From Olsenella profusa F0195 (GTDB lineage: Bacteria; Actinomycetota; Coriobacteriia; Coriobacteriales; Atopobiaceae), in contig NZ_AWEZ01000037.1 of the NCBI RefSeq assembly GCF_000468755.1, positions 1 to 56,908 on the forward strand: a stretch of 56,908 nt of DNA. Direction: 5' to 3'. The notes under the pieces were generated by a model. It saw only the letters and a list, made by a program, of their open reading frames with translations. It was not told the origin of the DNA and searched no databases. Shown here piece after piece: positions 1 to 56,908 of this stretch. Position 1 is the first letter of the stretch, and each line of letters begins with the position of its first letter. The position numbers and the translations under genes are program-made.

Positions 1-54
1 GCGTCGCTCGCAGAGCCGCGCTGACGCGTCGCCCCCATCCTTCGACAGCCATGC

Positions 55-891
55 TCACCGGACTCGAGGCGAGAAGATCTCCTCGAGCGTGCGCGCGACG
101 CCATCCTCCACGTTCGTCCAGCGGGTCACGTGAGTGGCGGCCCGCCTCACCTCGTCGATGCCGTTGCGCATGGCGTAGCTCTGCCCCACGGCCTCAAGCA
201 TGTCAAGGTCGTTGGCGCCGTCCCCAAACGCCAGGGCGTCCTTGGGATCGACGCCGACATGGGAGCACAGCAGCCGCACAGCATCCGACTTGCTCACGTC
301 GCCCCGCATGATCTCGCACAGCTCGGGACGCGAGAGCACGGCGTTGAGTTTTGGAAAGCGCGCATGGACGATGTCCTGCGCCTCGGCGATGTCCGCAGGC
401 TCCCCCATGAGCAGGAACTTGTGCACGCCCCGCTCGTCGAATGCCTCACGCAGGCTGCGGCACTCGCGCGCCTGGGCCAGCACGTAGTACTCCTCCTCGG
501 CAACCCGCGGGTCGCTGCGGTCGTTGACGATCCAGGTGTGGAAGCCATACGTGAACACGCACACCTTGGGCAGCCGCTCGTCGAGATAGTCCTTGATGCG
601 CAGGGCCTCGTCCAGGGCAATGGGCTTGCTCAGCAGCTCGGTACCATCCCCATCCAGCACGTAGGCACCCGAGTAGCTCACCGTGGGGCCCGAGAACCCC
701 AGGGCCTCCTGGATGGGGTACAGCCCCTCCGGAGAGCGGGCGGACACCAGGCAGAAGGGCACGCCCCGCTCGGCGAGCAGCCTGAACGCCGGGGCGCTCG
801 ATGCCATGGGGTGGTGGTCGGCGTCCACCAGGGTGCCGTCGACGTCGCTGAAGACGATCTTGGGAAGCCCCCTCTCACGCATCATGCCCAT
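55..891 (-). CDS. Cof-type HAD-IIB family phosphatase
   Basis: A 278-residue cytoplasmic hydrolase of the haloacid dehalogenase superfamily, Cof/IIB subgroup, which usually removes phosphate from sugar phosphates or similar metabolites. The N-terminal SDVDGTLVD motif holds the nucleophile aspartate, and the C-terminal FGDGANDLDML motif holds the Mg-binding acidic residues. The length is typical for Cof proteins. The start at 891 is preceded by GGAGGGG five bases upstream; two further in-frame ATGs follow within four codons. Its start overlaps the end of the small membrane protein gene by 17 bases, and it is the last gene of the PTS run, so dephosphorylation of a PTS-derived sugar phosphate is plausible. 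The substrate cannot be read from sequence. Confidence 0.9.
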   Translation of the reverse strand: MGMMRERGLPKIVFSDVDGTLVDADHHPMASSAPAFRLLAERGVPFCLVSARSPEGLYPIQEALGFSGPTVSYSGAYVLDGDGTELLSKPIALDEALRIKDYLDERLPKVCVFTYGFHTWIVNDRSDPRVAEEEYYVLAQARECRSLREAFDERGVHKFLLMGEPADIAEAQDIVHARFPKLNAVLSRPELCEIMRGDVSKSDAVRLLCSHVGVDPKDALAFGDGANDLDMLEAVGQSYAMRNGIDEVRRAATHVTRWTNVEDGVARTLEEIFSPRVR

Positions 892-1270
892 GACCGCCCC
901 TCCTTTGCCTCGACGTGTCCGGCGTGGGGGCCTTGCCTGGCCTCCTGACGGGAGCCGTGATGTCCACGCCGATGGACCTCATCATGGCCCTCACGTTTGC
1001 CTTGGCACGCTCCACCACCAGATACAGCATGAGTCCCGTGAGCACCGAGACCACCATGACGATGATGCCCACCACGAGCGACCAGGAGGGTCCGCCCTGG
1101 TAGGTGTTCCAGTAGGCCAACAGGGCCCCCACCGCTATGAGGGAGTAGGCGATGCGCTTCCACACCTCCATGCGCATGATGGCGCGCGTCTGCAGGTCCG
1201 CCTCGGCGATGAGCTCGCTGCGCTTCGCGGACGTGACCTCCCTGTCCGTCGTGTCCGTCTTGTCTGTCAT
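875..1270 (-). CDS. small two-pass membrane protein of unknown function
   Basis: A 131-residue protein with a charged N-terminus (about 38 residues), two hydrophobic segments at roughly residues 40-57 and 65-86, and a basic, proline/arginine-rich tail. It has no signal peptide or catalytic motif that I recognise. It lies between the PTS IID gene and the HAD phosphatase gene, overlapping the latter by 17 bases, so the two are probably translationally coupled. The GC-rich hairpin at 1296-1326 separates it from the PTS genes and may lower its expression. Function unknown; an accessory role for the sugar-uptake operon is only suggested by position. Confidence 0.75.
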   Translation of the reverse strand: MTDKTDTTDREVTSAKRSELIAEADLQTRAIMRMEVWKRIAYSLIAVGALLAYWNTYQGGPSWSLVVGIIVMVVSVLTGLMLYLVVERAKANVRAMMRSIGVDITAPVRRPGKAPTPDTSRQRRGGHGHDA

Positions 1271-1295
1271 GCGTTCCTCACCCGTCTCGAACGGA

Positions 1296-1326
1296 GGGGC
1301 GGGACCGGATGGTCCGGCCCCGCCCC
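1296..1326. other. GC-rich hairpin between PTS IID and the downstream pair
   Basis: Two 14-base arms (1296-1309 and 1313-1326) pair at 13 of 14 positions around a 3-base loop. No T-run follows on either strand, so it is not a canonical intrinsic terminator. Lying between the IID stop and the next start, it could be an mRNA-stability or partial-attenuation element that makes the PTS genes more abundant than the two genes after them. Confidence 0.5.
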
Positions 1327-1370
1327 AACGGTACCACGCGTCCCTCCCAACCTTGCGAGAGGAACCGCGG

Positions 1371-2270
1371 CTAGTACTGCAGGCCAGGATTGAAGAAGCC
1401 GATCAGCACGCCCACGAAGGCGATGACCACCAGGATGAGCATCACGGGGATGACGCCGATCTTCTTCTTGGTCATAAGCCACCAGCAGAGGTACACGAAC
1501 AGGAAGTTGAGCAGCTTGGGGTAGATGCCCGAGCCGAACACGTTGAGCGAGACGCCCGCCTCGCCCGCGGCATCGAGCGCCGACTGGGTGACGGTGTTGG
1601 AGCTGCTCCACAGCACGCTGTCGAGCGAGCCGAGACCAGGGAGCTGCAGGGCCGTGCTGATGGAGATCCAGGTGGCGGCCACGGCACCGATGACCATGGT
1701 GCCCACCTCGACGATGGCGCTACGCAGCGCCTGCGACTCGGGACCGACGAGCGCCTGCACGGCGTTGCCGCCCATCTCGTAGCCGCGGTTGTAGGCGAAC
1801 TTCATGCCAAAGTACATGAGCAGGTTCCAGGCCACGATATAGAACAGCGGGCCAAGGACCGAGCCGCCCTGGGCGAGGCCGAGGGCGATGCCCAGCAGGA
1901 TGGGGATGAAGGTGCCCACGACGATGGAGTCGCCCAGACCGGCGAGCGGGCCCATCAGGCCGGCACGGATGCCGTTGATGGTCTCGTCGTCCAGGGGCTC
2001 GCCATTGGCGCGCGCCTCCTCCAGGCCGGCGGTGAGGCCCACGACGATGGTGCCGATCTGCGGCTCGGTGTTGAAGAACGTGGTGTAGGTCTCGAGGGCC
2101 GTGACCTTGTCCTCCTCCTTCTCGTAGAGGTCGTCCACGATGGGCAGCATGGCGGCAAGATAGCCGAACGTCTGCATGTGGGCCTCGGAGAAGCAGGTGA
2201 GGTTGCCATACGACCAGTTGCGGAACGACTTGTTGCGCGCCTGGGCGGAAAGTTTCTTAGGCTCAGCCAT
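1371..2270 (-). CDS. PTS system mannose/fructose/sorbose family IID component
   Basis: A 299-residue membrane subunit of a mannose-family phosphotransferase transporter. With IIC it forms the sugar channel. The protein opens with a polar amphipathic stretch, then the family's region around NWSYGNLTCFSEAH and GDSIVVGTF, with hydrophobic segments towards the C-terminus. The length matches IID proteins. The start lies 2 bases after the IIC stop, so the two are probably made in equal amounts. Mannose-family members carry mannose, fructose, sorbose, N-acetylgalactosamine or others; the substrate is not decidable here. Confidence 0.95.
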   Translation of the reverse strand: MAEPKKLSAQARNKSFRNWSYGNLTCFSEAHMQTFGYLAAMLPIVDDLYEKEEDKVTALETYTTFFNTEPQIGTIVVGLTAGLEEARANGEPLDDETINGIRAGLMGPLAGLGDSIVVGTFIPILLGIALGLAQGGSVLGPLFYIVAWNLLMYFGMKFAYNRGYEMGGNAVQALVGPESQALRSAIVEVGTMVIGAVAATWISISTALQLPGLGSLDSVLWSSSNTVTQSALDAAGEAGVSLNVFGSGIYPKLLNFLFVYLCWWLMTKKKIGVIPVMLILVVIAFVGVLIGFFNPGLQY

Positions 2271-2272
2271 GA

Positions 2273-3133
2273 TTAGATGTCCTCCTCTTCCTCGTCGTCA
2301 CCGGCACTTGCCCCAGCGATGGCGGGACGGGCCGCCTTGGCCTCCTCGATCTGGTACTTGATGAGGGCGAAGAACGCCGCGATGATGGCGCAGGCGATCA
2401 GGTTGAGGTGCAGGCACGCCGCGAGCGTGAAGCCAAAGGCAAAGGTCAGCCAATCGATGGGCTTGGTGATGACCTGCTTGCACAGGATGGCGACACCGAC
2501 GGCGGGCAGCAGCGAGCCCACGGTGAAGAGCGTCTTCATGGCGATGCCGTCCATGGGCATGTAGTCCTTCATGAGGCTCACCATGCCCTCACCTGCCAGG
2601 CAGATGGCGACGGTGGGAACGAAGGAGAACAGGATGTGGGAGATCCAGGGGAGCACGAAGTCGACGAGCGGAATGGTACGCCTGATCCTGTGCCAGTCGC
2701 GCGTCTCCATGGCGCTCCAGCCGACGGACTGCCACACGAGGTTGAGCGTGGCGGTGCCGTAGAAGAGCACGGTGCCGAGGGTGCCCACGGCCGCACCGAG
2801 GGCGGCGGCGAGCGACGAGGCCTCGGCCGATGCCGGGTCAAGGTTTTGACCGTGGATGGCCAGGATGGAGAGCGGGATGCCGATGTAGGTGACGGCACGT
2901 ACGTCAGCCGAGACGGTCCCGCCCGGGGTCACGAGGGCGATGTAGACCACCTGGATGGCCGCGCCGACGACGATGCCCGTTTGGACGTCGCCCATGATGA
3001 GGCCGACGACCAGGCCACCGACGAGCGGACGACCGAGCGTGTAGTTACCAATGGTCGTGCCGCCCATGCCCGGAAGCGATGCCAGGCAGGCGAACAGGCC
3101 GAGCAGCACAGCTTGGAAGATACTGATGCCCAT
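2273..3133 (-). CDS. PTS system mannose/fructose/sorbose family IIC component
   Basis: A 286-residue integral membrane protein with many hydrophobic segments, starting MGISIFQAVLLGLFACLASL and including the glycine-rich PGMGGTTIGNYTLGRPLVGG stretch typical of mannose-family IIC. It ends in an acidic cytoplasmic tail (GDDEEEEDI). It forms the permease with IID, which starts two bases downstream. A gap of about 60 bases separates it from IIB upstream. All four PTS genes read the same way with no internal regulator. Confidence 0.95.
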   Translation of the reverse strand: MGISIFQAVLLGLFACLASLPGMGGTTIGNYTLGRPLVGGLVVGLIMGDVQTGIVVGAAIQVVYIALVTPGGTVSADVRAVTYIGIPLSILAIHGQNLDPASAEASSLAAALGAAVGTLGTVLFYGTATLNLVWQSVGWSAMETRDWHRIRRTIPLVDFVLPWISHILFSFVPTVAICLAGEGMVSLMKDYMPMDGIAMKTLFTVGSLLPAVGVAILCKQVITKPIDWLTFAFGFTLAACLHLNLIACAIIAAFFALIKYQIEEAKAARPAIAGASAGDDEEEEDI

Positions 3134-3192
3134 ACCTACGAACCACCTTTCTCATTGTCACTCCCACACGGGACGTGCGGGAACACGCCTGC

Positions 3193-3690
3193 TTAGCGAA
3201 GGTCGAAGCGATCGCGGAACTTGGGCCACTCGCCGATGGAGTTGTCGGTGAGCAGGGAGAAGTCCACCGTGTAGCCCGCCTTGGAGATGTCCTCGAGCGC
3301 CTGGGCCTCCTCGGGGGTTATGGACTGGTTGTTACCCAGCTTGACGGCGCCGGGACGGTCGTTGCACGGCCCGATGACGACACGTTTGACGTCGGAGGGC
3401 ACGAAGCCGAAATCGATGAGGATCTTCCTCATATCAAGCGGGTTCTTGGTGATCAGGAAGTAGCGGGTCTTGCTGGAGAGGACCTTCTCCATGCTCTCCT
3501 TGAAGTGCGCGAGCGTCCAGATGAAGGTCTTCTTGTCGGGAGCCGCACCCTTGTAGGCCGCCTTGAGCACCGGGTTGGTCGCCGCAGCGTCATTGACGGC
3601 GATGATGCCGTCGCAGGGGTACTCGAGAGCCCAGCGCGTCACCGTCTGGCCGTGGATCATGCGATCGTCCACGCGTACGAAAGAGATCAT
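3193..3690 (-). CDS. PTS system mannose/fructose/sorbose family IIB component
   Basis: A 165-residue cytoplasmic phosphocarrier. The N-terminal RVDDRMIHGQTVTRW segment carries the phosphorylated histidine (residue 13), which takes phosphate from IIA and passes it to the incoming sugar. Length and motif fit the family well. An AGAAAGG ribosome binding site precedes the ATG. It lies between the separate IIA gene upstream and IIC downstream, so IIA and IIB are independent proteins here, not the fused IIAB of the E. coli mannose system. Confidence 0.95.
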   Translation of the reverse strand: MISFVRVDDRMIHGQTVTRWALEYPCDGIIAVNDAAATNPVLKAAYKGAAPDKKTFIWTLAHFKESMEKVLSSKTRYFLITKNPLDMRKILIDFGFVPSDVKRVVIGPCNDRPGAVKLGNNQSITPEEAQALEDISKAGYTVDFSLLTDNSIGEWPKFRDRFDLR

Positions 3691-3763
3691 GTCATTCCTT
3701 TCTCCTGTTGCCTATGATGTGCCTGATACGGTGAATGCACCAGACAGCCGTGCCAAGGTGCGC

Positions 3764-4186
3764 CTAGAGGTCGTCCTCGTCATCATCGAGGTCGAGCACG
3801 AACTCGCGGATGGCAGTCCGCCCCTCGTTGATGATGCTCTCCTTGAGGGTGGCGTCGTCCTCGTCCGACTCGAGGGCCGCCGTGATGAGCATGGGTACGT
3901 TGGCCCCGCCAAACACCGTGGTGTTGGCGATATGGCCCGTCTCGGTGAGGACGTTCATCGCATTGGTAAGCGGCGAGCCGCCAATGAGGTCGCCAAACAG
4001 GAAGATGGTGTCATCCGTATCGATCCTGGAGATGGTCTCCTTGAGCTTTGCCGTATAGGCATCCGCGCCCATCCCATCCTCCATGCCGCAGCCGAGGACG
4101 TCATCCCGACTGCCTACCAGCATGCTCACCACGCTCTGAAGGCCTGAGGCAAACGTACCATGACTCACGATCAGAAGATACCGCAT
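3764..4186 (-). CDS. PTS system mannose family IIA component
   Basis: A 140-residue cytoplasmic protein starting MRYLLIVSHGTFASG, in which the histidine at residue 9 is the site phosphorylated by HPr. The later FLFGDLIGGSPLTNA segment is also typical of mannose-type IIA domains. The start at 4186 was chosen over an upstream in-frame ATG because GGGAGG lies just before it and the family's conserved N-terminus begins there. The C-terminus is very acidic (DLDDDEDDL). It is the first gene of the minus-strand PTS operon, so its promoter should lie in 4187-4330. Confidence 0.93.
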   Translation of the reverse strand: MRYLLIVSHGTFASGLQSVVSMLVGSRDDVLGCGMEDGMGADAYTAKLKETISRIDTDDTIFLFGDLIGGSPLTNAMNVLTETGHIANTTVFGGANVPMLITAALESDEDDATLKESIINEGRTAIREFVLDLDDDEDDL

Positions 4187-4520
4187 GCAAAACCTCCCAA
4201 GACGATGTCTGCGGCGATACCGCACGCGCACACCTGCACCATGGGGCAAGCCGATGCTGCGACACGCCAACGCTCGCACAATATGGCTAAATTATGGACG
4301 ATTTGCTAAGGTTGTGTGTGCACGCCGCTGAGTGAGCCGTGAACGGTCATCACTCGCACCTCAAGGGAACCCTCGGACAGAGACATGAGACGTATGATAC
4401 CATTGCTTTTTCCACACATCGCTACACCTCTGTCACGGCTCGCACGATCCGTCCGCAGGCACGCCCTGCCACCATACTAGAATCATAGGCAGCGAGCGGA
4501 TTCGACAGCGGAGGACGAGC
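4187..4520. promoter_or_regulatory. divergent intergenic region between PTS and UPF0210 genes
   Basis: About 330 bases between divergent starts. The part nearest the PTS genes is AT-richer than its surroundings (around 4280-4310, with TAAATTATGG), which suits a minus-strand promoter. On the plus strand TAGAAT at 4477-4482 could be a -10 box for the UPF0210 gene, whose ribosome binding site GGAGGA precedes the ATG at 4521. I see no convincing -35 box or operator, and no gene. Confidence 0.4.
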
Positions 4521-5885
4521 ATGGCCATCACCCCCGAAGAGATAGCCGAGACCCACTCGATGGTCTCCCAGCGCAACCTTGACCTGCGCACCATCACCAT
4601 GGGTATCTCACTGTGTGGCTGTGCGGACGAGGATATGGGCCGCATGTGCACGAAGGTGTACGACCGCATCACGCACACGGCGGAGCATCTGGTGGAGGTG
4701 GCGGGTACCCTCGAGCGCGAGTACGGCATCCCCATCGCCAACAGGCGCGTTTCCGTGACGCCCATCGCCCAAATTGCAGCCACCTGTTCCGACGAAGACC
4801 TCACGCCACTTGCCCATGCCATGGACCGTGCGGCCGAGACCCTGGGCGTCGACTTCATGGGTGGCTTCTCGGCCCTCGTGCAGAAGGGCATGGGCAGTGC
4901 CGACCGCCGGCTCATCGACGCCATCCCCGAGGCCGTGGCCTCAACCGACCGCGTGTGCGCCAGCGTCAACGTAGCCAGTCTGCGCGCTGGCATCAACATG
5001 GATGCCGTGCTGCTCATGGCCCAGAGGATGATCGATGCCGCCAGGCTCACCACCGACGTCGACTGCTATGGAGCCGCCAAGCTCGTGGTGTTCGCCAACA
5101 TGGTCGAGGATTCCCCCTTCATGGCGGGTGCCACCCACGGCTCCGGCGAGGCGGATGCCGTCATCAATGTGGGCGTCTCAGGTCCCGGTGTCATGGCCGC
5201 AGCGCTCGAGCAGCTGCCGCGGACGGCCAGCCTCATGGAGGTCGCCGAGAGGATCAAGGAGACCGCCTTCAAGATCACCCGCGCGGGCGAGCTCATGAGC
5301 CGCGAGGCGGCCCGCCGCCTGGGCGTGGAGAAGGGCATCGTGGACCTCTCGCTGGCACCCACCCCCGCTGCTGGTGACTCCGTGGCCAGGATCCTGGAGA
5401 TCATCGGCGTGGGCGAGTGCGGCGGTCCCGGCACCACCTGCGCCCTCGCCCTGCTCAACGACTGCGTCAAGAAGGGCGGTGTCATGGCCAGCTCCAGCGT
5501 GGGAGGCCTCTCGGGCGCGTTCATCCCCGTCTCGGAGGATGCGGGCATGATCCACGCGGCCGAGGACGGTGCGCTCTCCCTGGAGAAGCTCGAGGCCATG
5601 ACCTGCGTGTGCTCCGTGGGCCTGGACATGATCGCCGTCCCCGGCGACACCCCCGTAGAGGCCATCGCCGGCATCATCGCCGACGAGATGGCCATCGGCG
5701 TCATCAACGCCAAGACCACGGCCGTGCGCCTCATTCCCGCCATCGGCAAGCAGGAGGGCGAAACCCTGGAGTTTGGTGGCCTCTTCGGCTCCGCCCCCGT
5801 GATGCCCGTCAACCGATTTGCCGGCAGCGTGCTCGCCCACCGCGGCGGGCACTTCCCCGCTCCGCTCAACTCGCTCAAAAACTAG
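4521..5885 (+). CDS. UPF0210 / PFL-like family protein
   Basis: A 454-residue protein of the UPF0210 (DUF711) family, often labelled PFL family for a distant resemblance to pyruvate formate-lyase. It begins [20 protein letters not shown], and the [12 protein letters not shown] and GVSGPGVM segments are typical. There is no glycyl-radical motif near the C-terminus, so a formate-lyase reaction is not implied. In many bacteria this gene follows a small ACT-domain (UPF0237) gene; none is seen here, where the divergent PTS operon lies directly upstream. Function is not established. Confidence 0.9.
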
Positions 5886-6150
5886 CGGACAGCTCTTGGG
5901 GAGGGCACCGTCACAGCAGCATCACGGGAACCGTCGCTCGGGGCGGAGGTTGGCCCAGAACGCGCAGCTGCGCCAGCGCGAGCGGCGTCGTCCCCCAGGG
6001 TGGCAACGCCCCCGCGGAAGCGCCTCTCGCGCACCGCGCCCGAACCGGCACCCCACGCGCCCGCAGCACGCTGGCCACACCCCGCGACAACGCGGCCGCG
6101 CCCCTCTGCCCCGGACCCTACGGTATGGCCAGCGCGTCCTGCGCCATGGC

Positions 6151-7140
6151 ATGCGCATGCCATGGCCGGAAAGGGCCCTGGTCTTCCTGGTTACCCTCGT
6201 CCTGGCGCTCGGCGTGGGCGCCGGCGTCAGGCGCTGCTTGGCACAACCTACGGACTATGGTCCGGATGTCATAACTCCCACGGACAGCGTGACAGATGGC
6301 ACGGCCCCAGACGATCAGGGCGCTGCGACCGATGCGGCATCAAACGCCCCCACCTCCCTCACCGCCGAGGCGGATGGCGGCGCCCTCGTGCTCTCTGGGG
6401 ATGTCGGCAGCCGCACGGTCGACGACCTCTCTGCCGTCGTGCAGGAACTGGACGCCCTGCAGGATGGGGGCATCCAGGCAGGCGTGGCGGTGACGTCACT
6501 CGACGGCAGCATCACCCTCACCTACCAACAGGATCAGAGCTTCTATGCGGCCAGCACCATCAAGGCGCCCTATGTCTGTGCCGTGCTCGAGGAGGACCTT
6601 CCCGCCGGAACGACAAGCATGGCATCGCTGCGCGATGCCATGAGCTCCATGCTCCTCTACTCGGACAACGACTCCTATAGGCAGCTGCGTGACAGCTATG
6701 GCGATGACGTGTTCCTCACCTGGCTGCAACGGCACGACGTCACAGCGGGAACCTATGGCTCGCTGTCGGACTACGCCCGCGACCACTACCCCTTCAGCAC
6801 GCCCGAACAGCTCACGCAGATGTGGCAGGCCGTCTGGGCCTTCGTGTCAGGCGACGCACAGGGCGCCTCGTACCTGAAGGACCTCCTCGCACGCAGGGAG
6901 GAGAGTCCCATCGCCAACGCATTGGGACCCCAGACCGAGACCTACTCCAAGGCGGGCTGGTATCCCGAGACCGACGGCAGCGACGCCGCCCCCGCCTCAA
7001 ACGACGCGGGCGTCGTGATCCATGGCAGTGCCTCGACGTCCTACGTCATCTCCGTCATGTCCACCGCACCCTCCGAGCTCGATAGGCTCGAAGGGCTCAT
7101 CTCGGCAATCGATCACCTCATGGACGCAGATGGCGCCTAG
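6151..7140 (+). CDS. membrane-anchored serine hydrolase, beta-lactamase/PBP-like (copy 1)
   Basis: A 329-residue extracytoplasmic protein with one N-terminal hydrophobic segment (about residues 9-26) as signal anchor, a low-complexity Ala/Asp/Thr linker, and a class A beta-lactamase-like domain. The catalytic SxxK is STIK at residues 135-138, the SDN triad is at 171-173, and the third motif reads KAG (about 267-269) instead of KTG. This fits the serine hydrolases of Gram-positive bacteria that act near peptidoglycan more than a true resistance enzyme. The start at 6151 or 6157 is chosen for the signal anchor; neither has a strong ribosome binding site. A paralogue follows 32 bases downstream. 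Confidence 0.8.
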   Translation: MRMPWPERALVFLVTLVLALGVGAGVRRCLAQPTDYGPDVITPTDSVTDGTAPDDQGAATDAASNAPTSLTAEADGGALVLSGDVGSRTVDDLSAVVQELDALQDGGIQAGVAVTSLDGSITLTYQQDQSFYAASTIKAPYVCAVLEEDLPAGTTSMASLRDAMSSMLLYSDNDSYRQLRDSYGDDVFLTWLQRHDVTAGTYGSLSDYARDHYPFSTPEQLTQMWQAVWAFVSGDAQGASYLKDLLARREESPIANALGPQTETYSKAGWYPETDGSDAAPASNDAGVVIHGSASTSYVISVMSTAPSELDRLEGLISAIDHLMDADGA

Positions 7141-7172
7141 ACACCGCCATCATCATCGAAGGGGGCATGGGC

Positions 7173-8228
7173 ATGACGGATCAGGCTGACCGCGCGCACT
7201 ACAAGGGCGGCAGGCGCACCGCTCCTGGACAGACCGGCCACGGGTGTCCCCGTGCCATCGCAGTGGCCCTGATGGCGACCCTCGTCATTGCCTCCACCTG
7301 GTGGGGCGTCTCGCACATACCGAGCCAAGGGGGACCAGCCCAGCCTGCCGCACAGGAGACGCAGGTGGATGCCGGCGCCCCGGCTGCCACCGAGGAGGCA
7401 CCCGAGGGGGAGACGTCCTCCGTACCGGCCGTACCAGAGGAGCCACCCGTGGAGGCCCGAGGCCTGAGGGACGCCATCCAGATGGAGGGAACACCCGACT
7501 CGCTGCCCTCGTCCCAGGGGTACGCCAAGCTCACACGGGCCATTGGCGCCCTGGAGGACCAGGGCCACGGCGTGGGCGTCTACCTCTGCGACCTCTCGAG
7601 TGGGGCCACCGTCACCTACCGCAAGGACGTGCGTTTCTATCCCGCGAGCTCCTTCAAGGGTCCCTTTGCCGTCGCCCTCCACGAGATGCTCGTGGACACG
7701 GGCCAGGTGAGCTCGGGCGACATCGACGACCTCGTAAGCTCCATGATCGTCAACTCCGACAACAACGCCTACACGACCCTGCGCAAGCGTTACGGCATGC
7801 AGATGTTTGGCTCGTGGCTCAAGAGCTTTGGCTTTGACCCCTCAGACTACGGCGGACAGCACACCTACCGCGTCTACAACTACCCCTACACCACGCCGGA
7901 CGAGTTCGCACGCATGTGGGCGCACATGTATGCCTACCTCTCCTCGGAAAGCCCCTCGGCCAGCTACCTCTCATCCCTCTTCGAGCAGCGCAGCGTCTCG
8001 GCCATTTCCAACGCCGTGGGCGACAACTACAGAAGCTGGGGCAAGGCCGGCTGGTATCCGCATGCCGAGAGGGATGGGGCGACGGCCGCAACCGTCGATG
8101 CCGGCATCGTCTTCTCCGATACGGGTACCTACCTGGTGGTTGCCATGTGCGACGCCCCTGAGGACTTCGACGCCCTCACGCAGGTGTGCTCGGCGCTTGA
8201 CGCAACGCACGACGCCATGGTGGCATAG
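7173..8228 (+). CDS. membrane-anchored serine hydrolase, beta-lactamase/PBP-like (copy 2)
   Basis: A 351-residue paralogue of the preceding gene. A basic cytoplasmic N-terminus leads into one membrane segment (about residues 28-45), a long Pro/Glu/Ala linker, then the catalytic domain with SSFK at 159-162, SDN at 195-197 and, as in copy 1, KAG near the C-terminus in place of KTG. ATG 7173 is preferred over 7167 because the AAGGGGG ribosome binding site is better spaced from it. Tandem duplication with shared motif changes suggests both copies are under selection. The substrate is unknown; a cell-wall peptide is a guess. Confidence 0.82.
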   Translation: MTDQADRAHYKGGRRTAPGQTGHGCPRAIAVALMATLVIASTWWGVSHIPSQGGPAQPAAQETQVDAGAPAATEEAPEGETSSVPAVPEEPPVEARGLRDAIQMEGTPDSLPSSQGYAKLTRAIGALEDQGHGVGVYLCDLSSGATVTYRKDVRFYPASSFKGPFAVALHEMLVDTGQVSSGDIDDLVSSMIVNSDNNAYTTLRKRYGMQMFGSWLKSFGFDPSDYGGQHTYRVYNYPYTTPDEFARMWAHMYAYLSSESPSASYLSSLFEQRSVSAISNAVGDNYRSWGKAGWYPHAERDGATAATVDAGIVFSDTGTYLVVAMCDAPEDFDALTQVCSALDATHDAMVA

Positions 8229-8321
8229 CGAGGCGCCCACCCAGGGGGGTTCCCAGCACACGGATCCAGGACGCCTGCGGGGACTCGTGCCGAACCCGTT
8301 TTTGCCCAAGCGTTGGGCGCT

Positions 8322-8489
8322 GATGCGCGTTTGGGCCCCAAGTGCGCGATGGCATACGCCAAAGTCGGTCCTCTGAGAGGCCATATCCCAGGACAAATGA
8401 CACATTGCAAGGATAAGGGGTGCCATATGGGGGCACGACGAGCCCAAACGGGCGTATGCCATCGCGCACTTGGGGCCCAAACGCGCATC
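8322..8489. repeat. long perfect inverted repeat (2 x 39 bp, 90-bp spacer)
   Basis: Arms 8322-8360 and 8451-8489 are exact reverse complements over all 39 bases, beginning GATGCGCGTTTGGG and ending GCATACGCC on the left arm. They sit between convergent genes (serine hydrolase copy 2 and murB). The 90-base spacer holds no convincing gene. Such a perfect palindrome could be a small non-autonomous mobile element, a bidirectional terminator or a recombination site. I see no second copy in the window and no clear target-site duplication. Confidence 0.85.
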
Positions 8490-8523
8490 GGGCGCACGAA
8501 GTCAGCCTCACCCACGCCGGGTG

Positions 8524-9456
8524 TCAGCCCAAAAAGCGCACCTCAGGTTCCAGACGCACGCCAAACTGGCGCTCGACCTCGTCCTGCACGTGCTCGATGA
8601 CCGCATGGACGTCGGCCGCCGTGGCGCCACCATTGTTGACCACGAAACCCGCATGCTTGGTGGACACGCCCGCGCCGCCCACGGTGTAGCCCCTGAGCCC
8701 CGCATCGGTGACGAGCTTGCCGACAAAGTGCCCCTTGGGCCGCTTGAAGGTGGAGCCGGCACTGGGGAGCTCGAGCGGCTGCCTCTCCTCGCGACGCTGT
8801 GTGAGCTCATCCATCCGCGCACGAATCGCCCCACGCTCCCCCTCACGCAGCTTGAAGGTGGCCGAGAGCGTCACCAGTCCATCCGTGCGGACGCGGCTCG
8901 TGCGGTAGCCCAGGGCAAGCTCGTCGGCCACAAGGGTCTGCTGGGTGCCGTCCGACATGAGGCAGCGCACCGACTCCAGCACGTCGGCTATGCAGCCATC
9001 GTAGGCCCCCGCGTTCATGAAGCAGGCACCACCCACCGAGCCAGGAATACCGCAGGCAAACTCCAGTCCCGTGAGACCCAGCTCGCAGGCCATCTCGGAG
9101 GCCTCGCACAGCTGCACACCCGCCTGACAGGTAAGGCGATCACCGTCGGAGGTGACATTTACCAGCCCCTCCACACACGACACGATCACGCCATGGTACC
9201 CCTCATCCGCCACGAGCAGGTCGCTGCCACAGCCCAGCACGAAGTGGGGAACGTCCGCAGCGACGCAGGCAGCGATGACATCCCTGACCTCGTCCGCGTC
9301 ATCCGGCATCACGAAGAGGTCCGCGGGGCCACCGATCCTGAACGTGGTGTGCTCGCTCATGGGCTCCCGCTCGCGAACGTTCTCCTCGCCCACGATGCTC
9401 CGTAGCCTCCAGGTGAGATCCTGCATGACGCTTGACGCAAGCGTGCTCTCGAGCAT
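8524..9456 (-). CDS. murB: UDP-N-acetylenolpyruvoylglucosamine reductase
   Basis: A 310-residue cytoplasmic FAD enzyme that reduces UDP-GlcNAc-enolpyruvate to UDP-MurNAc in peptidoglycan precursor synthesis. Visible landmarks are the N-terminal NTTFRIGG-like HTTFRIGGPAD motif, the FAD-binding LGCGSDLLVADEG loop, the GIPGSVGGACFMNAGAYDG stretch, and the catalytic-site serine region AGSTFKRP. Start 9456 is chosen because AGGGAG lies upstream and the length fits the family; an in-frame start exists at 9504. It stands alone, convergent with the serine hydrolase pair. Confidence 0.95.
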   Translation of the reverse strand: MLESTLASSVMQDLTWRLRSIVGEENVREREPMSEHTTFRIGGPADLFVMPDDADEVRDVIAACVAADVPHFVLGCGSDLLVADEGYHGVIVSCVEGLVNVTSDGDRLTCQAGVQLCEASEMACELGLTGLEFACGIPGSVGGACFMNAGAYDGCIADVLESVRCLMSDGTQQTLVADELALGYRTSRVRTDGLVTLSATFKLREGERGAIRARMDELTQRREERQPLELPSAGSTFKRPKGHFVGKLVTDAGLRGYTVGGAGVSTKHAGFVVNNGGATAADVHAVIEHVQDEVERQFGVRLEPEVRFLG

Positions 9457-9750
9457 GCCCTGGTCACTCTCCCTTGTCCGACATAGGCGCAGCCACAGTG
9501 ACAAGTCGCTACACGGCTGCCAAGTATACCAGCTAGGGTGCTGGGATTCTCAGAGGGACGCACGAGGCGACCAAGACCCCGTTGCCTGTGGCCCATGCCT
9601 ATGATGCGAGCTCATGCGCGGGTTATATCCAACGGTTATGGCCACATATAGCATTTGGGTAACGCCCCGCGAGGGGAAGCACCCCTATACTCTTCAATCA
9701 GCAGCTGTGACACACGCGACTATGGCAGGACGAAGAGCGGGAGGTTTGGC

Positions 9751-10866
9751 ATGGCGGGTCTACACGCGCCCTTCAGGTTTGACTATGTGGGAAGCTTCCT
9801 GAGGCCGGAGGCCCTCAAGAGGGCCCGCGCCGACTTCACGGCAGGCTCCATCACGGCCGAGGAACTCACGGCTGTCGAGGACGATGCGATACGCGACCTT
9901 GTCGCCAAGCAGAAGGCAGCCGGCTATCACGTGATAACGGACGGCGAGTTCCGGCGCAGCTACTGGCACCTCGACTTCATGTGGGGGCTCGAGGGCATCG
10001 AGCACATCGAACTCGACCATGGCTATCGGTTCCATGGCGAGGAGACGACACACGGATCCGCTCGCGTGACGGGCAGAATCGGTGGTGCGGACCATCCGTT
10101 CGTCAGGCACTACCAGTTCATGCGCCAGTTCGAGGAGGAGGGGGTCATAGCCAAGCAGACCCTGCCCGCACCGGCCCAGACGCTGGCGGAGCTGTTCCGC
10201 GAGGACAACGGGACGCAGACCACGCGAGTCTACCCCGACCTTGACGAGCTGATCCGTGACGTCGCCATCGCGTACCGCATGGTCATCCGCGACCTCTATG
10301 ACGCGGGATGCCGCACCGTCCAACTTGACGACTGCACCTGGGGCATGATTGTGGACGCCTCGTACTGGAAGCATAGGGAGGGAGCCGGCCTCACCGTGGA
10401 GAACGAGGCCGAAAGGTATCTGCGCATCAACAACCTTGCCCTTGAGGGCCTGCCTGACGACCTGACCGTCACCACCCACATCTGCCGCGGAAACTATCAC
10501 TCCACCTACGCGTGCGAAGGCTCCTATGACGCCGTCGCCCCCTATGTGTTCGCCCGCGAGAACGTTGATGCGCTCTACCTCGAGTACGATGACGAGCGCT
10601 CCGGTGGCTTCGAACCCCTGGCCCAGGTGCCGCCTGACAAGAAGGTCGTGCTTGGCCTCATCACCACCAAGAGCCCCGTCCTCGAGGACAGGGACGCCGT
10701 CATCCGCCGCATCCACGAGGCAGAGCGCTACGTCCCCCTGGACCGGCTCTACCTGAGCCCACAGTGTGGGTTTGCCTCCTGCGAGATCGGCAACAAGCTC
10801 ACCGAGGAACAGCAGTGGGCAAAGCTCGCCCTCGTGAGACAGATCGCCCAGGAGGTCTGGGGATAG
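9751..10866 (+). CDS. cobalamin-independent methionine synthase-like protein (MetE C-terminal family, YxjG/YxjH-like)
   Basis: A 371-residue protein matching the C-terminal catalytic half of MetE, as in the short YxjG/YxjH group. It begins APFRFDYVGSFLRPEALKRA, and shows VQLDDCTWGM, then THICRGNYHSTYA (zinc-ligand His and Cys), LYLEYDDERSGGFEPL and a C-terminal LSPQCGFASCE (zinc-ligand Cys). It lacks the N-terminal half of full MetE, so the methyl donor may not be triglutamyl folate. GGGAGG precedes ATG 9751. It is monocistronic, with a 440-base gap after it. A role in methionine metabolism is likely. Confidence 0.88.
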   Translation: MAGLHAPFRFDYVGSFLRPEALKRARADFTAGSITAEELTAVEDDAIRDLVAKQKAAGYHVITDGEFRRSYWHLDFMWGLEGIEHIELDHGYRFHGEETTHGSARVTGRIGGADHPFVRHYQFMRQFEEEGVIAKQTLPAPAQTLAELFREDNGTQTTRVYPDLDELIRDVAIAYRMVIRDLYDAGCRTVQLDDCTWGMIVDASYWKHREGAGLTVENEAERYLRINNLALEGLPDDLTVTTHICRGNYHSTYACEGSYDAVAPYVFARENVDALYLEYDDERSGGFEPLAQVPPDKKVVLGLITTKSPVLEDRDAVIRRIHEAERYVPLDRLYLSPQCGFASCEIGNKLTEEQQWAKLALVRQIAQEVWG

Positions 10867-11304
10867 CCACCGACATGGAAGTGAGACTCCAGTCACGCCA
10901 TCGTGGTCGCCATGTGCCATCGTGTGATCATGATGGCGCGAGAGGATGACATGACCACGGGATCGACTTCTGCTGTATGCGCGTGACCGATATGGTACGT
11001 ACCCGTGATGGAGCTGGACAAGAACAGGATCGGCCTGTCCGGAACGGCAGCTGCGACGTCATCAACCTGGGGTGCGCTCCCGAGGATGTCACGGCCCTTC
11101 GCCTGAGCCTACCTGTGAGCTGCCCGGCGCCAGCTTCCGATTGGCATCGTAGGCCCCATCCTCGGCACATGCGCTCCTGCGCCATCCCATGTCGACGGTC
11201 GATGACGTGGGCGGGCTCCACCAGGAACCCCCATTGGCGTATGCGGCGCTGACTTTTTTGCCGCGCACGTCAATGCATCCGACTAGCAGGGGTATAGTGG
11301 GAGA
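10867..11304. other. intergenic stretch with no gene seen
   Basis: About 440 bases between the MetE-like gene and the FMN riboswitch. No ORF with a credible ribosome binding site or family resemblance was found on either strand. The last 15 bases contain a promoter -10 candidate, TATAGT at 11293-11298, with only a poor -35 (TCAATG at 11270-11275), correctly placed to start the riboswitch transcript near 11305. Confidence 0.5.
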
Positions 11305-11450
11305 CATCAGTTTCAGGGCGGGGTGAGAGTCCCCACTGGCGGTAAGTGGCCGCACGCCGTGAGCCACGAGTCCGCGCACCGCGATGAAAAGAGCGGTTGA
11401 CCTGGTGAGAGTCCAGGACCAACGGTCATAGTCCGGATGAGAGAAACGGA
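11305..11450 (+). promoter_or_regulatory. FMN riboswitch (RFN element)
   Basis: The conserved RFN boxes are visible in order: TTTCAGGGCGGGGTGAGAG at 11311-11329, CCCCACTGGCGGTAA, the paired CCTGGTGAGAGTCCAGGACC at 11401-11420, AACGGTCATAGTCCGGATG, and the closing GAGAAACG at 11441-11448, which pairs back to the start. It lies just upstream of ribU and its 3' end abuts the ribosome binding site GGAG before ATG 11458. FMN binding therefore most likely blocks translation or causes early termination when flavin is plentiful. Confidence 0.96.
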
Positions 11451-11457
11451 GGCCATC

Positions 11458-12036
11458 ATGGCACGACTCACCACGCGTCACGACACCCACTCCACCACGA
11501 GCCAGTCGCACGGCTGGTCGACCAAGCGCATCGCCGTCACGGCACTGTTCTGCGCGCTCATGGCCATCTCGACGCTCCTCATCGAGATCCCCCTCCTGCC
11601 AGCCGTGCCCTGGCTCAAGTACGACCCCTCGGGCGTCTTTGGCCTCGTCGGGGGCTTTGCCTTTGGGCCCGCCACGGGGGCGGTCATCTCCATCATCCCG
11701 TACCTCCTGCACATTGCCACCAGCTCAGGCGTCTACGGCACGATCATGGCCATCCTCGCGACGTTCTCGCTCGTCGTGCCCGCATCCCTCATATACAAGC
11801 GCGTGCCCACCATGTGGGGAGCCCTGTTGGGCATGCTCGTCGGCGCCATCGTGTGCCTGGCCGCCTGCATCGCGGGCAACCTGATCATCACCCCCCTCTA
11901 TGCGCACATGACCACCGAGCAGGTCGTGGCCCTCATCGTGCCGGCGCTGCTGCCGTTCAACCTCCTCAAGGTCATCATCAACTGCGCGCTGGCGCTGCTC
12001 ATCTACAAGCCCGTCTCCAAGGCGTTGGGCAACTAG
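11458..12036 (+). CDS. ribU: ECF transporter S component, riboflavin-specific
   Basis: A 192-residue hydrophobic substrate-binding subunit of an energy-coupling-factor transporter. After a polar N-terminus it shows a series of membrane segments (about six), with IEIPLLPAVPWLKYDPSG and GGFAFGPATGAVISI, typical of RibU. The FMN riboswitch upstream supports riboflavin as substrate. ATG 11458 is chosen because an ATG 21 bases earlier lies inside the riboswitch closing helix. It is followed directly by its own ecfA and ecfT genes, so the riboswitch may also control the energising module. Confidence 0.93.
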   Translation: MARLTTRHDTHSTTSQSHGWSTKRIAVTALFCALMAISTLLIEIPLLPAVPWLKYDPSGVFGLVGGFAFGPATGAVISIIPYLLHIATSSGVYGTIMAILATFSLVVPASLIYKRVPTMWGALLGMLVGAIVCLAACIAGNLIITPLYAHMTTEQVVALIVPALLPFNLLKVIINCALALLIYKPVSKALGN

Positions 12037-12066
12037 CCCGCCATCCGCCCCGTGCAAGGACATGCC

Positions 12067-13827
12067 GTGCAACACCTTGGCCCCATCGCACACCTTGCGC
12101 ACGTCACCCTCGCCTACGAGGGTGACGTGCGCGCCCTCGATGACGTCTCCCTGGAGGTGCGTGCCGGGGAGCGGCTCTGCGTCCTGGGGGCCAACGGATC
12201 GGGAAAGTCCACGCTTGCAGGCGTGCTGGCGGGGCTCATCGCACCCGACGGGGGCTCCGTCGATCTGGTGGGCAGGCGCGTGCTCACGGACGGGGTCCCC
12301 GACTATGATGCCTATGTGCAGGCCCGCCGCATGCTGGGCCTGGTGTTCCAGAACCCCGACGACCAGATCGTGACGTCCGTCGTCGACGAGGACGTCGCCT
12401 TTGGCCCCGAGAACCTGGGGGTTCCCCCTACCGAGATCGACGTCCGCGTGCGGCGGGAGCTCCATCGCACTGCGATGGAGGCCTATGCCAAGGCTGACCC
12501 CACGCGTCTCTCGGGCGGACAGAAGCAACGCGTCGCCATCGCCGGCGCGCTGGCGATGGAGCCGGCCCTGCTCGTGCTGGACGAGCCGGGCGCCCTGCTG
12601 GACGTGCGTGGACGCACCTCCATCATGAGGGTCATGGGCAAGCTCAAGGCCCTGGGGACGACCGTGGTACATATCACGCACTTCATGGAGGAGGCCCTCG
12701 AGGCGGATCGCGTGATCGTGATGGGCCAGGGACGCATCGTGCTCTCCGGCTCCCCCTCCGAGGTGTTCTCGCACGACGAGGCCATCCGCGCCCTGGGCCT
12801 CGAGGAGCCCTGGACCGCACGACTGGCCACGCGCCTCCAGGAGTATGGCACCCGGGTGCGTTGGACGTGCGACGCTCCCTCACTTGAGCGTGACATCGTG
12901 GCCACCTGCACGGATGTCAGCGAACCCGCCCCCATGACCCCGCCGGGCCCCGTCGCCCCGCACGGCCCCATCGCCCTTGAGGCGTCTCACGTCTCCTACT
13001 CCTACGAGGACGGCGATGCCCGCGCCGACAGGCACGCGGCCCTGGATGACGTCAGCCTCGCCGTCCGCCAGGGCGAGCGCTGCGCCATCATCGGGCAGAC
13101 GGGTTCGGGCAAGTCGACCCTGCTGCGCCTCCTGTGCGGACTCGAGGTGCCCGACGGTGGCACCGTCAGCGTGGGGGGCGTGGGCACCGCCACCAAGGAG
13201 GGGCGTCGCCAGGTGCACCAGCTCGTGGGGTACGTAATGCAGCATCCCGAGCGACAGCTCTTTGCCGAGACCGTCCGCGAGGACGTCTCGTTCGGCCCAC
13301 GCAACAGGGGTCTTGCGGAGGACGAGGTCGCACGGCGCTGCGAGGGGGCACTGAGGCTCGTGGGACTCGCGGGGCTTGAGGATGCCTCCCCCTTCGAGCT
13401 GTCCGGAGGCCAGCGGCGCCTGTGCGCCATCGCCGGCATCCTCGCCATGCGCCCGCGCATCCTGGTGATGGACGAGCCCACGGCCGGCCTCGACCCACGG
13501 GGGCGCACGGAGCTCGGTCGCATCCTCGGGAGCCTACACGAGCGGGGCGTGACCATCATCGAGGTCACGCACTCGCGCTTCATTGCCGTGCGCGTGCAGC
13601 GCGTCTTCGTGCTCGACCAATCGCATCTGACCATGAGCGGCACGCCACGCCAGGTGTTCTCCTACCCCAACGAGGGGCGGCTCCACGAGGCGGGGCTGGG
13701 CCTTCCCACGGCGCTCGAGTGGGCGCGCCGACTGCGAGCCGATGGCGTGCCCTGCACCGAGGCGCCGCTCGCACTCGAGGAGCTCGCGCGATCCCTTGCG
13801 CCCCAGGCACGGAAGGGTGACGCCTGA
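12067..13827 (+). CDS. ecfA: ECF transporter ATPase, two fused ATP-binding domains
   Basis: A 586-residue protein joining both EcfA ATPases in one chain. Domain 1 has Walker A GANGSGKST (about residue 41), signature LSGGQKQR and Walker B LLVLDEPGALLD; domain 2 has GQTGSGKST (about residue 343), LSGGQRRL and ILVMDEPTAGLDP. The alanine in DEPGALLD is less usual than DEPTSGLD. GTG 12067 is preferred as start because AAGGA lies six bases upstream; GTG 12052 is an alternative. The stop overlaps the ecfT start (TGATG). It powers substrate import by RibU, and perhaps by other S components in the cell. Confidence 0.93.
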   Translation: MQHLGPIAHLAHVTLAYEGDVRALDDVSLEVRAGERLCVLGANGSGKSTLAGVLAGLIAPDGGSVDLVGRRVLTDGVPDYDAYVQARRMLGLVFQNPDDQIVTSVVDEDVAFGPENLGVPPTEIDVRVRRELHRTAMEAYAKADPTRLSGGQKQRVAIAGALAMEPALLVLDEPGALLDVRGRTSIMRVMGKLKALGTTVVHITHFMEEALEADRVIVMGQGRIVLSGSPSEVFSHDEAIRALGLEEPWTARLATRLQEYGTRVRWTCDAPSLERDIVATCTDVSEPAPMTPPGPVAPHGPIALEASHVSYSYEDGDARADRHAALDDVSLAVRQGERCAIIGQTGSGKSTLLRLLCGLEVPDGGTVSVGGVGTATKEGRRQVHQLVGYVMQHPERQLFAETVREDVSFGPRNRGLAEDEVARRCEGALRLVGLAGLEDASPFELSGGQRRLCAIAGILAMRPRILVMDEPTAGLDPRGRTELGRILGSLHERGVTIIEVTHSRFIAVRVQRVFVLDQSHLTMSGTPRQVFSYPNEGRLHEAGLGLPTALEWARRLRADGVPCTEAPLALEELARSLAPQARKGDA

Positions 13828-14639
13828 TGGCACTGCGCATCTCCATGGGACAGTACCTGCCAGGAGACTCCCCCCTGCATCGCCTGGACCCACGCGTCAA
13901 GCTTGGCGGAACCCTTATCCTCGTCCTCAGCGCGTTTGGCATAGCCACGCCCACTCAGCTGCTGCTGGGCCTGGCGGGCATCGTCGCGCTGTTCGCATGC
14001 GCGCGCGTGCCGCTGGCAAAGGTGGCCGCCTCCATCAGGCCCGTCGTGGCGATACTGGCGTTCCTTGCCGTTTTCAACCTCTTCTTCGTGCAGGAGGGGG
14101 AGCCGCTCTGGCGTTGGGGCGTGCTGGGCATCACCACCGGCAGCGTGCGCGTGGCCGTCATCTACAGCCTGAGGCTCGTCATTGCCACGCTCGCCGCGGC
14201 GCTCATGCTGCTCACCACCACGCCCACGCAGATCACGGACGCCTGCGACGCCGCGCTCTCACCCTTGGCCAAGTTGGGGCTCCCCGGCCATGAGCTTGCC
14301 ATGGTCTTCTCGCTCATGCTGCGCTTCATCCCCACGCTGGCCGACGAGACCCAGGCCATCCTCGATGCGCAGACCATGCGGGGCGCGCCCATCGGGGAGG
14401 GTCCCCCCCTTCGGCGCGCACAATCCCTGATCCCGGTGCTCATCGCCCTGCTTGCGAGCTCCGCGCATCACGCCGACGGCCTTGCGCGCGCCCTGGATGC
14501 ACGCAGCTATGTGGGCGGGGCCACCAGAAGCCACTGGCACCCCATGCGCATGCGCCCCAGGGACTGGCTGGCGCTGGCGCTGCTCGCGGCCTATGTCGTG
14601 GCGCTCGTGGCAGCGGGGCTACTCGCCGTCACCCTTTAA
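13827..14639 (+). CDS. ecfT: ECF transporter T component (transmembrane scaffold)
   Basis: A 270-residue membrane protein linking the S component to the ATPases. It begins with an amphipathic segment and DSPLHRLDPRVKLGGTL, typical of EcfT, then about six membrane segments. The coupling helices are visible as AQTMRGAPIGEG and ALDARSYVGG, the Ala-Arg motifs that dock on EcfA. Its ATG overlaps the ecfA stop, so synthesis is probably coupled. It is the last gene of the riboswitch-led operon. Confidence 0.93.
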   Translation: MALRISMGQYLPGDSPLHRLDPRVKLGGTLILVLSAFGIATPTQLLLGLAGIVALFACARVPLAKVAASIRPVVAILAFLAVFNLFFVQEGEPLWRWGVLGITTGSVRVAVIYSLRLVIATLAAALMLLTTTPTQITDACDAALSPLAKLGLPGHELAMVFSLMLRFIPTLADETQAILDAQTMRGAPIGEGPPLRRAQSLIPVLIALLASSAHHADGLARALDARSYVGGATRSHWHPMRMRPRDWLALALLAAYVVALVAAGLLAVTL

Positions 14640-14711
14640 CGTGTGCGTTTCCGTCATCCTTGCTGACGTTTCCACAGATGGCGACTGGCTCACCCAACGG
14701 AAACGTACACG
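14640..14711. promoter_or_regulatory. inverted repeat upstream of purL, possible LacI/PurR-type operator
   Basis: Arms CGTGTGCGTTTCCG (14640-14653) and CGGAAACGTACACG (14698-14711) are reverse complements at 13 of 14 positions, 44 bases apart, with a further half-site-like GACGTTTCC between them. The (A)CGGAAACG half resembles LacI/GalR-family operators. It starts one base after the ecfT stop and ends about 120 bases before the purL ATG, with the AT-rich TTAATTAT (14748-14754) between as a possible -10 region. Regulation is inferred only. Confidence 0.4.
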
Positions 14712-14833
14712 CTGGCGACACCCTCACCGTAGCTTCCGGTGGCTGATTAATTATGGGTACACGCGGCACAGGTGACCTGGGCGGTCGTATCATGGGCGTG
14801 TACGCGCAATCGCCGCTCACCGGAGGGCACGCC

Positions 14834-17800
14834 ATGGTCTCACGCGTCTACGTAGAGAAGAAGCCGGGTTTTGACGTCGAGTCGCAACAGCTGGCACACG
14901 AGCTGCGTCACACCCTTGGCATCAGGGGGCTCGAGGGACTGCGCATCATCAATCGCTATGACGTCGAGGGCATCACCAGGGAGCTGTTCGAGCGGTGCGT
15001 GCCAACCGTCTTCAGCGAACCACAGTCCGACGTGGCCACCACGCGTCGCCCCGCCGCGGGCGCGGGCGCCAGGGTCTTTGCCGTCGAGTTCCTTCCCGGC
15101 CAGTTTGACCAGCGCGCGGACTCCGCCAGCGAGTGCATCCAGCTCATCAGCCAAGGCGAGCGCCCCGCCGTCGCCTCCGCAAGGCTCTACTACCTCACGG
15201 GCGACCTCTCCACACAGGACGTCGAGGCCATCAAGCGCTACGTCATCAACCCCGTGGAGGCGCGCGAGGCATCGCTCGCCACGCGCAGGACGCTCAGGGT
15301 GGCCTACCCCACGCCCGAGGCGGTGGAGACCATCACGGGCTTCCGCACGCTCACCAAGAGGCAGCTCAAGGCCTTCATCGGCGAGCACGGGCTGGCCATG
15401 GACCTCGCGGACGTCACCTTCTGCCAGCGCTACTTCAAGGATGAGCAACGCGACCCGACGATCACCGAGATCAGGATGATTGACACCTACTGGTCGGACC
15501 ATTGCCGCCACACCACCTTCGGTACCCAGCTTGAGCACGTGCGCATCGACGATTCCCTGGTCGGAGGGGCCTTCGAGCGCTACCTCGCCGTACGCCATGA
15601 GCTGGGGCGCGATCAGAGGCCCGTCTGCCTCATGGACATGGGAACCATAGGCGCCAAATACCTCAAGAGGAAGGGCACTCTCAGGAGACTGGACGAGTCC
15701 GAGGAGATCAACGCCTGCACCGTCAAGTGCAGGGTGGACGTCAACGGACACGACGAGGACTGGCTCTTCCTCTTCAAGAACGAGACGCACAACCACCCCA
15801 CCGAGATCGAGCCCTTCGGTGGTGCGGCCACCTGCATCGGCGGCGCCATCCGCGACCCGCTCAGTGGCCGCAGCTATGTGTACCAGGCCATGCGCGTGAC
15901 CGGCGCGGCAGACCCCACGGTGCCCGTCTCCCAGACGCTCCCCGGCAAGCTCCCCCAGCGCAAGCTCGTGCGCACGGCCGCGATGGGCTACTCAAGCTAC
16001 GGCAACCAGGTCGGCCTGGCCACGGGTCAGGTGAGCGAGCTCTATCACCCCGGCTACGTGGCCAAGCGCATGGAGATCGGCGCCGTCGTGGGCGCCACGC
16101 CCGCCCGCCACGTGCGCCGCGAGCGTCCCGCTCCCGGCGACAGGATCATCCTTTTGGGTGGCCGCACCGGCCGCGACGGCATCGGCGGGGCCACCGGCTC
16201 CTCCAAGGCCCACAACGTGGAGTCCCTCGCGAAGGACGGGGCCGAGGTGCAGAAGGGCAACGCCCCCACCGAGCGCAAGCTCCAGCGGCTGTTCCGTCGC
16301 GAGGATGCCTGCAGGCTCATCAAGCGCTGCAACGACTTCGGCGCCGGCGGCGTGAGCGTGGCCATCGGCGAGCTGGCCGACGGCCTTTCCATCGACCTCG
16401 ACAGGGTCCCCAAGAAGTACGAGGGGCTGGATGGCACCGAGCTGGCCATCAGCGAGTCGCAGGAGCGCATGGCCGTGGCGCTCGACCCCACAGACGTGGA
16501 CGAGTTCATGCGCTATGCGCATGAGGAGAACCTCGAGGCCACCGTGGTCGCCGAGGTCACCGCAGAGCCGCGCCTGCGCATGTCGTGGGGCGGAGCCACC
16601 ATCTGCGACGTGAGCCGTGAGTTCCTCTCCTCCAACGGAGCGTCCAAGCACCAGGACGTCCATGTGCTCGCGCAGGGCACCTACGAGCCCACATGGCGGG
16701 GTGACACCATCGCCCAGAGGATGCGCTCCGTCGTGAGCGACCTCAACGTGGCCTCCAACAAGGGCCTCGCCGAACGCTTCGACTCCACCATCGGCGCGGC
16801 GACCGTGCTCATGCCCTTCGGTGGGAGGTACCAGCTCACGCCTCCCATGGCCATGGTCGCCAAGCTCCCCGTCCCCGGCGAGACCACCACGGTCTCCGGC
16901 ATGGCCTGGGGCTTCAACCCCTACCTCATGAGCGAGAACCAATTCACGGGCGCCTACCTCTCCGTCGTGGAGTCCGTGGCCAAGCTGGCCGCTGCCGGCA
17001 TCGACCGCAGGTCCATGTACCTCACGTTCCAAGAGTACTTCGAGCGGCTGCGTGACGTCCCCGAACGCTGGGGCAAGCCCACGGCCGCCGTCCTGGGTGC
17101 ACTCATGGCCCAGCTCGACCTGGGCATCGGTTCCATCGGTGGCAAGGATTCCATGTCCGGCTCCTTCGAGGACCTCGACGTCCCACCCACGCTCGTCTCC
17201 ATCGCCACGGGCCTGGGCGCACTCGACCGCATCGCCTCGCCCGAGTTCAAGTGCACGGACAGCAAGCTCTGGCTCATCCGGCCCGCATACCAGGCGGATG
17301 GCATCACGCCCGAGCCTGCGAGCTTCCTCAAGGTGCTCGACTTCATCCAAGAGCACCTTGGCTATGGCGTGCTGCGCGCCATCTCCACGCCGGGCTATGG
17401 CTGCCTCGCCGAGCAGCTCTTCAAGAGTGCCGTGGGCAACCGCATCGGCTTTGGCCTGGCAAACGACGTCGATTCCTCCATCCTCTTCAGGCTCGCCTAT
17501 GGCAGCTTCGTCATCGAGGTGGACGAGGGGACCTTCATCCCCGTCGACCGCCCTGGCGTCATCGCCACCTTCCTGGGTGGGACCTCCGCCGAGTACCGGA
17601 TGTGGGCTGGACGCGAGGTCATCGACCTCACCGAGCTCCAGGAGGCGTGGGAGTCCGGCATCGAGTCGGTCTTCCCCTACCGTGGGCGGGGCGAGGACGT
17701 CGAGCCCGTGAGCTTCGATGCCCTGGGACGGGGCGTCGCGCGCAGGGCGCCCGCCGTCAGGACGGCCAGGCCGCGCGTGGTCATTCCCGTGTTCCCCGGC

Positions 17801-18565
17801 AACAACTGCGAGTACGATTCCGCGGCGGCCTTCGAGCGTGTGGGAGCCGAGGTCACGACCTTCATCGTCAACAACCTCACGCCCGCTGCGGTGGTCGAGA
17901 GCACCAAGGCCTTCGTGGGGGAGGTTCAGAAGAGCCAGATCATCATGATTCCCGGCGGCTTCTCCGGTGGTGACGAGCCTGATGGCTCCGCCAAGTTCAT
18001 CACGGCCTTCTTCCGCGCGCCCGCCGTCACCGAGGCCGTGCGCGACCTGCTCCAGGCACGTGATGGCCTCATGCTGGGCATCTGCAATGGCTTTCAGGCT
18101 CTGGTCAAGCTGGGCCTCGTGCCCTATGGCGACATCGTGGACATGACGGACGAGTGCGCCACGCTCACGTTCAACACCATCGGCCGGCACCAGAGCCGAC
18201 TCGTGAGCACGCGCATCGCCTCCACCCTCTCGCCCTGGCTCTCACGGTGCGAGGTGGGCGACGTGCACTCCATCGCCATCAGCCACGGCGAGGGACGCCT
18301 CATGGCGCCCCGGACGCTGCTCGACGAGCTCGTGGCCAATGGCCAGGTTGCCACGCAGTACGTGGACGACGCCGGTCGACCCTCCCAGGACCTCGCCGTC
18401 AACCCCAATGGGTCGCTGCGTGCCATCGAGGGCATCACCAGCCCCGACGGACGCGTGCTGGGCAAGATGGGCCACACCGAGCGCTCAACTGCAGGAACCT
18501 TCAAGAACGTGTCGGGCAACCACTTCCAGCCCCTCTTCGAGGGCGGCGTGGCCTATTTCGCATAG
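14834..18565 (+). CDS. purL: phosphoribosylformylglycinamidine synthase, single-chain with glutaminase domain
   Basis: A 1243-residue cytoplasmic enzyme of de novo purine synthesis that converts FGAR, glutamine and ATP to FGAM. It is the large single-chain form: an N-terminal domain, two AIRS-like synthase halves (DTYWSDHCRHTTF and later FKNETHNHPTEIEPFGG) and a C-terminal class I glutaminase with nucleophile Cys in LGICNGFQALVKLG. The start 14834 follows GGAGGG; in-frame ATGs upstream lack this. No other pur gene is adjacent. It sits next to a purine-degrading locus, so biosynthesis and catabolism lie close together without sharing a transcript. Confidence 0.96.
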   Translation: MVSRVYVEKKPGFDVESQQLAHELRHTLGIRGLEGLRIINRYDVEGITRELFERCVPTVFSEPQSDVATTRRPAAGAGARVFAVEFLPGQFDQRADSASECIQLISQGERPAVASARLYYLTGDLSTQDVEAIKRYVINPVEAREASLATRRTLRVAYPTPEAVETITGFRTLTKRQLKAFIGEHGLAMDLADVTFCQRYFKDEQRDPTITEIRMIDTYWSDHCRHTTFGTQLEHVRIDDSLVGGAFERYLAVRHELGRDQRPVCLMDMGTIGAKYLKRKGTLRRLDESEEINACTVKCRVDVNGHDEDWLFLFKNETHNHPTEIEPFGGAATCIGGAIRDPLSGRSYVYQAMRVTGAADPTVPVSQTLPGKLPQRKLVRTAAMGYSSYGNQVGLATGQVSELYHPGYVAKRMEIGAVVGATPARHVRRERPAPGDRIILLGGRTGRDGIGGATGSSKAHNVESLAKDGAEVQKGNAPTERKLQRLFRREDACRLIKRCNDFGAGGVSVAIGELADGLSIDLDRVPKKYEGLDGTELAISESQERMAVALDPTDVDEFMRYAHEENLEATVVAEVTAEPRLRMSWGGATICDVSREFLSSNGASKHQDVHVLAQGTYEPTWRGDTIAQRMRSVVSDLNVASNKGLAERFDSTIGAATVLMPFGGRYQLTPPMAMVAKLPVPGETTTVSGMAWGFNPYLMSENQFTGAYLSVVESVAKLAAAGIDRRSMYLTFQEYFERLRDVPERWGKPTAAVLGALMAQLDLGIGSIGGKDSMSGSFEDLDVPPTLVSIATGLGALDRIASPEFKCTDSKLWLIRPAYQADGITPEPASFLKVLDFIQEHLGYGVLRAISTPGYGCLAEQLFKSAVGNRIGFGLANDVDSSILFRLAYGSFVIEVDEGTFIPVDRPGVIATFLGGTSAEYRMWAGREVIDLTELQEAWESGIESVFPYRGRGEDVEPVSFDALGRGVARRAPAVRTARPRVVIPVFPGNNCEYDSAAAFERVGAEVTTFIVNNLTPAAVVESTKAFVGEVQKSQIIMIPGGFSGGDEPDGSAKFITAFFRAPAVTEAVRDLLQARDGLMLGICNGFQALVKLGLVPYGDIVDMTDECATLTFNTIGRHQSRLVSTRIASTLSPWLSRCEVGDVHSIAISHGEGRLMAPRTLLDELVANGQVATQYVDDAGRPSQDLAVNPNGSLRAIEGITSPDGRVLGKMGHTERSTAGTFKNVSGNHFQPLFEGGVAYFA

Positions 18566-18632
18566 GGCCTGCACCTCGCTCGAGGAGGGCATATGCTACG
18601 CTCGTTCGGTACCACGCGAGCAGGGAGGCATC

Positions 18633-19142
18633 GTGGCAAAGAAAACGACGGCGAGCACGCCACGCGAGAAGGTCGACTTCAAGGGACAGCTCTTCCTCAC
18701 CCTCCTCATGTTCCTCGGCATCTTTGGCATCGCCTTCATCCTGCGCTCGCTCCTGCACATGAACGACGTCTACACCGGCATCTTCACGGCCATCATCCTG
18801 GCCATCATCGTGTTCTACCTCTTCCGCAAGGCACAGGAGGATCGCTGGCGGCGCGAGAACAATGACGCCGAGAGGACGGTGAACCCCATCATCAAGCGCT
18901 ATGCCGCGTCGCATGATGCACGCGAGCTGGTACGGTCCTACACCACGTGGAACAGGGGCGCCCACGACCCCGACCTGCGCCTCCAGTTCTCTCAGCTCGT
19001 AGTGGAGGCACTCATCCGGGACGGCCACACGAAGGATGCCCGTACGGTCCTTGCCACCATGGAGGAGATTGCCACCACCACGGGCAACGCCAAGAACTTC
19101 GCCGGCTACAAGGCGGACGTCCTGTCACGCATCGGTGCGTAG
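18633..19142 (+). CDS. membrane protein with helical cytoplasmic domain, unknown function
   Basis: A 169-residue protein starting at GTG 18633 after GGGAGG. A short basic N-terminus is followed by two membrane segments (about residues 19-38 and 44-61), then a charged helical domain with repeat-like helices (RELVRSYTTWN, LVVEALIRDGHTKDARTVL) that may be tetratricopeptide-like. It follows purL by 67 bases on the same strand. No catalytic motif was recognised. Confidence 0.75.
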   Translation: MAKKTTASTPREKVDFKGQLFLTLLMFLGIFGIAFILRSLLHMNDVYTGIFTAIILAIIVFYLFRKAQEDRWRRENNDAERTVNPIIKRYAASHDARELVRSYTTWNRGAHDPDLRLQFSQLVVEALIRDGHTKDARTVLATMEEIATTTGNAKNFAGYKADVLSRIGA

Positions 19143-19223
19143 GGCGGCGGCATGCGTCCCGGTGCCGGATGGCCCAATGGGTACACTCACCTCAAGGGAA
19201 CAAGCCGAGGGGACGGCGGACCT

Positions 19224-19442
19224 ATGCAGAGCACGCTCATCAAGGACACCACGCGCGAGGAGCGCAGGCAGATCGTGCGGCAGGGACTCTCGTGCGGGGA
19301 TGACACCGGCTGCGACCAGTGCAGCGGCTGCAGCATGGGCATCGGCTCCCTCGAAGCCATGTACCAGCCCTACATCGACGGCAAGCTCGAGCTCGCAGAG
19401 GTCAACATGCTGCATGCGGCGCACAGCTACACGCACGGCTGA
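19224..19442 (+). CDS. small cysteine-rich protein, possible metal or Fe-S binder
   Basis: A 72-residue protein with four cysteines in the pattern C24-x5-C30-x2-C33-x2-C36 (CDQCSGCS region), a spacing suited to zinc or an iron-sulfur cluster. The flanking sequence is charged and helical, with no signal peptide or membrane segment. ATG 19224 is chosen as it begins the charged N-terminal helix; a longer in-frame start exists at 19152. It ends just before the decayed modA/mogA region. Family not recognised. Confidence 0.65.
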   Translation: MQSTLIKDTTREERRQIVRQGLSCGDDTGCDQCSGCSMGIGSLEAMYQPYIDGKLELAEVNMLHAAHSYTHG

Positions 19443-19870
19443 CCGTCGCGACCCGAGCGCACCGCACAATCCACCGGACCACCCCGCAGCATGCGCAGGC
19501 CGCAGCCGATGGCACCGAGCACGACCCGGGTGTCCTCGCAGGCAGCCTTGGAACTGCCCAGCAGGTTTATCACAAGCGTGCGGCCCGCGAGGTCAGCCGT
19601 CCCACGCGAGAGGCAGCCGTGCGCGTGATGGCCATCGATGCGGCACGCATGGCCTCTGGTATGCCAGGGGCCAGACGCTCGCACACAGCCAGCGTCGCCT
19701 CGGGTGTCACATCAGGGGGAGAGAACCCCGTACCGCCCGTCAATCAGCACGAGGACCACATCATCCGTGACCTCAACACGCAGGACGTCCTCGATCGGCG
19801 CGGGCCCGTCAGGCACCATGCGGAAGTCGATGACCACATATCCTGCACCCTCAAGCACCTGACACGACGC
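19427..19870 (-). pseudogene. decayed mogA/moaB-family remnant
   Basis: Minus-strand fragments match the intact MogA-like protein encoded at 41487-42026: a middle piece with MVPDGPAPIED, then APGIPEAMRAASMAIT, then GRTLVINLLGSSKAA and LRMLRGGPVDCA. They are spread over three frames, with frameshifts near 19712 (right after GVLSP) and near 19625. The N-terminal third, including the start, is missing. The fragment joins in frame to a modA remnant near 19870. It was once a molybdopterin-processing protein and is now non-functional. Confidence 0.85.
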
Positions 19871-20235
19871 GGGGCAGATGACACGACCGCACATCTCCTC
19901 GGTGGCCTCGTCCACCACGGTCAGCTGGGAGGAGACGGCATCGGTTCGATAGATGATGCCACAATCCGCCAGACCCTCGGACACCTGGGTGGCACCCTCC
20001 TTGACATTGGAGCCGTAGGCGATGCGGCCCCCGCGCAAGGACCGTCTCATCGAGGCCGAGGTGCGCGAGGATCCTCTGCGTGTACTGGCCTACGGGCACA
20101 TTGGCGTCGCCCATGGCAAGCACGAGCCCCCGCCTGCAACCGGGCGGCCATGCCCGCGAACCCCCCTATGTCTCTGGGGTTCCCCGCGCCCACGCTCAGG
20201 GCAACGCAGTCGCGCCTATCCACACTGAAAGCGTG
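19870..20235 (-). pseudogene. decayed modA (molybdate-binding protein) remnant
   Basis: Minus-strand pieces match the intact ModA at 46820-47707: ALSVGAGNPRDIGGFAGM, then NVPVGQYTQRILAHLGLDET, then AYGSNVKEGATQVSEGLADC and TVVDEATEEMCGRV. Frameshifts lie near 20130 and 20035. The first half of ModA, including the lipoprotein signal, is missing. After EEMCGRV the reading frame runs directly into the mogA remnant, so everything that normally lies between modA and mogA has been deleted. Confidence 0.85.
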
Positions 20236-20344
20236 TGTCATCATGAATGCCCCTCACCCAGTCGTGTCCATCCCTCGAACTCCACTCAAAACGCGCTTAC
20301 GACATGGCGTCTCGCGCACTTGAGACGCGCGGGGCCCCCCTCCG

Positions 20345-21370
20345 CTACGCAGTGGCCGTTGGGGCCTGGGAGCTGTGGGAGTGCCCGTCCCCAGGCCTGA
20401 GCCCCGCGCGACAGCGAATCATCTGCGCGGCAATCGACACGGCGATCTCCCCTGGCGTGACGGCAAGAATGTCCTCTCCGATGGGCAGCCTCACATCGTC
20501 CGCCCATGCGCGCTCCACGCCACGCCGCACCAGGGCGTCCCGGACAAGGGCCGCCTTGCGACGACTCCCAATGCAGCCCACGTAGGCGGGTCGCGCATGC
20601 GCCAACTGTTCCAGGACGTCTATGTCCGCGACATGCCCGTGGGTCATCACCACGGCATAGTCGTTGCGGGCAATGTCCACCTTCTCTGCGATGTGGTGGA
20701 AGTCGCCGCACACGACGCCCCGCGCTTGGGGGAAGAGCTCGGGGACGGCCATGTCAGCGCGGTCATCAAAGATGACGACACTGAAGCCGACGCTCGCCAG
20801 CACCGGACAGAGCTTCTGGCCAATGTGCCCGCCGCCGAAGACATAGGCGGTGGGATCGACGGTCAACGGCTCACGATAGGCCCGAGTCGCCTCGTCCCAT
20901 GTGGGCGTCGTCGGGAGCGCCACACCGCCCATGGCCCCCTGCCCGCCGTACGTCCCCAGCGTCATGCGCGGTGCCGTAGCGTCTCCCCACTCCTCGCTCA
21001 GAAGCAGGGATCTTCCCCGGGACAGGCCGTCATGCATGCGCGACAGCACGTCGCCGTCCACGGATGGGTCAAGCATGCGCATGCCCACCAACGCATCGCC
21101 CCCACAGGCCGTGCCCGTCTTGGCGTGCGTGAACCACTCGAGCGAGCCGTGCTCCCTGCCTGCCAGCATGCCGACGCAGCGTTCCTGGACGACCCGCTCG
21201 ACAGGGCCGCCACCTATCGTGCCCAGCCACACGCCATCGGGGAGCAGTGCCATTCGGGCGCCAGCGGGGCGCGGGCTTGACCCCCTCGTTGCCAGCACGC
21301 TCGCAAGCACGACCGGACGTCCCTGCCCGAGCTCATCCACCAGCCGCCCCACAAAGTACGTGTCGCGCAT
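20345..21370 (-). CDS. XdhC/CoxI-family molybdenum hydroxylase maturation factor
   Basis: A protein of about 341 residues with an N-terminal XdhC/CoxI domain (VLASVLATRGSSPRPAGARM, TIGGGPVE, CGGDALV) and a C-terminal Rossmann-like domain (YVFGGGHIGQKL at about residue 177, then VVMTHGH and VGCIGSRRK). XdhC proteins bind molybdenum cofactor and help its sulfuration and insertion into xanthine dehydrogenase-type enzymes, which fits the hydroxylase encoded at 32337. The start is uncertain: 21370 fits the family N-terminus, while 21523 has the best ribosome binding site (GGGAGGG) and 21412 is intermediate. It follows yqeB on the same strand. Confidence 0.9.
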   Translation of the reverse strand: MRDTYFVGRLVDELGQGRPVVLASVLATRGSSPRPAGARMALLPDGVWLGTIGGGPVERVVQERCVGMLAGREHGSLEWFTHAKTGTACGGDALVGMRMLDPSVDGDVLSRMHDGLSRGRSLLLSEEWGDATAPRMTLGTYGGQGAMGGVALPTTPTWDEATRAYREPLTVDPTAYVFGGGHIGQKLCPVLASVGFSVVIFDDRADMAVPELFPQARGVVCGDFHHIAEKVDIARNDYAVVMTHGHVADIDVLEQLAHARPAYVGCIGSRRKAALVRDALVRRGVERAWADDVRLPIGEDILAVTPGEIAVSIAAQMIRCRAGLRPGDGHSHSSQAPTATA

Positions 21371-21541
21371 CGTCCCATGTGAATCCTCCCTCACAAAGCC
21401 CACTCCCTCCATGTCATAGGCACCCATGCCTGCCGCCGCGCCATACGTTCCTCCCATGGCCCTGCACGACATCGGTACCCGATCCCAAACCTCGATGGAG
21501 GGACCGCCCGTCCGCAAGGCCATCCGCCCTCCCGTGCCACA

Positions 21542-22348
21542 CTACCCCCTGAGCCGTCCCGAGAAGTGCAGAAGCGCCTCCAGCACGCCACCGCCGATGG
21601 CACGCGCCTTGTCGGAACAGGAGTGACAGTGATCCGGCCTGCAACGCGGGTCGATGTCACCCACCTTCATGCCACAGGTGACGGGCACGCCCTCCTGCAG
21701 GAGCCCCCGCAGCACCCCACCAATCGTCGCGGGCAGCGGCGCTCCCGCCACCGAGGCAATGACATCCCCCCTGCGCACGACATCGCCAATGTGGGCGACG
21801 GGCTTGAGGGTGCCATCCACGGGAGCCCGGAGCACACGCTCGACCGTATACCCGCCTATGTCGCCTGGCACACCCGAGTTGGGGATGGGCGACCCGTCGT
21901 AGATGACGCGACCAAGGTGATGGCCACGTTTGGTCTCGACGGCGGCATGGCAGTCCGCATCGGGGCCCTCACCCGCAAGGAAGCCGGGACCCACCCCAAT
22001 GACAATGGGCGCCATCTCCTTGCTGGTCCCCAGGTTGCGCTTGGCAATGATGGCATCCACCACGACGTCGGGCGCAAGGCGGGCGATGCTCTCCCCCTCG
22101 GGGTCGACGAGCACGGCGACGATGCCCTGGGCGGCAATCGTGCGCGCCTCCTCGACGCATATGCAGAGCCTGCCGCAAACGTCCTCCACATGCGTCTCGC
22201 CCAGTCGGATGGCCTCGCAGAAGCTCACCGTGCGACGCACGGCCGTGGGAAGGGCCATATCGAGCATGATGACGTCACATTCCGCCCTCTGCAGCCGTAG
22301 TGCTATGCCCGAGGCAAGGTCCCCCGCTCCCCTGATGACAGCCAGCAT
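21542..22348 (-). CDS. yqeB: selenium-dependent molybdenum hydroxylase accessory protein, EF2563/YqeB family
   Basis: A 268-residue protein of the EF2563/YqeB family, linked in comparative genomics to a labile selenium cofactor used by some molybdenum hydroxylases. It begins MLAVIRGAGDLASGIALRL, a dinucleotide-binding-like glycine motif, and includes VVDAIIAKRN, IGVGPGF and a C-terminal CRPDHCHSCSDKARAIGGGV cysteine group. Start 22348 has GGGAGGG upstream. It is divergent from yqeC (22490) and upstream of the XdhC-family gene. With yqeC it implies that the neighbouring hydroxylase carries non-Sec selenium. Confidence 0.92.
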   Translation of the reverse strand: MLAVIRGAGDLASGIALRLQRAECDVIMLDMALPTAVRRTVSFCEAIRLGETHVEDVCGRLCICVEEARTIAAQGIVAVLVDPEGESIARLAPDVVVDAIIAKRNLGTSKEMAPIVIGVGPGFLAGEGPDADCHAAVETKRGHHLGRVIYDGSPIPNSGVPGDIGGYTVERVLRAPVDGTLKPVAHIGDVVRRGDVIASVAGAPLPATIGGVLRGLLQEGVPVTCGMKVGDIDPRCRPDHCHSCSDKARAIGGGVLEALLHFSGRLRG

Positions 22349-22489
22349 GTCGAATCCCTCCCCACCAATCGAACGCATTCTTGCTACAGTCTTCATGCAG
22401 TCTCGTATGGCGCCGTACCGGCGTCATATTTTCTGAAACATAACGACGGACACGCGTGCACTATACAAGACTTTTAGTAAGGCTACCTA
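22349..22489. promoter_or_regulatory. divergent promoter region between yqeB and yqeC
   Basis: A 141-base divergent gap, AT-rich in its centre (22425-22490). On the plus strand TATACA at 22462-22467 could be a -10 box for yqeC. The downstream ACTTTTAGTA (about 22470-22479) also occurs, on the minus strand, just upstream of ygeY, which may reflect a shared control site or chance. Confidence 0.4.
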
Positions 22490-23215
22490 ATGAAATTACA
22501 TGAAATGCTGCAAGTGGTGCCTGGCATTACGTCTGTGGTCGGTAGCGGTGGCAAGACTGCGCTCTTGGACGCCCTCGCACGCGAGCTGCCGGGGACGGTC
22601 ATCCTTGCCACATCAACTCACATCCTGCCCTTTGCGGGCATGCCGCTTCTTACGCACCCCTCCGAGCGCGACGTCCGCGACGCCCTCAAGCGCTCCCGGT
22701 GCGCCTGTGTGGGGACGCCCACGGAGTCCGGCAGGCTCACCGCACCATGTCTGGACTTTGGCACGCTTGCGCGCTGTGCAACCTACGTGCTCGTGGAGGC
22801 GGACGGGTCGCACAGGCTGCCCCTCAAGGCGCATGCGGACTGGGAGCCCGTCTGCCCACCCGATACGGGACGCACGGTTCTCGTCGTCGGCATCTCGGGG
22901 CTCGGACGTCCCCTTGACGAGGTCGTGCATCGCCACGAGCTGCTGTGCGGACGCCTCGCGGTTCCGCAGGATGCCATCGCCACCCCGGCGCTCGTCGCCC
23001 AAGGCATCGCCTGGGAGCTGGAGCATGGCATCATGCGGCCAGACGTCCTGTTGCTCAACCAGTGCGACACGCCGCGGGACCACGCGCTGGCGTCCCAGCT
23101 TGCACGCGAGCTCACAGCGCTCCTGAAAGACAGGAGCATGCCCGTATGTACGACCTGCCTCCCTGCCAGAGGCGCCAGACGTGACAGGGGACGCCAAACG
23201 CCCCCTATCTCTTGA
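22490..23215 (+). CDS. yqeC: selenium cofactor biosynthesis protein YqeC
   Basis: A 241-residue protein of the YqeC family, found with selenium-dependent molybdenum hydroxylases and SelD in genomes that lack selenocysteine or use selenium in a labile cofactor. It shows a P-loop-like VVGSGGKTALL (about residues 16-26), VEADGSHRLPLKAH and LLLNQCD, suggesting nucleotide binding. It is the only plus-strand gene in this part of the locus. Its 3' end overlaps that of hydA by 11 bases, tail to tail. The last 15 residues are arginine-rich and may be non-conserved. Confidence 0.9.
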   Translation: MKLHEMLQVVPGITSVVGSGGKTALLDALARELPGTVILATSTHILPFAGMPLLTHPSERDVRDALKRSRCACVGTPTESGRLTAPCLDFGTLARCATYVLVEADGSHRLPLKAHADWEPVCPPDTGRTVLVVGISGLGRPLDEVVHRHELLCGRLAVPQDAIATPALVAQGIAWELEHGIMRPDVLLLNQCDTPRDHALASQLARELTALLKDRSMPVCTTCLPARGARRDRGRQTPPIS

Positions 23216-24587
23216 CGTAGGTACCGGGCACGGAGCCCGTGGGCTCGCCATCCCGGGCAACGAGTACGCCGTTCACATACACTAGGTGAGCCCTACCCCT
23301 GCACCTGACGCCCTCATAGGGCGTGTGGTCCACGTTCTGGTGTTGGGTCTTCGCACCGATGACCCACTCCTGACACGGATCCCATACGCAGACATCGGCA
23401 TCGGAGCCCACGGCAAGGATGCCCTTCCGCGGAAACATGCCGAACACGCGCGCCTGGTTCTCGGACAGGAGCCTCAGGAGCTCGCGAGGGCCAAGCTCGT
23501 CCGCAAAGCTCGTGGCGATAAGCCCAGGGCGATGCTCCACGCCAGGGATGCCGTTGGGGATCCTGCGAAAGTCATCCCTGCCACGATCCTTCTGCCCGCA
23601 CAGGTTAAAGGAGCAGTGGTCGGTGGATATGGTGTCAATCTCGCCCGCAGCTATGGCTGCGCGCAGCGTCGCACGATCCGCTGGCTTGCGCAGTGGGGGA
23701 CTCATGACGTACTTGGCCCCACCAAAGTCCGGCTCCAGATAGCGCGTCTCATCCAGCAGCAGGTACTGCGGACAGGTCTCCACGTAGATGTTCCTTTGGC
23801 CCCGCCGCCTTGCTGACCGGATGACCTCAAGCCCCAGCCTCGTGGAGAGGTGCACCACGTTCACACGGGCATCTCCCGCAAGGTGGGCCAGCATGAGCAG
23901 GCGTCCGATGGCCTCGGCCTCACAGACATCCGGCCTGCTCATGGGATGTCCTTCGGGGCCATGGACGCCCGCATCGAACACGCGTCTCTGCAGGGCATCC
24001 ACCAGCGTCCCGTTCTCGCAATGCACGCAGAGCGTAGCGCCCAGAGGGGCGAGTCCCTCAAGCACCTCGAGCGTCTGGGCGTCATCCAGGCGCAGGTGAT
24101 CGTAGGCAAGGTACGTCTTGAAGGAGCTCACGCCCGCCTCGCGGATGCCGGGAAGGTCGTCTTTGGTCCGTTCGTTCCAGTCTGCAACGGCCATGTGGAA
24201 GGCATAGTTGGTCGTACAGGTGCCATCGGCGCGCCTGTGCCACTCCTCCAGCGCCTGGGGCATGGTCATGCCCTTGTCCTGCGTGGCATAGTCCACGATG
24301 GTGGTAGTGCCACCGCAGGCGGCGGCGCGCGTACCCGTCTCAAAGCTGTCGGCCGTCCAGTCCATGCCCGTCCAGGCCTGCATGTGGGTGTGCGCATCGA
24401 TGAGGCCGGGGAACACCCAGCAGCCGCTCACATCCTGGCAGCTCATGCCCGCGAGCGCCCCCTCGGGCACACCACCGGGAGCGACGGCGGCAATCCTGTC
24501 ACCCTCCAGGATGAGGTCACCCATGGCCAGCCCATCCGGCAGCACAAGGGTGCCTCCGCGTATCACGGTCCGTGCACCTGTCCCCAT
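23205..24587 (-). CDS. hydA: D-phenylhydantoinase/dihydropyrimidinase family hydrolase
   Basis: A 460-residue cyclic amidohydrolase of the type in E. coli purine-degradation loci (HyuA/HydA). Zinc ligands are seen in DAHTHMQ (His66, His68), the carbamylated lysine in SSFKTYLAYD, further ligands in CVHCENG and NVVHLSTR, and the catalytic aspartate in STDHCSFN. It probably opens a ring in a purine breakdown intermediate. ATG 24587 is one base after the stop of the upstream gene and 9 bases after AAGGGG, so the two genes are coupled. The length equals the E. coli protein. Confidence 0.92.
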   Translation of the reverse strand: MGTGARTVIRGGTLVLPDGLAMGDLILEGDRIAAVAPGGVPEGALAGMSCQDVSGCWVFPGLIDAHTHMQAWTGMDWTADSFETGTRAAACGGTTTIVDYATQDKGMTMPQALEEWHRRADGTCTTNYAFHMAVADWNERTKDDLPGIREAGVSSFKTYLAYDHLRLDDAQTLEVLEGLAPLGATLCVHCENGTLVDALQRRVFDAGVHGPEGHPMSRPDVCEAEAIGRLLMLAHLAGDARVNVVHLSTRLGLEVIRSARRRGQRNIYVETCPQYLLLDETRYLEPDFGGAKYVMSPPLRKPADRATLRAAIAAGEIDTISTDHCSFNLCGQKDRGRDDFRRIPNGIPGVEHRPGLIATSFADELGPRELLRLLSENQARVFGMFPRKGILAVGSDADVCVWDPCQEWVIGAKTQHQNVDHTPYEGVRCRGRAHLVYVNGVLVARDGEPTGSVPGTYVKR

Positions 24588-24588
24588 G

Positions 24589-25566
24589 TCACTCATCCCC
24601 TTGAAGTCGACTGCCCGTGCCCGAGCCACAAGCTGCATCCCCTCCGCACACGGCATCAACGCGCGCAAGGCCCTCTGGTGTGTCTATGTCCCATAGCTCC
24701 TCGGGGCTCGCCGCCTCAACGGTGCGCACCAGATGGCAGAGGACGGGGTTCTCTCTCAGGAGCGCAAGGCCCCCGCAGTCCCCCGAAAGTGCGGAGAGGG
24801 CGGGAGACAGCCACCCAGGAAAGAGCACGGGACTTCCCGCCTCCCCCTGCCAGGACAGGCGGATGATGGCATCGGGATGGTGGGCATGCTCGTCAAGCAT
24901 GCGGGCAACGCTCTGGCGCGCAAGCAGTGGTTGGTCGCCCACCACAAAGAGGTAGCCCGTCCGCCTCCCCAGTGCCCGCATGCCCTCGCGCACCGTGTCG
25001 CTCTGGAACGCGCCCCCGTGTATGACGCACCACGCGCCGCGGCCTCCGCACAGAGCGACGACCGCTCGCGAACGCGTGACCACGACCGTCTCGAGACGCG
25101 CATCGGCAAGGGCATCGAGCGTATGCTCGAGCATGGGCTTGCCTCCGAGCGGTTCCAGGAGCTTCTGCCTGCCAAAGCGTCGGGCCTGTCCCGAGGCCAT
25201 GACCACGCAGCCCAGGCGTGGCGTCTCGTCCAAGCCCGCAAAGGCGATGCCCTTAAGACGTGCCCCCTCGGCAGCGACGGCATCGCTCCACAGATGGTAA
25301 CGGGCAAGAAGGGCCTCCCCCGCCTCCGTGAGCGTCGAGCTGCCCCCCGCCTCGCCTCCCGTTCGGCGCACGAGCAGGGGCGTGGCCGCGCCCGCCTCCG
25401 CACGCCTGAGGATGTGCAGTGCCTTGGTATAGCTCATACCCAGGAACCGGGCTGCGGCGGCAAGGCTGCCCTCAGTGTGCACGGCAGCAAGAAGCCGGTA
25501 GGGGCCGGGCCCAAAGGCACGGTTCCCTTGCGAATCCATGAGGTATGCGACCGTTCGCGGCGTCAC
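24589..25566 (-). CDS. ModE-type HTH fused to MocA-like nucleotidyltransferase
   Basis: A 325-residue two-domain protein. Residues about 20-105 form a ModE N-terminal LysR-like winged helix (YRLLAAVHTEGSLAAAARFLGMSY type), and from about 115 a MobA/MocA nucleotidyltransferase begins with VVMASGQARRFGRQKLL, which binds CTP/GTP for molybdopterin dinucleotide formation. Later FVVGDQPLL and GSPVLFPGW match MocA. It probably makes the molybdopterin cytosine dinucleotide needed by the XdhD-like enzyme and could also sense or bind DNA. The GTG start at 25566 has GAGAGG upstream; ATG 25539 is an alternative. It is coupled to hydA. Confidence 0.88.
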   Translation of the reverse strand: MTPRTVAYLMDSQGNRAFGPGPYRLLAAVHTEGSLAAAARFLGMSYTKALHILRRAEAGAATPLLVRRTGGEAGGSSTLTEAGEALLARYHLWSDAVAAEGARLKGIAFAGLDETPRLGCVVMASGQARRFGRQKLLEPLGGKPMLEHTLDALADARLETVVVTRSRAVVALCGGRGAWCVIHGGAFQSDTVREGMRALGRRTGYLFVVGDQPLLARQSVARMLDEHAHHPDAIIRLSWQGEAGSPVLFPGWLSPALSALSGDCGGLALLRENPVLCHLVRTVEAASPEELWDIDTPEGLARVDAVCGGDAACGSGTGSRLQGDE

Positions 25567-25612
25567 GGCACCTCTCTCTCCCGCGGAGCCTCAGACCACG
25601 GCCCCGCACGGC

Positions 25613-26554
25613 CTATCCGTGCACCCTCGTCCCGGTCTTTCCCGCCATGCCGTCTGCGGCACGGCTCAACTCGGTTATGAGGGCAGACCTCCCGGCGCCG
25701 GAGCACGCGAACTCGAGTGCCGCCTGCACCTTGGGGAGCATGGAGCCGGGAGCAAACTCCCCGTCATCAATATAGCGCCGAGCCTCCTCGGGTCCCAGCT
25801 CGTCAAGCCACTGCTCATCGGGCATGCCAAAGTGAATCGCAACCTTCTCCACCGCCGTGAGGATGACGAGCGCCTGGGCATCCATCTGCTCGGCAAGGCG
25901 CGCCGCCACAAAATCCTTGTCGATGACCGCGGCGGCACCCTTGAGGTGATGTCCCTCCGTGCGATACACGGGAACGCCTCCTCCACCACAGGCAATGGCC
26001 ACATGATCGGCCGCAACCAACGAGCGGATGGTATCAAGCTCCACGATGGAGCGTGGAAGGGGTGATGCCACCACACGGCGATATCCACGCCCCGCATCCT
26101 CCGTCACGTGGTAGCCACGCTCCTCCACCATACGCTCGGCCTCCTCCTCTGTCATGAAGGGGCCAATGGGCTTTGTGGGGTTTTGGAAGGCGGGGTCATC
26201 GCGATCGACCTCAACCTGACTCAGCACCGTCGTCACGCCATGGTCGATGCCACGGTCCTCGAACTCCTCGCGGATGGCATTCTGCAGATCATAGCCTATG
26301 TATCCTTGGCTCATGGCAACGCACACAGAGAGCGGGCACGGAATGTAGCGCTTGGGGTCAAAACGCGTGAGCTGCGTCATGGCCTCCTGGATCATGCCCA
26401 CCTGCGGACCGTTGCCATGCACGACGACGACCTCATTGCCCGCCTGCACAAGGTCGGCGATGGCCTTGGCGGTGCCCCGCACCGCCTCCATCTGCTCGGG
26501 AAGATTGTCGCCCAGGGCGTTGCCGCCCAAGGCGACCACGACTCTTCGTCCCAT
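25613..26554 (-). CDS. carbamate kinase
   Basis: A 313-residue cytoplasmic kinase (ArcC/YqeA type) that converts carbamoyl phosphate and ADP to ATP, CO2 and ammonia. It starts MGRRVVVALGGNALGDN and has VVVHGNGPQVGMI, VVASPLPRSIVE, AIACGGGGVPV, and DKDFVAARLA with a conserved lysine. ATG 26554 is five bases after the ygeW stop. Following a carbamoyltransferase gene in a purine-degrading operon, it is the likely energy-yielding step of the pathway, in the place of YqeA in E. coli. Confidence 0.95.
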   Translation of the reverse strand: MGRRVVVALGGNALGDNLPEQMEAVRGTAKAIADLVQAGNEVVVVHGNGPQVGMIQEAMTQLTRFDPKRYIPCPLSVCVAMSQGYIGYDLQNAIREEFEDRGIDHGVTTVLSQVEVDRDDPAFQNPTKPIGPFMTEEEAERMVEERGYHVTEDAGRGYRRVVASPLPRSIVELDTIRSLVAADHVAIACGGGGVPVYRTEGHHLKGAAAVIDKDFVAARLAEQMDAQALVILTAVEKVAIHFGMPDEQWLDELGPEEARRYIDDGEFAPGSMLPKVQAALEFACSGAGRSALITELSRAADGMAGKTGTRVHG

Positions 26555-26559
26555 GATGC

Positions 26560-27762
26560 CTACGCCCTCGCCCAACGGCTGCGGCCGCGCTGCTCGAGCT
26601 CCTTGAGCATGGCAACGGGGTCCTTTGCCTTCTGCAGGAAGATCATTGCTGCCACGGCGTACGGCTTGTAGCTGGCCTCCTTGTACAGGCCATCGCGGTG
26701 GACGTCAAAGACCTCGCTCACAACCTCGCCATGCTCGCAGGAGACGCCCTCGATGTCGGCCGGCAGCGGGTGCATGTAGATGGTGTCCATGCCCTTTGCG
26801 GTCTTGGACATGAGCTCGGACGTGCAGTGCCAATCCATGTGCGTGGCGTTCTGGGCGAGAAGCTCCTTCTCCAGGACGTCGATGCCCTCGGAGTCACCGG
26901 CAGCATAGAGCTTGGTGCGCTTCTCCATGGCCGCGTAGGGAGCCCAGCTCTTGGGAACCACGATGTCGGCGCCCTCGAAGGCCTCCTCCATGGAGTGGGC
27001 CTGGGTGAACGTGGCACCAGACTCCTTGGCGTAGGCGCCAGCCTGCTTGACCAGCTCGGGCATGAGGTCGTAGCCCTCGGGGTGTGCCAGGGTGACGTTC
27101 ATGCCAAAGCGGGTGAGCAGCATGATGAGCGACTGCGGGCAGGAGAGGGGCTTGCCGTATGAGGGGCTATAGGCCCAGGTGACGGCAACCTTCTTGTCCT
27201 TGAGGTTGTCGAGCCCACCAAACTCGTTGATGAGATAGAGCAGGTCGGCCGAGGACTGCGTGGGGTGGTCGGAGTCGGACTGCAGCGAGACGAGCGTGGG
27301 ACGGTGATCGAGGATGCCGTCGGCGTAGGACTGCGCCACGGACTCGGAGACCTCCTTCATGTACGCGTCGCCCTCGCCGATGAACTTGTCGTCGCGGATG
27401 CCGATGACATCGGCCATGAAGCTGATCATCGTGGCGGTCTCGCGCACGGTCTCACCGTGAGCGATCTGCGACTTGGACTCGTCGAGGTCCTGGAGCTGAA
27501 GGCCCAGCATGTTGGTGCCCGAGGCAAACGAGAAGCGCGTGCGCGTGGAGTTGTCGCGGAAGTTGGAGACCGCAAGGCCCGAGTCGAAGATGCGCGTGGA
27601 GACGTTGCGCTCGCGCAGGTTGCGCAGGGCATCGGCGACCAGGTAGAGCGCACGAAGCTCGTTGGTGGTCTTGTCCCAGGTGTGCAGGAAGTCATTGTTG
27701 TACATCTTGGAATGGTCGAGCTCCTCGAGCTGGCCGAGGTAGTTCCGGAACGTGGAGTCCAT
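26560..27762 (-). CDS. ygeW: YgeW-type knotted carbamoyltransferase
   Basis: A 400-residue member of the aspartate/ornithine carbamoyltransferase superfamily, YgeW branch. The carbamoyl-phosphate motif appears as DNSTRTRFSFASG, later HPTQSSADLL, and MHPLPADIEG near the C-terminus. YgeW proteins occur with ygeX and ygeY in purine degradation, and are proposed to phosphorolyse a ureido intermediate to carbamoyl phosphate. ATG 27762 follows AAGAAGGGG. It lies between ygeY and carbamate kinase, the natural source and sink of its reaction. Confidence 0.95.
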   Translation of the reverse strand: MDSTFRNYLGQLEELDHSKMYNNDFLHTWDKTTNELRALYLVADALRNLRERNVSTRIFDSGLAVSNFRDNSTRTRFSFASGTNMLGLQLQDLDESKSQIAHGETVRETATMISFMADVIGIRDDKFIGEGDAYMKEVSESVAQSYADGILDHRPTLVSLQSDSDHPTQSSADLLYLINEFGGLDNLKDKKVAVTWAYSPSYGKPLSCPQSLIMLLTRFGMNVTLAHPEGYDLMPELVKQAGAYAKESGATFTQAHSMEEAFEGADIVVPKSWAPYAAMEKRTKLYAAGDSEGIDVLEKELLAQNATHMDWHCTSELMSKTAKGMDTIYMHPLPADIEGVSCEHGEVVSEVFDVHRDGLYKEASYKPYAVAAMIFLQKAKDPVAMLKELEQRGRSRWARA

Positions 27763-27837
27763 TCGTTTCCCCTTCTTTGGATGCGAGCGAGGTGGCCTTC
27801 CCAGTGACCGCACGGTCTGTGTTTCTGAGGTGCCTGC

Positions 27838-29220
27838 TTACTTGATGTCGTTGCCCGTCAGGGTGCCGCGATACTCGGTGGCGTCATCGGTGGCCTGGCT
27901 GGGGTCGTAGAGGTTCACGGCCGCAACGTAGAGGGCTGCGCAGGTGGAGAGGTCCTGCCTGTAGGTGACCTCGTTGGGGGCGTGGGCCTGGGACTCGGCG
28001 CCGGGGCCAAAGCCCACGCACGGGATGCCATAGCGGCCCTGGATGGACACGCAGTTCGTGGAGAAGGTCCACTTGTCGCACAGGGGCCTGCCCTCGCGCT
28101 TGTCCATGGACTTGGGGCAGCCGATGCGCTTGTCGCCAAAGAGGGCCTCGTGCGCGTCGACGAGCGCCTTGACGTGGGGCGCACTCTCCTTGTTGATCCA
28201 CGTGGGGAAGTAGGCCTCGGTCTCGTAGACCTCGCCGGTCCAGCTGGGACGGTCGTACATGTACATGGAGACCTTCACGTCCTCGCCGTACTTCTTGACG
28301 GCAGGCAGGTTGCGAACCTCCTCGAGGCAGGACTCGTAGGTCTCGCCAGCGGTCATGCGACGGTCGATGGAGATGGCACAGGAGTCGGCCACGGCGCAGC
28401 GCGAGGGGCTGGTGTAGAAGATCTGGGAGACGGTGCAGGTGCCGCGGCCCAGGAAGCGCGCGTCCTCGTAGTGGTCGGGGTTGTACTTGGGGCCGAGCAT
28501 CTTGGCGAGGCCCCTGATGGAGGTGGACTCGTCTGCGCCGTTGTTGTTGAGGGCGCGGACGTCGTTCACGATGTCGGCCATCTTGTAGATGGCGTTGTCG
28601 CCGCGCTCGGGGGCAGACCCATGGCAGGAGACGCCCTTCACGTCCACGCGAATCTCCATGCGGCCACGGTGACCACGGTAGATGCCACCGTCGGTGGGCT
28701 CGGTGGAGATGACGAACTCGGGCTTGATGCCGTCCTTGTTGTAGATGTACTGCCAGCACATGCCGTCGCAGTCCTCCTCCTGGACGGTGCCCACGACCAT
28801 GATCTTGTAGCCCTCGGGGATGAGGTCCATGTCCTTCATCATCTTTGCCGCGTACGTGGCAGCTGCGACGCCGCCCTCCTGGTCGGAGCCGCCACGGCCA
28901 CCGATGAGCTGGTCGTCCTCGAAGCCCTCATAGGGGTCGAAGTCCCAGTTGTCACGGTTGCCGATGCCCACGGTGTCGATGTGGCCGTCGATGGCGATGA
29001 TCTTGTCGCCCGTGCCCATGAAGCCCATCACGTTGCCAAGGCCATCGACCTTGACCTCATCGAAGCCGAGCTTCTCCATCTCGGCCTTGATGCAGGCCAC
29101 GACGTCGCCCTCCTCGCAGGACTCGCTGGGGTGGGAGATCATGGTGCGCAGGAACGCGGTCATGTCCGCGTTGTAGGCACGAGCCGCTTCCTTGATCTTG
29201 TCGTAGTCGAGTTCCTTCAT
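27838..29220 (-). CDS. ygeY: YgeY family selenium metabolism-linked M20 hydrolase
   Basis: A 460-residue zinc-dependent M20-family hydrolase. Metal-binding landmarks are [10 protein letters not shown] (His-x-Asp), [10 protein letters not shown] (bridging Asp) and the VQEEDCDG glutamates. The family is genetically linked to selenium-dependent molybdenum hydroxylases and is proposed to cleave ureido intermediates of uric acid breakdown. ATG 29220 has GAGGAGG upstream and matches the family N-terminus. It begins a close-packed group ygeY-ygeW-kinase-modE/mocA-hydA, with its own upstream promoter region containing the 15-bp palindrome. Confidence 0.95.
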
Positions 29221-29459
29221 TGGGTCCTCCTCAAGACGTCCCATACTAAAAGTATTAATACAAACTTTTTGTTTGGTATATGCATCATGCGCCTTACGCA
29301 GGGCAGATTCAAGCGTTACAGGAGAACTCCCTGGCATTGCCCTGAGCGGCTCGCCTTGCGCCCCGAACGGCAGGTCCCTAACGGCAGGGCGGCATGTAGG
29401 GTCCGGCAGCGCCCGCCTTGGGCCTTGCAAGGGGCACGCCACACAGACCGCATGGGGAT
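29221..29459 (-). promoter_or_regulatory. ygeY promoter region with 15-bp palindrome
   Basis: The 239-base gap between the permease stop and ygeY contains an AT-rich core. CAAACTTTTTGTTTG at 29261-29275 is a palindrome of 5-base arms around T5. Reading the minus strand, TAGTAT (29248-29243) is a -10 candidate, placing the palindrome over the -35 region. A second small palindrome, ATACTTTTAGTAT on the minus strand, overlaps the -10. The exact 15-mer recurs, inverted, upstream of modA. An internal promoter under a repressor or activator is likely. Confidence 0.6.
29261..29275. promoter_or_regulatory. candidate operator, copy 1 (ygeY)
   Basis: CAAACTTTTTGTTTG. Exact reverse complement of the site at 47903-47917 upstream of modA. 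Not a recognised ModE, Rex or ArgR box. Confidence 0.6.
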
Positions 29460-30842
29460 CTACTTCGCACCCAGCTCCTCCTCTTCCCTGACATCTGCAC
29501 CACGCTCACCGTTGGGGTCTGGCAGTACGAGGTTGAGAGTGATGGCCACGAGCGTGGTGACGACGATGGCAGATCCGCCAAAGATGCTCGTGACCCAAGG
29601 GGGCATGTCGGCACCTCCTAGCGACCCCTTGACCATGGAGATGCCCATGCCCAGAGCGACGGACAGGCCAGCAATGCTCGCACGACGGTCGGTAAGCCCA
29701 CCCTTCGTGAGAATCCTGATGCCCGTCATGGTGATGGTGCCAAAGACGGAGATCGTTGCGCCGCCAATGACGCACATGGGGATAGTGTCCAGCAGGGCGG
29801 CGAACTTGGGAATGAGGCCACATGCGATGAGGATGCCCGCCGCGCAGGCGAAGACGCGCCTGTTGACGACCTTGGTCACCGTGGCGATGCCGACGTTCTG
29901 GGCGAACGTGGCCGTGGGCAGACCACCAAACAGGGCGCCTATCGTTGAGGCAATGCCCTCACAGAGGATGCCGCCGCGAATCTCCCCCAGCCTTGCCTCG
30001 CGACCAAGCGCACCGTTGGCAACGGCAGAGAAGTCGCCGATCATCTCGACGGCGGCAATGATGAACACTGCGCCGAGGGAGACCAGGGCATCCGGCTGAA
30101 ACTCGATGCCAAAGGGAAGGACCTTGGGCAGCGCTACCCAGGAGGCGTCTCCTAGGCCACCAAAGTTCACCATGCCGAGGGCAAACGACAGCGCATAGCC
30201 TACGAGCATGCCAAACAGCAGGGAGCCAAGCCTGAGCACACCCTTGCCAAAATTGCCGAAGATGATGCAGCACACCAGCGTGACCAGGGCGACAACCCAG
30301 TTTTGGGCGCTACCGAAGTCGGGGCTGCCCGTTCCTCCTGCCATGTAGCCAACAGCCACGGAGTAGAGCGACAGCCCGATGCAAAAGACCACCGTGCCCG
30401 TGACCACGGGTGGGAAGAGACGCTTGATCTGTCTGAGGAACACGCCAAACAGTATGGCCACAAAGCCACCCATAAACTGGGCCCCAATGATGGCGGCAAT
30501 GCCATACGTGCCACCAATGGTGTTAAGCACAGGAACGAACGCGAAGGAGGCTCCCGTAATGACAGGCAGTCCCGAGCCAATGCGGCCAAAGACGGGATGC
30601 GCCTGCAGCAGCGTCACGATGCCCGAAAACAGCATGGCGGACTGAATGAGCAGCGTACGTTCATCCGCCGGCAGGCTGCACGCGGAGCCAACGATGATGG
30701 CCGGTGTAATGATGCCCACAATGGCGGCGATAACATGCTGCAACGCGAGGGGGACGAAGAGCCTCGCCGGTGGCTTGCCATCTTGCCAAAACAGCTGACC
30801 GGTAGCATCGTCGGCCACCTTCCGCATCTTCTTTTCACTCAT
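29460..30842 (-). CDS. NCS2 family uric acid/xanthine permease
   Basis: A 460-residue membrane protein of the nucleobase-cation symporter-2 family with about 14 hydrophobic segments. It has the early [12 protein letters not shown] segment (the family's Gln-His motif) and the signature [19 protein letters not shown], with the conserved glutamate and aspartate. It belongs with the UacT/XanP/PbuX side of the family by context and motif, not clearly with uracil carriers. Lying between ygeX and ygeY, it probably imports uric acid or xanthine, the substrate of this locus. The exact purine is not decided by sequence. Confidence 0.92.
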
Positions 30843-30967
30843 GCCGATCCTCTCTCGTGTGTTGGGGGCAGTTGCCAGGCGCAGCCACCAGTAAGTGGCT
30901 CGCGTCCTCGGAGGGAGCGGGCTGTAAAGGCTCCCTGCAGCCCAGCCCGTCGTGCCCCCTCCCAGAC

Positions 30968-32182
30968 CTACTCACTTGCGTAGGCCCCGTCCCACACAAC
31001 CTCGCGGTAGCGGACAGGGTCGGTGTCGCCCTCCGTGGAGAACAGCAGCACCTGGGACCTGAGGCCCAACCCGAGCTCCTCACGCAGCTCGACGTAGGCA
31101 TCATCCTGCATGATGGTGGCGATCATACCCATGCCCACGGCACCAGACTCGCCCGACGTGATGGCAGGATCCCCTTTGACGGGCGCGGCAAGCATGCGCA
31201 TACCCTTGGCAGACGACCAGTCTGGGCAGGAGAGAAACGCGGAGACGTGGTTACGCAGAATGTCCCAACTGATCGTGTTGGGCTCGCCGCAGGCAAGGCC
31301 GGCCATGATGGTGCTGAGGTCTCCTCCCACGGTGCGTGGCTTGCCATCGGCGGCCCGTGCACCCTGATAGAGGCAGTCTGCCGCACTTGCCTCCATGGTC
31401 ACGAATGTGGGAGGGTCATCCGGGAAGAGGTTCGTGAAGTAGCCGACGACGGAGCCCGCGAGCGACCCCACGCCCGCCTGCACGAACACGTGGGTGGGAC
31501 GATTGACCCCAAGCTGCCTCAGCTGTTCGGCCGCCTCACTGGACATGGTGCCATACCCCTGCATGATCCAAGACGGAATCCTCTCGTATCCGTCCCAGGC
31601 GGTGTCCTGCACGACGACACCATGCTCCGTCTCGCCCGCCTCCTGTGCGACGAGGCGCACGCAGTCGTCGTAGTTGAGCTCCTCGATTGTAACCTCGGCG
31701 CCCTCCTTGGCGATGTTGTCGAAACGTGCCCTTGTCGATCCTCTGGGCATGCGCACCACTGCCCTCTGACCCAGCCTATGCGCCGCCCATGCCACCCCAC
31801 GGCCATGGTTGCCATCCGTTGCCGTAAAGAAGGTGGCACGACCAAAGTCCTGTGCCAGCTGGCCGGACGTCAGGTAGCCGAAGTCACATTCGCCTATGTC
31901 CCTGCCCGTCTCGTCAGCGATGTAGCGTGCCATAGCAAACGAGCCACCCAGCACCTTAAAGGCATTGAGGCCAAAGCGGTAGCTCTCGTCCTTCACATAG
32001 AGCCCACCCAATCCCAGGTGCTCCGCCATGCCCGTCAATCTCGCCAGAGGCGTCTCTGAGTACTGCGGGAAGCTCCTGTGGAAGCGCTGAGCCTCTCTTA
32101 CGCTGCCCAAGTCCATGATGGCAAGTCTCGTGTCCCCACTGCCGGGCATCCTGTTCATGGCCCATTCCATGCGTGGTCTCAT
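30968..32182 (-). CDS. ygeX: diaminopropionate ammonia-lyase
   Basis: A 404-residue PLP enzyme that converts 2,3-diaminopropionate to pyruvate and two ammonia. The PLP lysine is Lys76 in YRFGLNAFKVLGGS. TDGNHGRGVAWAA holds the phosphate-binding and active-site region, and AGVGSLAGSVVGYF the glycine loop. Length and motifs match the E. coli enzyme. In proposed anaerobic uric acid catabolism it is the last dedicated step, feeding pyruvate to central metabolism. ATG 32182 follows AGGAAAGGAT. It is 154 bases after the hydroxylase gene. Confidence 0.96.
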   Translation of the reverse strand: MRPRMEWAMNRMPGSGDTRLAIMDLGSVREAQRFHRSFPQYSETPLARLTGMAEHLGLGGLYVKDESYRFGLNAFKVLGGSFAMARYIADETGRDIGECDFGYLTSGQLAQDFGRATFFTATDGNHGRGVAWAAHRLGQRAVVRMPRGSTRARFDNIAKEGAEVTIEELNYDDCVRLVAQEAGETEHGVVVQDTAWDGYERIPSWIMQGYGTMSSEAAEQLRQLGVNRPTHVFVQAGVGSLAGSVVGYFTNLFPDDPPTFVTMEASAADCLYQGARAADGKPRTVGGDLSTIMAGLACGEPNTISWDILRNHVSAFLSCPDWSSAKGMRMLAAPVKGDPAITSGESGAVGMGMIATIMQDDAYVELREELGLGLRSQVLLFSTEGDTDPVRYREVVWDGAYASE

Positions 32183-32336
32183 GTCTACATCCTTTCCTGC
32201 CAGGCACTTGTGGCCTTGCGATTGGTGCCTACAGAGCACTCTGCCTTGCATCCCCTGAAGCGGGGCATAATCCGTTCGTACAGGCACACGCATGAGACGG
32301 TCGCACGTTGCCTGCATATGCCTGCCACCACGCCAT

Positions 32337-35120
32337 CTATGACACCGCCCTGCGGGACCTCTTTGCGTAGGGCGTATCGCGCAGGGGCAGCTCGGTGCGC
32401 AGCCGGCCATCAAGGCGCCTGTAGGCGTTCTGTAGTGCGCCGGCAGTGGGAATCGAGGAGATCTCTCCAATGCCCTTGCCACCGTATGCCACAGGCAGCA
32501 GGTGCTCCCCCTCCACATAGATGGCATGGATGTTGGGGATCTGCGTGGCCCGAAGCAGTCCCAACGTGCCAAAGCGCACCTTGGGGACACAGTCCTTGAG
32601 CACGAAGTCCTCCGTGAGCGCATAGCCCATGCTCATGAGCACGCCGCCCTCGATCTGGCCTTGGATGGCGGTGGGGTTTACCACCTTGCCGGAGTCATGC
32701 GCCGCATACACGTCGCTCACCTTGCCATCCTCATCGAGCACGGCAACCGTGGTGGCATAGGCATAGCAGATGTGGCTCTTGGGATTGGGCTTGTCGGCCC
32801 CCAGCCTATCCGTGGGCTCAAAGTACTCGTAGAAGAACTCACGGCCCTCGAGGGCGGCAAGGTCCTCCACAGGACGCATGGGATGGTGCCCCCTGCCGGC
32901 AATGAGCTCATCGGGGTCGGCCGACACGGGTGTACCATCCTCAAGCGTCGCCCTGATGCCATTCCCCTTCGCACGCAGGGGCGTCACGGGAAGTGTCCCG
33001 TCCCGCTCGTAGGCAAGCATGGCGTCACGCAGCAGGAAGGCTGCCCCACGCACGGACTCCCCCGTAATGACGGTCTGTCGCGAGCCCGAGGTCGTCCCCG
33101 AGTCTGGAGCATACTCCGTGGAGCACTCGCCATTCTCAATGAGGGATCTGGGCAGTCCCACGGCCTCCGCGACGTCCTGCAGGAAGATGGTGTTGCAGCC
33201 TTGTCCGACGTCGGACGTGGCCGAATAGATCACCACATGGCCGTGTTCGACCCGAAGCGTACAGCGTCCGGCGTCGGGCAGGCCAACGCCCACGCCCGCG
33301 TTCTTCATGGCGCAGGAGATACCGCACCTGTCAGCGTTCCGCTCATAGGCGTCCTTCACCGCCATGAGGGTCTCCTTGAGGGCCGTCGACTCATCGGCAA
33401 GCTGACCGTTGGGCAGGGCGTCACCCGGCTCGATCGCATTGCGATAACGCATCTCCCAGGTGCTGATGCCCACCTCGTCCGCAAGCAGGTCCATGAGGCA
33501 CTCGAGGGCAAACTCGCTCTGACATACGCCAAAGCCCCTGAACGCACCGGCAGGCGGGTTGTTGGTATAGTAGCCAAAGCCCCTGATGTCCGTGTTCTGA
33601 TACTTGTAGGGGCCTACGGCATGGGTGCAGGCGCGCTCCAACACGGGGCCGCACAGCGAGGCATAGGCACCGGTATCAAAGTTGATTTCGCAATCTAGGC
33701 CAGTGAGAATGCCATCCTCGTCGCAGCCAAGCGTAAATGTGGCCTCCATGGCATGGCGCTTGGGGTGGAAGTTGATGGATTCCTGACGGCTCAGCTTACA
33801 CTTGATGGTGCAGCCAAAGCGCAGGGCCGCTAGGGCGGCCACGTGCTGCACCGTGACGTCCTCCTTACCTCCGAAGCCGCCGCCCACCAGCGCGGTCTCG
33901 ACCACCACACGCTCTGGGGTGTCATCCCAGCCCAACATGTGGGCAACCTCCTTGCGCGTGTCGTAGGCCCCCTGGTCGGAGCTGATGATTTTGACGCCGT
34001 CCTCGTAGGGGAAGGCTATGGCGCACTCGGGCTCCAGGAAGGCGTGCTCCGTGAAGGGCGTCTTGAACGATTTGGTCACGACGTGAGCGGAGTGTGCCAG
34101 CGCCACCTTCGCATCCCCGCGTGTCACATGACGACTCTGACACACGTTATCGTGCAATTGCACGATCTTGCCAAAGGCAAGGAAGCTGTCGTGGATGAGC
34201 GGTGCCCCCTGAGCCTTGGCCTCTGCGATGCCTCGCACGGGCTCGAGGGGCTCATACGCTACCTTCACAAGCCTCTTAGCCCGCTCAAGCGTCCCCTCAT
34301 CCTTGGCGACCACGAGACAGATGGCGTCGCCCACACAGCGCGTGATGTCTCCCTCGGCAATGAAGACGTCCCAGTCCTGGATAAGGTGCCCCACCTGGTT
34401 GACGGGAACGTCCTTGGCCGTGAGCACGCCCACGACGCCGGGAAGCTCCTCGGCCTCACTCACATCGACGGACAGGACACGAGCGCGAGGATATGTGGAT
34501 CGAACGGCCGAGGCGTGACACATGTCCGGAAAGTCGAGCTCGTTGTAATCATCAGGATACTTGCCCGTGCCCAACACCTTGCAGCGCACATCCGCCCGAA
34601 AGGCCCGCTTGCCCACACCATAGTCGTCACCACGCTCGAGGGACCCGTCAATGGCCTCCTCGCCACGCAGGATCCTAGCGGCCAGCAAGATGCCCTCGAT
34701 GATCTTCTTGTAACCGGTGCAGCGACAGATGTTTCCCTTGATGGCCTGCTTGACCTCGTCCTCGGTGGGGCTGGGGTTCCTGCGCAAGAGGGCCGACCCG
34801 CTCATGACCATTCCCGGGGTGCAGAACCCGCACTGTACGGCACCCACCGTGCCGAAGGCATAGACAAAGGCCTCCCGCTCGTCGTGCGTGAGCCCCTCGA
34901 CGGTAAGGACTTCGCATCCCTGAAGCTGCTTGGTGGAGATGACGCAGCCCCTCTTGGCGACGCCATCTATGGCAACGGTACAGGTTCCACACGCCCCCTC
35001 GCTGCACCCGTCCTTCACGGATGTCAGGTGCAGGTCATCACGCAGGAAGCGCAGGAGTCGCTTGTTCTTTTGAGTCGACACCTTCGTGCCGTTGACGGTG
35101 AACGTGTAAGTCTCTGCCAT
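32337..35120 (-). CDS. xdhD: selenium-dependent xanthine dehydrogenase-like molybdenum hydroxylase (XdhD type)
   Basis: A 927-residue fusion of a two-[2Fe-2S] domain and a molybdopterin-binding domain. The plant-type cluster is C39-x4-C44-x2-C47-x11-C59, the second C97-x2-C100 and C132-R-C134. The molybdenum domain shows GGGFGGKEDVT, PPAGAFRGFG and SDVGQGCNT. There is no FAD domain, so electrons must leave through a partner, probably YgfK encoded upstream. The nearby yqeB and yqeC and the E. coli parallel indicate labile selenium at the molybdenum. ATG 35120 is the family start. It probably oxidises or reduces a purine ring. Confidence 0.93.
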   Translation of the reverse strand: MAETYTFTVNGTKVSTQKNKRLLRFLRDDLHLTSVKDGCSEGACGTCTVAIDGVAKRGCVISTKQLQGCEVLTVEGLTHDEREAFVYAFGTVGAVQCGFCTPGMVMSGSALLRRNPSPTEDEVKQAIKGNICRCTGYKKIIEGILLAARILRGEEAIDGSLERGDDYGVGKRAFRADVRCKVLGTGKYPDDYNELDFPDMCHASAVRSTYPRARVLSVDVSEAEELPGVVGVLTAKDVPVNQVGHLIQDWDVFIAEGDITRCVGDAICLVVAKDEGTLERAKRLVKVAYEPLEPVRGIAEAKAQGAPLIHDSFLAFGKIVQLHDNVCQSRHVTRGDAKVALAHSAHVVTKSFKTPFTEHAFLEPECAIAFPYEDGVKIISSDQGAYDTRKEVAHMLGWDDTPERVVVETALVGGGFGGKEDVTVQHVAALAALRFGCTIKCKLSRQESINFHPKRHAMEATFTLGCDEDGILTGLDCEINFDTGAYASLCGPVLERACTHAVGPYKYQNTDIRGFGYYTNNPPAGAFRGFGVCQSEFALECLMDLLADEVGISTWEMRYRNAIEPGDALPNGQLADESTALKETLMAVKDAYERNADRCGISCAMKNAGVGVGLPDAGRCTLRVEHGHVVIYSATSDVGQGCNTIFLQDVAEAVGLPRSLIENGECSTEYAPDSGTTSGSRQTVITGESVRGAAFLLRDAMLAYERDGTLPVTPLRAKGNGIRATLEDGTPVSADPDELIAGRGHHPMRPVEDLAALEGREFFYEYFEPTDRLGADKPNPKSHICYAYATTVAVLDEDGKVSDVYAAHDSGKVVNPTAIQGQIEGGVLMSMGYALTEDFVLKDCVPKVRFGTLGLLRATQIPNIHAIYVEGEHLLPVAYGGKGIGEISSIPTAGALQNAYRRLDGRLRTELPLRDTPYAKRSRRAVS

Positions 35121-35200
35121 GTTCCCATCCTCTTCTCTCGGTGTCACAGCCACCATGCGGCCGCCCTTCCCATGTCTGCGGGAGGCTCGCACGGCATGCA

Positions 35201-38191
35201 TCAGCTAAGTAGGTACGAATAGGTGTTCCGCACTGCGACGATGGTCTTACGGACCGACTCGGGCAGGCCGCATGAGAGGTCGTCCACATCGAAGGTGCCC
35301 TCATCGGCATCCACTCGCACGAGCATACCGCCCTCGGCAGGCAGGAAGCCCTCGTTGGTGGAGTCGTCGAAGTCCTCGCGGCTCCAGAAGAGCGTGAGCT
35401 TGTCCTTGTACGGGCGACCCTCGGAGTACGGGCAGAACACGGCGCAGTTGCCGCACTCGTTGCACATGCCATCCACGTGGACAATCTGGCGCTCGCGCAT
35501 GCCGGGTACGCGGACGGCCACATTGGCACGGTTGGGGCAGACCTCGCAGCAGATCTCGCACACGGTTGCGCAGCCAAGGCAGCGCGTGTGGGCAAGCGAC
35601 TGGACGTCGGCCTCGAGGCTGCCACGCGACACAAGCGACGACTCGTAGCTGGGGCCAACGTTGGACTCCCCCATGCCATCAAAGGAGGCGCCGGAGATGG
35701 CACGCGTGACGGTCATGGCATCGGCGATGGCCTTGACCACGGTAGCGGGGCCGCGGCGCGCATCGCCTACGGCAAAGACGTGCGGCACGCTGGTCTCGAG
35801 GGAGTCGCTCACCACGGGGCGGCCCTTCCCGTCAAGATCGCAGCCCGTTGCCAGGTAAAGCCCCTGCTCGATACGCTCGCCAACGGCGGTGATGACCGCG
35901 GTGGCGGGCACGCTCACGGTCTCGCCCGTAGGCTCGGGGGCGCGACGACCAGAGGCGTCCGGCGCGCCAAGGCGCATGACCTCGCAGGTCAGCACGCCGT
36001 TGGCAAGGTCGCCGGGCGAGAGGAGCTCCATGAGCTCCACGCCGTCCTCGAGTGCCATGACGAGCTCTTCCTCGTCGGCGGGCATGTAGCGGCGGGTACG
36101 GCGATAGACCAGGCGCAGGTGCTCGACGCCGGGCACGCGCTTGGCGGCACGCGCCACGTCCATGGCCGTGTTGCCACCGCCAATGACCACGACGTCGGTG
36201 CCAAGCCGGCATTGCGCAGGATCGTCCCTGAAGTCACGGAGGAAGTCGATGGCGTCGAGCGCCTCGCCGCTGCGGAGCGCCGGACGGCCTGACGCCCAAG
36301 CTCCAATGGCCACCACGACATCGCTAAACCCCTGGTCGAGAAGGTCGCGCGCGTTGGTGACCCCGACACCCGTCTTGAACGTGGCGCCATAGGCCGAGCA
36401 GAGCTCCACGTCGTGGTCGATGGCCTCGTCAGAGATGCGGAAGCCCGGGATCACATGGCGCACGATGCCACCGAGCTCACCGGTGCGCTCGAACACGGTG
36501 ACGTCGGCGCCCGCGCGAGAGAGGAACGATGCCGCGGCAAGGCCGGCGGGACCGGCGCCCACAACGGCAACCTTGCGATTGTCCACGGTGCCACGCGGGG
36601 AGAGCGTGGGAAGCACCTCGGCCAGGCCCTTCTCGGCAGCCAGGAGCTTGAACTCGCGGATGTGCACGTGCTCCTCGTAGTAGTTGCGCATGCAGGAGTC
36701 GCCGCAGGTATGCGGGCAGATGGTGCCCGTCGTGAAGGGCAGGGCGTTGCGCTCGAGGATGATGCGGAGGGCGTCGGCATAGCGGCCCTCCCCACAGGCG
36801 CGCAGGTAGCCCGGGATGTCCTGCTCGATGGGGCAATCCTCGCGGCAGGGTGCCGTGAAGCAGTCGATGAGCGGCAGGTCGTGGCCCACGTGGCGCTCGG
36901 GCATGGGCTTGACGGGCTTACGGTAGCGGGGGTTGGTGAGGGCGTCGTCCACGATGGTGGAAACCTTGGCGAGGTCAACGCGCGAGAACGGGGCGTCATC
37001 GATGCCGGAGAGAGACTCGTCAACCTGGACCAGGCGCTGGTAGCCACCCGGCTTGAGCAGCGTTGTCGCCATGGTGACCGGCCAGATGCCGGCGTCGACG
37101 AGCGCGCGGACGTTCAGCGCGTCCGCGCCGCCGGAGAAGGAGATGCGCAGGTGGCCCTCGAACTCGTCGGCGATGCGCTTGGCAAGCGAGATGGTGAGCG
37201 GGTAGAGCGAGCGGCCGGACATGTACATCTCGTCGCTGGGAAGCTCAAAGCAGGTGACGTCAACGGGGAAGGTGTTGGTGAGCTTGACGCCAAACTCCAC
37301 GCCGCACTCGGCTGCCAGGGCGATAAGGCGCCGGAGCATGGGTACGGCATCTGCCCATTGCAGATCCTCGTTGAAGTGGTGCTCGTCGAAGACGATGTAA
37401 TCGAAGCCCAGCGAGTCCAGGGTCTTGCGGGCATACTCGTAGCCCAGAAGCGTGGGGTTGCACTTGATGTAGGTGTTCAGGCCCTTCTCGGCGATGAGGT
37501 GCGTCGCGATGCGCTCGATCTCTGCGGGCGGGCAACCGTGAAGCGTGGACTCGGTAACCGAGCGGGACACATGCGGCGAGATGGAGTCGACAAAGGCGGC
37601 GTCAACGTTCTGGAAGCGATCGAGGTTGGCCTTGGCCCAGGCAATGGCCTCCTGGAAGACGGGGGTGTCTGAGGCATCCTTCATGCTGTCGATGTAGGTG
37701 TCGACCTTCTCGCCCTTGATGCCCTCAAGGTCGTAGCCAACCGACATGTTGAAGACAAAGCCATCCGGGTCGCCCAAGTCGAACTCGCGCGCGAGGAGCT
37801 TGCAGGCAACCCAGGCCTTGACGTACTCATCAAAGGCATCGGGTACGGTGAGCTCGGTGGACCACTCGCAGTTGTAGCCCTCATCGGCTGCGAGGATGCA
37901 GGGCTTGTTCACGCAGGCGGAAAGTTCGGCACCATCCATCTTCTGGACGGTCTTGAGCTCGAAGAAGCGGGCACCGGTAACGTAGGAGGCGATGATGTTC
38001 TGGGCAAGCTGGGTGTTGGGGCCCGCCGCCGGCCCAACGGGCGACTCGACCCTCTCGCCAAAGATGGGACGGGCATGACCGCCGAGCTTGGCAAGGCGAG
38101 ACTCGCCAAAGACGGTTCCCTGGGCCTTCTTCTCGGTTAGGATCCAGTCCATGAGCTGGTCGAACGGAATGGGGCGCATGATGTCGCTCAT
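35201..38191 (-). CDS. ygfK: YgfK, FAD/Fe-S oxidoreductase of purine catabolism (putative selenate reductase subunit)
   Basis: A 996-residue protein: an N-terminal TIM-barrel, dihydroorotate-dehydrogenase/glutamate-synthase-like half (about 1-420), a GltD-like Fe-S helical domain with CREDCPIEQDIPGYL (about 443), an FAD/NAD(P) pair of Rossmann folds (VVGAGPAGLAAASFLS near 543, VVIGGGNTAMDVAR later) and a C-terminal 4Fe-4S region rich in CxxC motifs (CLGCATVCEICCEVCP, CNECGNCAVFCP; about 870-925). It is annotated in E. coli as a selenate reductase subunit, but genetics in gut anaerobes place it in uric acid use. ATG 38191 follows GGAGAGG. Confidence 0.94.
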   Translation of the reverse strand: MSDIMRPIPFDQLMDWILTEKKAQGTVFGESRLAKLGGHARPIFGERVESPVGPAAGPNTQLAQNIIASYVTGARFFELKTVQKMDGAELSACVNKPCILAADEGYNCEWSTELTVPDAFDEYVKAWVACKLLAREFDLGDPDGFVFNMSVGYDLEGIKGEKVDTYIDSMKDASDTPVFQEAIAWAKANLDRFQNVDAAFVDSISPHVSRSVTESTLHGCPPAEIERIATHLIAEKGLNTYIKCNPTLLGYEYARKTLDSLGFDYIVFDEHHFNEDLQWADAVPMLRRLIALAAECGVEFGVKLTNTFPVDVTCFELPSDEMYMSGRSLYPLTISLAKRIADEFEGHLRISFSGGADALNVRALVDAGIWPVTMATTLLKPGGYQRLVQVDESLSGIDDAPFSRVDLAKVSTIVDDALTNPRYRKPVKPMPERHVGHDLPLIDCFTAPCREDCPIEQDIPGYLRACGEGRYADALRIILERNALPFTTGTICPHTCGDSCMRNYYEEHVHIREFKLLAAEKGLAEVLPTLSPRGTVDNRKVAVVGAGPAGLAAASFLSRAGADVTVFERTGELGGIVRHVIPGFRISDEAIDHDVELCSAYGATFKTGVGVTNARDLLDQGFSDVVVAIGAWASGRPALRSGEALDAIDFLRDFRDDPAQCRLGTDVVVIGGGNTAMDVARAAKRVPGVEHLRLVYRRTRRYMPADEEELVMALEDGVELMELLSPGDLANGVLTCEVMRLGAPDASGRRAPEPTGETVSVPATAVITAVGERIEQGLYLATGCDLDGKGRPVVSDSLETSVPHVFAVGDARRGPATVVKAIADAMTVTRAISGASFDGMGESNVGPSYESSLVSRGSLEADVQSLAHTRCLGCATVCEICCEVCPNRANVAVRVPGMRERQIVHVDGMCNECGNCAVFCPYSEGRPYKDKLTLFWSREDFDDSTNEGFLPAEGGMLVRVDADEGTFDVDDLSCGLPESVRKTIVAVRNTYSYLLS

Positions 38192-38305
38192 TGCGATTCC
38201 TCTCCAGAAACGCATTTCCGTGGGGACGTGAGGCGCGCGCGGCGCCACGGGATCCGCGCACGTCATGGCAGTGGCGCCCGAAGGATGCCACTGCCGGAAA
38301 GACAC

Positions 38306-39661
38306 CTAGTACTCGCAGCCGTTAAGCTCTCCCCAGAGCCTCTTTGCCTGGTCGAGCACGAAGGCGTCGATCCTTTCCTTGTCAATGTCTGTGAACGTAT
38401 GGTCGCGGTAGACCACGCGGCCATTCGCGATGGTAGTACGGCAGTCGTGTCCCTCGACGCCAAAGAGGATGTGGCCATCGATGTTCTCCGCACCGATGGG
38501 CGTAGGCGCGGGGTAGTCGAACACGGCAACGTCCGCCGCGGCACCGGGCGTAAGCACGCCCAGGGGCTTGCCCTGCGGCTTGGTTGCAAAGTACACGTTC
38601 GCGACCTCGGCATTGTTCTTGAAGAGCATGGTCATGGCCTCACCCCAGGCCACGTTGGGCAGCGCGGAGTTGAGGCGCTGCAGCGGCACGAAGGCCTTGA
38701 GGGACTGAAGCATGTCGTGGGTGTAGGCATCGGTTCCCATGGTCACGGTGATGCCGCGCTTGAAGAACTCGAGCACCGGCGCGGTGCCCACGGCGTTGTT
38801 GGCATTGGACTGCGGGTTGTTGACGATCTTGGTATGGGTCTCGGCACATACGTCCATGTCGGCCGGGGTGATGTGGATGCAGTGGCCGAGCATGGTCTTC
38901 TCGCCCAGGATGCCATGGTCAAGGAGACGGTGGATCGAGGTGCAGCCGTGCCTCTGGGCGGAGTCATAGACGTCATCCATGCCCTCGCACACGTGGATGT
39001 GGAAGCCGGTGAGGCCGTTGTTGGCCTCTGCCATACGGTCGAGCGTCTCGTCCGACAGTGTGAAGAGGGCGTGCCCGCCGAACATGGCGGCAATCATGTC
39101 AGAGTCCTGGTTGGCAGCCCAGCGGGCAAAGTCGGCGTTCTCTTGGATGGACTCGGCGAGCTTCTCCTTGCCATCACGGTCTGAGACCTCGTAGCACAGG
39201 CAGGCACGCATGCCCATCTCCTGCGCGACGTCCTTGATGGCAAAGAGGGACCCGGGGATCTGGCAGAAGCTCGCGTGGTGGTCAAAGATGGTGGTCACGC
39301 CATTGCGGAACGACTCCATCATGGTCACGTATGCGCAGGCGCGCGTGCCCTCAAGTGTGAGGTGGCGATCGATGTTCCACCACTGCTGCTCGAGGTTCTC
39401 GAGGAAGTTGGTGGGATTGCACCCTCTGATGGCGAGGCCGCGCGCCAGTCCGGAATAGATATGGGTGTGGCAGTTGATGAGACCGGGCATGATGAGGCCG
39501 CCATGGGCGTCAATGAACGCGGCCGTGGGATAGGCGGCGTCCATCTCCGCACGCGTGCCAACGGCCACGATCTTGTCGCGGTCGATGACAACGGCACCGT
39601 CCTCGACGAAGGGCTTCTCGGGATCCCTGGTTACGACCCGACCGTTTCCAACAAGTAGCAT
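38306..39661 (-). CDS. ssnA: putative aminohydrolase SsnA
   Basis: A 451-residue amidohydrolase-superfamily enzyme. Metal ligands are in NCHTHIYSG (His65, His67), FHIHVCEG and GHCIHI, and the catalytic aspartate in TMGTDAYTHD. The length is near that of E. coli SsnA. It deaminates or opens a purine-derived ring; its exact substrate in this pathway is inferred from genetic linkage. ATG 39661 has AAGGAGGAG upstream. It is the first gene of the long minus-strand purine run, so the main promoter should lie in 39662-40314. Confidence 0.93.
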   Translation of the reverse strand: MLLVGNGRVVTRDPEKPFVEDGAVVIDRDKIVAVGTRAEMDAAYPTAAFIDAHGGLIMPGLINCHTHIYSGLARGLAIRGCNPTNFLENLEQQWWNIDRHLTLEGTRACAYVTMMESFRNGVTTIFDHHASFCQIPGSLFAIKDVAQEMGMRACLCYEVSDRDGKEKLAESIQENADFARWAANQDSDMIAAMFGGHALFTLSDETLDRMAEANNGLTGFHIHVCEGMDDVYDSAQRHGCTSIHRLLDHGILGEKTMLGHCIHITPADMDVCAETHTKIVNNPQSNANNAVGTAPVLEFFKRGITVTMGTDAYTHDMLQSLKAFVPLQRLNSALPNVAWGEAMTMLFKNNAEVANVYFATKPQGKPLGVLTPGAAADVAVFDYPAPTPIGAENIDGHILFGVEGHDCRTTIANGRVVYRDHTFTDIDKERIDAFVLDQAKRLWGELNGCEY

Positions 39662-40314
39662 AGGGCCTCTCCTCCTTGCCACATGCCGCAGATCAGCTAC
39701 GGCCCAACCTGTGTTCGCCGCGGCCCTCTCATGCCGTGACGGCCGGGCGTTACGCGAACGCGACTGCACCACATGGGCACCCGACTACCCAGTTGCAAAT
39801 GAAGCGCAGGTACAGGGCATTCCCCCCATGACCTCTCCCTGTGAATCACCCATCTGGCGATTCCTCGCACATCTTGTAATAGAACCTGACAAACATTTTG
39901 CTTCAAAATTGCGTCTACCGCATCGCGGTCTGTAAAACATCGGCGTACGGTCGATTGCCGGTGTGGGCGGTAACGTTATATTTTTCGATGTACAACGTGG
40001 GCTCAAAGCGTCCATCGCAAGACACGTTGCTTGGCTGAATCCAATTTCTAACTGGATTTGTTCTCGGCAATACGATGACGGCATTGGCACCGTCAAGCGG
40101 CGGTGCCAATGCCGCCCATCCTATCACGTGCGTCTTCCTCTTAGGTCTTTGTCAGATAATGGCTCGCCCTTACATTTCGTTAGGATTTAGGTGCTAGTAT
40201 GTGCTAGATGCTGACCTCCCCGTCCGTGCGTGACCGTACCTCACGGCTTGGTTCGACACGCCGAAAGGGTGCGCGGCCGATGGACGAGACTCGTCATGGA
40301 GGGATCAAGGACAT
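39662..40314. promoter_or_regulatory. divergent control region between ssnA and the YheO-like regulator
   Basis: About 650 bases without a credible gene, and AT-richer than the flanks between 39880 and 40060. It contains CAAACATTTTGCTTC at 39890-39904, matching the ygeY/modA palindrome at 12 of 15 bases; AATCCA/TGGATT arms near 40040; and a strong hairpin at 40080-40113. On the plus strand TAGTAT (about 40195-40200) is a possible -10 for the regulator gene. The layout, a regulator divergent from the operon, suggests that its product acts here. Confidence 0.5.
40080..40113. promoter_or_regulatory. 13-bp perfect hairpin between ssnA and regulator
   Basis: Arms GGCATTGGCACCG (40080-40092) and CGGTGCCAATGCC (40101-40113) pair perfectly around an 8-base loop. 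No T-run follows on either strand, so it is more likely an operator or mRNA leader structure than a terminator. Confidence 0.55.
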
Positions 40315-40965
40315 ATGAAGAAGTCAGAGGTCGAGTTCCTCTCTCGCCTTGCAAGGGGCATCGCTGCGCAGTTTGGAAGCAACTGCGAGGTTGTCGTCCA
40401 CGACCTTGAGGCCAAAGACCCTGACAGCACCATCGTGGCAATAGAGAACGGCCAGGTCTCGGGCAGAAAGCTCGGCGACGGCCCATCGAACGTGGTCCTC
40501 AAGGCCCTGAGCTCCGACCCCGATAGGCTCCAGGATCGCTTTGCCTACCACACACGTACCGAGGACGGACGCGAACTGCGGTCGAGCACGGTGTTCTTTC
40601 GCGATGAGACCGGCAAGCCGGTGGCCATCTTCGCCATCAACTATGACTCCACGCCCATCATGGCGCTCCAGAACATGCTCAAGGACTTCACCTCGCTTGC
40701 CAGTACTGCCTCGGACGAGCCAGACGTAATCCCCCACAACGTGAACGACCTTCTCGATGAGCTCATCGACCAGAGCGTGCGCGTGGTGGGCAAGCCCGTG
40801 GCACTCATGACCAGAGATGACAAGGTCAAGGCAATAGGCTTTCTCAACGATTCCGGCGCTTTTCTCATCACCAAGGCCGGGCAGAAGGTCTGCAACTGCT
40901 TTGGCATCTCAAAGTACACGCTGTACAGCTACATGGACGAGGCCAAGTCACACGAGAAGGAGTAG
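40315..40965 (+). CDS. YheO-like PAS/HTH transcriptional regulator
   Basis: A 216-residue regulator with an N-terminal YheO-like PAS domain (about 5-115; CEVVVHDLEAKD, PVAIFAINYD) and a C-terminal helix-turn-helix (about 165-212; AGQKVCNCFGISKYTLYSYM). Relatives sense small molecules and include regulators of amino acid metabolism. Standing divergently from ssnA, it is the best candidate for the controller of the purine run, and perhaps of the shared 15-bp site. ATG 40315 follows GAGGGATCAAGGA. Whether it activates or represses cannot be told. Confidence 0.85.
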   Translation: MKKSEVEFLSRLARGIAAQFGSNCEVVVHDLEAKDPDSTIVAIENGQVSGRKLGDGPSNVVLKALSSDPDRLQDRFAYHTRTEDGRELRSSTVFFRDETGKPVAIFAINYDSTPIMALQNMLKDFTSLASTASDEPDVIPHNVNDLLDELIDQSVRVVGKPVALMTRDDKVKAIGFLNDSGAFLITKAGQKVCNCFGISKYTLYSYMDEAKSHEKE

Positions 40966-40969
40966 ACGC

Positions 40970-41425
40970 ATGCGTGCGCAGCGCCGCACCGATGACGAGG
41001 CGACGGAGCTCACAGCACGGCTCATGGGTATGGAGAGCACGGATCCCGGAGCCCTTGAGGGCACCGTCGAGCAGTTTGTTCGCTCATGACTGAAGGGGCG
41101 TCGCAAGCAGGCGGTCAGCCTTGCCGGTACCGTACGCATCGAGGAGCTCGAGGCGCCACCTGATCGCCGTCGCGTTCGAGCGGTGGTCCCCGCCGCCGGG
41201 CCTAGCGATGTCGCATCTGCGCCAGCGGACCTCACGCTTCTCTGTCACATGGACACCGTCCGCGTTGGTGCAGGCTGGCGCGATGGCACGCCGGCCCTCT
41301 CGCCCACCCTGCGCGACGGCGAGCTCGTTGGCCGTGGCTCGTGCGACATGAAGGGTGGCCTGGCCTGCACACTGTTAGCGTTCTCGGACGCGCTTGCCGA
41401 GGTGGACACGCAACCAACGCTGTAA
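40970..41425 (+). pseudogene. truncated M20-family peptidase/deacylase with in-frame stop
   Basis: One frame starting at ATG 40970 reads as the first 150 or so residues of an M20 metallohydrolase: LTLLCHMDTVRVGAGW holds the His-x-Asp metal pair and ELVGRGSCDMKGGLA the bridging aspartate. A TGA at 41087-41089 interrupts the frame before these motifs, and TAA at 41423-41425 ends it well short of the roughly 400-residue family length, with no C-terminal half downstream. It is a dead fragment. It begins 4 bases after the regulator stop. Confidence 0.8.
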
Positions 41426-41486
41426 GGGGATGCCGGGCAAAAGATGCGCAGGCGGCGCAGCCAAGAAAAGCCAGGCCGCCTGCGTC

Positions 41487-42026
41487 CTAGTGCCCTTCTG
41501 CCGCGCAGTCCGCCTGCCCACCGCGCAGCATCTCGATCCCGTGCGCGATGGGCCCGATGACTGCGGAAACGTTCTCGATTGCGGCCTTGGGGCTCCCCGG
41601 CAGGTTCACCACAAGCGTGCGGTCCAGGATGCCAGCCACCTCGCGCGAGAGGCAGGCATGCGGCGTGATGGCCATCGAGGCAGCACGCATGGCCTCGGGG
41701 ATCCCTGGCGCCATGCGCGTGCACACGGCCGCGGTCGCCTCGGGCGTCACGTCGCGTGGCGAGAGGCCCGTGCCACCCGTGGTGAGGACGAGCGCCGCGT
41801 CCCGCTCTGCCGCCGCCCTGATAGCCGCCTCTATCTGTGGCTGCTCATCGGGCACCACGCGCGTTGCCACCACGCGGTAGCCCCTCTCGCCGAGAAGCGC
41901 TACGAGCGCCGGCCCAGAGGCGTCCTCGCGCTCTTTGCGCGAGCAGCGGTCGCTCACAGTAATCACAACTGCCGTGTAGGCCTCACTTGCTGTAGCCTGC
42001 TGCTTGTCTGTCTCGCCATGGCTCAT
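41487..42026 (-). CDS. mog: MogA/MoaB-family molybdopterin adenylyltransferase
   Basis: A 179-residue protein of the MoCF-binding family that adenylylates molybdopterin before molybdenum insertion. It has ITVSDRCSRKEREDASGP, LTTGGTGLSPRDVTPEA and LVVNLPGSPKAAIEN. ATG 42026 follows TAGGAG with a short spacer; the upstream MoeA-like gene ends 5 bases before it. It is the last gene of the molybdenum operon. A decayed relative lies at 19427-19870. Some MoaB proteins share these motifs, so Mog versus MoaB is not certain. Confidence 0.9.
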   Translation of the reverse strand: MSHGETDKQQATASEAYTAVVITVSDRCSRKEREDASGPALVALLGERGYRVVATRVVPDEQPQIEAAIRAAAERDAALVLTTGGTGLSPRDVTPEATAAVCTRMAPGIPEAMRAASMAITPHACLSREVAGILDRTLVVNLPGSPKAAIENVSAVIGPIAHGIEMLRGGQADCAAEGH

Positions 42027-42031
42027 GGCTC

Positions 42032-43105
42032 CTACTTTCCAAACGGGCACACGGGGAAGGTGCAGGGCTCGCAGCGCAGGCACAGGCCGCCCTCGCCCAG
42101 TTGCACAACGTCGCGACGACGCACTTCCACACCGGCCGCAATGCGAGGCAGCACCAGGTCAAAGACCGTAGCAGCACTGTACATGACGCAGCCTGGCAGA
42201 CCCACCACGGGCACCGCGCGCGGCTCGCCAGCAGCATCGCTCTCGTCAAAGTAGCCCACGAGAAGCATCGCGCCCGGCAGGACCGGCGCGCCATAGGTCA
42301 CGATGCGCGCACCCGCACGCTTGATGGCGCCGGGGGTGTTGTCATCCGGGTCAACGCTCATGCCACCCGTGCACACAACCATGTCGACCCCGGTCTCTCG
42401 CGCCTCGCCTATGGCCGCCACCAGCGCGTCCACATCGTCGCCGGGCGTGGCGTGCCAGGTCGTCTTGATGCCGTAGCGTGCGAGCTTGGCCTCCACCACA
42501 GGGGTGAAGCGGTCCTCGATAAGGCCCTTGGCCACCTCGGATCCCGTGGCGATAATGGCCGCCGTCCCCAGGCGCCACGGCTCCACGCGCATGAGCGGGC
42601 CCATCTTCTCGATGTCTGCCGCGCGCTCTGCCACCTCGACCACAGACTCCCTCACGACCAGCGGGACCACGCGTGTGCCAGCAAGGTCGTCGCCTGCGGA
42701 TACGGCAAAGCCGCCCTTGCGCGTGGCGATCATGACCTCCTCGCAGCCGTTTACGGCCACAAGCCGCTCCGAGTCGGCGAGGTAGACACCGTCGTGCGCG
42801 GCCTTGATGCCGATCTTGCCCTCGCGAGGCTCGCCCGACGCCACGCAGCCCGGGCCCAGGCAGAGCGCGGCCAGACGGCGGGCGGCGTCGTCCTCGTGGA
42901 GCATGCCGGATCCGGCCTCCCACACGTAGAGGTGCTCCTTGCCCATGGAGAGCAGCACCGGCACATCCTCGGCCGTGACCACGTGGCCCTTCTTGAAGCG
43001 AGGTCCCTTGTAGCGCGGCGAGCCCCTGCCGTCACCGGGCAGAATCTGGGTCATGTCGTGGCACAGCACGTGCCCGATGGCGTCCTCGGTCTTAACAAGC
43101 CTCAT
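42032..43105 (-). CDS. MoeA-like molybdopterin-binding protein with Cys-rich tail
   Basis: A 357-residue protein whose C-terminal half holds the MoeA/Mog-type domain ([45 protein letters not shown]). The N-terminal part is shorter than in classical MoeA. The C-terminus carries cysteines in [16 protein letters not shown], unusual for MoeA and suited to metal binding. It probably inserts molybdate into adenylylated molybdopterin, or serves the hydroxylase specifically. Its ATG overlaps the stop of the moaC/MOSC gene by 4 bases, and mog follows. Confidence 0.87.
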
Positions 43106-44064
43106 GCCAGCTCGCCCTCTCCCATCACGCGAACCTCGTCACCGGCGCGCACGGCTCCACCGCGCGTCACCACGCAGAAGACGCCGTCGGTGGGCATCAC
43201 GCACATGCCCGTAAGGCGCCGTATCTCGCAATCGTTGTGGCAGGCCTTGCCGATCTGCGTCACCACCATGCGGGCGGGGCCCACGGCAAGCGTGGTGCCC
43301 ACGGGCAGGCTCTTGACGTCGATCCCCTGCGTGAGCACGTTCTCGGCAAAGTCCCCCGGCGCAAGCTCGATGCCCTTGGCGCGCATGAGGTCCACGGACT
43401 CGTTGGCGAGAAGGCTCACCTGGCGGTGCCAGCCGCCAGCGTGAGCGTCGCCCTCGATACCCTTGCCCACCTTGAGCTCGATAGCGTCAACGGCCTGCTT
43501 GCGCGTGCCCTTCTTCTCGGATATGCAGGTGGCAACCACGGTGCCGTGTAGCAGAGACGCCGTGTCAGCCTCCGTTGCTGCCGCGGGATCGTCGCCCGCG
43601 GCCCGCACGAAGTGCCCGGATTTGCCGCCGTCCTTCTCAAGCAGGCGCACCCCGGTGATGACCATGTCGCGCTGGTGCGCCTTGCACATGTCGTAGATCG
43701 TGAGACCCGTGACCGAGGCGGCCGTGAGCGCCTCCATCTCGACGCCCGTCTCGCCACAGCAGCGCGTGGTTGCCGTGAAGGCGATGCCGCCCTTCTCGTA
43801 TGAGAACGACACGTCGACGCCCGTGAGCTGGATGGGGTGGCACATGGGCACCAGCTCCCAGCAGCGCTTTGCGGCCATGATGCCCGCCACCTGTGCCACG
43901 GCGAGCACGTCACCCTTGCTGATGCCGCCTGTGCGCACCAGCTCCAGCGTATCGGGCCGCATGAGGACCCTGCCCGCTGCGCGGGCGACCCTCTGCGTCT
44001 TTGGCTTGGCGGACACGTCCACCATGCGGGCGCGTCCCTCCCCGTCGAAGTGCGTGAGCCCCAT
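43102..44064 (-). CDS. moaC: MoaC-MOSC fusion protein
   Basis: A 320-residue protein with two domains. Residues about 1-160 are MoaC, cyclic pyranopterin monophosphate synthase ([48 protein letters not shown]). Residues about 175-320 are a MOSC domain ([31 protein letters not shown]), related to molybdenum cofactor sulfurases. It would make the pterin precursor and perhaps act on the finished cofactor. The start lies 3 bases after the moaA stop, and the stop overlaps the moeA-like start, so the operon is tight. Confidence 0.92.
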
Positions 44065-44067
44065 GGC

Positions 44068-45015
44068 TCAGCCCCCTATCTCGTTCATGGGTCGTGCGGA
44101 GTCGCTCGCACGACCGTCGTCCATCCTGTGCCCCCGCGGCTTTGACGCGATGCCGCCTCGCATGGCCTCCACCAGCTCCTGGCCGGTAAGCCCGCGAAGA
44201 TCGACCTCGACCGAGGAGTGAAGGCACGGCTTCAGGCGACCGTCCGCCGTCACGCGGATGCGGTCGCAGCTCGAGCAGAACCTGTGCGTCACGGATCGTA
44301 TGAGCCCAACGTTACCACGCCAGCCGGGGGCATGGTACAGCTCCGAGACGCCCTCCTTGCCAACGGAGGCAAGCTCGGGCACGGCATCTAGTACCGCATC
44401 GGCAGAGACGAAGCATCCCTTGGGCCACCGGGCGCACGCTCCCATGCGCATGAGCTCGATGAAGCGCACTGTAAGGTCGTGGTCGCACGCGAGAAGCGCC
44501 ATGGTACGAAGCTCGTCGTCGTTCACGCCGCCCACGAGCACGCAGTTGACTTTGGTGTTCGAGAAGCCCGCTTCATGCGCAGCCTCGAGCCCCGCAAGCG
44601 CGTCCACAAGCGAGTCCCGCCGCGTGATGCGCGCGTAGCGCTCGGCATTGAGCGTGTCGAGGCTTACGTTGAGACGGGTGAGCCTCGCAGCTCGCAGGTC
44701 TTTCGCCACGGGTGCAAGCAGCGTGGCGTTGGTGGTCATGTCCACCTCTTCGATGCCAGGAACAGCGGCGACCATGCCCACGAGGTCCACGATGCCGCGC
44801 CTCACCAGGGGCTCGCCGCCCGTGAGACGCACCTTTTGCACACCCAGGGACGCCGCTGCGGCAACAATGCCGCGCATCTCCTCGAACGAGAGGATGTCGG
44901 CGCGCGACAGCATGGGCACGCCATGCTCGGGCATGCAGTAGATGCAGCGGCAGTTGCAGCGGTCCGTTACGGAGAGGCGCAGGTAGCGTATGTCACGGCC
45001 AAAGTCGTCATGCAT
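44068..45015 (-). CDS. moaA: GTP 3',8-cyclase
   Basis: A 315-residue radical SAM enzyme for the first step of molybdopterin synthesis. The N-terminal cluster is C20-x3-C24-x2-C27 (TDRCNCRCIYC), followed by LTGGEPLVRRG; the C-terminal cluster is in FCSSCDRIRVTADGRLKPC, and the chain ends in the conserved Gly-Gly. ATG 45015 overlaps the end of modC by 8 bases. No moaD or moaE (molybdopterin synthase) gene is in the window, so these must lie elsewhere in the genome. Confidence 0.95.
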   Translation of the reverse strand: MHDDFGRDIRYLRLSVTDRCNCRCIYCMPEHGVPMLSRADILSFEEMRGIVAAAASLGVQKVRLTGGEPLVRRGIVDLVGMVAAVPGIEEVDMTTNATLLAPVAKDLRAARLTRLNVSLDTLNAERYARITRRDSLVDALAGLEAAHEAGFSNTKVNCVLVGGVNDDELRTMALLACDHDLTVRFIELMRMGACARWPKGCFVSADAVLDAVPELASVGKEGVSELYHAPGWRGNVGLIRSVTHRFCSSCDRIRVTADGRLKPCLHSSVEVDLRGLTGQELVEAMRGGIASKPRGHRMDDGRASDSARPMNEIGG

Positions 45016-46129
45016 GAGGCGCGTCCTCCGTGGCGACCTTGGCGTTGCCAGCCTCCTGCGAAGCGGCTCCAAAGACGAGCGGCATGACCTTCTCGGGAGC
45101 AATGCCAAGCGTGACCTGGGTCGGGTTTCCCAGACTGGCCCACATGTCCTTGTCGCACTCATAGCGCAGCAGCGCGCCCGCAGGGGTCCTTGCCATCACG
45201 ATGGTTGAGAACGTGGAGTCAATCACACGGTCCACCTCGCAGGGGATTGCGTTTGGTCCGGGGTGCAGGCCCGGCATGGTGGTGAAGTAGTGCGCACGGA
45301 TTCCCACGTGGGAGACGTCTCCGGAACAGGGTAGTGACGTGGCAAGCGTGACGCCCCAGTCATCGCAGGCAAGCGCGCCGGCCTCGCCCGCCACGCGCGC
45401 ACGGCTCACGTTCTTGCAGCCGCTGATCAGGGCCGCCGCCACGCTGGCGGGGGCACCGAAGAGCGAGTGCACGCTCACCTTGGCGTCAGAGCGGCCGTGG
45501 TCAAGCACGCAGACCGTATCGCACATGCGATAGACCTCGTCGCGGTTGTGCGAGACGTACACCGCACCGCCCGGGAATCCGCGTAGGACATCTGCCAGCT
45601 CAAGCTCAAGCTGCCAGCGCAGATAGCCGTCAAGTGCCGAGAAGGGCTCGTCCAAGAGGACGAGCTCTGGGTCGCTCGCAAGGATGCGTGCCATGGCGCA
45701 GCGCTGCTGCTGCCCGCCAGAGAGCTCGCGCGGGCGGTGGCGCTCGAGGCCATCCAGGCGCATGGCCGCCATCTCGCGCCTCGCGCGGACAAGACGCTCC
45801 TCCCTCGTGGCGCCAAAGGCACCGGAGAGCACGTTCTGCTCGACCGTCATGGTTGGGAAGAGGGCATAGCTCTGGAAGAGGTAGCCCACGTGGCGCCTCT
45901 GCGGTGGAAGGTCTACCTTTGCCTCGCTGTCAAAGAGCGTGCGTCCACCCAGCACGATGCGGCCGGCGTCTGGCCGCTCGATGCCCGCAATGCACCTGAG
46001 CGTCATGGACTTGCCACAGCCCGATGGCCCCAGAAGGGCCATGATCTCTTCCGGCCGCTCCAGGGAGAACGAGACGCCCAGCGTAAAGCCACGCAGACGC
46101 TTCTCGATGTCGACTTCCAAGACCGTCAT
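45008..46129 (-). CDS. modC: molybdate ABC transporter ATP-binding protein
   Basis: A 373-residue ABC ATPase with Walker A GPSGCGKSMT, Q-loop LFQSYALFPTMT, signature LSGGQQQR and Walker B LVLLDEPFSALDG. The C-terminal third (from about 235) is a TOBE/Mop-like domain that may bind molybdate and regulate transport. Its ATG overlaps the modB stop (ATGA). It powers import through ModB, with ModA as receptor. By sequence alone tungstate or sulfate carriers are close, but the following cofactor genes make molybdate the natural substrate. Confidence 0.93.
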   Translation of the reverse strand: MTVLEVDIEKRLRGFTLGVSFSLERPEEIMALLGPSGCGKSMTLRCIAGIERPDAGRIVLGGRTLFDSEAKVDLPPQRRHVGYLFQSYALFPTMTVEQNVLSGAFGATREERLVRARREMAAMRLDGLERHRPRELSGGQQQRCAMARILASDPELVLLDEPFSALDGYLRWQLELELADVLRGFPGGAVYVSHNRDEVYRMCDTVCVLDHGRSDAKVSVHSLFGAPASVAAALISGCKNVSRARVAGEAGALACDDWGVTLATSLPCSGDVSHVGIRAHYFTTMPGLHPGPNAIPCEVDRVIDSTFSTIVMARTPAGALLRYECDKDMWASLGNPTQVTLGIAPEKVMPLVFGAASQEAGNAKVATEDAPHA

Positions 46130-46812
46130 GATGCCGCCCCCGCTCGCGCCGCGACCGAGCGCTGATGACCCTCAAAGAGGTTGAGGGCGAGCAGCACCAC
46201 GGCGCTTATCGCAAGGTTCACAAGGACCCACTGGAAGGCCTGCGCGTCATCTCCCGTGCGCCACAGCTGGTAGACCGTCGTGGAGATGGTGGCCGTGGAC
46301 CCCGGCGTGTAGCCGGCAATCATGGAGGTGGCGCCATACTCGCCCAGCGCGCGGGCGAAGGCCAGAACGGAGCCAGCGATGATCCCCTGCCTGCAGCAGG
46401 GCATCTTCACGCGCCAGAACACCCAGGCATTCGACTTGCCCAGCGTGCGCGCAGCGTTGGCGAGGCTCTGGTCAAAGCTCTCGAAGGCGCCACGCGCCGT
46501 GCGGTACATGAGCGGGAAGCTCACGACCACAGTGGCGAAGATGGCCGAGTACCACGTCATGGTGAGCTTGATGCCAAGGGTGGAGAGCACCCAGGCGCCC
46601 ACGGGACGCCTGGGACCGAGAAGCATCAGCAGCATGTATCCCACGACGGTGGGCGGCAGCACCAGGGGAAGGGTGAGGACGACGTCGAGCACGCCCTTCA
46701 CCACGCGGTGAGCATGGGCCACCACATCTGCGAGCCACACGCCGAGGAGAAACACCACCACCGTCGAGGTGGCGGCAATCCTCAGCGAGTTAAGGAGTGG
46801 GTACCAGTCCAT
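46126..46812 (-). CDS. modB: molybdate ABC transporter permease
   Basis: A 228-residue permease starting MDWYPLLNSLRIAATST with about five membrane segments. LPLVLPPTVVGYML is typical of ModB, and the EAA coupling loop is seen in ARTLGKSNAWVFWRVKMP, followed by ARALGEYGATSMIAG. It begins 7 bases after the modA stop and overlaps modC by 4 bases. It forms the channel of the molybdate importer. Confidence 0.94.
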   Translation of the reverse strand: MDWYPLLNSLRIAATSTVVVFLLGVWLADVVAHAHRVVKGVLDVVLTLPLVLPPTVVGYMLLMLLGPRRPVGAWVLSTLGIKLTMTWYSAIFATVVVSFPLMYRTARGAFESFDQSLANAARTLGKSNAWVFWRVKMPCCRQGIIAGSVLAFARALGEYGATSMIAGYTPGSTATISTTVYQLWRTGDDAQAFQWVLVNLAISAVVLLALNLFEGHQRSVAARAGAAS

Positions 46813-46819
46813 GGCAAGG

Positions 46820-47707
46820 CTATGCCTCGGCAAGCGGCGTGAAGCCGACCTTCTCGAAGCAATCGCTTGCGTCCTTCGTCTTGAGGAAGTCGAGGAAGGA
46901 CTTGGCAAGGTCGGGCTCGGGCGCTGCCTTCGTGGCTGCTGCGGGATAGACCACGCGGCCGCACATCTCCTCGGTGGCCTCGTCGACCATCGTGAGGCTG
47001 GCGGAGGTGGCATCGGTCTTGTAGATGACGCCACAGTCGACGGTGGCCTCAAAGATCTGCGAGCTGACCTCCTTCACATTGCTGCCGTAGGTGATGCAGC
47101 CGGCGTTGGCAAGCTCCGTCTCGTCGAGGTTGTAGTATGCAAGGATCCTCTGGGTGTACTGGCCCACGGGGACGTCTGAGTTGCCCATGCAGAGAAGGAC
47201 ATCGTGTGCCTGGAGCTTGGATGCCATGTCATCGAAGTTCTGGACGGCCTTGGGGTTGCCGTCGGGCACGCAGAGCGTGACCTTGTTCTCGAGGATGTCG
47301 AAGCGGGTGGCGTGGTCGATGCAGTCGAGGCCCTCGTCGTTGCCGGATGCGGCCTGGGCATCGAGCTGGTTCATCTGCTTCTGGCCCGCAGAGATGAAGG
47401 CGTCGCAGTCTGCACCCTCCTGGATCTGCTTCTTGAGGGTGCCCGAGGAATCAAAGTCGAAGCTGATGTCCACGCCATCGTTGGCGGTCTTGAAGAGGCC
47501 GCCGGCCTCGGTGAGCGACTCGGTGAGCGATGCGGCCGCAAAGACGGTGAGCGTCCTTGCCTCTGCCGCAGACGTCGTATCCGTTGTGGCCGAGCTGGTC
47601 GACTGAGCGGACTGCGACTGCGTGCCTCCGCATGCCGCCAGCCCGAGGCCTGCCGCGACGACTGCCACCGACACAAACGAACGCCTGGTAACGCTTGTTC
47701 CTGCCAT
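46820..47707 (-). CDS. modA: molybdate-binding lipoprotein
   Basis: A 295-residue substrate-binding protein. The N-terminus has a twin-arginine-like TRRSF, a hydrophobic stretch and a lipobox ending at Cys26 (GLAAC), so it is probably a lipoprotein exported by Tat or Sec. The mature protein has VFAAASLTESLTEAG, FDFDSSGTLKKQI, and SDVPVGQYTQRIL, the usual ModA oxyanion-binding landmarks. ATG 47707 follows AGGGAAGG. It heads a seven-gene molybdenum operon. Half of a decayed paralogue survives at 19870-20235. Confidence 0.95.
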   Translation of the reverse strand: MAGTSVTRRSFVSVAVVAAGLGLAACGGTQSQSAQSTSSATTDTTSAAEARTLTVFAAASLTESLTEAGGLFKTANDGVDISFDFDSSGTLKKQIQEGADCDAFISAGQKQMNQLDAQAASGNDEGLDCIDHATRFDILENKVTLCVPDGNPKAVQNFDDMASKLQAHDVLLCMGNSDVPVGQYTQRILAYYNLDETELANAGCITYGSNVKEVSSQIFEATVDCGVIYKTDATSASLTMVDEATEEMCGRVVYPAAATKAAPEPDLAKSFLDFLKTKDASDCFEKVGFTPLAEA

Positions 47708-48097
47708 GATGCCTTCCCTTCCCTCGGTGTAGTGCCTGCCTGGGGTGCATCTCTGAGGCGATGCCTTCTTGCGTGCCGCCCATGTGGTGCCTGTGGACTT
47801 CACCGCCAAGAACGCGAGGCCTTGCTAACGCCGGAGAATGATCGCCCCGCGTCAGCAGCCTGCCCACGAACGGCGTTCTTGCTTACAAACTATAACGCCG
47901 TTCAAACAAAAAGTTTGGGAAAGGTGGCAGACGGAGAAGTTGCGGCGCAGGCGGTGGGGCCATAGCAGGGCGGGGTGAACGACAGTTCCTGAAGCCACCT
48001 TGGCAAACCCCACGATGCGAACACATCGGCAACGTATACTGTCTTCCTGGCTTACTTACTGCGAGGTACCTTGGCAAGAGACTCGAGAGGAAAACCC
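47708..48097. promoter_or_regulatory. divergent region modA/galE with molybdenum-operon promoter
   Basis: For modA (minus strand) TATAGT at 47894-47889 is a -10 candidate, giving a leader of about 175 bases. The exact 15-bp palindrome (47903-47917) covers its -35 region. A 10-bp inverted repeat, GAACGGCGTT (47868-47877) and AACGCCGTTC (47894-47903), brackets the start of transcription. For galE (plus) TATACT at 48035-48040 is a -10 candidate, and GAGAGG precedes the ATG. I could not fit the known molybdenum-cofactor riboswitch pattern to the leader by eye. Confidence 0.55.
47903..47917. promoter_or_regulatory. candidate operator, copy 2 (modA)
   Basis: CAAACAAAAAGTTTG, the exact reverse complement of the site at 29261-29275 in front of ygeY, lying over the predicted -35 region of modA. 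Confidence 0.6.
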
Positions 48098-49153
48098 ATG
48101 AGCGAAGCAAGAGACCCCCAGAACACCTGCGTGCTCGTCACCGGCGGCGCCGGCTTCATCGGCAGCCACACCGTGGTCGAACTTTTGCAGGACGGCTACA
48201 AGGTAGTCATCGTTGACAATCTCTCCAATGCCTCCGAGAAGGTCCTCGACCGCATCAGGACCATCGTGGGCGACGCGGCGGCCACCAACCTCACCTTCTA
48301 CCGCACCGACGTCAGTGACCGCGGGGCCATGAGCGCCGTCTTCGACGAGAACCACATCGACCGCGTCATTCACTTCGCCGGCTTCAAGGCCGTGGGCGAG
48401 AGCGTCGAGAAGCCCATCGAGTACTACCGCAACAACCTGGGCACCACCCTCACCCTGGTGGACGTGATGCGCGACCACGGATGCAAGGACATCATCTTCT
48501 CCAGCTCCGCCACCGTCTACGGCGTGCCCGACAGCCTGCCGCTCACCGAGGAGAGCCCCAAGAAGCCCGCTACCAACCCCTATGGCTGGACCAAGTGGAT
48601 GATCGAGCAGATCCTCTGCGACCTCCATACGGCCGACCCAACCTGGAACGTCGTGCTGCTGCGCTACTTCAACCCCATCGGCGCGCATCCCTCCGGGCTC
48701 ATGGGCGAGGACCCCAAGGGCATCCCCAACAACCTGCTGCCCTACGTGGCGCAGGTTGCCGTGGGCAAGCGCGAGTACGTCCGCGTGTACGGCGACGACT
48801 ACGACACGCCGGATGGCACGGGCGTGCGCGACTACATCCATGTATGCGACCTGGGCAGCGGCCACGCCGCCGCCCTCAAGTGGATGCGCGGCCGCACGGG
48901 CGTGGAGACCTTCAACCTGGGTACCGGCAGGGGCACCAGCGTGCTGGAGATCGTGAGGGCCTTCTCCCGTGCCTGCGGCAGGGAGCTGCCCTACCGGATC
49001 GAGCCGCGCCGCGCCGGTGACGTGGATGCCAACTACGCCGACTGCTCCAAGGCGAAGCGCGAGATGGGCTGGGAGGCCCGCTACGCCATAGACGACATGT
49101 GCCGTGACGGCTGGATGTGGCAGTCACAGAACCCCAACGGCTACGAGGGCTAG
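48098..49153 (+). CDS. galE: UDP-glucose 4-epimerase
   Basis: A 351-residue NAD-dependent short-chain dehydrogenase-type enzyme interconverting UDP-glucose and UDP-galactose. Visible are the Rossmann TGGAGFIGSHTVVELL, the SSSATVYG serine region, and the catalytic NPYGWTKWMIE (Tyr-x3-Lys). ATG 48098 follows GAGAGG. It probably serves galactose use or cell-surface polysaccharide. A polyprenyl diphosphate synthase gene follows six bases later, so the two may share a transcript. Confidence 0.95.
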   Translation: MSEARDPQNTCVLVTGGAGFIGSHTVVELLQDGYKVVIVDNLSNASEKVLDRIRTIVGDAAATNLTFYRTDVSDRGAMSAVFDENHIDRVIHFAGFKAVGESVEKPIEYYRNNLGTTLTLVDVMRDHGCKDIIFSSSATVYGVPDSLPLTEESPKKPATNPYGWTKWMIEQILCDLHTADPTWNVVLLRYFNPIGAHPSGLMGEDPKGIPNNLLPYVAQVAVGKREYVRVYGDDYDTPDGTGVRDYIHVCDLGSGHAAALKWMRGRTGVETFNLGTGRGTSVLEIVRAFSRACGRELPYRIEPRRAGDVDANYADCSKAKREMGWEARYAIDDMCRDGWMWQSQNPNGYEG

Positions 49154-49159
49154 GCATCG

Positions 49160-50212
49160 ATGGCTGGTCAGGACGGCACGGCTGGTACCTTCTTGGCGTA
49201 CCTCGCCGAGAGACGCCCCGTCATGGAGGCGTACCTCGTCGAGCATGCGGCAGCGCCGCTGCCCGACGAGACGTTCGCCGCGGGCGAGCTCGGCCGCTAC
49301 CTCTATGCCCCGCTCGCCCGCTTCACGGCGTCCGGCGGAAAGCGCACGCGGCCCGCCCTCGTGCTGCTCGGCTGCGAGGCGGTGGGTGGCGAGACGGCCA
49401 GGGCGCTCCCAAGTGCGGCGGCCATCGAGCTCTTCCAATCCGCCGCCCTCATCCACGACGACATCGCCGACGAGGGGGAGCTGCGTCGCGGCGAGCCCTG
49501 CGTCCATGTGCGTGAGGGCGTGGGCGTGGCGATCAACATCGGTGACCTCGGCATCGTGCGCACCTTCGCGGGCGTGCTCGAGGACGGGGGGCTGGATGGC
49601 GCGACCAAGCTGCGTGTGCTCGACGAGCTCGCGCAGATGGAGCAGCGCACCGTGGAGGGGCAGGCGCTCGACCTCGGCTGGGCGCGCGACGGCCGCTGGG
49701 ACATCACGACCGACGACTACCTCACGATGGCCGCGCACAAGACGGCCTTCTACTCCGCGGCGTCCCCACTCTCCATCGGGGCCCTCTGCGGCGGGGGCAC
49801 GAACGAGCAGGTGGAGGCGCTGGGCTCCTTTGGCATGGATGCGGGCCTGGCATTCCAGCTCCAGGACGACCTGCTCAACCTCGTGGGCGACGGTGAGGCG
49901 CAGGGCAAGGACTTCCGCAGTGACATCACCGAGGGCAAGCGCACCATGATCGTCACCTGGGCCCTCGAGCACCTGGAGGACGACAGGAAAGACGAGCTCG
50001 TCTCGATTCTCTCGGCTCACGCCACGGACGCTGCGACGCTGGCCCGTGCGGTGGAGCTCATGCGCGCGGTCGGCGCCATCGATGCCGTGGACTCCTATGC
50101 CCGTGGCCTTGCGAGCCACGCAAAGGGCGCGTTGGACGGCATCGAGCTTGCAGGCACCACCCGCCTGATACTTGCGTCCATGGCGGACTTCTTCGTGGAG
50201 CGTGCCACATGA
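49160..50212 (+). CDS. polyprenyl (geranylgeranyl-type) diphosphate synthase
   Basis: A 350-residue trans-prenyltransferase. The first aspartate-rich motif is IHDDIADEGELRRG and the second is LQDDLLNLVGD, where Asn takes the place of the last Asp. GGKRTRPALVLLG is the conserved substrate-binding lysine/arginine region. It elongates isoprenoid diphosphates for quinones, carriers or lipids; chain length cannot be predicted with confidence. It closely follows galE and ends 88 bases before the serpin start. Confidence 0.92.
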   Translation: MAGQDGTAGTFLAYLAERRPVMEAYLVEHAAAPLPDETFAAGELGRYLYAPLARFTASGGKRTRPALVLLGCEAVGGETARALPSAAAIELFQSAALIHDDIADEGELRRGEPCVHVREGVGVAINIGDLGIVRTFAGVLEDGGLDGATKLRVLDELAQMEQRTVEGQALDLGWARDGRWDITTDDYLTMAAHKTAFYSAASPLSIGALCGGGTNEQVEALGSFGMDAGLAFQLQDDLLNLVGDGEAQGKDFRSDITEGKRTMIVTWALEHLEDDRKDELVSILSAHATDAATLARAVELMRAVGAIDAVDSYARGLASHAKGALDGIELAGTTRLILASMADFFVERAT

Positions 50213-50300
50213 GCGCAACTCGCACTCGGCGATCGTCCCCCCGTCCTACCAGCGGGCTCTTTCGGGTAGAGTGATGTCGTGTCTCGAGAGGGGAGTTACC

Positions 50301-51632
50301 ATGGAACGTCTCATCGAACGTCGCGGCGCCCTGGCTCTTCTCGGTCTGCCCGTCGCGCTGTCCCTGGGGTCATCCCTCGCAAGCTGCGGCTTGCACCTGC
50401 CCCCCTCGCTCACGGCGACGGACCTCACGGCAGCTGTGGAGGGTTCCGCACCCCCGCGCTCGCCCATCGGCGACATACTCACGGATACGGACGCCGTGCG
50501 CGCCGCCTACGGCTTCACGACCCACCTGCTGCAGGGCCGTTGCGAGACAGAGCCAGAGGGGAGCGTGCTCGTCTCTCCCCTTTCGGCGCTCTTCGCCCTC
50601 GCGCTGGCCGAGAACGGTGCCGCCGGCGAGACCCTCTCCCAGATGGAGGAGGCGACCGGTATGGACGTGCAAGGCCTCACGTCCTATCTTGGGGCCTACC
50701 TCAAAAGGATTGGCGGAGAGTCCCTCCATGACACGCGGGAGACGGGCGACCCGCTCGCGCTCAAGAGCGCCAACTCGATCTGGCTGCGCGACTCGGGCGG
50801 CCTCAGCGTATGCGACAGCTACCTCTCGACCTGCAAGGGCAGCCTTGCCGCGCAGGTCTTCTCCGCGCCGTTCGACGAGACGACGAGGGCCGACATCAAC
50901 TCCTGGACCAGCTCGAAGACGGATGGCATGATCAAGGAGGTCGTGGGTGAGATTCCCGATGGGGCCCAGCTGTACCTCATCAACGCCCTCGCCCTCGACA
51001 GCGCCTGGTCCGACCCCTACGGGGACGACGACGTCCAGGACGACACCTTCACGACCGAGGACGGCACGGAGCAGAGCGTGCGAATGATGCGCTCGCACGA
51101 GGTCTGCTACCTCGAGGGCGACTCCGCCGAGGGCTTCGTGAAGCCCTATGAGAACCACGACCTGGCGTTCGTGGCGCTGCTGCCCAAGACAGACGTCGGA
51201 ATCGGCGGGCTCGTGGGCTCCCTCGATGGCGAGTCCCTGCGCGAGCTCATCGCCCATGCCGTGCCGGGCGTCGAGGTCGACGCGGGACTGCCGAAGTTCA
51301 CGGTACGCCACCAGGCCCTCCTCAACGACCAGCTGAAATCGATGGGCATGCTGGACGCCTTCGATGCCAGCCTCGCGGACTTCTCGCCCCTGGGAGCGAC
51401 ACCGGCTGGCAACCTCGCCATCGACAGCGTCATCCAGAAGACCTTCATCGACGTGAACGAGCGGGGTACGAAGGCCGCGGCGGCGACCTCGATAGGGATG
51501 AGTTCCACAGCCGCAGCCCCCTTTGAGCCAGAAGTCAGGGAGGTCGTGCTGGACCGCCCCTTCGCCTACCTGATCATCGACCACCAGACCACGACGCCAC
51601 TCTTCGCGGGAGTCGTCACGAGCGTGGCGTAG
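50301..51632 (+). CDS. serpin-family protease inhibitor, predicted lipoprotein
   Basis: A 443-residue serpin. The N-terminus has a hydrophobic signal ending in a lipobox (SLASC), so it is probably displayed on the membrane. The fold shows SPLSALFALALAENGAAGET, LKSANSIWLRD, INALALDSAWSDPY, and the hinge NERGTKAAAATSIGM leading to the reactive loop. By the usual hinge count the scissile bond would be near Thr-Ala in SSTAAAPF. The closing FAYLIIDHQTTTPLFAGVV is also typical. The alanine-rich hinge argues for a working inhibitor. It may neutralise host or rival proteases. GGGGAG precedes ATG 50301. Confidence 0.93.
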   Translation: MERLIERRGALALLGLPVALSLGSSLASCGLHLPPSLTATDLTAAVEGSAPPRSPIGDILTDTDAVRAAYGFTTHLLQGRCETEPEGSVLVSPLSALFALALAENGAAGETLSQMEEATGMDVQGLTSYLGAYLKRIGGESLHDTRETGDPLALKSANSIWLRDSGGLSVCDSYLSTCKGSLAAQVFSAPFDETTRADINSWTSSKTDGMIKEVVGEIPDGAQLYLINALALDSAWSDPYGDDDVQDDTFTTEDGTEQSVRMMRSHEVCYLEGDSAEGFVKPYENHDLAFVALLPKTDVGIGGLVGSLDGESLRELIAHAVPGVEVDAGLPKFTVRHQALLNDQLKSMGMLDAFDASLADFSPLGATPAGNLAIDSVIQKTFIDVNERGTKAAAATSIGMSSTAAAPFEPEVREVVLDRPFAYLIIDHQTTTPLFAGVVTSVA

Positions 51633-51851
51633 GGCGAGCCGGCCCAGCGGTGCGCCGGTCCGCGGCTCGTCGCCTCTCGATGCCGCCGCGGACGGTGACG
51701 TCAACCATGGGAGGATGGCGCGCCCGACCATGCGGACGAGGGTGGGCCGAATGCCCTGGCCCCTCGCACCGCACGCCCCGCTTGCGTATACTTTTCTGGA
51801 GGCACCACCAATGGTGGCGACGCACCTGAGGCACGACAGGAGAGGCACGAT

Positions 51852-52763
51852 ATGGATTCCATTAGGGAAGGCGCGACGGGCACCGCGGTCGAGGACATTC
51901 AGGATCGCCTCACGTCCCTTGGCTACGAGATCGACGAAGGGGAGCGCGCCCAGGGCACCTTTGGCCCCTCCACCGCCAAGGCCGTCGCCAAGTTTCGCCT
52001 CGACCACGACCTGAGCCTCTCCGACGAGATGGACTCCGCCAGCTGGATGGCCCTCGTCGATGAGTGCTACCAGCTGGGAGACCGCACGCTGTACCTGCGT
52101 CTCCCCAACTTCCATGGCAACGACGTCAAGCAGCTCCAGGAGCGCCTCAACATCCTGGGCTTCTCGTGCGGCCAGCCCGATGGCTACTATGGCGTGCATA
52201 CCGAGGCTGCCGTGAAGCAGTTCCAGGAGAGTCAGGGCGCCCTGTCCGACGGCATGGCCTTCCAGGACACCTTTGCCGACATCGAGCGCCTGCACCACGT
52301 GTGGGCCGGCAAGCCCGCCGTCGGCCCACACCCCACAGGGGGCATGGGATTCGCCCGTGCCGCCGACGTGCTCGACCGCACCAAGGTTGCCATCACGGCA
52401 GAGGATCCCATCTCGCGCAACGTTGCCGGGCGCATCTGGAACCTCGCCTCGGCCACCAGTGACAAGAGCAAGCTCGAGCTCGTGGATCGGGAGGAGGAGG
52501 CCGCCGGTGACAGCCGTGCCGTGCTCGTGCTGGCCGCCTCCCCCCTGCCCAAGCACAGCACGCAGGCGAACCTCTCCATCGACGACGTCGACACGCTGCC
52601 GCAGCGCCTGCGCACCACCTGCGAGGGCGCGCGCGAGGGCGTGCCCGTCGTGCGCCTGGAGCTGCCCTGTGGCCCCAACTACAACGGGACCTTCACCACG
52701 GGGGACGCACAGACCTTTGCCGTGATGCTGCTCGACGCCATCTGCTCGGCCTTTGCCGTGTGA
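51852..52763 (+). CDS. peptidoglycan-binding protein with uncharacterised C-terminal domain
   Basis: A 303-residue protein with two PG_binding_1-type repeats at about residues 5-65 (GTAVEDIQDRLTSLGYEID, FGPSTAKAVAKFR) and 80-135 (GNDVKQLQERLNILGF, YGVHTEAAVKQFQ). The C-terminal 160 residues form an alpha/beta-looking domain that I do not recognise, without obvious zinc ligands. There is no signal peptide, odd for a wall-binding protein, so a non-classical route or cytoplasmic role is open. AGGAGAGG precedes ATG 51852, and TATACT at 51787-51792 could be its -10 box. Confidence 0.8.
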   Translation: MDSIREGATGTAVEDIQDRLTSLGYEIDEGERAQGTFGPSTAKAVAKFRLDHDLSLSDEMDSASWMALVDECYQLGDRTLYLRLPNFHGNDVKQLQERLNILGFSCGQPDGYYGVHTEAAVKQFQESQGALSDGMAFQDTFADIERLHHVWAGKPAVGPHPTGGMGFARAADVLDRTKVAITAEDPISRNVAGRIWNLASATSDKSKLELVDREEEAAGDSRAVLVLAASPLPKHSTQANLSIDDVDTLPQRLRTTCEGAREGVPVVRLELPCGPNYNGTFTTGDAQTFAVMLLDAICSAFAV

Positions 52764-52917
52764 TGGGCAGCAAGTGAATTCTAACGGCACAAATAGCCTG
52801 ACGCTCTCCCACATGGCTCTTGTCAACGACGAGATGGCGCACCCTGACGGGAATGTGGTCTTCCGCCTCTTGGTTCTTTTGGTTGGGGGGCATCGTAGAG
52901 CCCTTAGATATTCGGAT

Positions 52918-52956
52918 GTCCATGCACATATCACATGATGGACGCTTAATTTTTTT
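52918..52956 (+). terminator. possible weak intrinsic terminator
   Basis: Arms GTCCAT (52918-52923) and ATGGAC (52938-52943) with a 14-base loop precede a run of seven T at 52950-52956, separated by six bases. It could end the peptidoglycan-binding gene transcript. The stem is short and the gap to the T-run makes this tentative. Confidence 0.3.
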
Positions 52957-53135
52957 GAAAAGTGCTATTTAACTGGGAGCTCTATCTTCCACCACGTAAA
53001 AAATAAAGTGATGGCCCAATTGATTCTAAAAAATAAACGCTTCTAAAAAATTTAATGGACATCTTCCTAAGAATATGTTACTAATATAGTAGCCTATAGG
53101 GGCACGTAACGACAACCGCGTTATAAGGAGTAAGA
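52957..53135 (+). promoter_or_regulatory. AT-rich leader of the 29-aa ORF, with A-tract repeats and a palindrome
   Basis: TAAAAAATAAA occurs exactly at 52997-53007 and 53027-53037, with a near copy, TAAAAAATTTA, at 53044-53054. TACTAATATAGTA at 53079-53091 is a 5-base-arm palindrome that contains TATAGT (53085-53090), a good -10 box. The A-tracts could act as UP elements or binding sites. The base composition differs sharply from the rest of the window. Confidence 0.5.
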
Positions 53136-53225
53136 ATGGCTAGTACTATTTCTCGTATCCTCGATATGCTTGACAATAACAGGGGTCAGATTTATTCGGC
53201 ATTCATGATGACATGGAATCACTAG
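53136..53225 (+). CDS. 29-residue small ORF with strong ribosome binding site
   Basis: ATG 53136 follows AAGGAG at ideal spacing, and the frame stops with TAG at 53223-53225. The 29-residue product begins MASTISRILDMLDNN and ends in TWNH, amphipathic at first and hydrophobic/aromatic towards the end. No Gly-Gly leader or signal peptide is seen. It overlaps the next ORF by 13 bases in another frame. It could be a signalling or bacteriocin-like peptide, a leader peptide, or the front of a gene broken by frameshift; the sequence does not decide. Confidence 0.45.
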   Translation: MASTISRILDMLDNNRGQIYSAFMMTWNH

Positions 53226-53233
53226 GGAAACGC

Positions 53234-53542
53234 ATGTCAATCTTCAATCATCTTGACGAGTTCGCGACGGCACTATCGGAAGAGGAGTTCTCGCCAGCAC
53301 TGCCCGAGCGCCTAGCCGTCACAAAACAGCTATTAGCTTCTGAGTCCCCATCTCTGCGCTCAGTGGCAGCTCCGAGATATGTGACGGATCTAGGCGTGAG
53401 GCGTTCAAGTGACGCTGAACGCTTTTACGACATACACTGCAATCTTGCCAAGATTACGCCCCTGTCCAAAGAGCAGCTGTACACATACCTTTCGGCAATC
53501 CCTACCGAACACCTTCATTTTCATCTAGAGCGTGCATATTGA
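53234..53542 (+). CDS. small helical protein of unknown family
   Basis: A protein of about 102 residues (109 if started at 53213), polar and predicted mostly helical (LDEFATALSEEEF, FYDIHCNLAKITPLSKEQLY). ATG 53234 has GGGA upstream; ATG 53213 overlaps the small ORF. Its stop overlaps the start of the next ORF (TGATG). Codon use is AT-richer than the rest of the window. No domain recognised. Together with its neighbours it may be part of one ancestral regulator split by frameshifts. Confidence 0.5.
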   Translation: MSIFNHLDEFATALSEEEFSPALPERLAVTKQLLASESPSLRSVAAPRYVTDLGVRRSSDAERFYDIHCNLAKITPLSKEQLYTYLSAIPTEHLHFHLERAY

Positions 53543-54372
53543 TGTTTGGTGCCTATGGTGCCTGCGCCGACTATATAACGCAGGCACAAGAGGAGCTATT
53601 GGCACAGGGCTCTTACACGACTCTCCTCTATTGCGGAGAAATACTGGCAGCAGTTAGCAATACGAATGCGTTGTGTTTTTTTGATAGGGCTTCTGCGATG
53701 GCGTCATCGCAGTCGGACGCTTACGAAGCCCAACACCGCGCCGCTGCTTTTGAGACGAAGCGACTGGGAACGACGCAGGATAGTCACCATCGGCTCATAT
53801 GTGCCAAAAGGAAGTATCTGAATGGCGATAATAATGACCTTGATCTTGCCCTACTGCTAAACCTTGATGCTCTCAATCTCTGGGACGATGGCATAGATAC
53901 CTCAGTGATTTTAGAATCCTTGCGCATTGCCGCAGAGAAGGCCAAGGCTGTCTTCACCTCCTCTTGTGAGACGCAGTACACAATTTCCGTCGCGCTACGC
54001 TACTACAATCAGATTTGCATCAATATCGCTCAAGTATTCGCACGGGATAAGAAGTATGACCGAGCAGTTAAGACTCTCACCCAGTGTCTCGACAATTGCT
54101 GTGCCGCGGCATCAGAGTATATGCCGGAAATCCTCGGTGAACTCTCCTACTTTGAATATCTTAACCAGGATTACCTACTGTCTATACAGTATGCCAATTT
54201 GGCATTCATGGCATTCAGGCAAATTGGCGGGATAGTCGCGATGGAACGCACGAGACAGGTGGCGGTCGGATCGCTTATGCGACTCGGCCATGCTCGGCAT
54301 GCGGCTAAAATTGCGTCAGACATTGACACCGACCCACTTGGACTTTCATGGAAACCAGAGCTGATTTCCTAA
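53542..54372 (+). CDS. TPR-like helical protein linked to ABC exporter
   Basis: A 276-residue, all-helical-looking protein with repeat-like pairs of helices (ACADYITQAQEELLAQGSY, SVALRYYNQICINIAQVFAR, YDRAVKTLTQCLDN, YLLSIQYANLAFMAF), a pattern of tetratricopeptide-type solenoids such as those in peptide-responsive Gram-positive regulators. No DNA-binding helix-turn-helix is seen in it. ATG 53542 overlaps the previous stop by one base, and its 3' end overlaps the ABC ATPase by 25 bases. Its AT-rich composition suggests transfer from another genome. Confidence 0.6.
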   Translation: MFGAYGACADYITQAQEELLAQGSYTTLLYCGEILAAVSNTNALCFFDRASAMASSQSDAYEAQHRAAAFETKRLGTTQDSHHRLICAKRKYLNGDNNDLDLALLLNLDALNLWDDGIDTSVILESLRIAAEKAKAVFTSSCETQYTISVALRYYNQICINIAQVFARDKKYDRAVKTLTQCLDNCCAAASEYMPEILGELSYFEYLNQDYLLSIQYANLAFMAFRQIGGIVAMERTRQVAVGSLMRLGHARHAAKIASDIDTDPLGLSWKPELIS

Positions 54373-55352
54373 ACACCTCACTACCACTTGAGCTGCATCG
54401 CCTAGCCCGCGTGCTAGGCAAGGAGAGGTTCCCCGCACTTAAGGACGTCTCACTACGCATTAATCCAGGCACCATCCATGCTCTACTCGGTCCCAACGGG
54501 GCCGGTAAGACCACGACTATCAAGGTCTGCGCCGGACTGCTGTTTCCCAGTTCCGGAACGGCCCTAGTAGGTGGTGTTGACGTCGCGCAGCGCCCCGAGG
54601 AGGCCCGTAGACGGAGCGGGCTCGTGTTTGGGGGGGAGCTGGGCTTCTACCCACGCGCAACTGCCCGTGACAACCTATTGTATCTTGCGGACATCGCTGG
54701 TGTTCCCACACGCGAGCGCGACAAGCGGGTCAATGAGGCGCTGGAGCGCGTAGGATTGTCCAATAGGGCAAATGCCAAAGTGGAAGCACTCTCACATGGC
54801 ATGGTCCAGCGATTGCATCTCGCGCGAGCCATCTGCCCCAAGCCACCTCTCCTGCTCCTCGATGAGCCCACCTCGGGACTCGACCCAGAGGTCTCCCTCA
54901 GAATACGTACCCTCATCCGCACACTGGCAGACGAGGGTACGGGCATCCTCCTTACGAGCCACCTCATGGGCGAGGTCGAAGAACTCGCTGATGTCATTTC
55001 TCTCATTGGGGATGGGCGTGTGACGTTCACGGGTTCCGCCTCAGATATCGCCCGCAAAGCCCACATCTCAGCTGTTACCACAGCAACCTTCAGCGCACGG
55101 GAATGGGAGCGGTTGGGAGACGTTGAGGGAGCACTCAATGGACGCGCCTCTGCCGTCTGGAAGGCCCATGCAAGCTCTTGGATCCTTACGTTGCTGTGGC
55201 ACACGCTCGAGAGATCCTACACGCAGATGCAGGCTTACTTTGCCTCCGTCTGCGCCGAACGTGGGGTCACGCCGCCCGATGATACCCTCACCAGGGCTCC
55301 GAGCCTGGAGGAGTCGTACCTCTCGCTGGCCGATGGATTGGCACGGCAATGA
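54348..55352 (+). CDS. ABC-2 type transporter ATP-binding protein
   Basis: A 334-residue ATPase with Walker A LGPNGAGKTTTIK, signature LSHGMVQRLHLARA and Walker B LLLLDEPTSGLDP, followed by a C-terminal extension of about 90 residues usual in DrrA/CcmA-type exporters. LSHGMVQR is a variant of the LSGGQ loop. Its start lies inside the TPR-like gene and its stop overlaps the first permease (ATGA), so the genes are co-translated. Exporters of this type move peptides, antibiotics or lipids. The substrate here is unknown; the upstream small ORF is a candidate. Confidence 0.92.
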   Translation: METRADFLNTSLPLELHRLARVLGKERFPALKDVSLRINPGTIHALLGPNGAGKTTTIKVCAGLLFPSSGTALVGGVDVAQRPEEARRRSGLVFGGELGFYPRATARDNLLYLADIAGVPTRERDKRVNEALERVGLSNRANAKVEALSHGMVQRLHLARAICPKPPLLLLDEPTSGLDPEVSLRIRTLIRTLADEGTGILLTSHLMGEVEELADVISLIGDGRVTFTGSASDIARKAHISAVTTATFSAREWERLGDVEGALNGRASAVWKAHASSWILTLLWHTLERSYTQMQAYFASVCAERGVTPPDDTLTRAPSLEESYLSLADGLARQ

Positions 55353-56089
55353 GGTGGTTGCGCGTGTGCTGGTTCAACCTGAGGCAGTTTTGTGCAGTGA
55401 GCCACTTCGCACAGACCATGGTCCTTGTAACAACGACTACCACACTCGTGCAGTGGCTCGGCATACGTGTTTGGGGCGGAAACGCCACTGTCGCTTGTAT
55501 GCGGGCAGCAATGATTGGCATGTGGACCACATCAGTCTTCTCAGCCGGCCTCTTGGGCTTCGAACGCCATAAGGGCACCCTCGTCCACCTGGTATCAGAC
55601 AGTCGCCACACCCTCGCCACACTTGCCCTGGTGGTGCTCTCAGCTGCCACCTTTGGTCTCGTCTCTTTTCCAGCCGCCTGGATTGCTTGGGCGCTTCTCT
55701 CCCATATAGTCGTGCCGCTTCCGAATGTTGGACTCGTGTTGCTGTTCTGGCTCGCATGCTCATCGGTGTCACTCGTAATTGCAAGCCTGTTTGTCCTCAC
55801 ACCCAATGCCATCGCCTACGAGGGGCTGCTCCTAGCTCCCGTCATGCTCGTTTCAGGCCTCCTATGGCCGCTCGCCGACATGCCTGCGCGCATGGCCGAC
55901 GTCCTGCGCCTCGCCATTCCTCTCGCGGCGCCGGTCGAGGCCCTTCTCAGCACTGCCACTGAGGTGCCCATCCCTCTATCAGTCCTCTTGGGACTCATAT
56001 CCAGCCTAAGCTGGATTGTGCTCGCCTGGGTCCTTGGGCGACTCGCCCTTAGACGTGCGCTCGTATCGGGCACCCTCGAGGTGATGTAG
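55349..56089 (+). CDS. ABC-2 type transporter permease (first)
   Basis: A 246-residue membrane protein with about six hydrophobic segments, including LATLALVVLSAATFGLVSFP, VGLVLLFWLACSSVSLVIAS and LAPVMLVSGLLWPLADMP, the last being a pattern common in ABC-2 permeases. It overlaps the ATPase by 4 bases and is followed two bases later by a second permease, suggesting a heterodimeric channel. Confidence 0.85.
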   Translation: MRWLRVCWFNLRQFCAVSHFAQTMVLVTTTTTLVQWLGIRVWGGNATVACMRAAMIGMWTTSVFSAGLLGFERHKGTLVHLVSDSRHTLATLALVVLSAATFGLVSFPAAWIAWALLSHIVVPLPNVGLVLLFWLACSSVSLVIASLFVLTPNAIAYEGLLLAPVMLVSGLLWPLADMPARMADVLRLAIPLAAPVEALLSTATEVPIPLSVLLGLISSLSWIVLAWVLGRLALRRALVSGTLEVM

Positions 56090-56091
56090 GC

Positions 56092-56880
56092 ATGGGTGGC
56101 CCCAAGGAAGCCTCACGCGTCTCACCGTGCTCACGAATCGTAACTGCGGTACGGGTATCATGGTCGGCCTCGGTATCGTTCGCCTCATTCGGTACCACCC
56201 TCACGGCACTCGTGGCACTTCCCCTCTTTGACGTCCTCTTCGCCACCGGCATGGGCAGAGCCCTCGCAAGCGATGACATCCTACGCGCGGCCTTCTCCTC
56301 CGCAGTGGCCTCAGTGGCCCTTGGCGTCGCTGGTGGCGTTGTGAATGCCGTCGTCGCAGCACATGGTCGGGGTGTCCTAGCGCTTGTGCTCACCGCACGG
56401 CGATTCGACCCCATCTTCTGGATCGCCGTGGGCGTGGCGCCAATCGCGACGTCACTTATCACTGGCCTCGTGACCATAGGTGGCATAGCCCTCTTCACGG
56501 GTACCATCGGATCGACCATGGCGGCCGACGCCGCGGTGCTGGGCCTTGTCGCGCTTGTGATCGGCTGGCTCTTGGGACTGTTCGCAGCCGGCATCTCCAT
56601 CATGGCAACGAATCCCTACCTGGGCGCTACGATACTCAGTGCAACGTTTCCCGTACTGATTGGCGTCATCGTCCCCACGAGCCTCTATCCTGAGTGGTTG
56701 GTGGCCCCGTCTCTCGTAACACCACTCGCGCGCTCCCTCTCCTGCCTTGGTTATGGGATACCCGCTGGCACGATGATTGTAGATCTTGCGCTAGCAGGGG
56801 CATGGGCCTTCGTGGGGCTTGCCTGGACGCGCATGGCTGTGGCGCGCATGCGGAGAGGGTATGGGCACCTGCTACCCTGA
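56092..56880 (+). CDS. ABC-2 type transporter permease (second)
   Basis: A 262-residue membrane protein with about six hydrophobic segments (LTALVALPLFDVLFA, FWIAVGVAPIATSLITGLV, AVLGLVALVIGWLLGLFAAG, LSATFPVLIGVIVP). It is weakly like the preceding permease in layout and is most likely its partner. The gene ends 28 bases before the window edge, and no terminator is visible in what remains. Confidence 0.83.
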   Translation: MGGPKEASRVSPCSRIVTAVRVSWSASVSFASFGTTLTALVALPLFDVLFATGMGRALASDDILRAAFSSAVASVALGVAGGVVNAVVAAHGRGVLALVLTARRFDPIFWIAVGVAPIATSLITGLVTIGGIALFTGTIGSTMAADAAVLGLVALVIGWLLGLFAAGISIMATNPYLGATILSATFPVLIGVIVPTSLYPEWLVAPSLVTPLARSLSCLGYGIPAGTMIVDLALAGAWAFVGLAWTRMAVARMRRGYGHLLP

Positions 56881-56908
56881 GCGCGACAAACCATTGTGGA
56901 ACTTATCG

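Follow-up and report, generated by a model that had tools for sequence, protein, structure and literature searches.

The window is the whole stretch of DNA that was analysed, namely the 56,908 nucleotides of contig NZ_AWEZ01000037.1 of Olsenella profusa F0195. Its genes that are considered here are the following.

20345–27813, minus strand: ygeW, arcC, the ModE–MocA fusion gene, hydA (dihydropyrimidinase), yqeB and xdhC
22490–23215, plus strand: yqeC
24589–25566, minus strand: the ModE–MocA fusion (DNA-binding part of ModE), proposed reader of the ModE-type boxes
27838–29220, minus strand: ygeY, encoding a selenium-linked hydrolase that belongs to the anaerobic uric-acid pathway
29460–39661, minus strand: pbuX, ygeX, a selenium-dependent xanthine dehydrogenase gene, ygfK and ssnA
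40315–40965, plus strand: yheO, encoding a YheO-like regulator of 216 aa (PAS_6 and HTH_22), proposed binder of the palindrome described below
41487–47707, minus strand: the molybdenum operon with modA, modB, modC, moaA, moaC-MOSC, a MoeA-like gene and a MogA/MoaB-like gene

With ygeX, ygeY, ygeW, ygfK, ssnA, hydA and xanthine dehydrogenase, the window has, at the level of family matches, genes of the anaerobic reductive uric-acid degradation cluster described in PMC12507026. In the accessible part of that article, the regulation of uric-acid genes across gut bacteria is regarded as poorly understood, the term "transcription factor" does not occur, and a Crp site is mentioned for the ygeV–ygeW interval of E. 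coli. The window differs from that cluster as described there in offering a candidate regulator together with a candidate operator.

The sequence-only reading of this DNA had reported two identical 15-bp palindromes and considered a chance origin unlikely. Both palindromes are real: CAAACTTTTTGTTTG lies at 29261–29275 on the plus strand and at 47903–47917 on the minus strand, and each copy is an exact palindrome. Many unrelated copies in the genome had been set beforehand as a refutation; the scan of the 2.72-Mb genome returned no exact copy beyond these two. A chance origin is indeed unlikely, as dinucleotide shuffles of the window (n = 100) averaged 0.10 matches when up to three mismatches were allowed, and none of the 100 reached three matches. 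Among the 74 repeated exact 15-mers of the window, many of which stem from overlapping runs, the palindrome alone contains at least 10 A/T and alone has perfect 5+5 arms. The consensus of the site is CWAAC-N5-GTTWG (W = A or T), with CAAACAAAAAGTTTG as its commonest form. The sites and the promoter assigned in the window are the following.

29261–29275, minus strand: candidate operator 1, CAAACAAAAAGTTTG toward ygeY, immediately downstream of the inferred -10
29242–29256, minus strand: AATACTTTTAGTATG, a second and weaker palindrome that follows operator 1 at 19 bp downstream
29284–29312, minus strand: inferred ygeY promoter, -35 TTGAAT (29307–29312), 17 bp, -10 CATGAT (29284–29289)
39890–39904, plus strand: weak 12-of-15 match upstream of ssnA
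40169–40183, plus strand: candidate operator 3, CTTACATTTCGTTAG, upstream of yheO
47903–47917, minus strand: candidate operator 2, CAAACTTTTTGTTTG toward modA, over the -35 position of the modA operon promoter

The match at 39890, which had been counted as a further site, was dropped. Taken alone it is not significant, because the genome contains 15 places at up to three mismatches against 6 for the reversed control, and its palindrome is not kept in relatives. Operator 3 had been overlooked in the earlier reading. Relatives carry CTAACAATTTGTTAG, CTTACATTTTATTAG or CTTACATTCAATAAG at its place, and by eye a -10-like TAGTAT follows it at 40195–40200. A scan of the window with a position weight matrix (PWM) of the site is circular, since the matrix includes the window's own sites.

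A consensus promoter scan found no promoter at either exact palindrome. Both copies had been thought to lie over a -35 region. By eye this is true of modA, where the palindrome is found 8 nt upstream of the -10 TATAGT (47889–47894) and thus at the -35 position; the modA promoter has no recognisable -35. It is not true of ygeY. In 21 of 22 non-redundant ygeY, ygeX and pbuX contexts of the own family, the -10 ends 7–10 nt before the palindrome, and the ygeY site therefore lies at approximately +1 to +16 and not on the -35. The ygeY promoter of the window is weak when taken alone, and its position was set by this comparison. A second copy of the site at +20 matches a consensus that was written after viewing the copies with a mean of 6.77 of 10 positions, compared with 4.44 (sd 0.54), and reaches at least 8 of 10 in 17 of 30 contexts. 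Contexts that are at least 75% alike in their flanks or lie at contig ends were left out of the +20 and -10 analyses. The palindrome at 29242 is the counterpart of this 20-bp tandem copy of the relatives.

The location of the ygeY and ygeX copies just past the start, with a possible stem of 5–7 bp and an A5 loop in the sequence, would also suit a hairpin in the 5′ leader that acts as an attenuator or as an RNA–protein site. This reading was rejected because the modA copy is inverted and precedes the -10. In addition, a -10-like sequence follows the site in front of yheO in genus g33 (by eye), and no Rfam match was obtained. An RNA element is very improbable.

Examination of 140 genomes of the own family revealed 46 exact copies of the site in 37 genomes and none of the reversed control. 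A sample of 396 genomes of the class added 22 copies, all of them in family f3. Conservation in relatives that keep these operons had been suggested as a check, and the comparison shows that the site is kept there. The sites are confined to the genes of the proposed regulon in all 56 distinct exact contexts (60-bp flanks), which lie beside ygeY (17), ygeX and yheO (14), pbuX and yheO (10), ygeX (7), pbuX (3) or modA (5). In f3, 20 of the 22 sites are located in the gap between yheO and ygeX and 2 in front of pbuX. The relaxed site occurs at 84 places in the own family, 79 with a regulon gene and 5 without; the reversed control also gave 5. Six relaxed sites (G095, G096, G097, G106, G112 and G052 at 2446) were given to ygeX by coordinates alone. 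The regulon count includes the sites of G091, G092 at 6642 and G113, beside a xanthine-dehydrogenase-like gene (27–28% identity), and that of G048 on contig 75, just after a xanthine dehydrogenase gene. The two-mismatch sites on contig C61 (L003, L004) were viewed by open reading frames only and left out of the assignments. Outside Coriobacteriia, 14 of 17 yheO upstream regions gave p values of 0.005–0.065 in what is a weak test on related, not independent regions, and no site was found in the other three (L145, L146 and L150); the PWM of the site gave marginal scores in other phyla.

The proposed tie between cofactor supply and purine breakdown is supported, within a limited set of lineages. 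The modA site, exact or with one mismatch, is present in the own species and in all eight g34 genomes, and further copies precede modA in both g28 genomes. The tie does not extend to most other genera: 18 of 24 modA upstream regions lack a match within three mismatches, and the modA link is absent from two ygeY-carrying genomes of the own genus (G001 and G004). In 16 genomes that were read, modABC follows yqeB-xdhC without a site of its own.

The sequence-only reading had suspected one regulator, possibly the YheO-like protein. Both domains of this protein score above the cut-off, PF08348 (PAS_6) at 122.1 bits (cut-off 27) and PF13309 (HTH_22) at 68.3 bits (cut-off 29.6), and it is the only PAS_6 protein of the genome. 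In its C-terminal ISKYxxYxY motif, I, S, K, Y, Y and Y are identical in 30 of 30 aligned homologues. Candidate sites adjoin its gene, directly before yheO in 10 genomes of g33 and mostly in the yheO–ygeX gap in f3; 5 of 20 yheO upstream regions in g33, g27 and g28 have no match within three mismatches. All 37 exact-site genomes carry yheO, which is present in 67 of the 140 family genomes, a co-occurrence confounded with the presence of the purine cluster, to which ModE–MocA also belongs. Position, placement beside yheO and co-occurrence point to the YheO-like protein as the putative binder and support the earlier suspicion. The same co-occurrence, with YheO binding being putative, would fit a regulator encoded elsewhere, with YheO as a passenger of the cluster. 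However, 20 of 22 f3 genomes have the site in the yheO–ygeX gap, g33 has it before yheO, and the presence of only two exact copies in the genome argues for a local regulator. A regulator from elsewhere is very improbable.

No PDB relative of the YheO-like protein was found at E up to 0.1. Its AlphaFold model (mean pLDDT 79.3, pTM 0.49) matched PAS/LOV domains in Foldseek and, weakly, VqmA chains including a DNA complex, matches which are uninformative on the ligand. The TM-scores of 0.23–0.28 with VqmA, a PAS–HTH protein, reflect an analogy at the fold level and not family membership. CfiR of Campylobacter jejuni shares the PAS_6 and HTH_22 architecture and is reported to repress an adjacent gene (PMC4519771, accessible part). 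The word "binding" does not occur in the main text available for that paper, which therefore seems to give no operator; a Streptomyces paper cites it. Unlike CfiR, the YheO-like protein is linked to purine and molybdenum genes, where a defined 15-bp palindrome stands at several operons.

A second candidate regulator is the ModE–MocA fusion. Three ModE-type boxes were found in the genome, all of them within the window and separate from the palindromes.

22422–22445, plus strand: ModE-type box CGTCATATTTTCTGAAACATAACG, between yqeB and yqeC
39974–39997, plus strand: ModE-type box CGTTATATTTTTCGATGTACAACG, between ssnA and yheO
47874–47897, minus strand: ModE-type box CGTTATAGTTTGTAAGCAAGAACG, over the modA -10

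The E. coli ModE consensus is given as ATCGNTATATA-N6-TATATANCGAT (PMC545781, accessible part). The three boxes resemble CGNTATATA-N6-TATATANCG imperfectly, and the pattern searched was derived from these same three boxes. The putative DNA-binding part of the fusion scores 59.5 bits against TIGR00637 (E = 2.6e-16), short of the curated cut-off of 98.5, and its C-terminal part matches MocA-type families (TIGR03310, 114 bits, below the cut-off of 186.45). As the C-terminus matches MocA-type families in place of molybdate-binding domains, the protein differs from a classical full-length ModE. The window resembles the E. coli ModE regulon in that the modA promoter has an imperfectly similar box and the cluster encodes a ModE-like DNA-binding part. 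It differs in the fusion of this part to MocA without molybdate-binding domains, in the additional boxes at ssnA/yheO and yqeB/yqeC, and in the palindrome, which is a different element.

If the fusion or another molybdate regulator bound the palindrome, the common signal would be molybdate and not purine. The fusion gene does stand in the same cluster at those ygeX and ygeY loci that were read far enough, and modA is among the targets. Yet the boxes are distinct from the palindromes, the ygeY promoter of the window has a palindrome without a ModE box, and the palindrome is located before yheO in g33 and in the yheO–ygeX gap in f3. Molybdate control of the palindrome is very improbable, and the ModE–MocA fusion probably acts through another box.

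We propose that the palindrome is the operator of the YheO-like PAS–HTH protein, a local regulator of the anaerobic purine and uric-acid genes with the molybdenum operon included; judged from sequence comparison, this is likely. A dimer of the protein would occupy each 15-bp palindrome. At ygeY and ygeX the site would cover the transcription start, and another copy often follows at a distance of 20 bp, equal to two helical turns. At modA and yheO the site would cover the -35 region. Repression is most likely, lasting until a purine-derived ligand, perhaps xanthine or urate, fills the PAS domain, and the protein would also shut down its own gene. Since the molybdenum operon of the own lineage has the same candidate operator, cofactor supply would be derepressed at the same time as xanthine dehydrogenase and the enzymes of breakdown. 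The ModE boxes at modA, ssnA/yheO and yqeB/yqeC would add a separate molybdate control.

The YheO-like protein might instead act at the site as an activator. The modA promoter, in which no -35 is recognisable, would agree with this, as would a candidate site in Flavonifractor that by eye lies upstream of a -35-like sequence. Against it stand the position of the ygeY/ygeX site downstream of the -10 and the characterised relative CfiR, reported as a repressor in the accessible part of PMC4519771. Activation is rather unlikely, and the role of the YheO-like protein at the operator is probably purine-responsive repression.

The regulator is of a known kind, and its operator and regulon were not found in the literature searched. 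Among the matches listed for YheO/DauR regulators, none concerns purine regulation by title, and searches on ygfK with uric acid and a transcriptional regulator in the gut, and on DauR as a D-arginine repressor, found nothing. There is about an even chance that anaerobic purine breakdown in two Coriobacteriia families, and perhaps in Oscillospirales, has a single PAS purine sensor as its master switch, with the mod operon kept under the control of this sensor through sharing of the cluster or, once separated, through gain of the same operator. If this is true, a sensor of the catabolic substrate governs the supply of the metal on which its key enzyme depends. Uric-acid breakdown by gut bacteria is of interest for gout, and the result offers a candidate regulator, an operator sequence, target promoters and the expected place of the operator relative to the start site. 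It also suggests that a substrate-sensing regulator can couple the uptake of molybdenum to the catabolism of purines, besides molybdate sensing.

The two identical copies of the 15-bp palindrome that the sequence-only reading had placed before ygeY (29261-29275) and modA (47903-47917) are present, and no further exact copy was found in the 2.72-Mb genome. Among the 74 repeated exact 15-mers of the window, the palindrome alone contains at least 10 A/T and alone has perfect 5+5 arms. Its relaxed form, CWWAC-N5-GTTWG, occurs at seven distinct places in the genome, three of which are inside the window:

29261, before ygeY
40169, before yheO
47903, before modA

With both strands counted, the relaxed form and its reversed control give equal numbers of matches in this genome (10 vs 10), so that the clustering, not the count, stands out. 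A further weak palindrome, AAGACTTTTAGTAAG (PWM 10.8), is located at 22467-22481 in the yqeB/yqeC gap beside a ModE box. Outside the cluster, at 53043-53081, two matches that resemble the palindrome (PWM 13.1 and 6.5) lie 24 bp from each other.

The site is conserved in relatives. Exact copies (46, against 0 for the reversed pattern) were found in 37 of 140 family genomes; outside the family, a sample of 396 genomes from the class gave the exact site in 22, all belonging to one other family, f3. All 22 f3 sites were inspected; 20 lie in the divergent yheO-ygeX gap and two before pbuX-ssnA-ygfK. Defined by 60-bp flanks, the family and f3 loci comprise 56 distinct contexts (ygeY 17, ygeX and yheO 14, pbuX and yheO 10, ygeX 7, modA 5, pbuX 3), and none of the 56 is away from these five genes. 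The relaxed site CWAACNAAAWGTTWG matches 84 places in 53 of the 140 family genomes, 38 more than the exact ones. Five of these (in G031, G038, G048 contig 42, G056 at 1016420 and G087) do not adjoin a regulon gene, which equals the number of matches to the reversed control. Upstream of yheO, 15 of 20 genomes of the genera g33, g27 and g28 that lack the exact site contain a match within 3 mismatches. At three g33 loci (L295, L296, L298) the gene adjoining a relaxed site is a second one resembling xanthine dehydrogenase (27-28% identity) and may also belong to the regulon.

Upstream of ygeY and ygeX in relatives the flanks vary, and the palindrome and promoter are kept. The usual order is TTGNNN, 16 bp (17 bp at ygeY of the window), a TNTAAT- or TATANT-like -10, 7-10 nt and the palindrome; pbuX of G053 has no TTG -35 at that spacing. 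The -10-to-palindrome distance is 7-10 nt in 21 of the 22 non-redundant family ygeY/ygeX/pbuX contexts (exception, L050), which places the site at ygeY/ygeX at about +1 to +16. At modA the palindrome lies, by eye, 8 nt before TATAGT. A degenerate second copy is found 20 bp beyond the palindrome, with a mean match of 6.77/10 vs a background of 4.44 (sd 0.54) and at least 8/10 in 17 of 30 contexts, the consensus for this count having been written after the copies had been seen. In the window this copy (29242-29256) is weaker and 19 bp away. The 20-bp partner is absent at the modA copies and at the yheO copies of g33.

The candidate binder is the YheO-like protein (PAS_6 and HTH_22; gene at 40315-40965, plus strand), the sole PAS_6 protein of its genome. 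Of the 140 family genomes, 67 have yheO, and all 37 with the exact site are among these. Among 42 named loci of YheO relatives, with Flavonifractor and a few contigs from Bacillota and Planctomycetota in the set, ssnA or ygeY adjoins the gene in 37; L113 and L126 end too near for a neighbour to be seen, and the distant L150, L152 and L153 have neither. The palindrome immediately precedes yheO in 10 g33 genomes; such yheO-adjoining sites, like those in the f3 yheO-ygeX gap, are usual for a local regulator that controls its own gene. All 30 aligned homologues (41-94% identical to the window protein) agree in I, S, K and the three Y of the C-terminal segment ISKYxxYxY. Flavonifractor and relatives carry the palindrome CTAAAAAATTTTTAG before yheO, in many with a partner 20 bp off, with marginal statistical support; outside Coriobacteriia, the candidate site is missing in 3 of 17 yheO regions tested. 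An apparent broken M20-type hydrolase gene remnant follows yheO (40969-41425, plus strand, by eye); relatives, L112 (10932-11849) among them, have in its place a gene homologous to ygeY at about 28% identity. Elsewhere in the window, an FMN riboswitch lies at 11305-11452 (plus strand; Rfam RF00050, 101.6 bits).

A modA relative was found in 43 of 140 family genomes. The site precedes modA in G000 and G002, the own species, and in each of the eight genomes of the genus g34, exact in G114, G117, G118, G120 and G121 and as CATACTTTTTGTTTG in G115, G116 and G119. Both g28 genomes have a variant in the xdhC-modA gap, some 140 bp before modA and about 0.5 Mb from ygeY, and G052 and G053 have modA sites with 3 mismatches. 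Of 24 regions upstream of modA that were tested, 18 give no match at up to 3 mismatches. A set of 16 genomes from 12 genera, including the own-genus G001 and G004, was chosen because modA and ygeY share a strand there, with modA 8-17 kb downstream (35 kb in G026); in these, modABC comes after yqeB-xdhC and has no site of its own. A decayed modA remnant (62% identical) is located directly downstream of xdhC at 19862-20035, and 26 bp of it (19887-19912) are identical to intact modA at 46959. This fragment suggests that the mod operon, now beside yheO, was formerly located by xdhC; it may have acquired the operator when it moved. Decayed modA and, by eye, MogA-like remnants occupy 19500-20250 (minus strand) after xdhC, the usual position of the mod operon in relatives.

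Three cluster promoters carry ModE-type boxes, CGTYATAKTTT-N9-AACG:

22422-22445, yqeB/yqeC
39974-39997, ssnA/yheO
47874-47897, modA

No other match with at most 1 mismatch exists in the genome (reversed control 0); the three boxes themselves supplied the pattern, so the count shows the absence of a fourth and no more. The boxes are similar to the E. coli consensus as quoted in PMC545781. Their likely reader is the ModE-MocA fusion of the cluster, both parts of which score under the curated cut-offs and on which no molybdate-binding domain was seen. Two fused genes are present in the window, MoaC-MOSC (43102-44064) and ModE-MocA (24589-25566).

The earlier proposal of a single regulator tying both operons together holds well on comparative grounds. 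The position of the site, together with the precedent of CfiR, a YheO-like protein reported as a repressor (PMC4519771), suggests that the YheO-like protein would act as a repressor and that a purine would release the repression. The single local regulator that would mark both the purine and the molybdenum operons is most likely the YheO-like protein.
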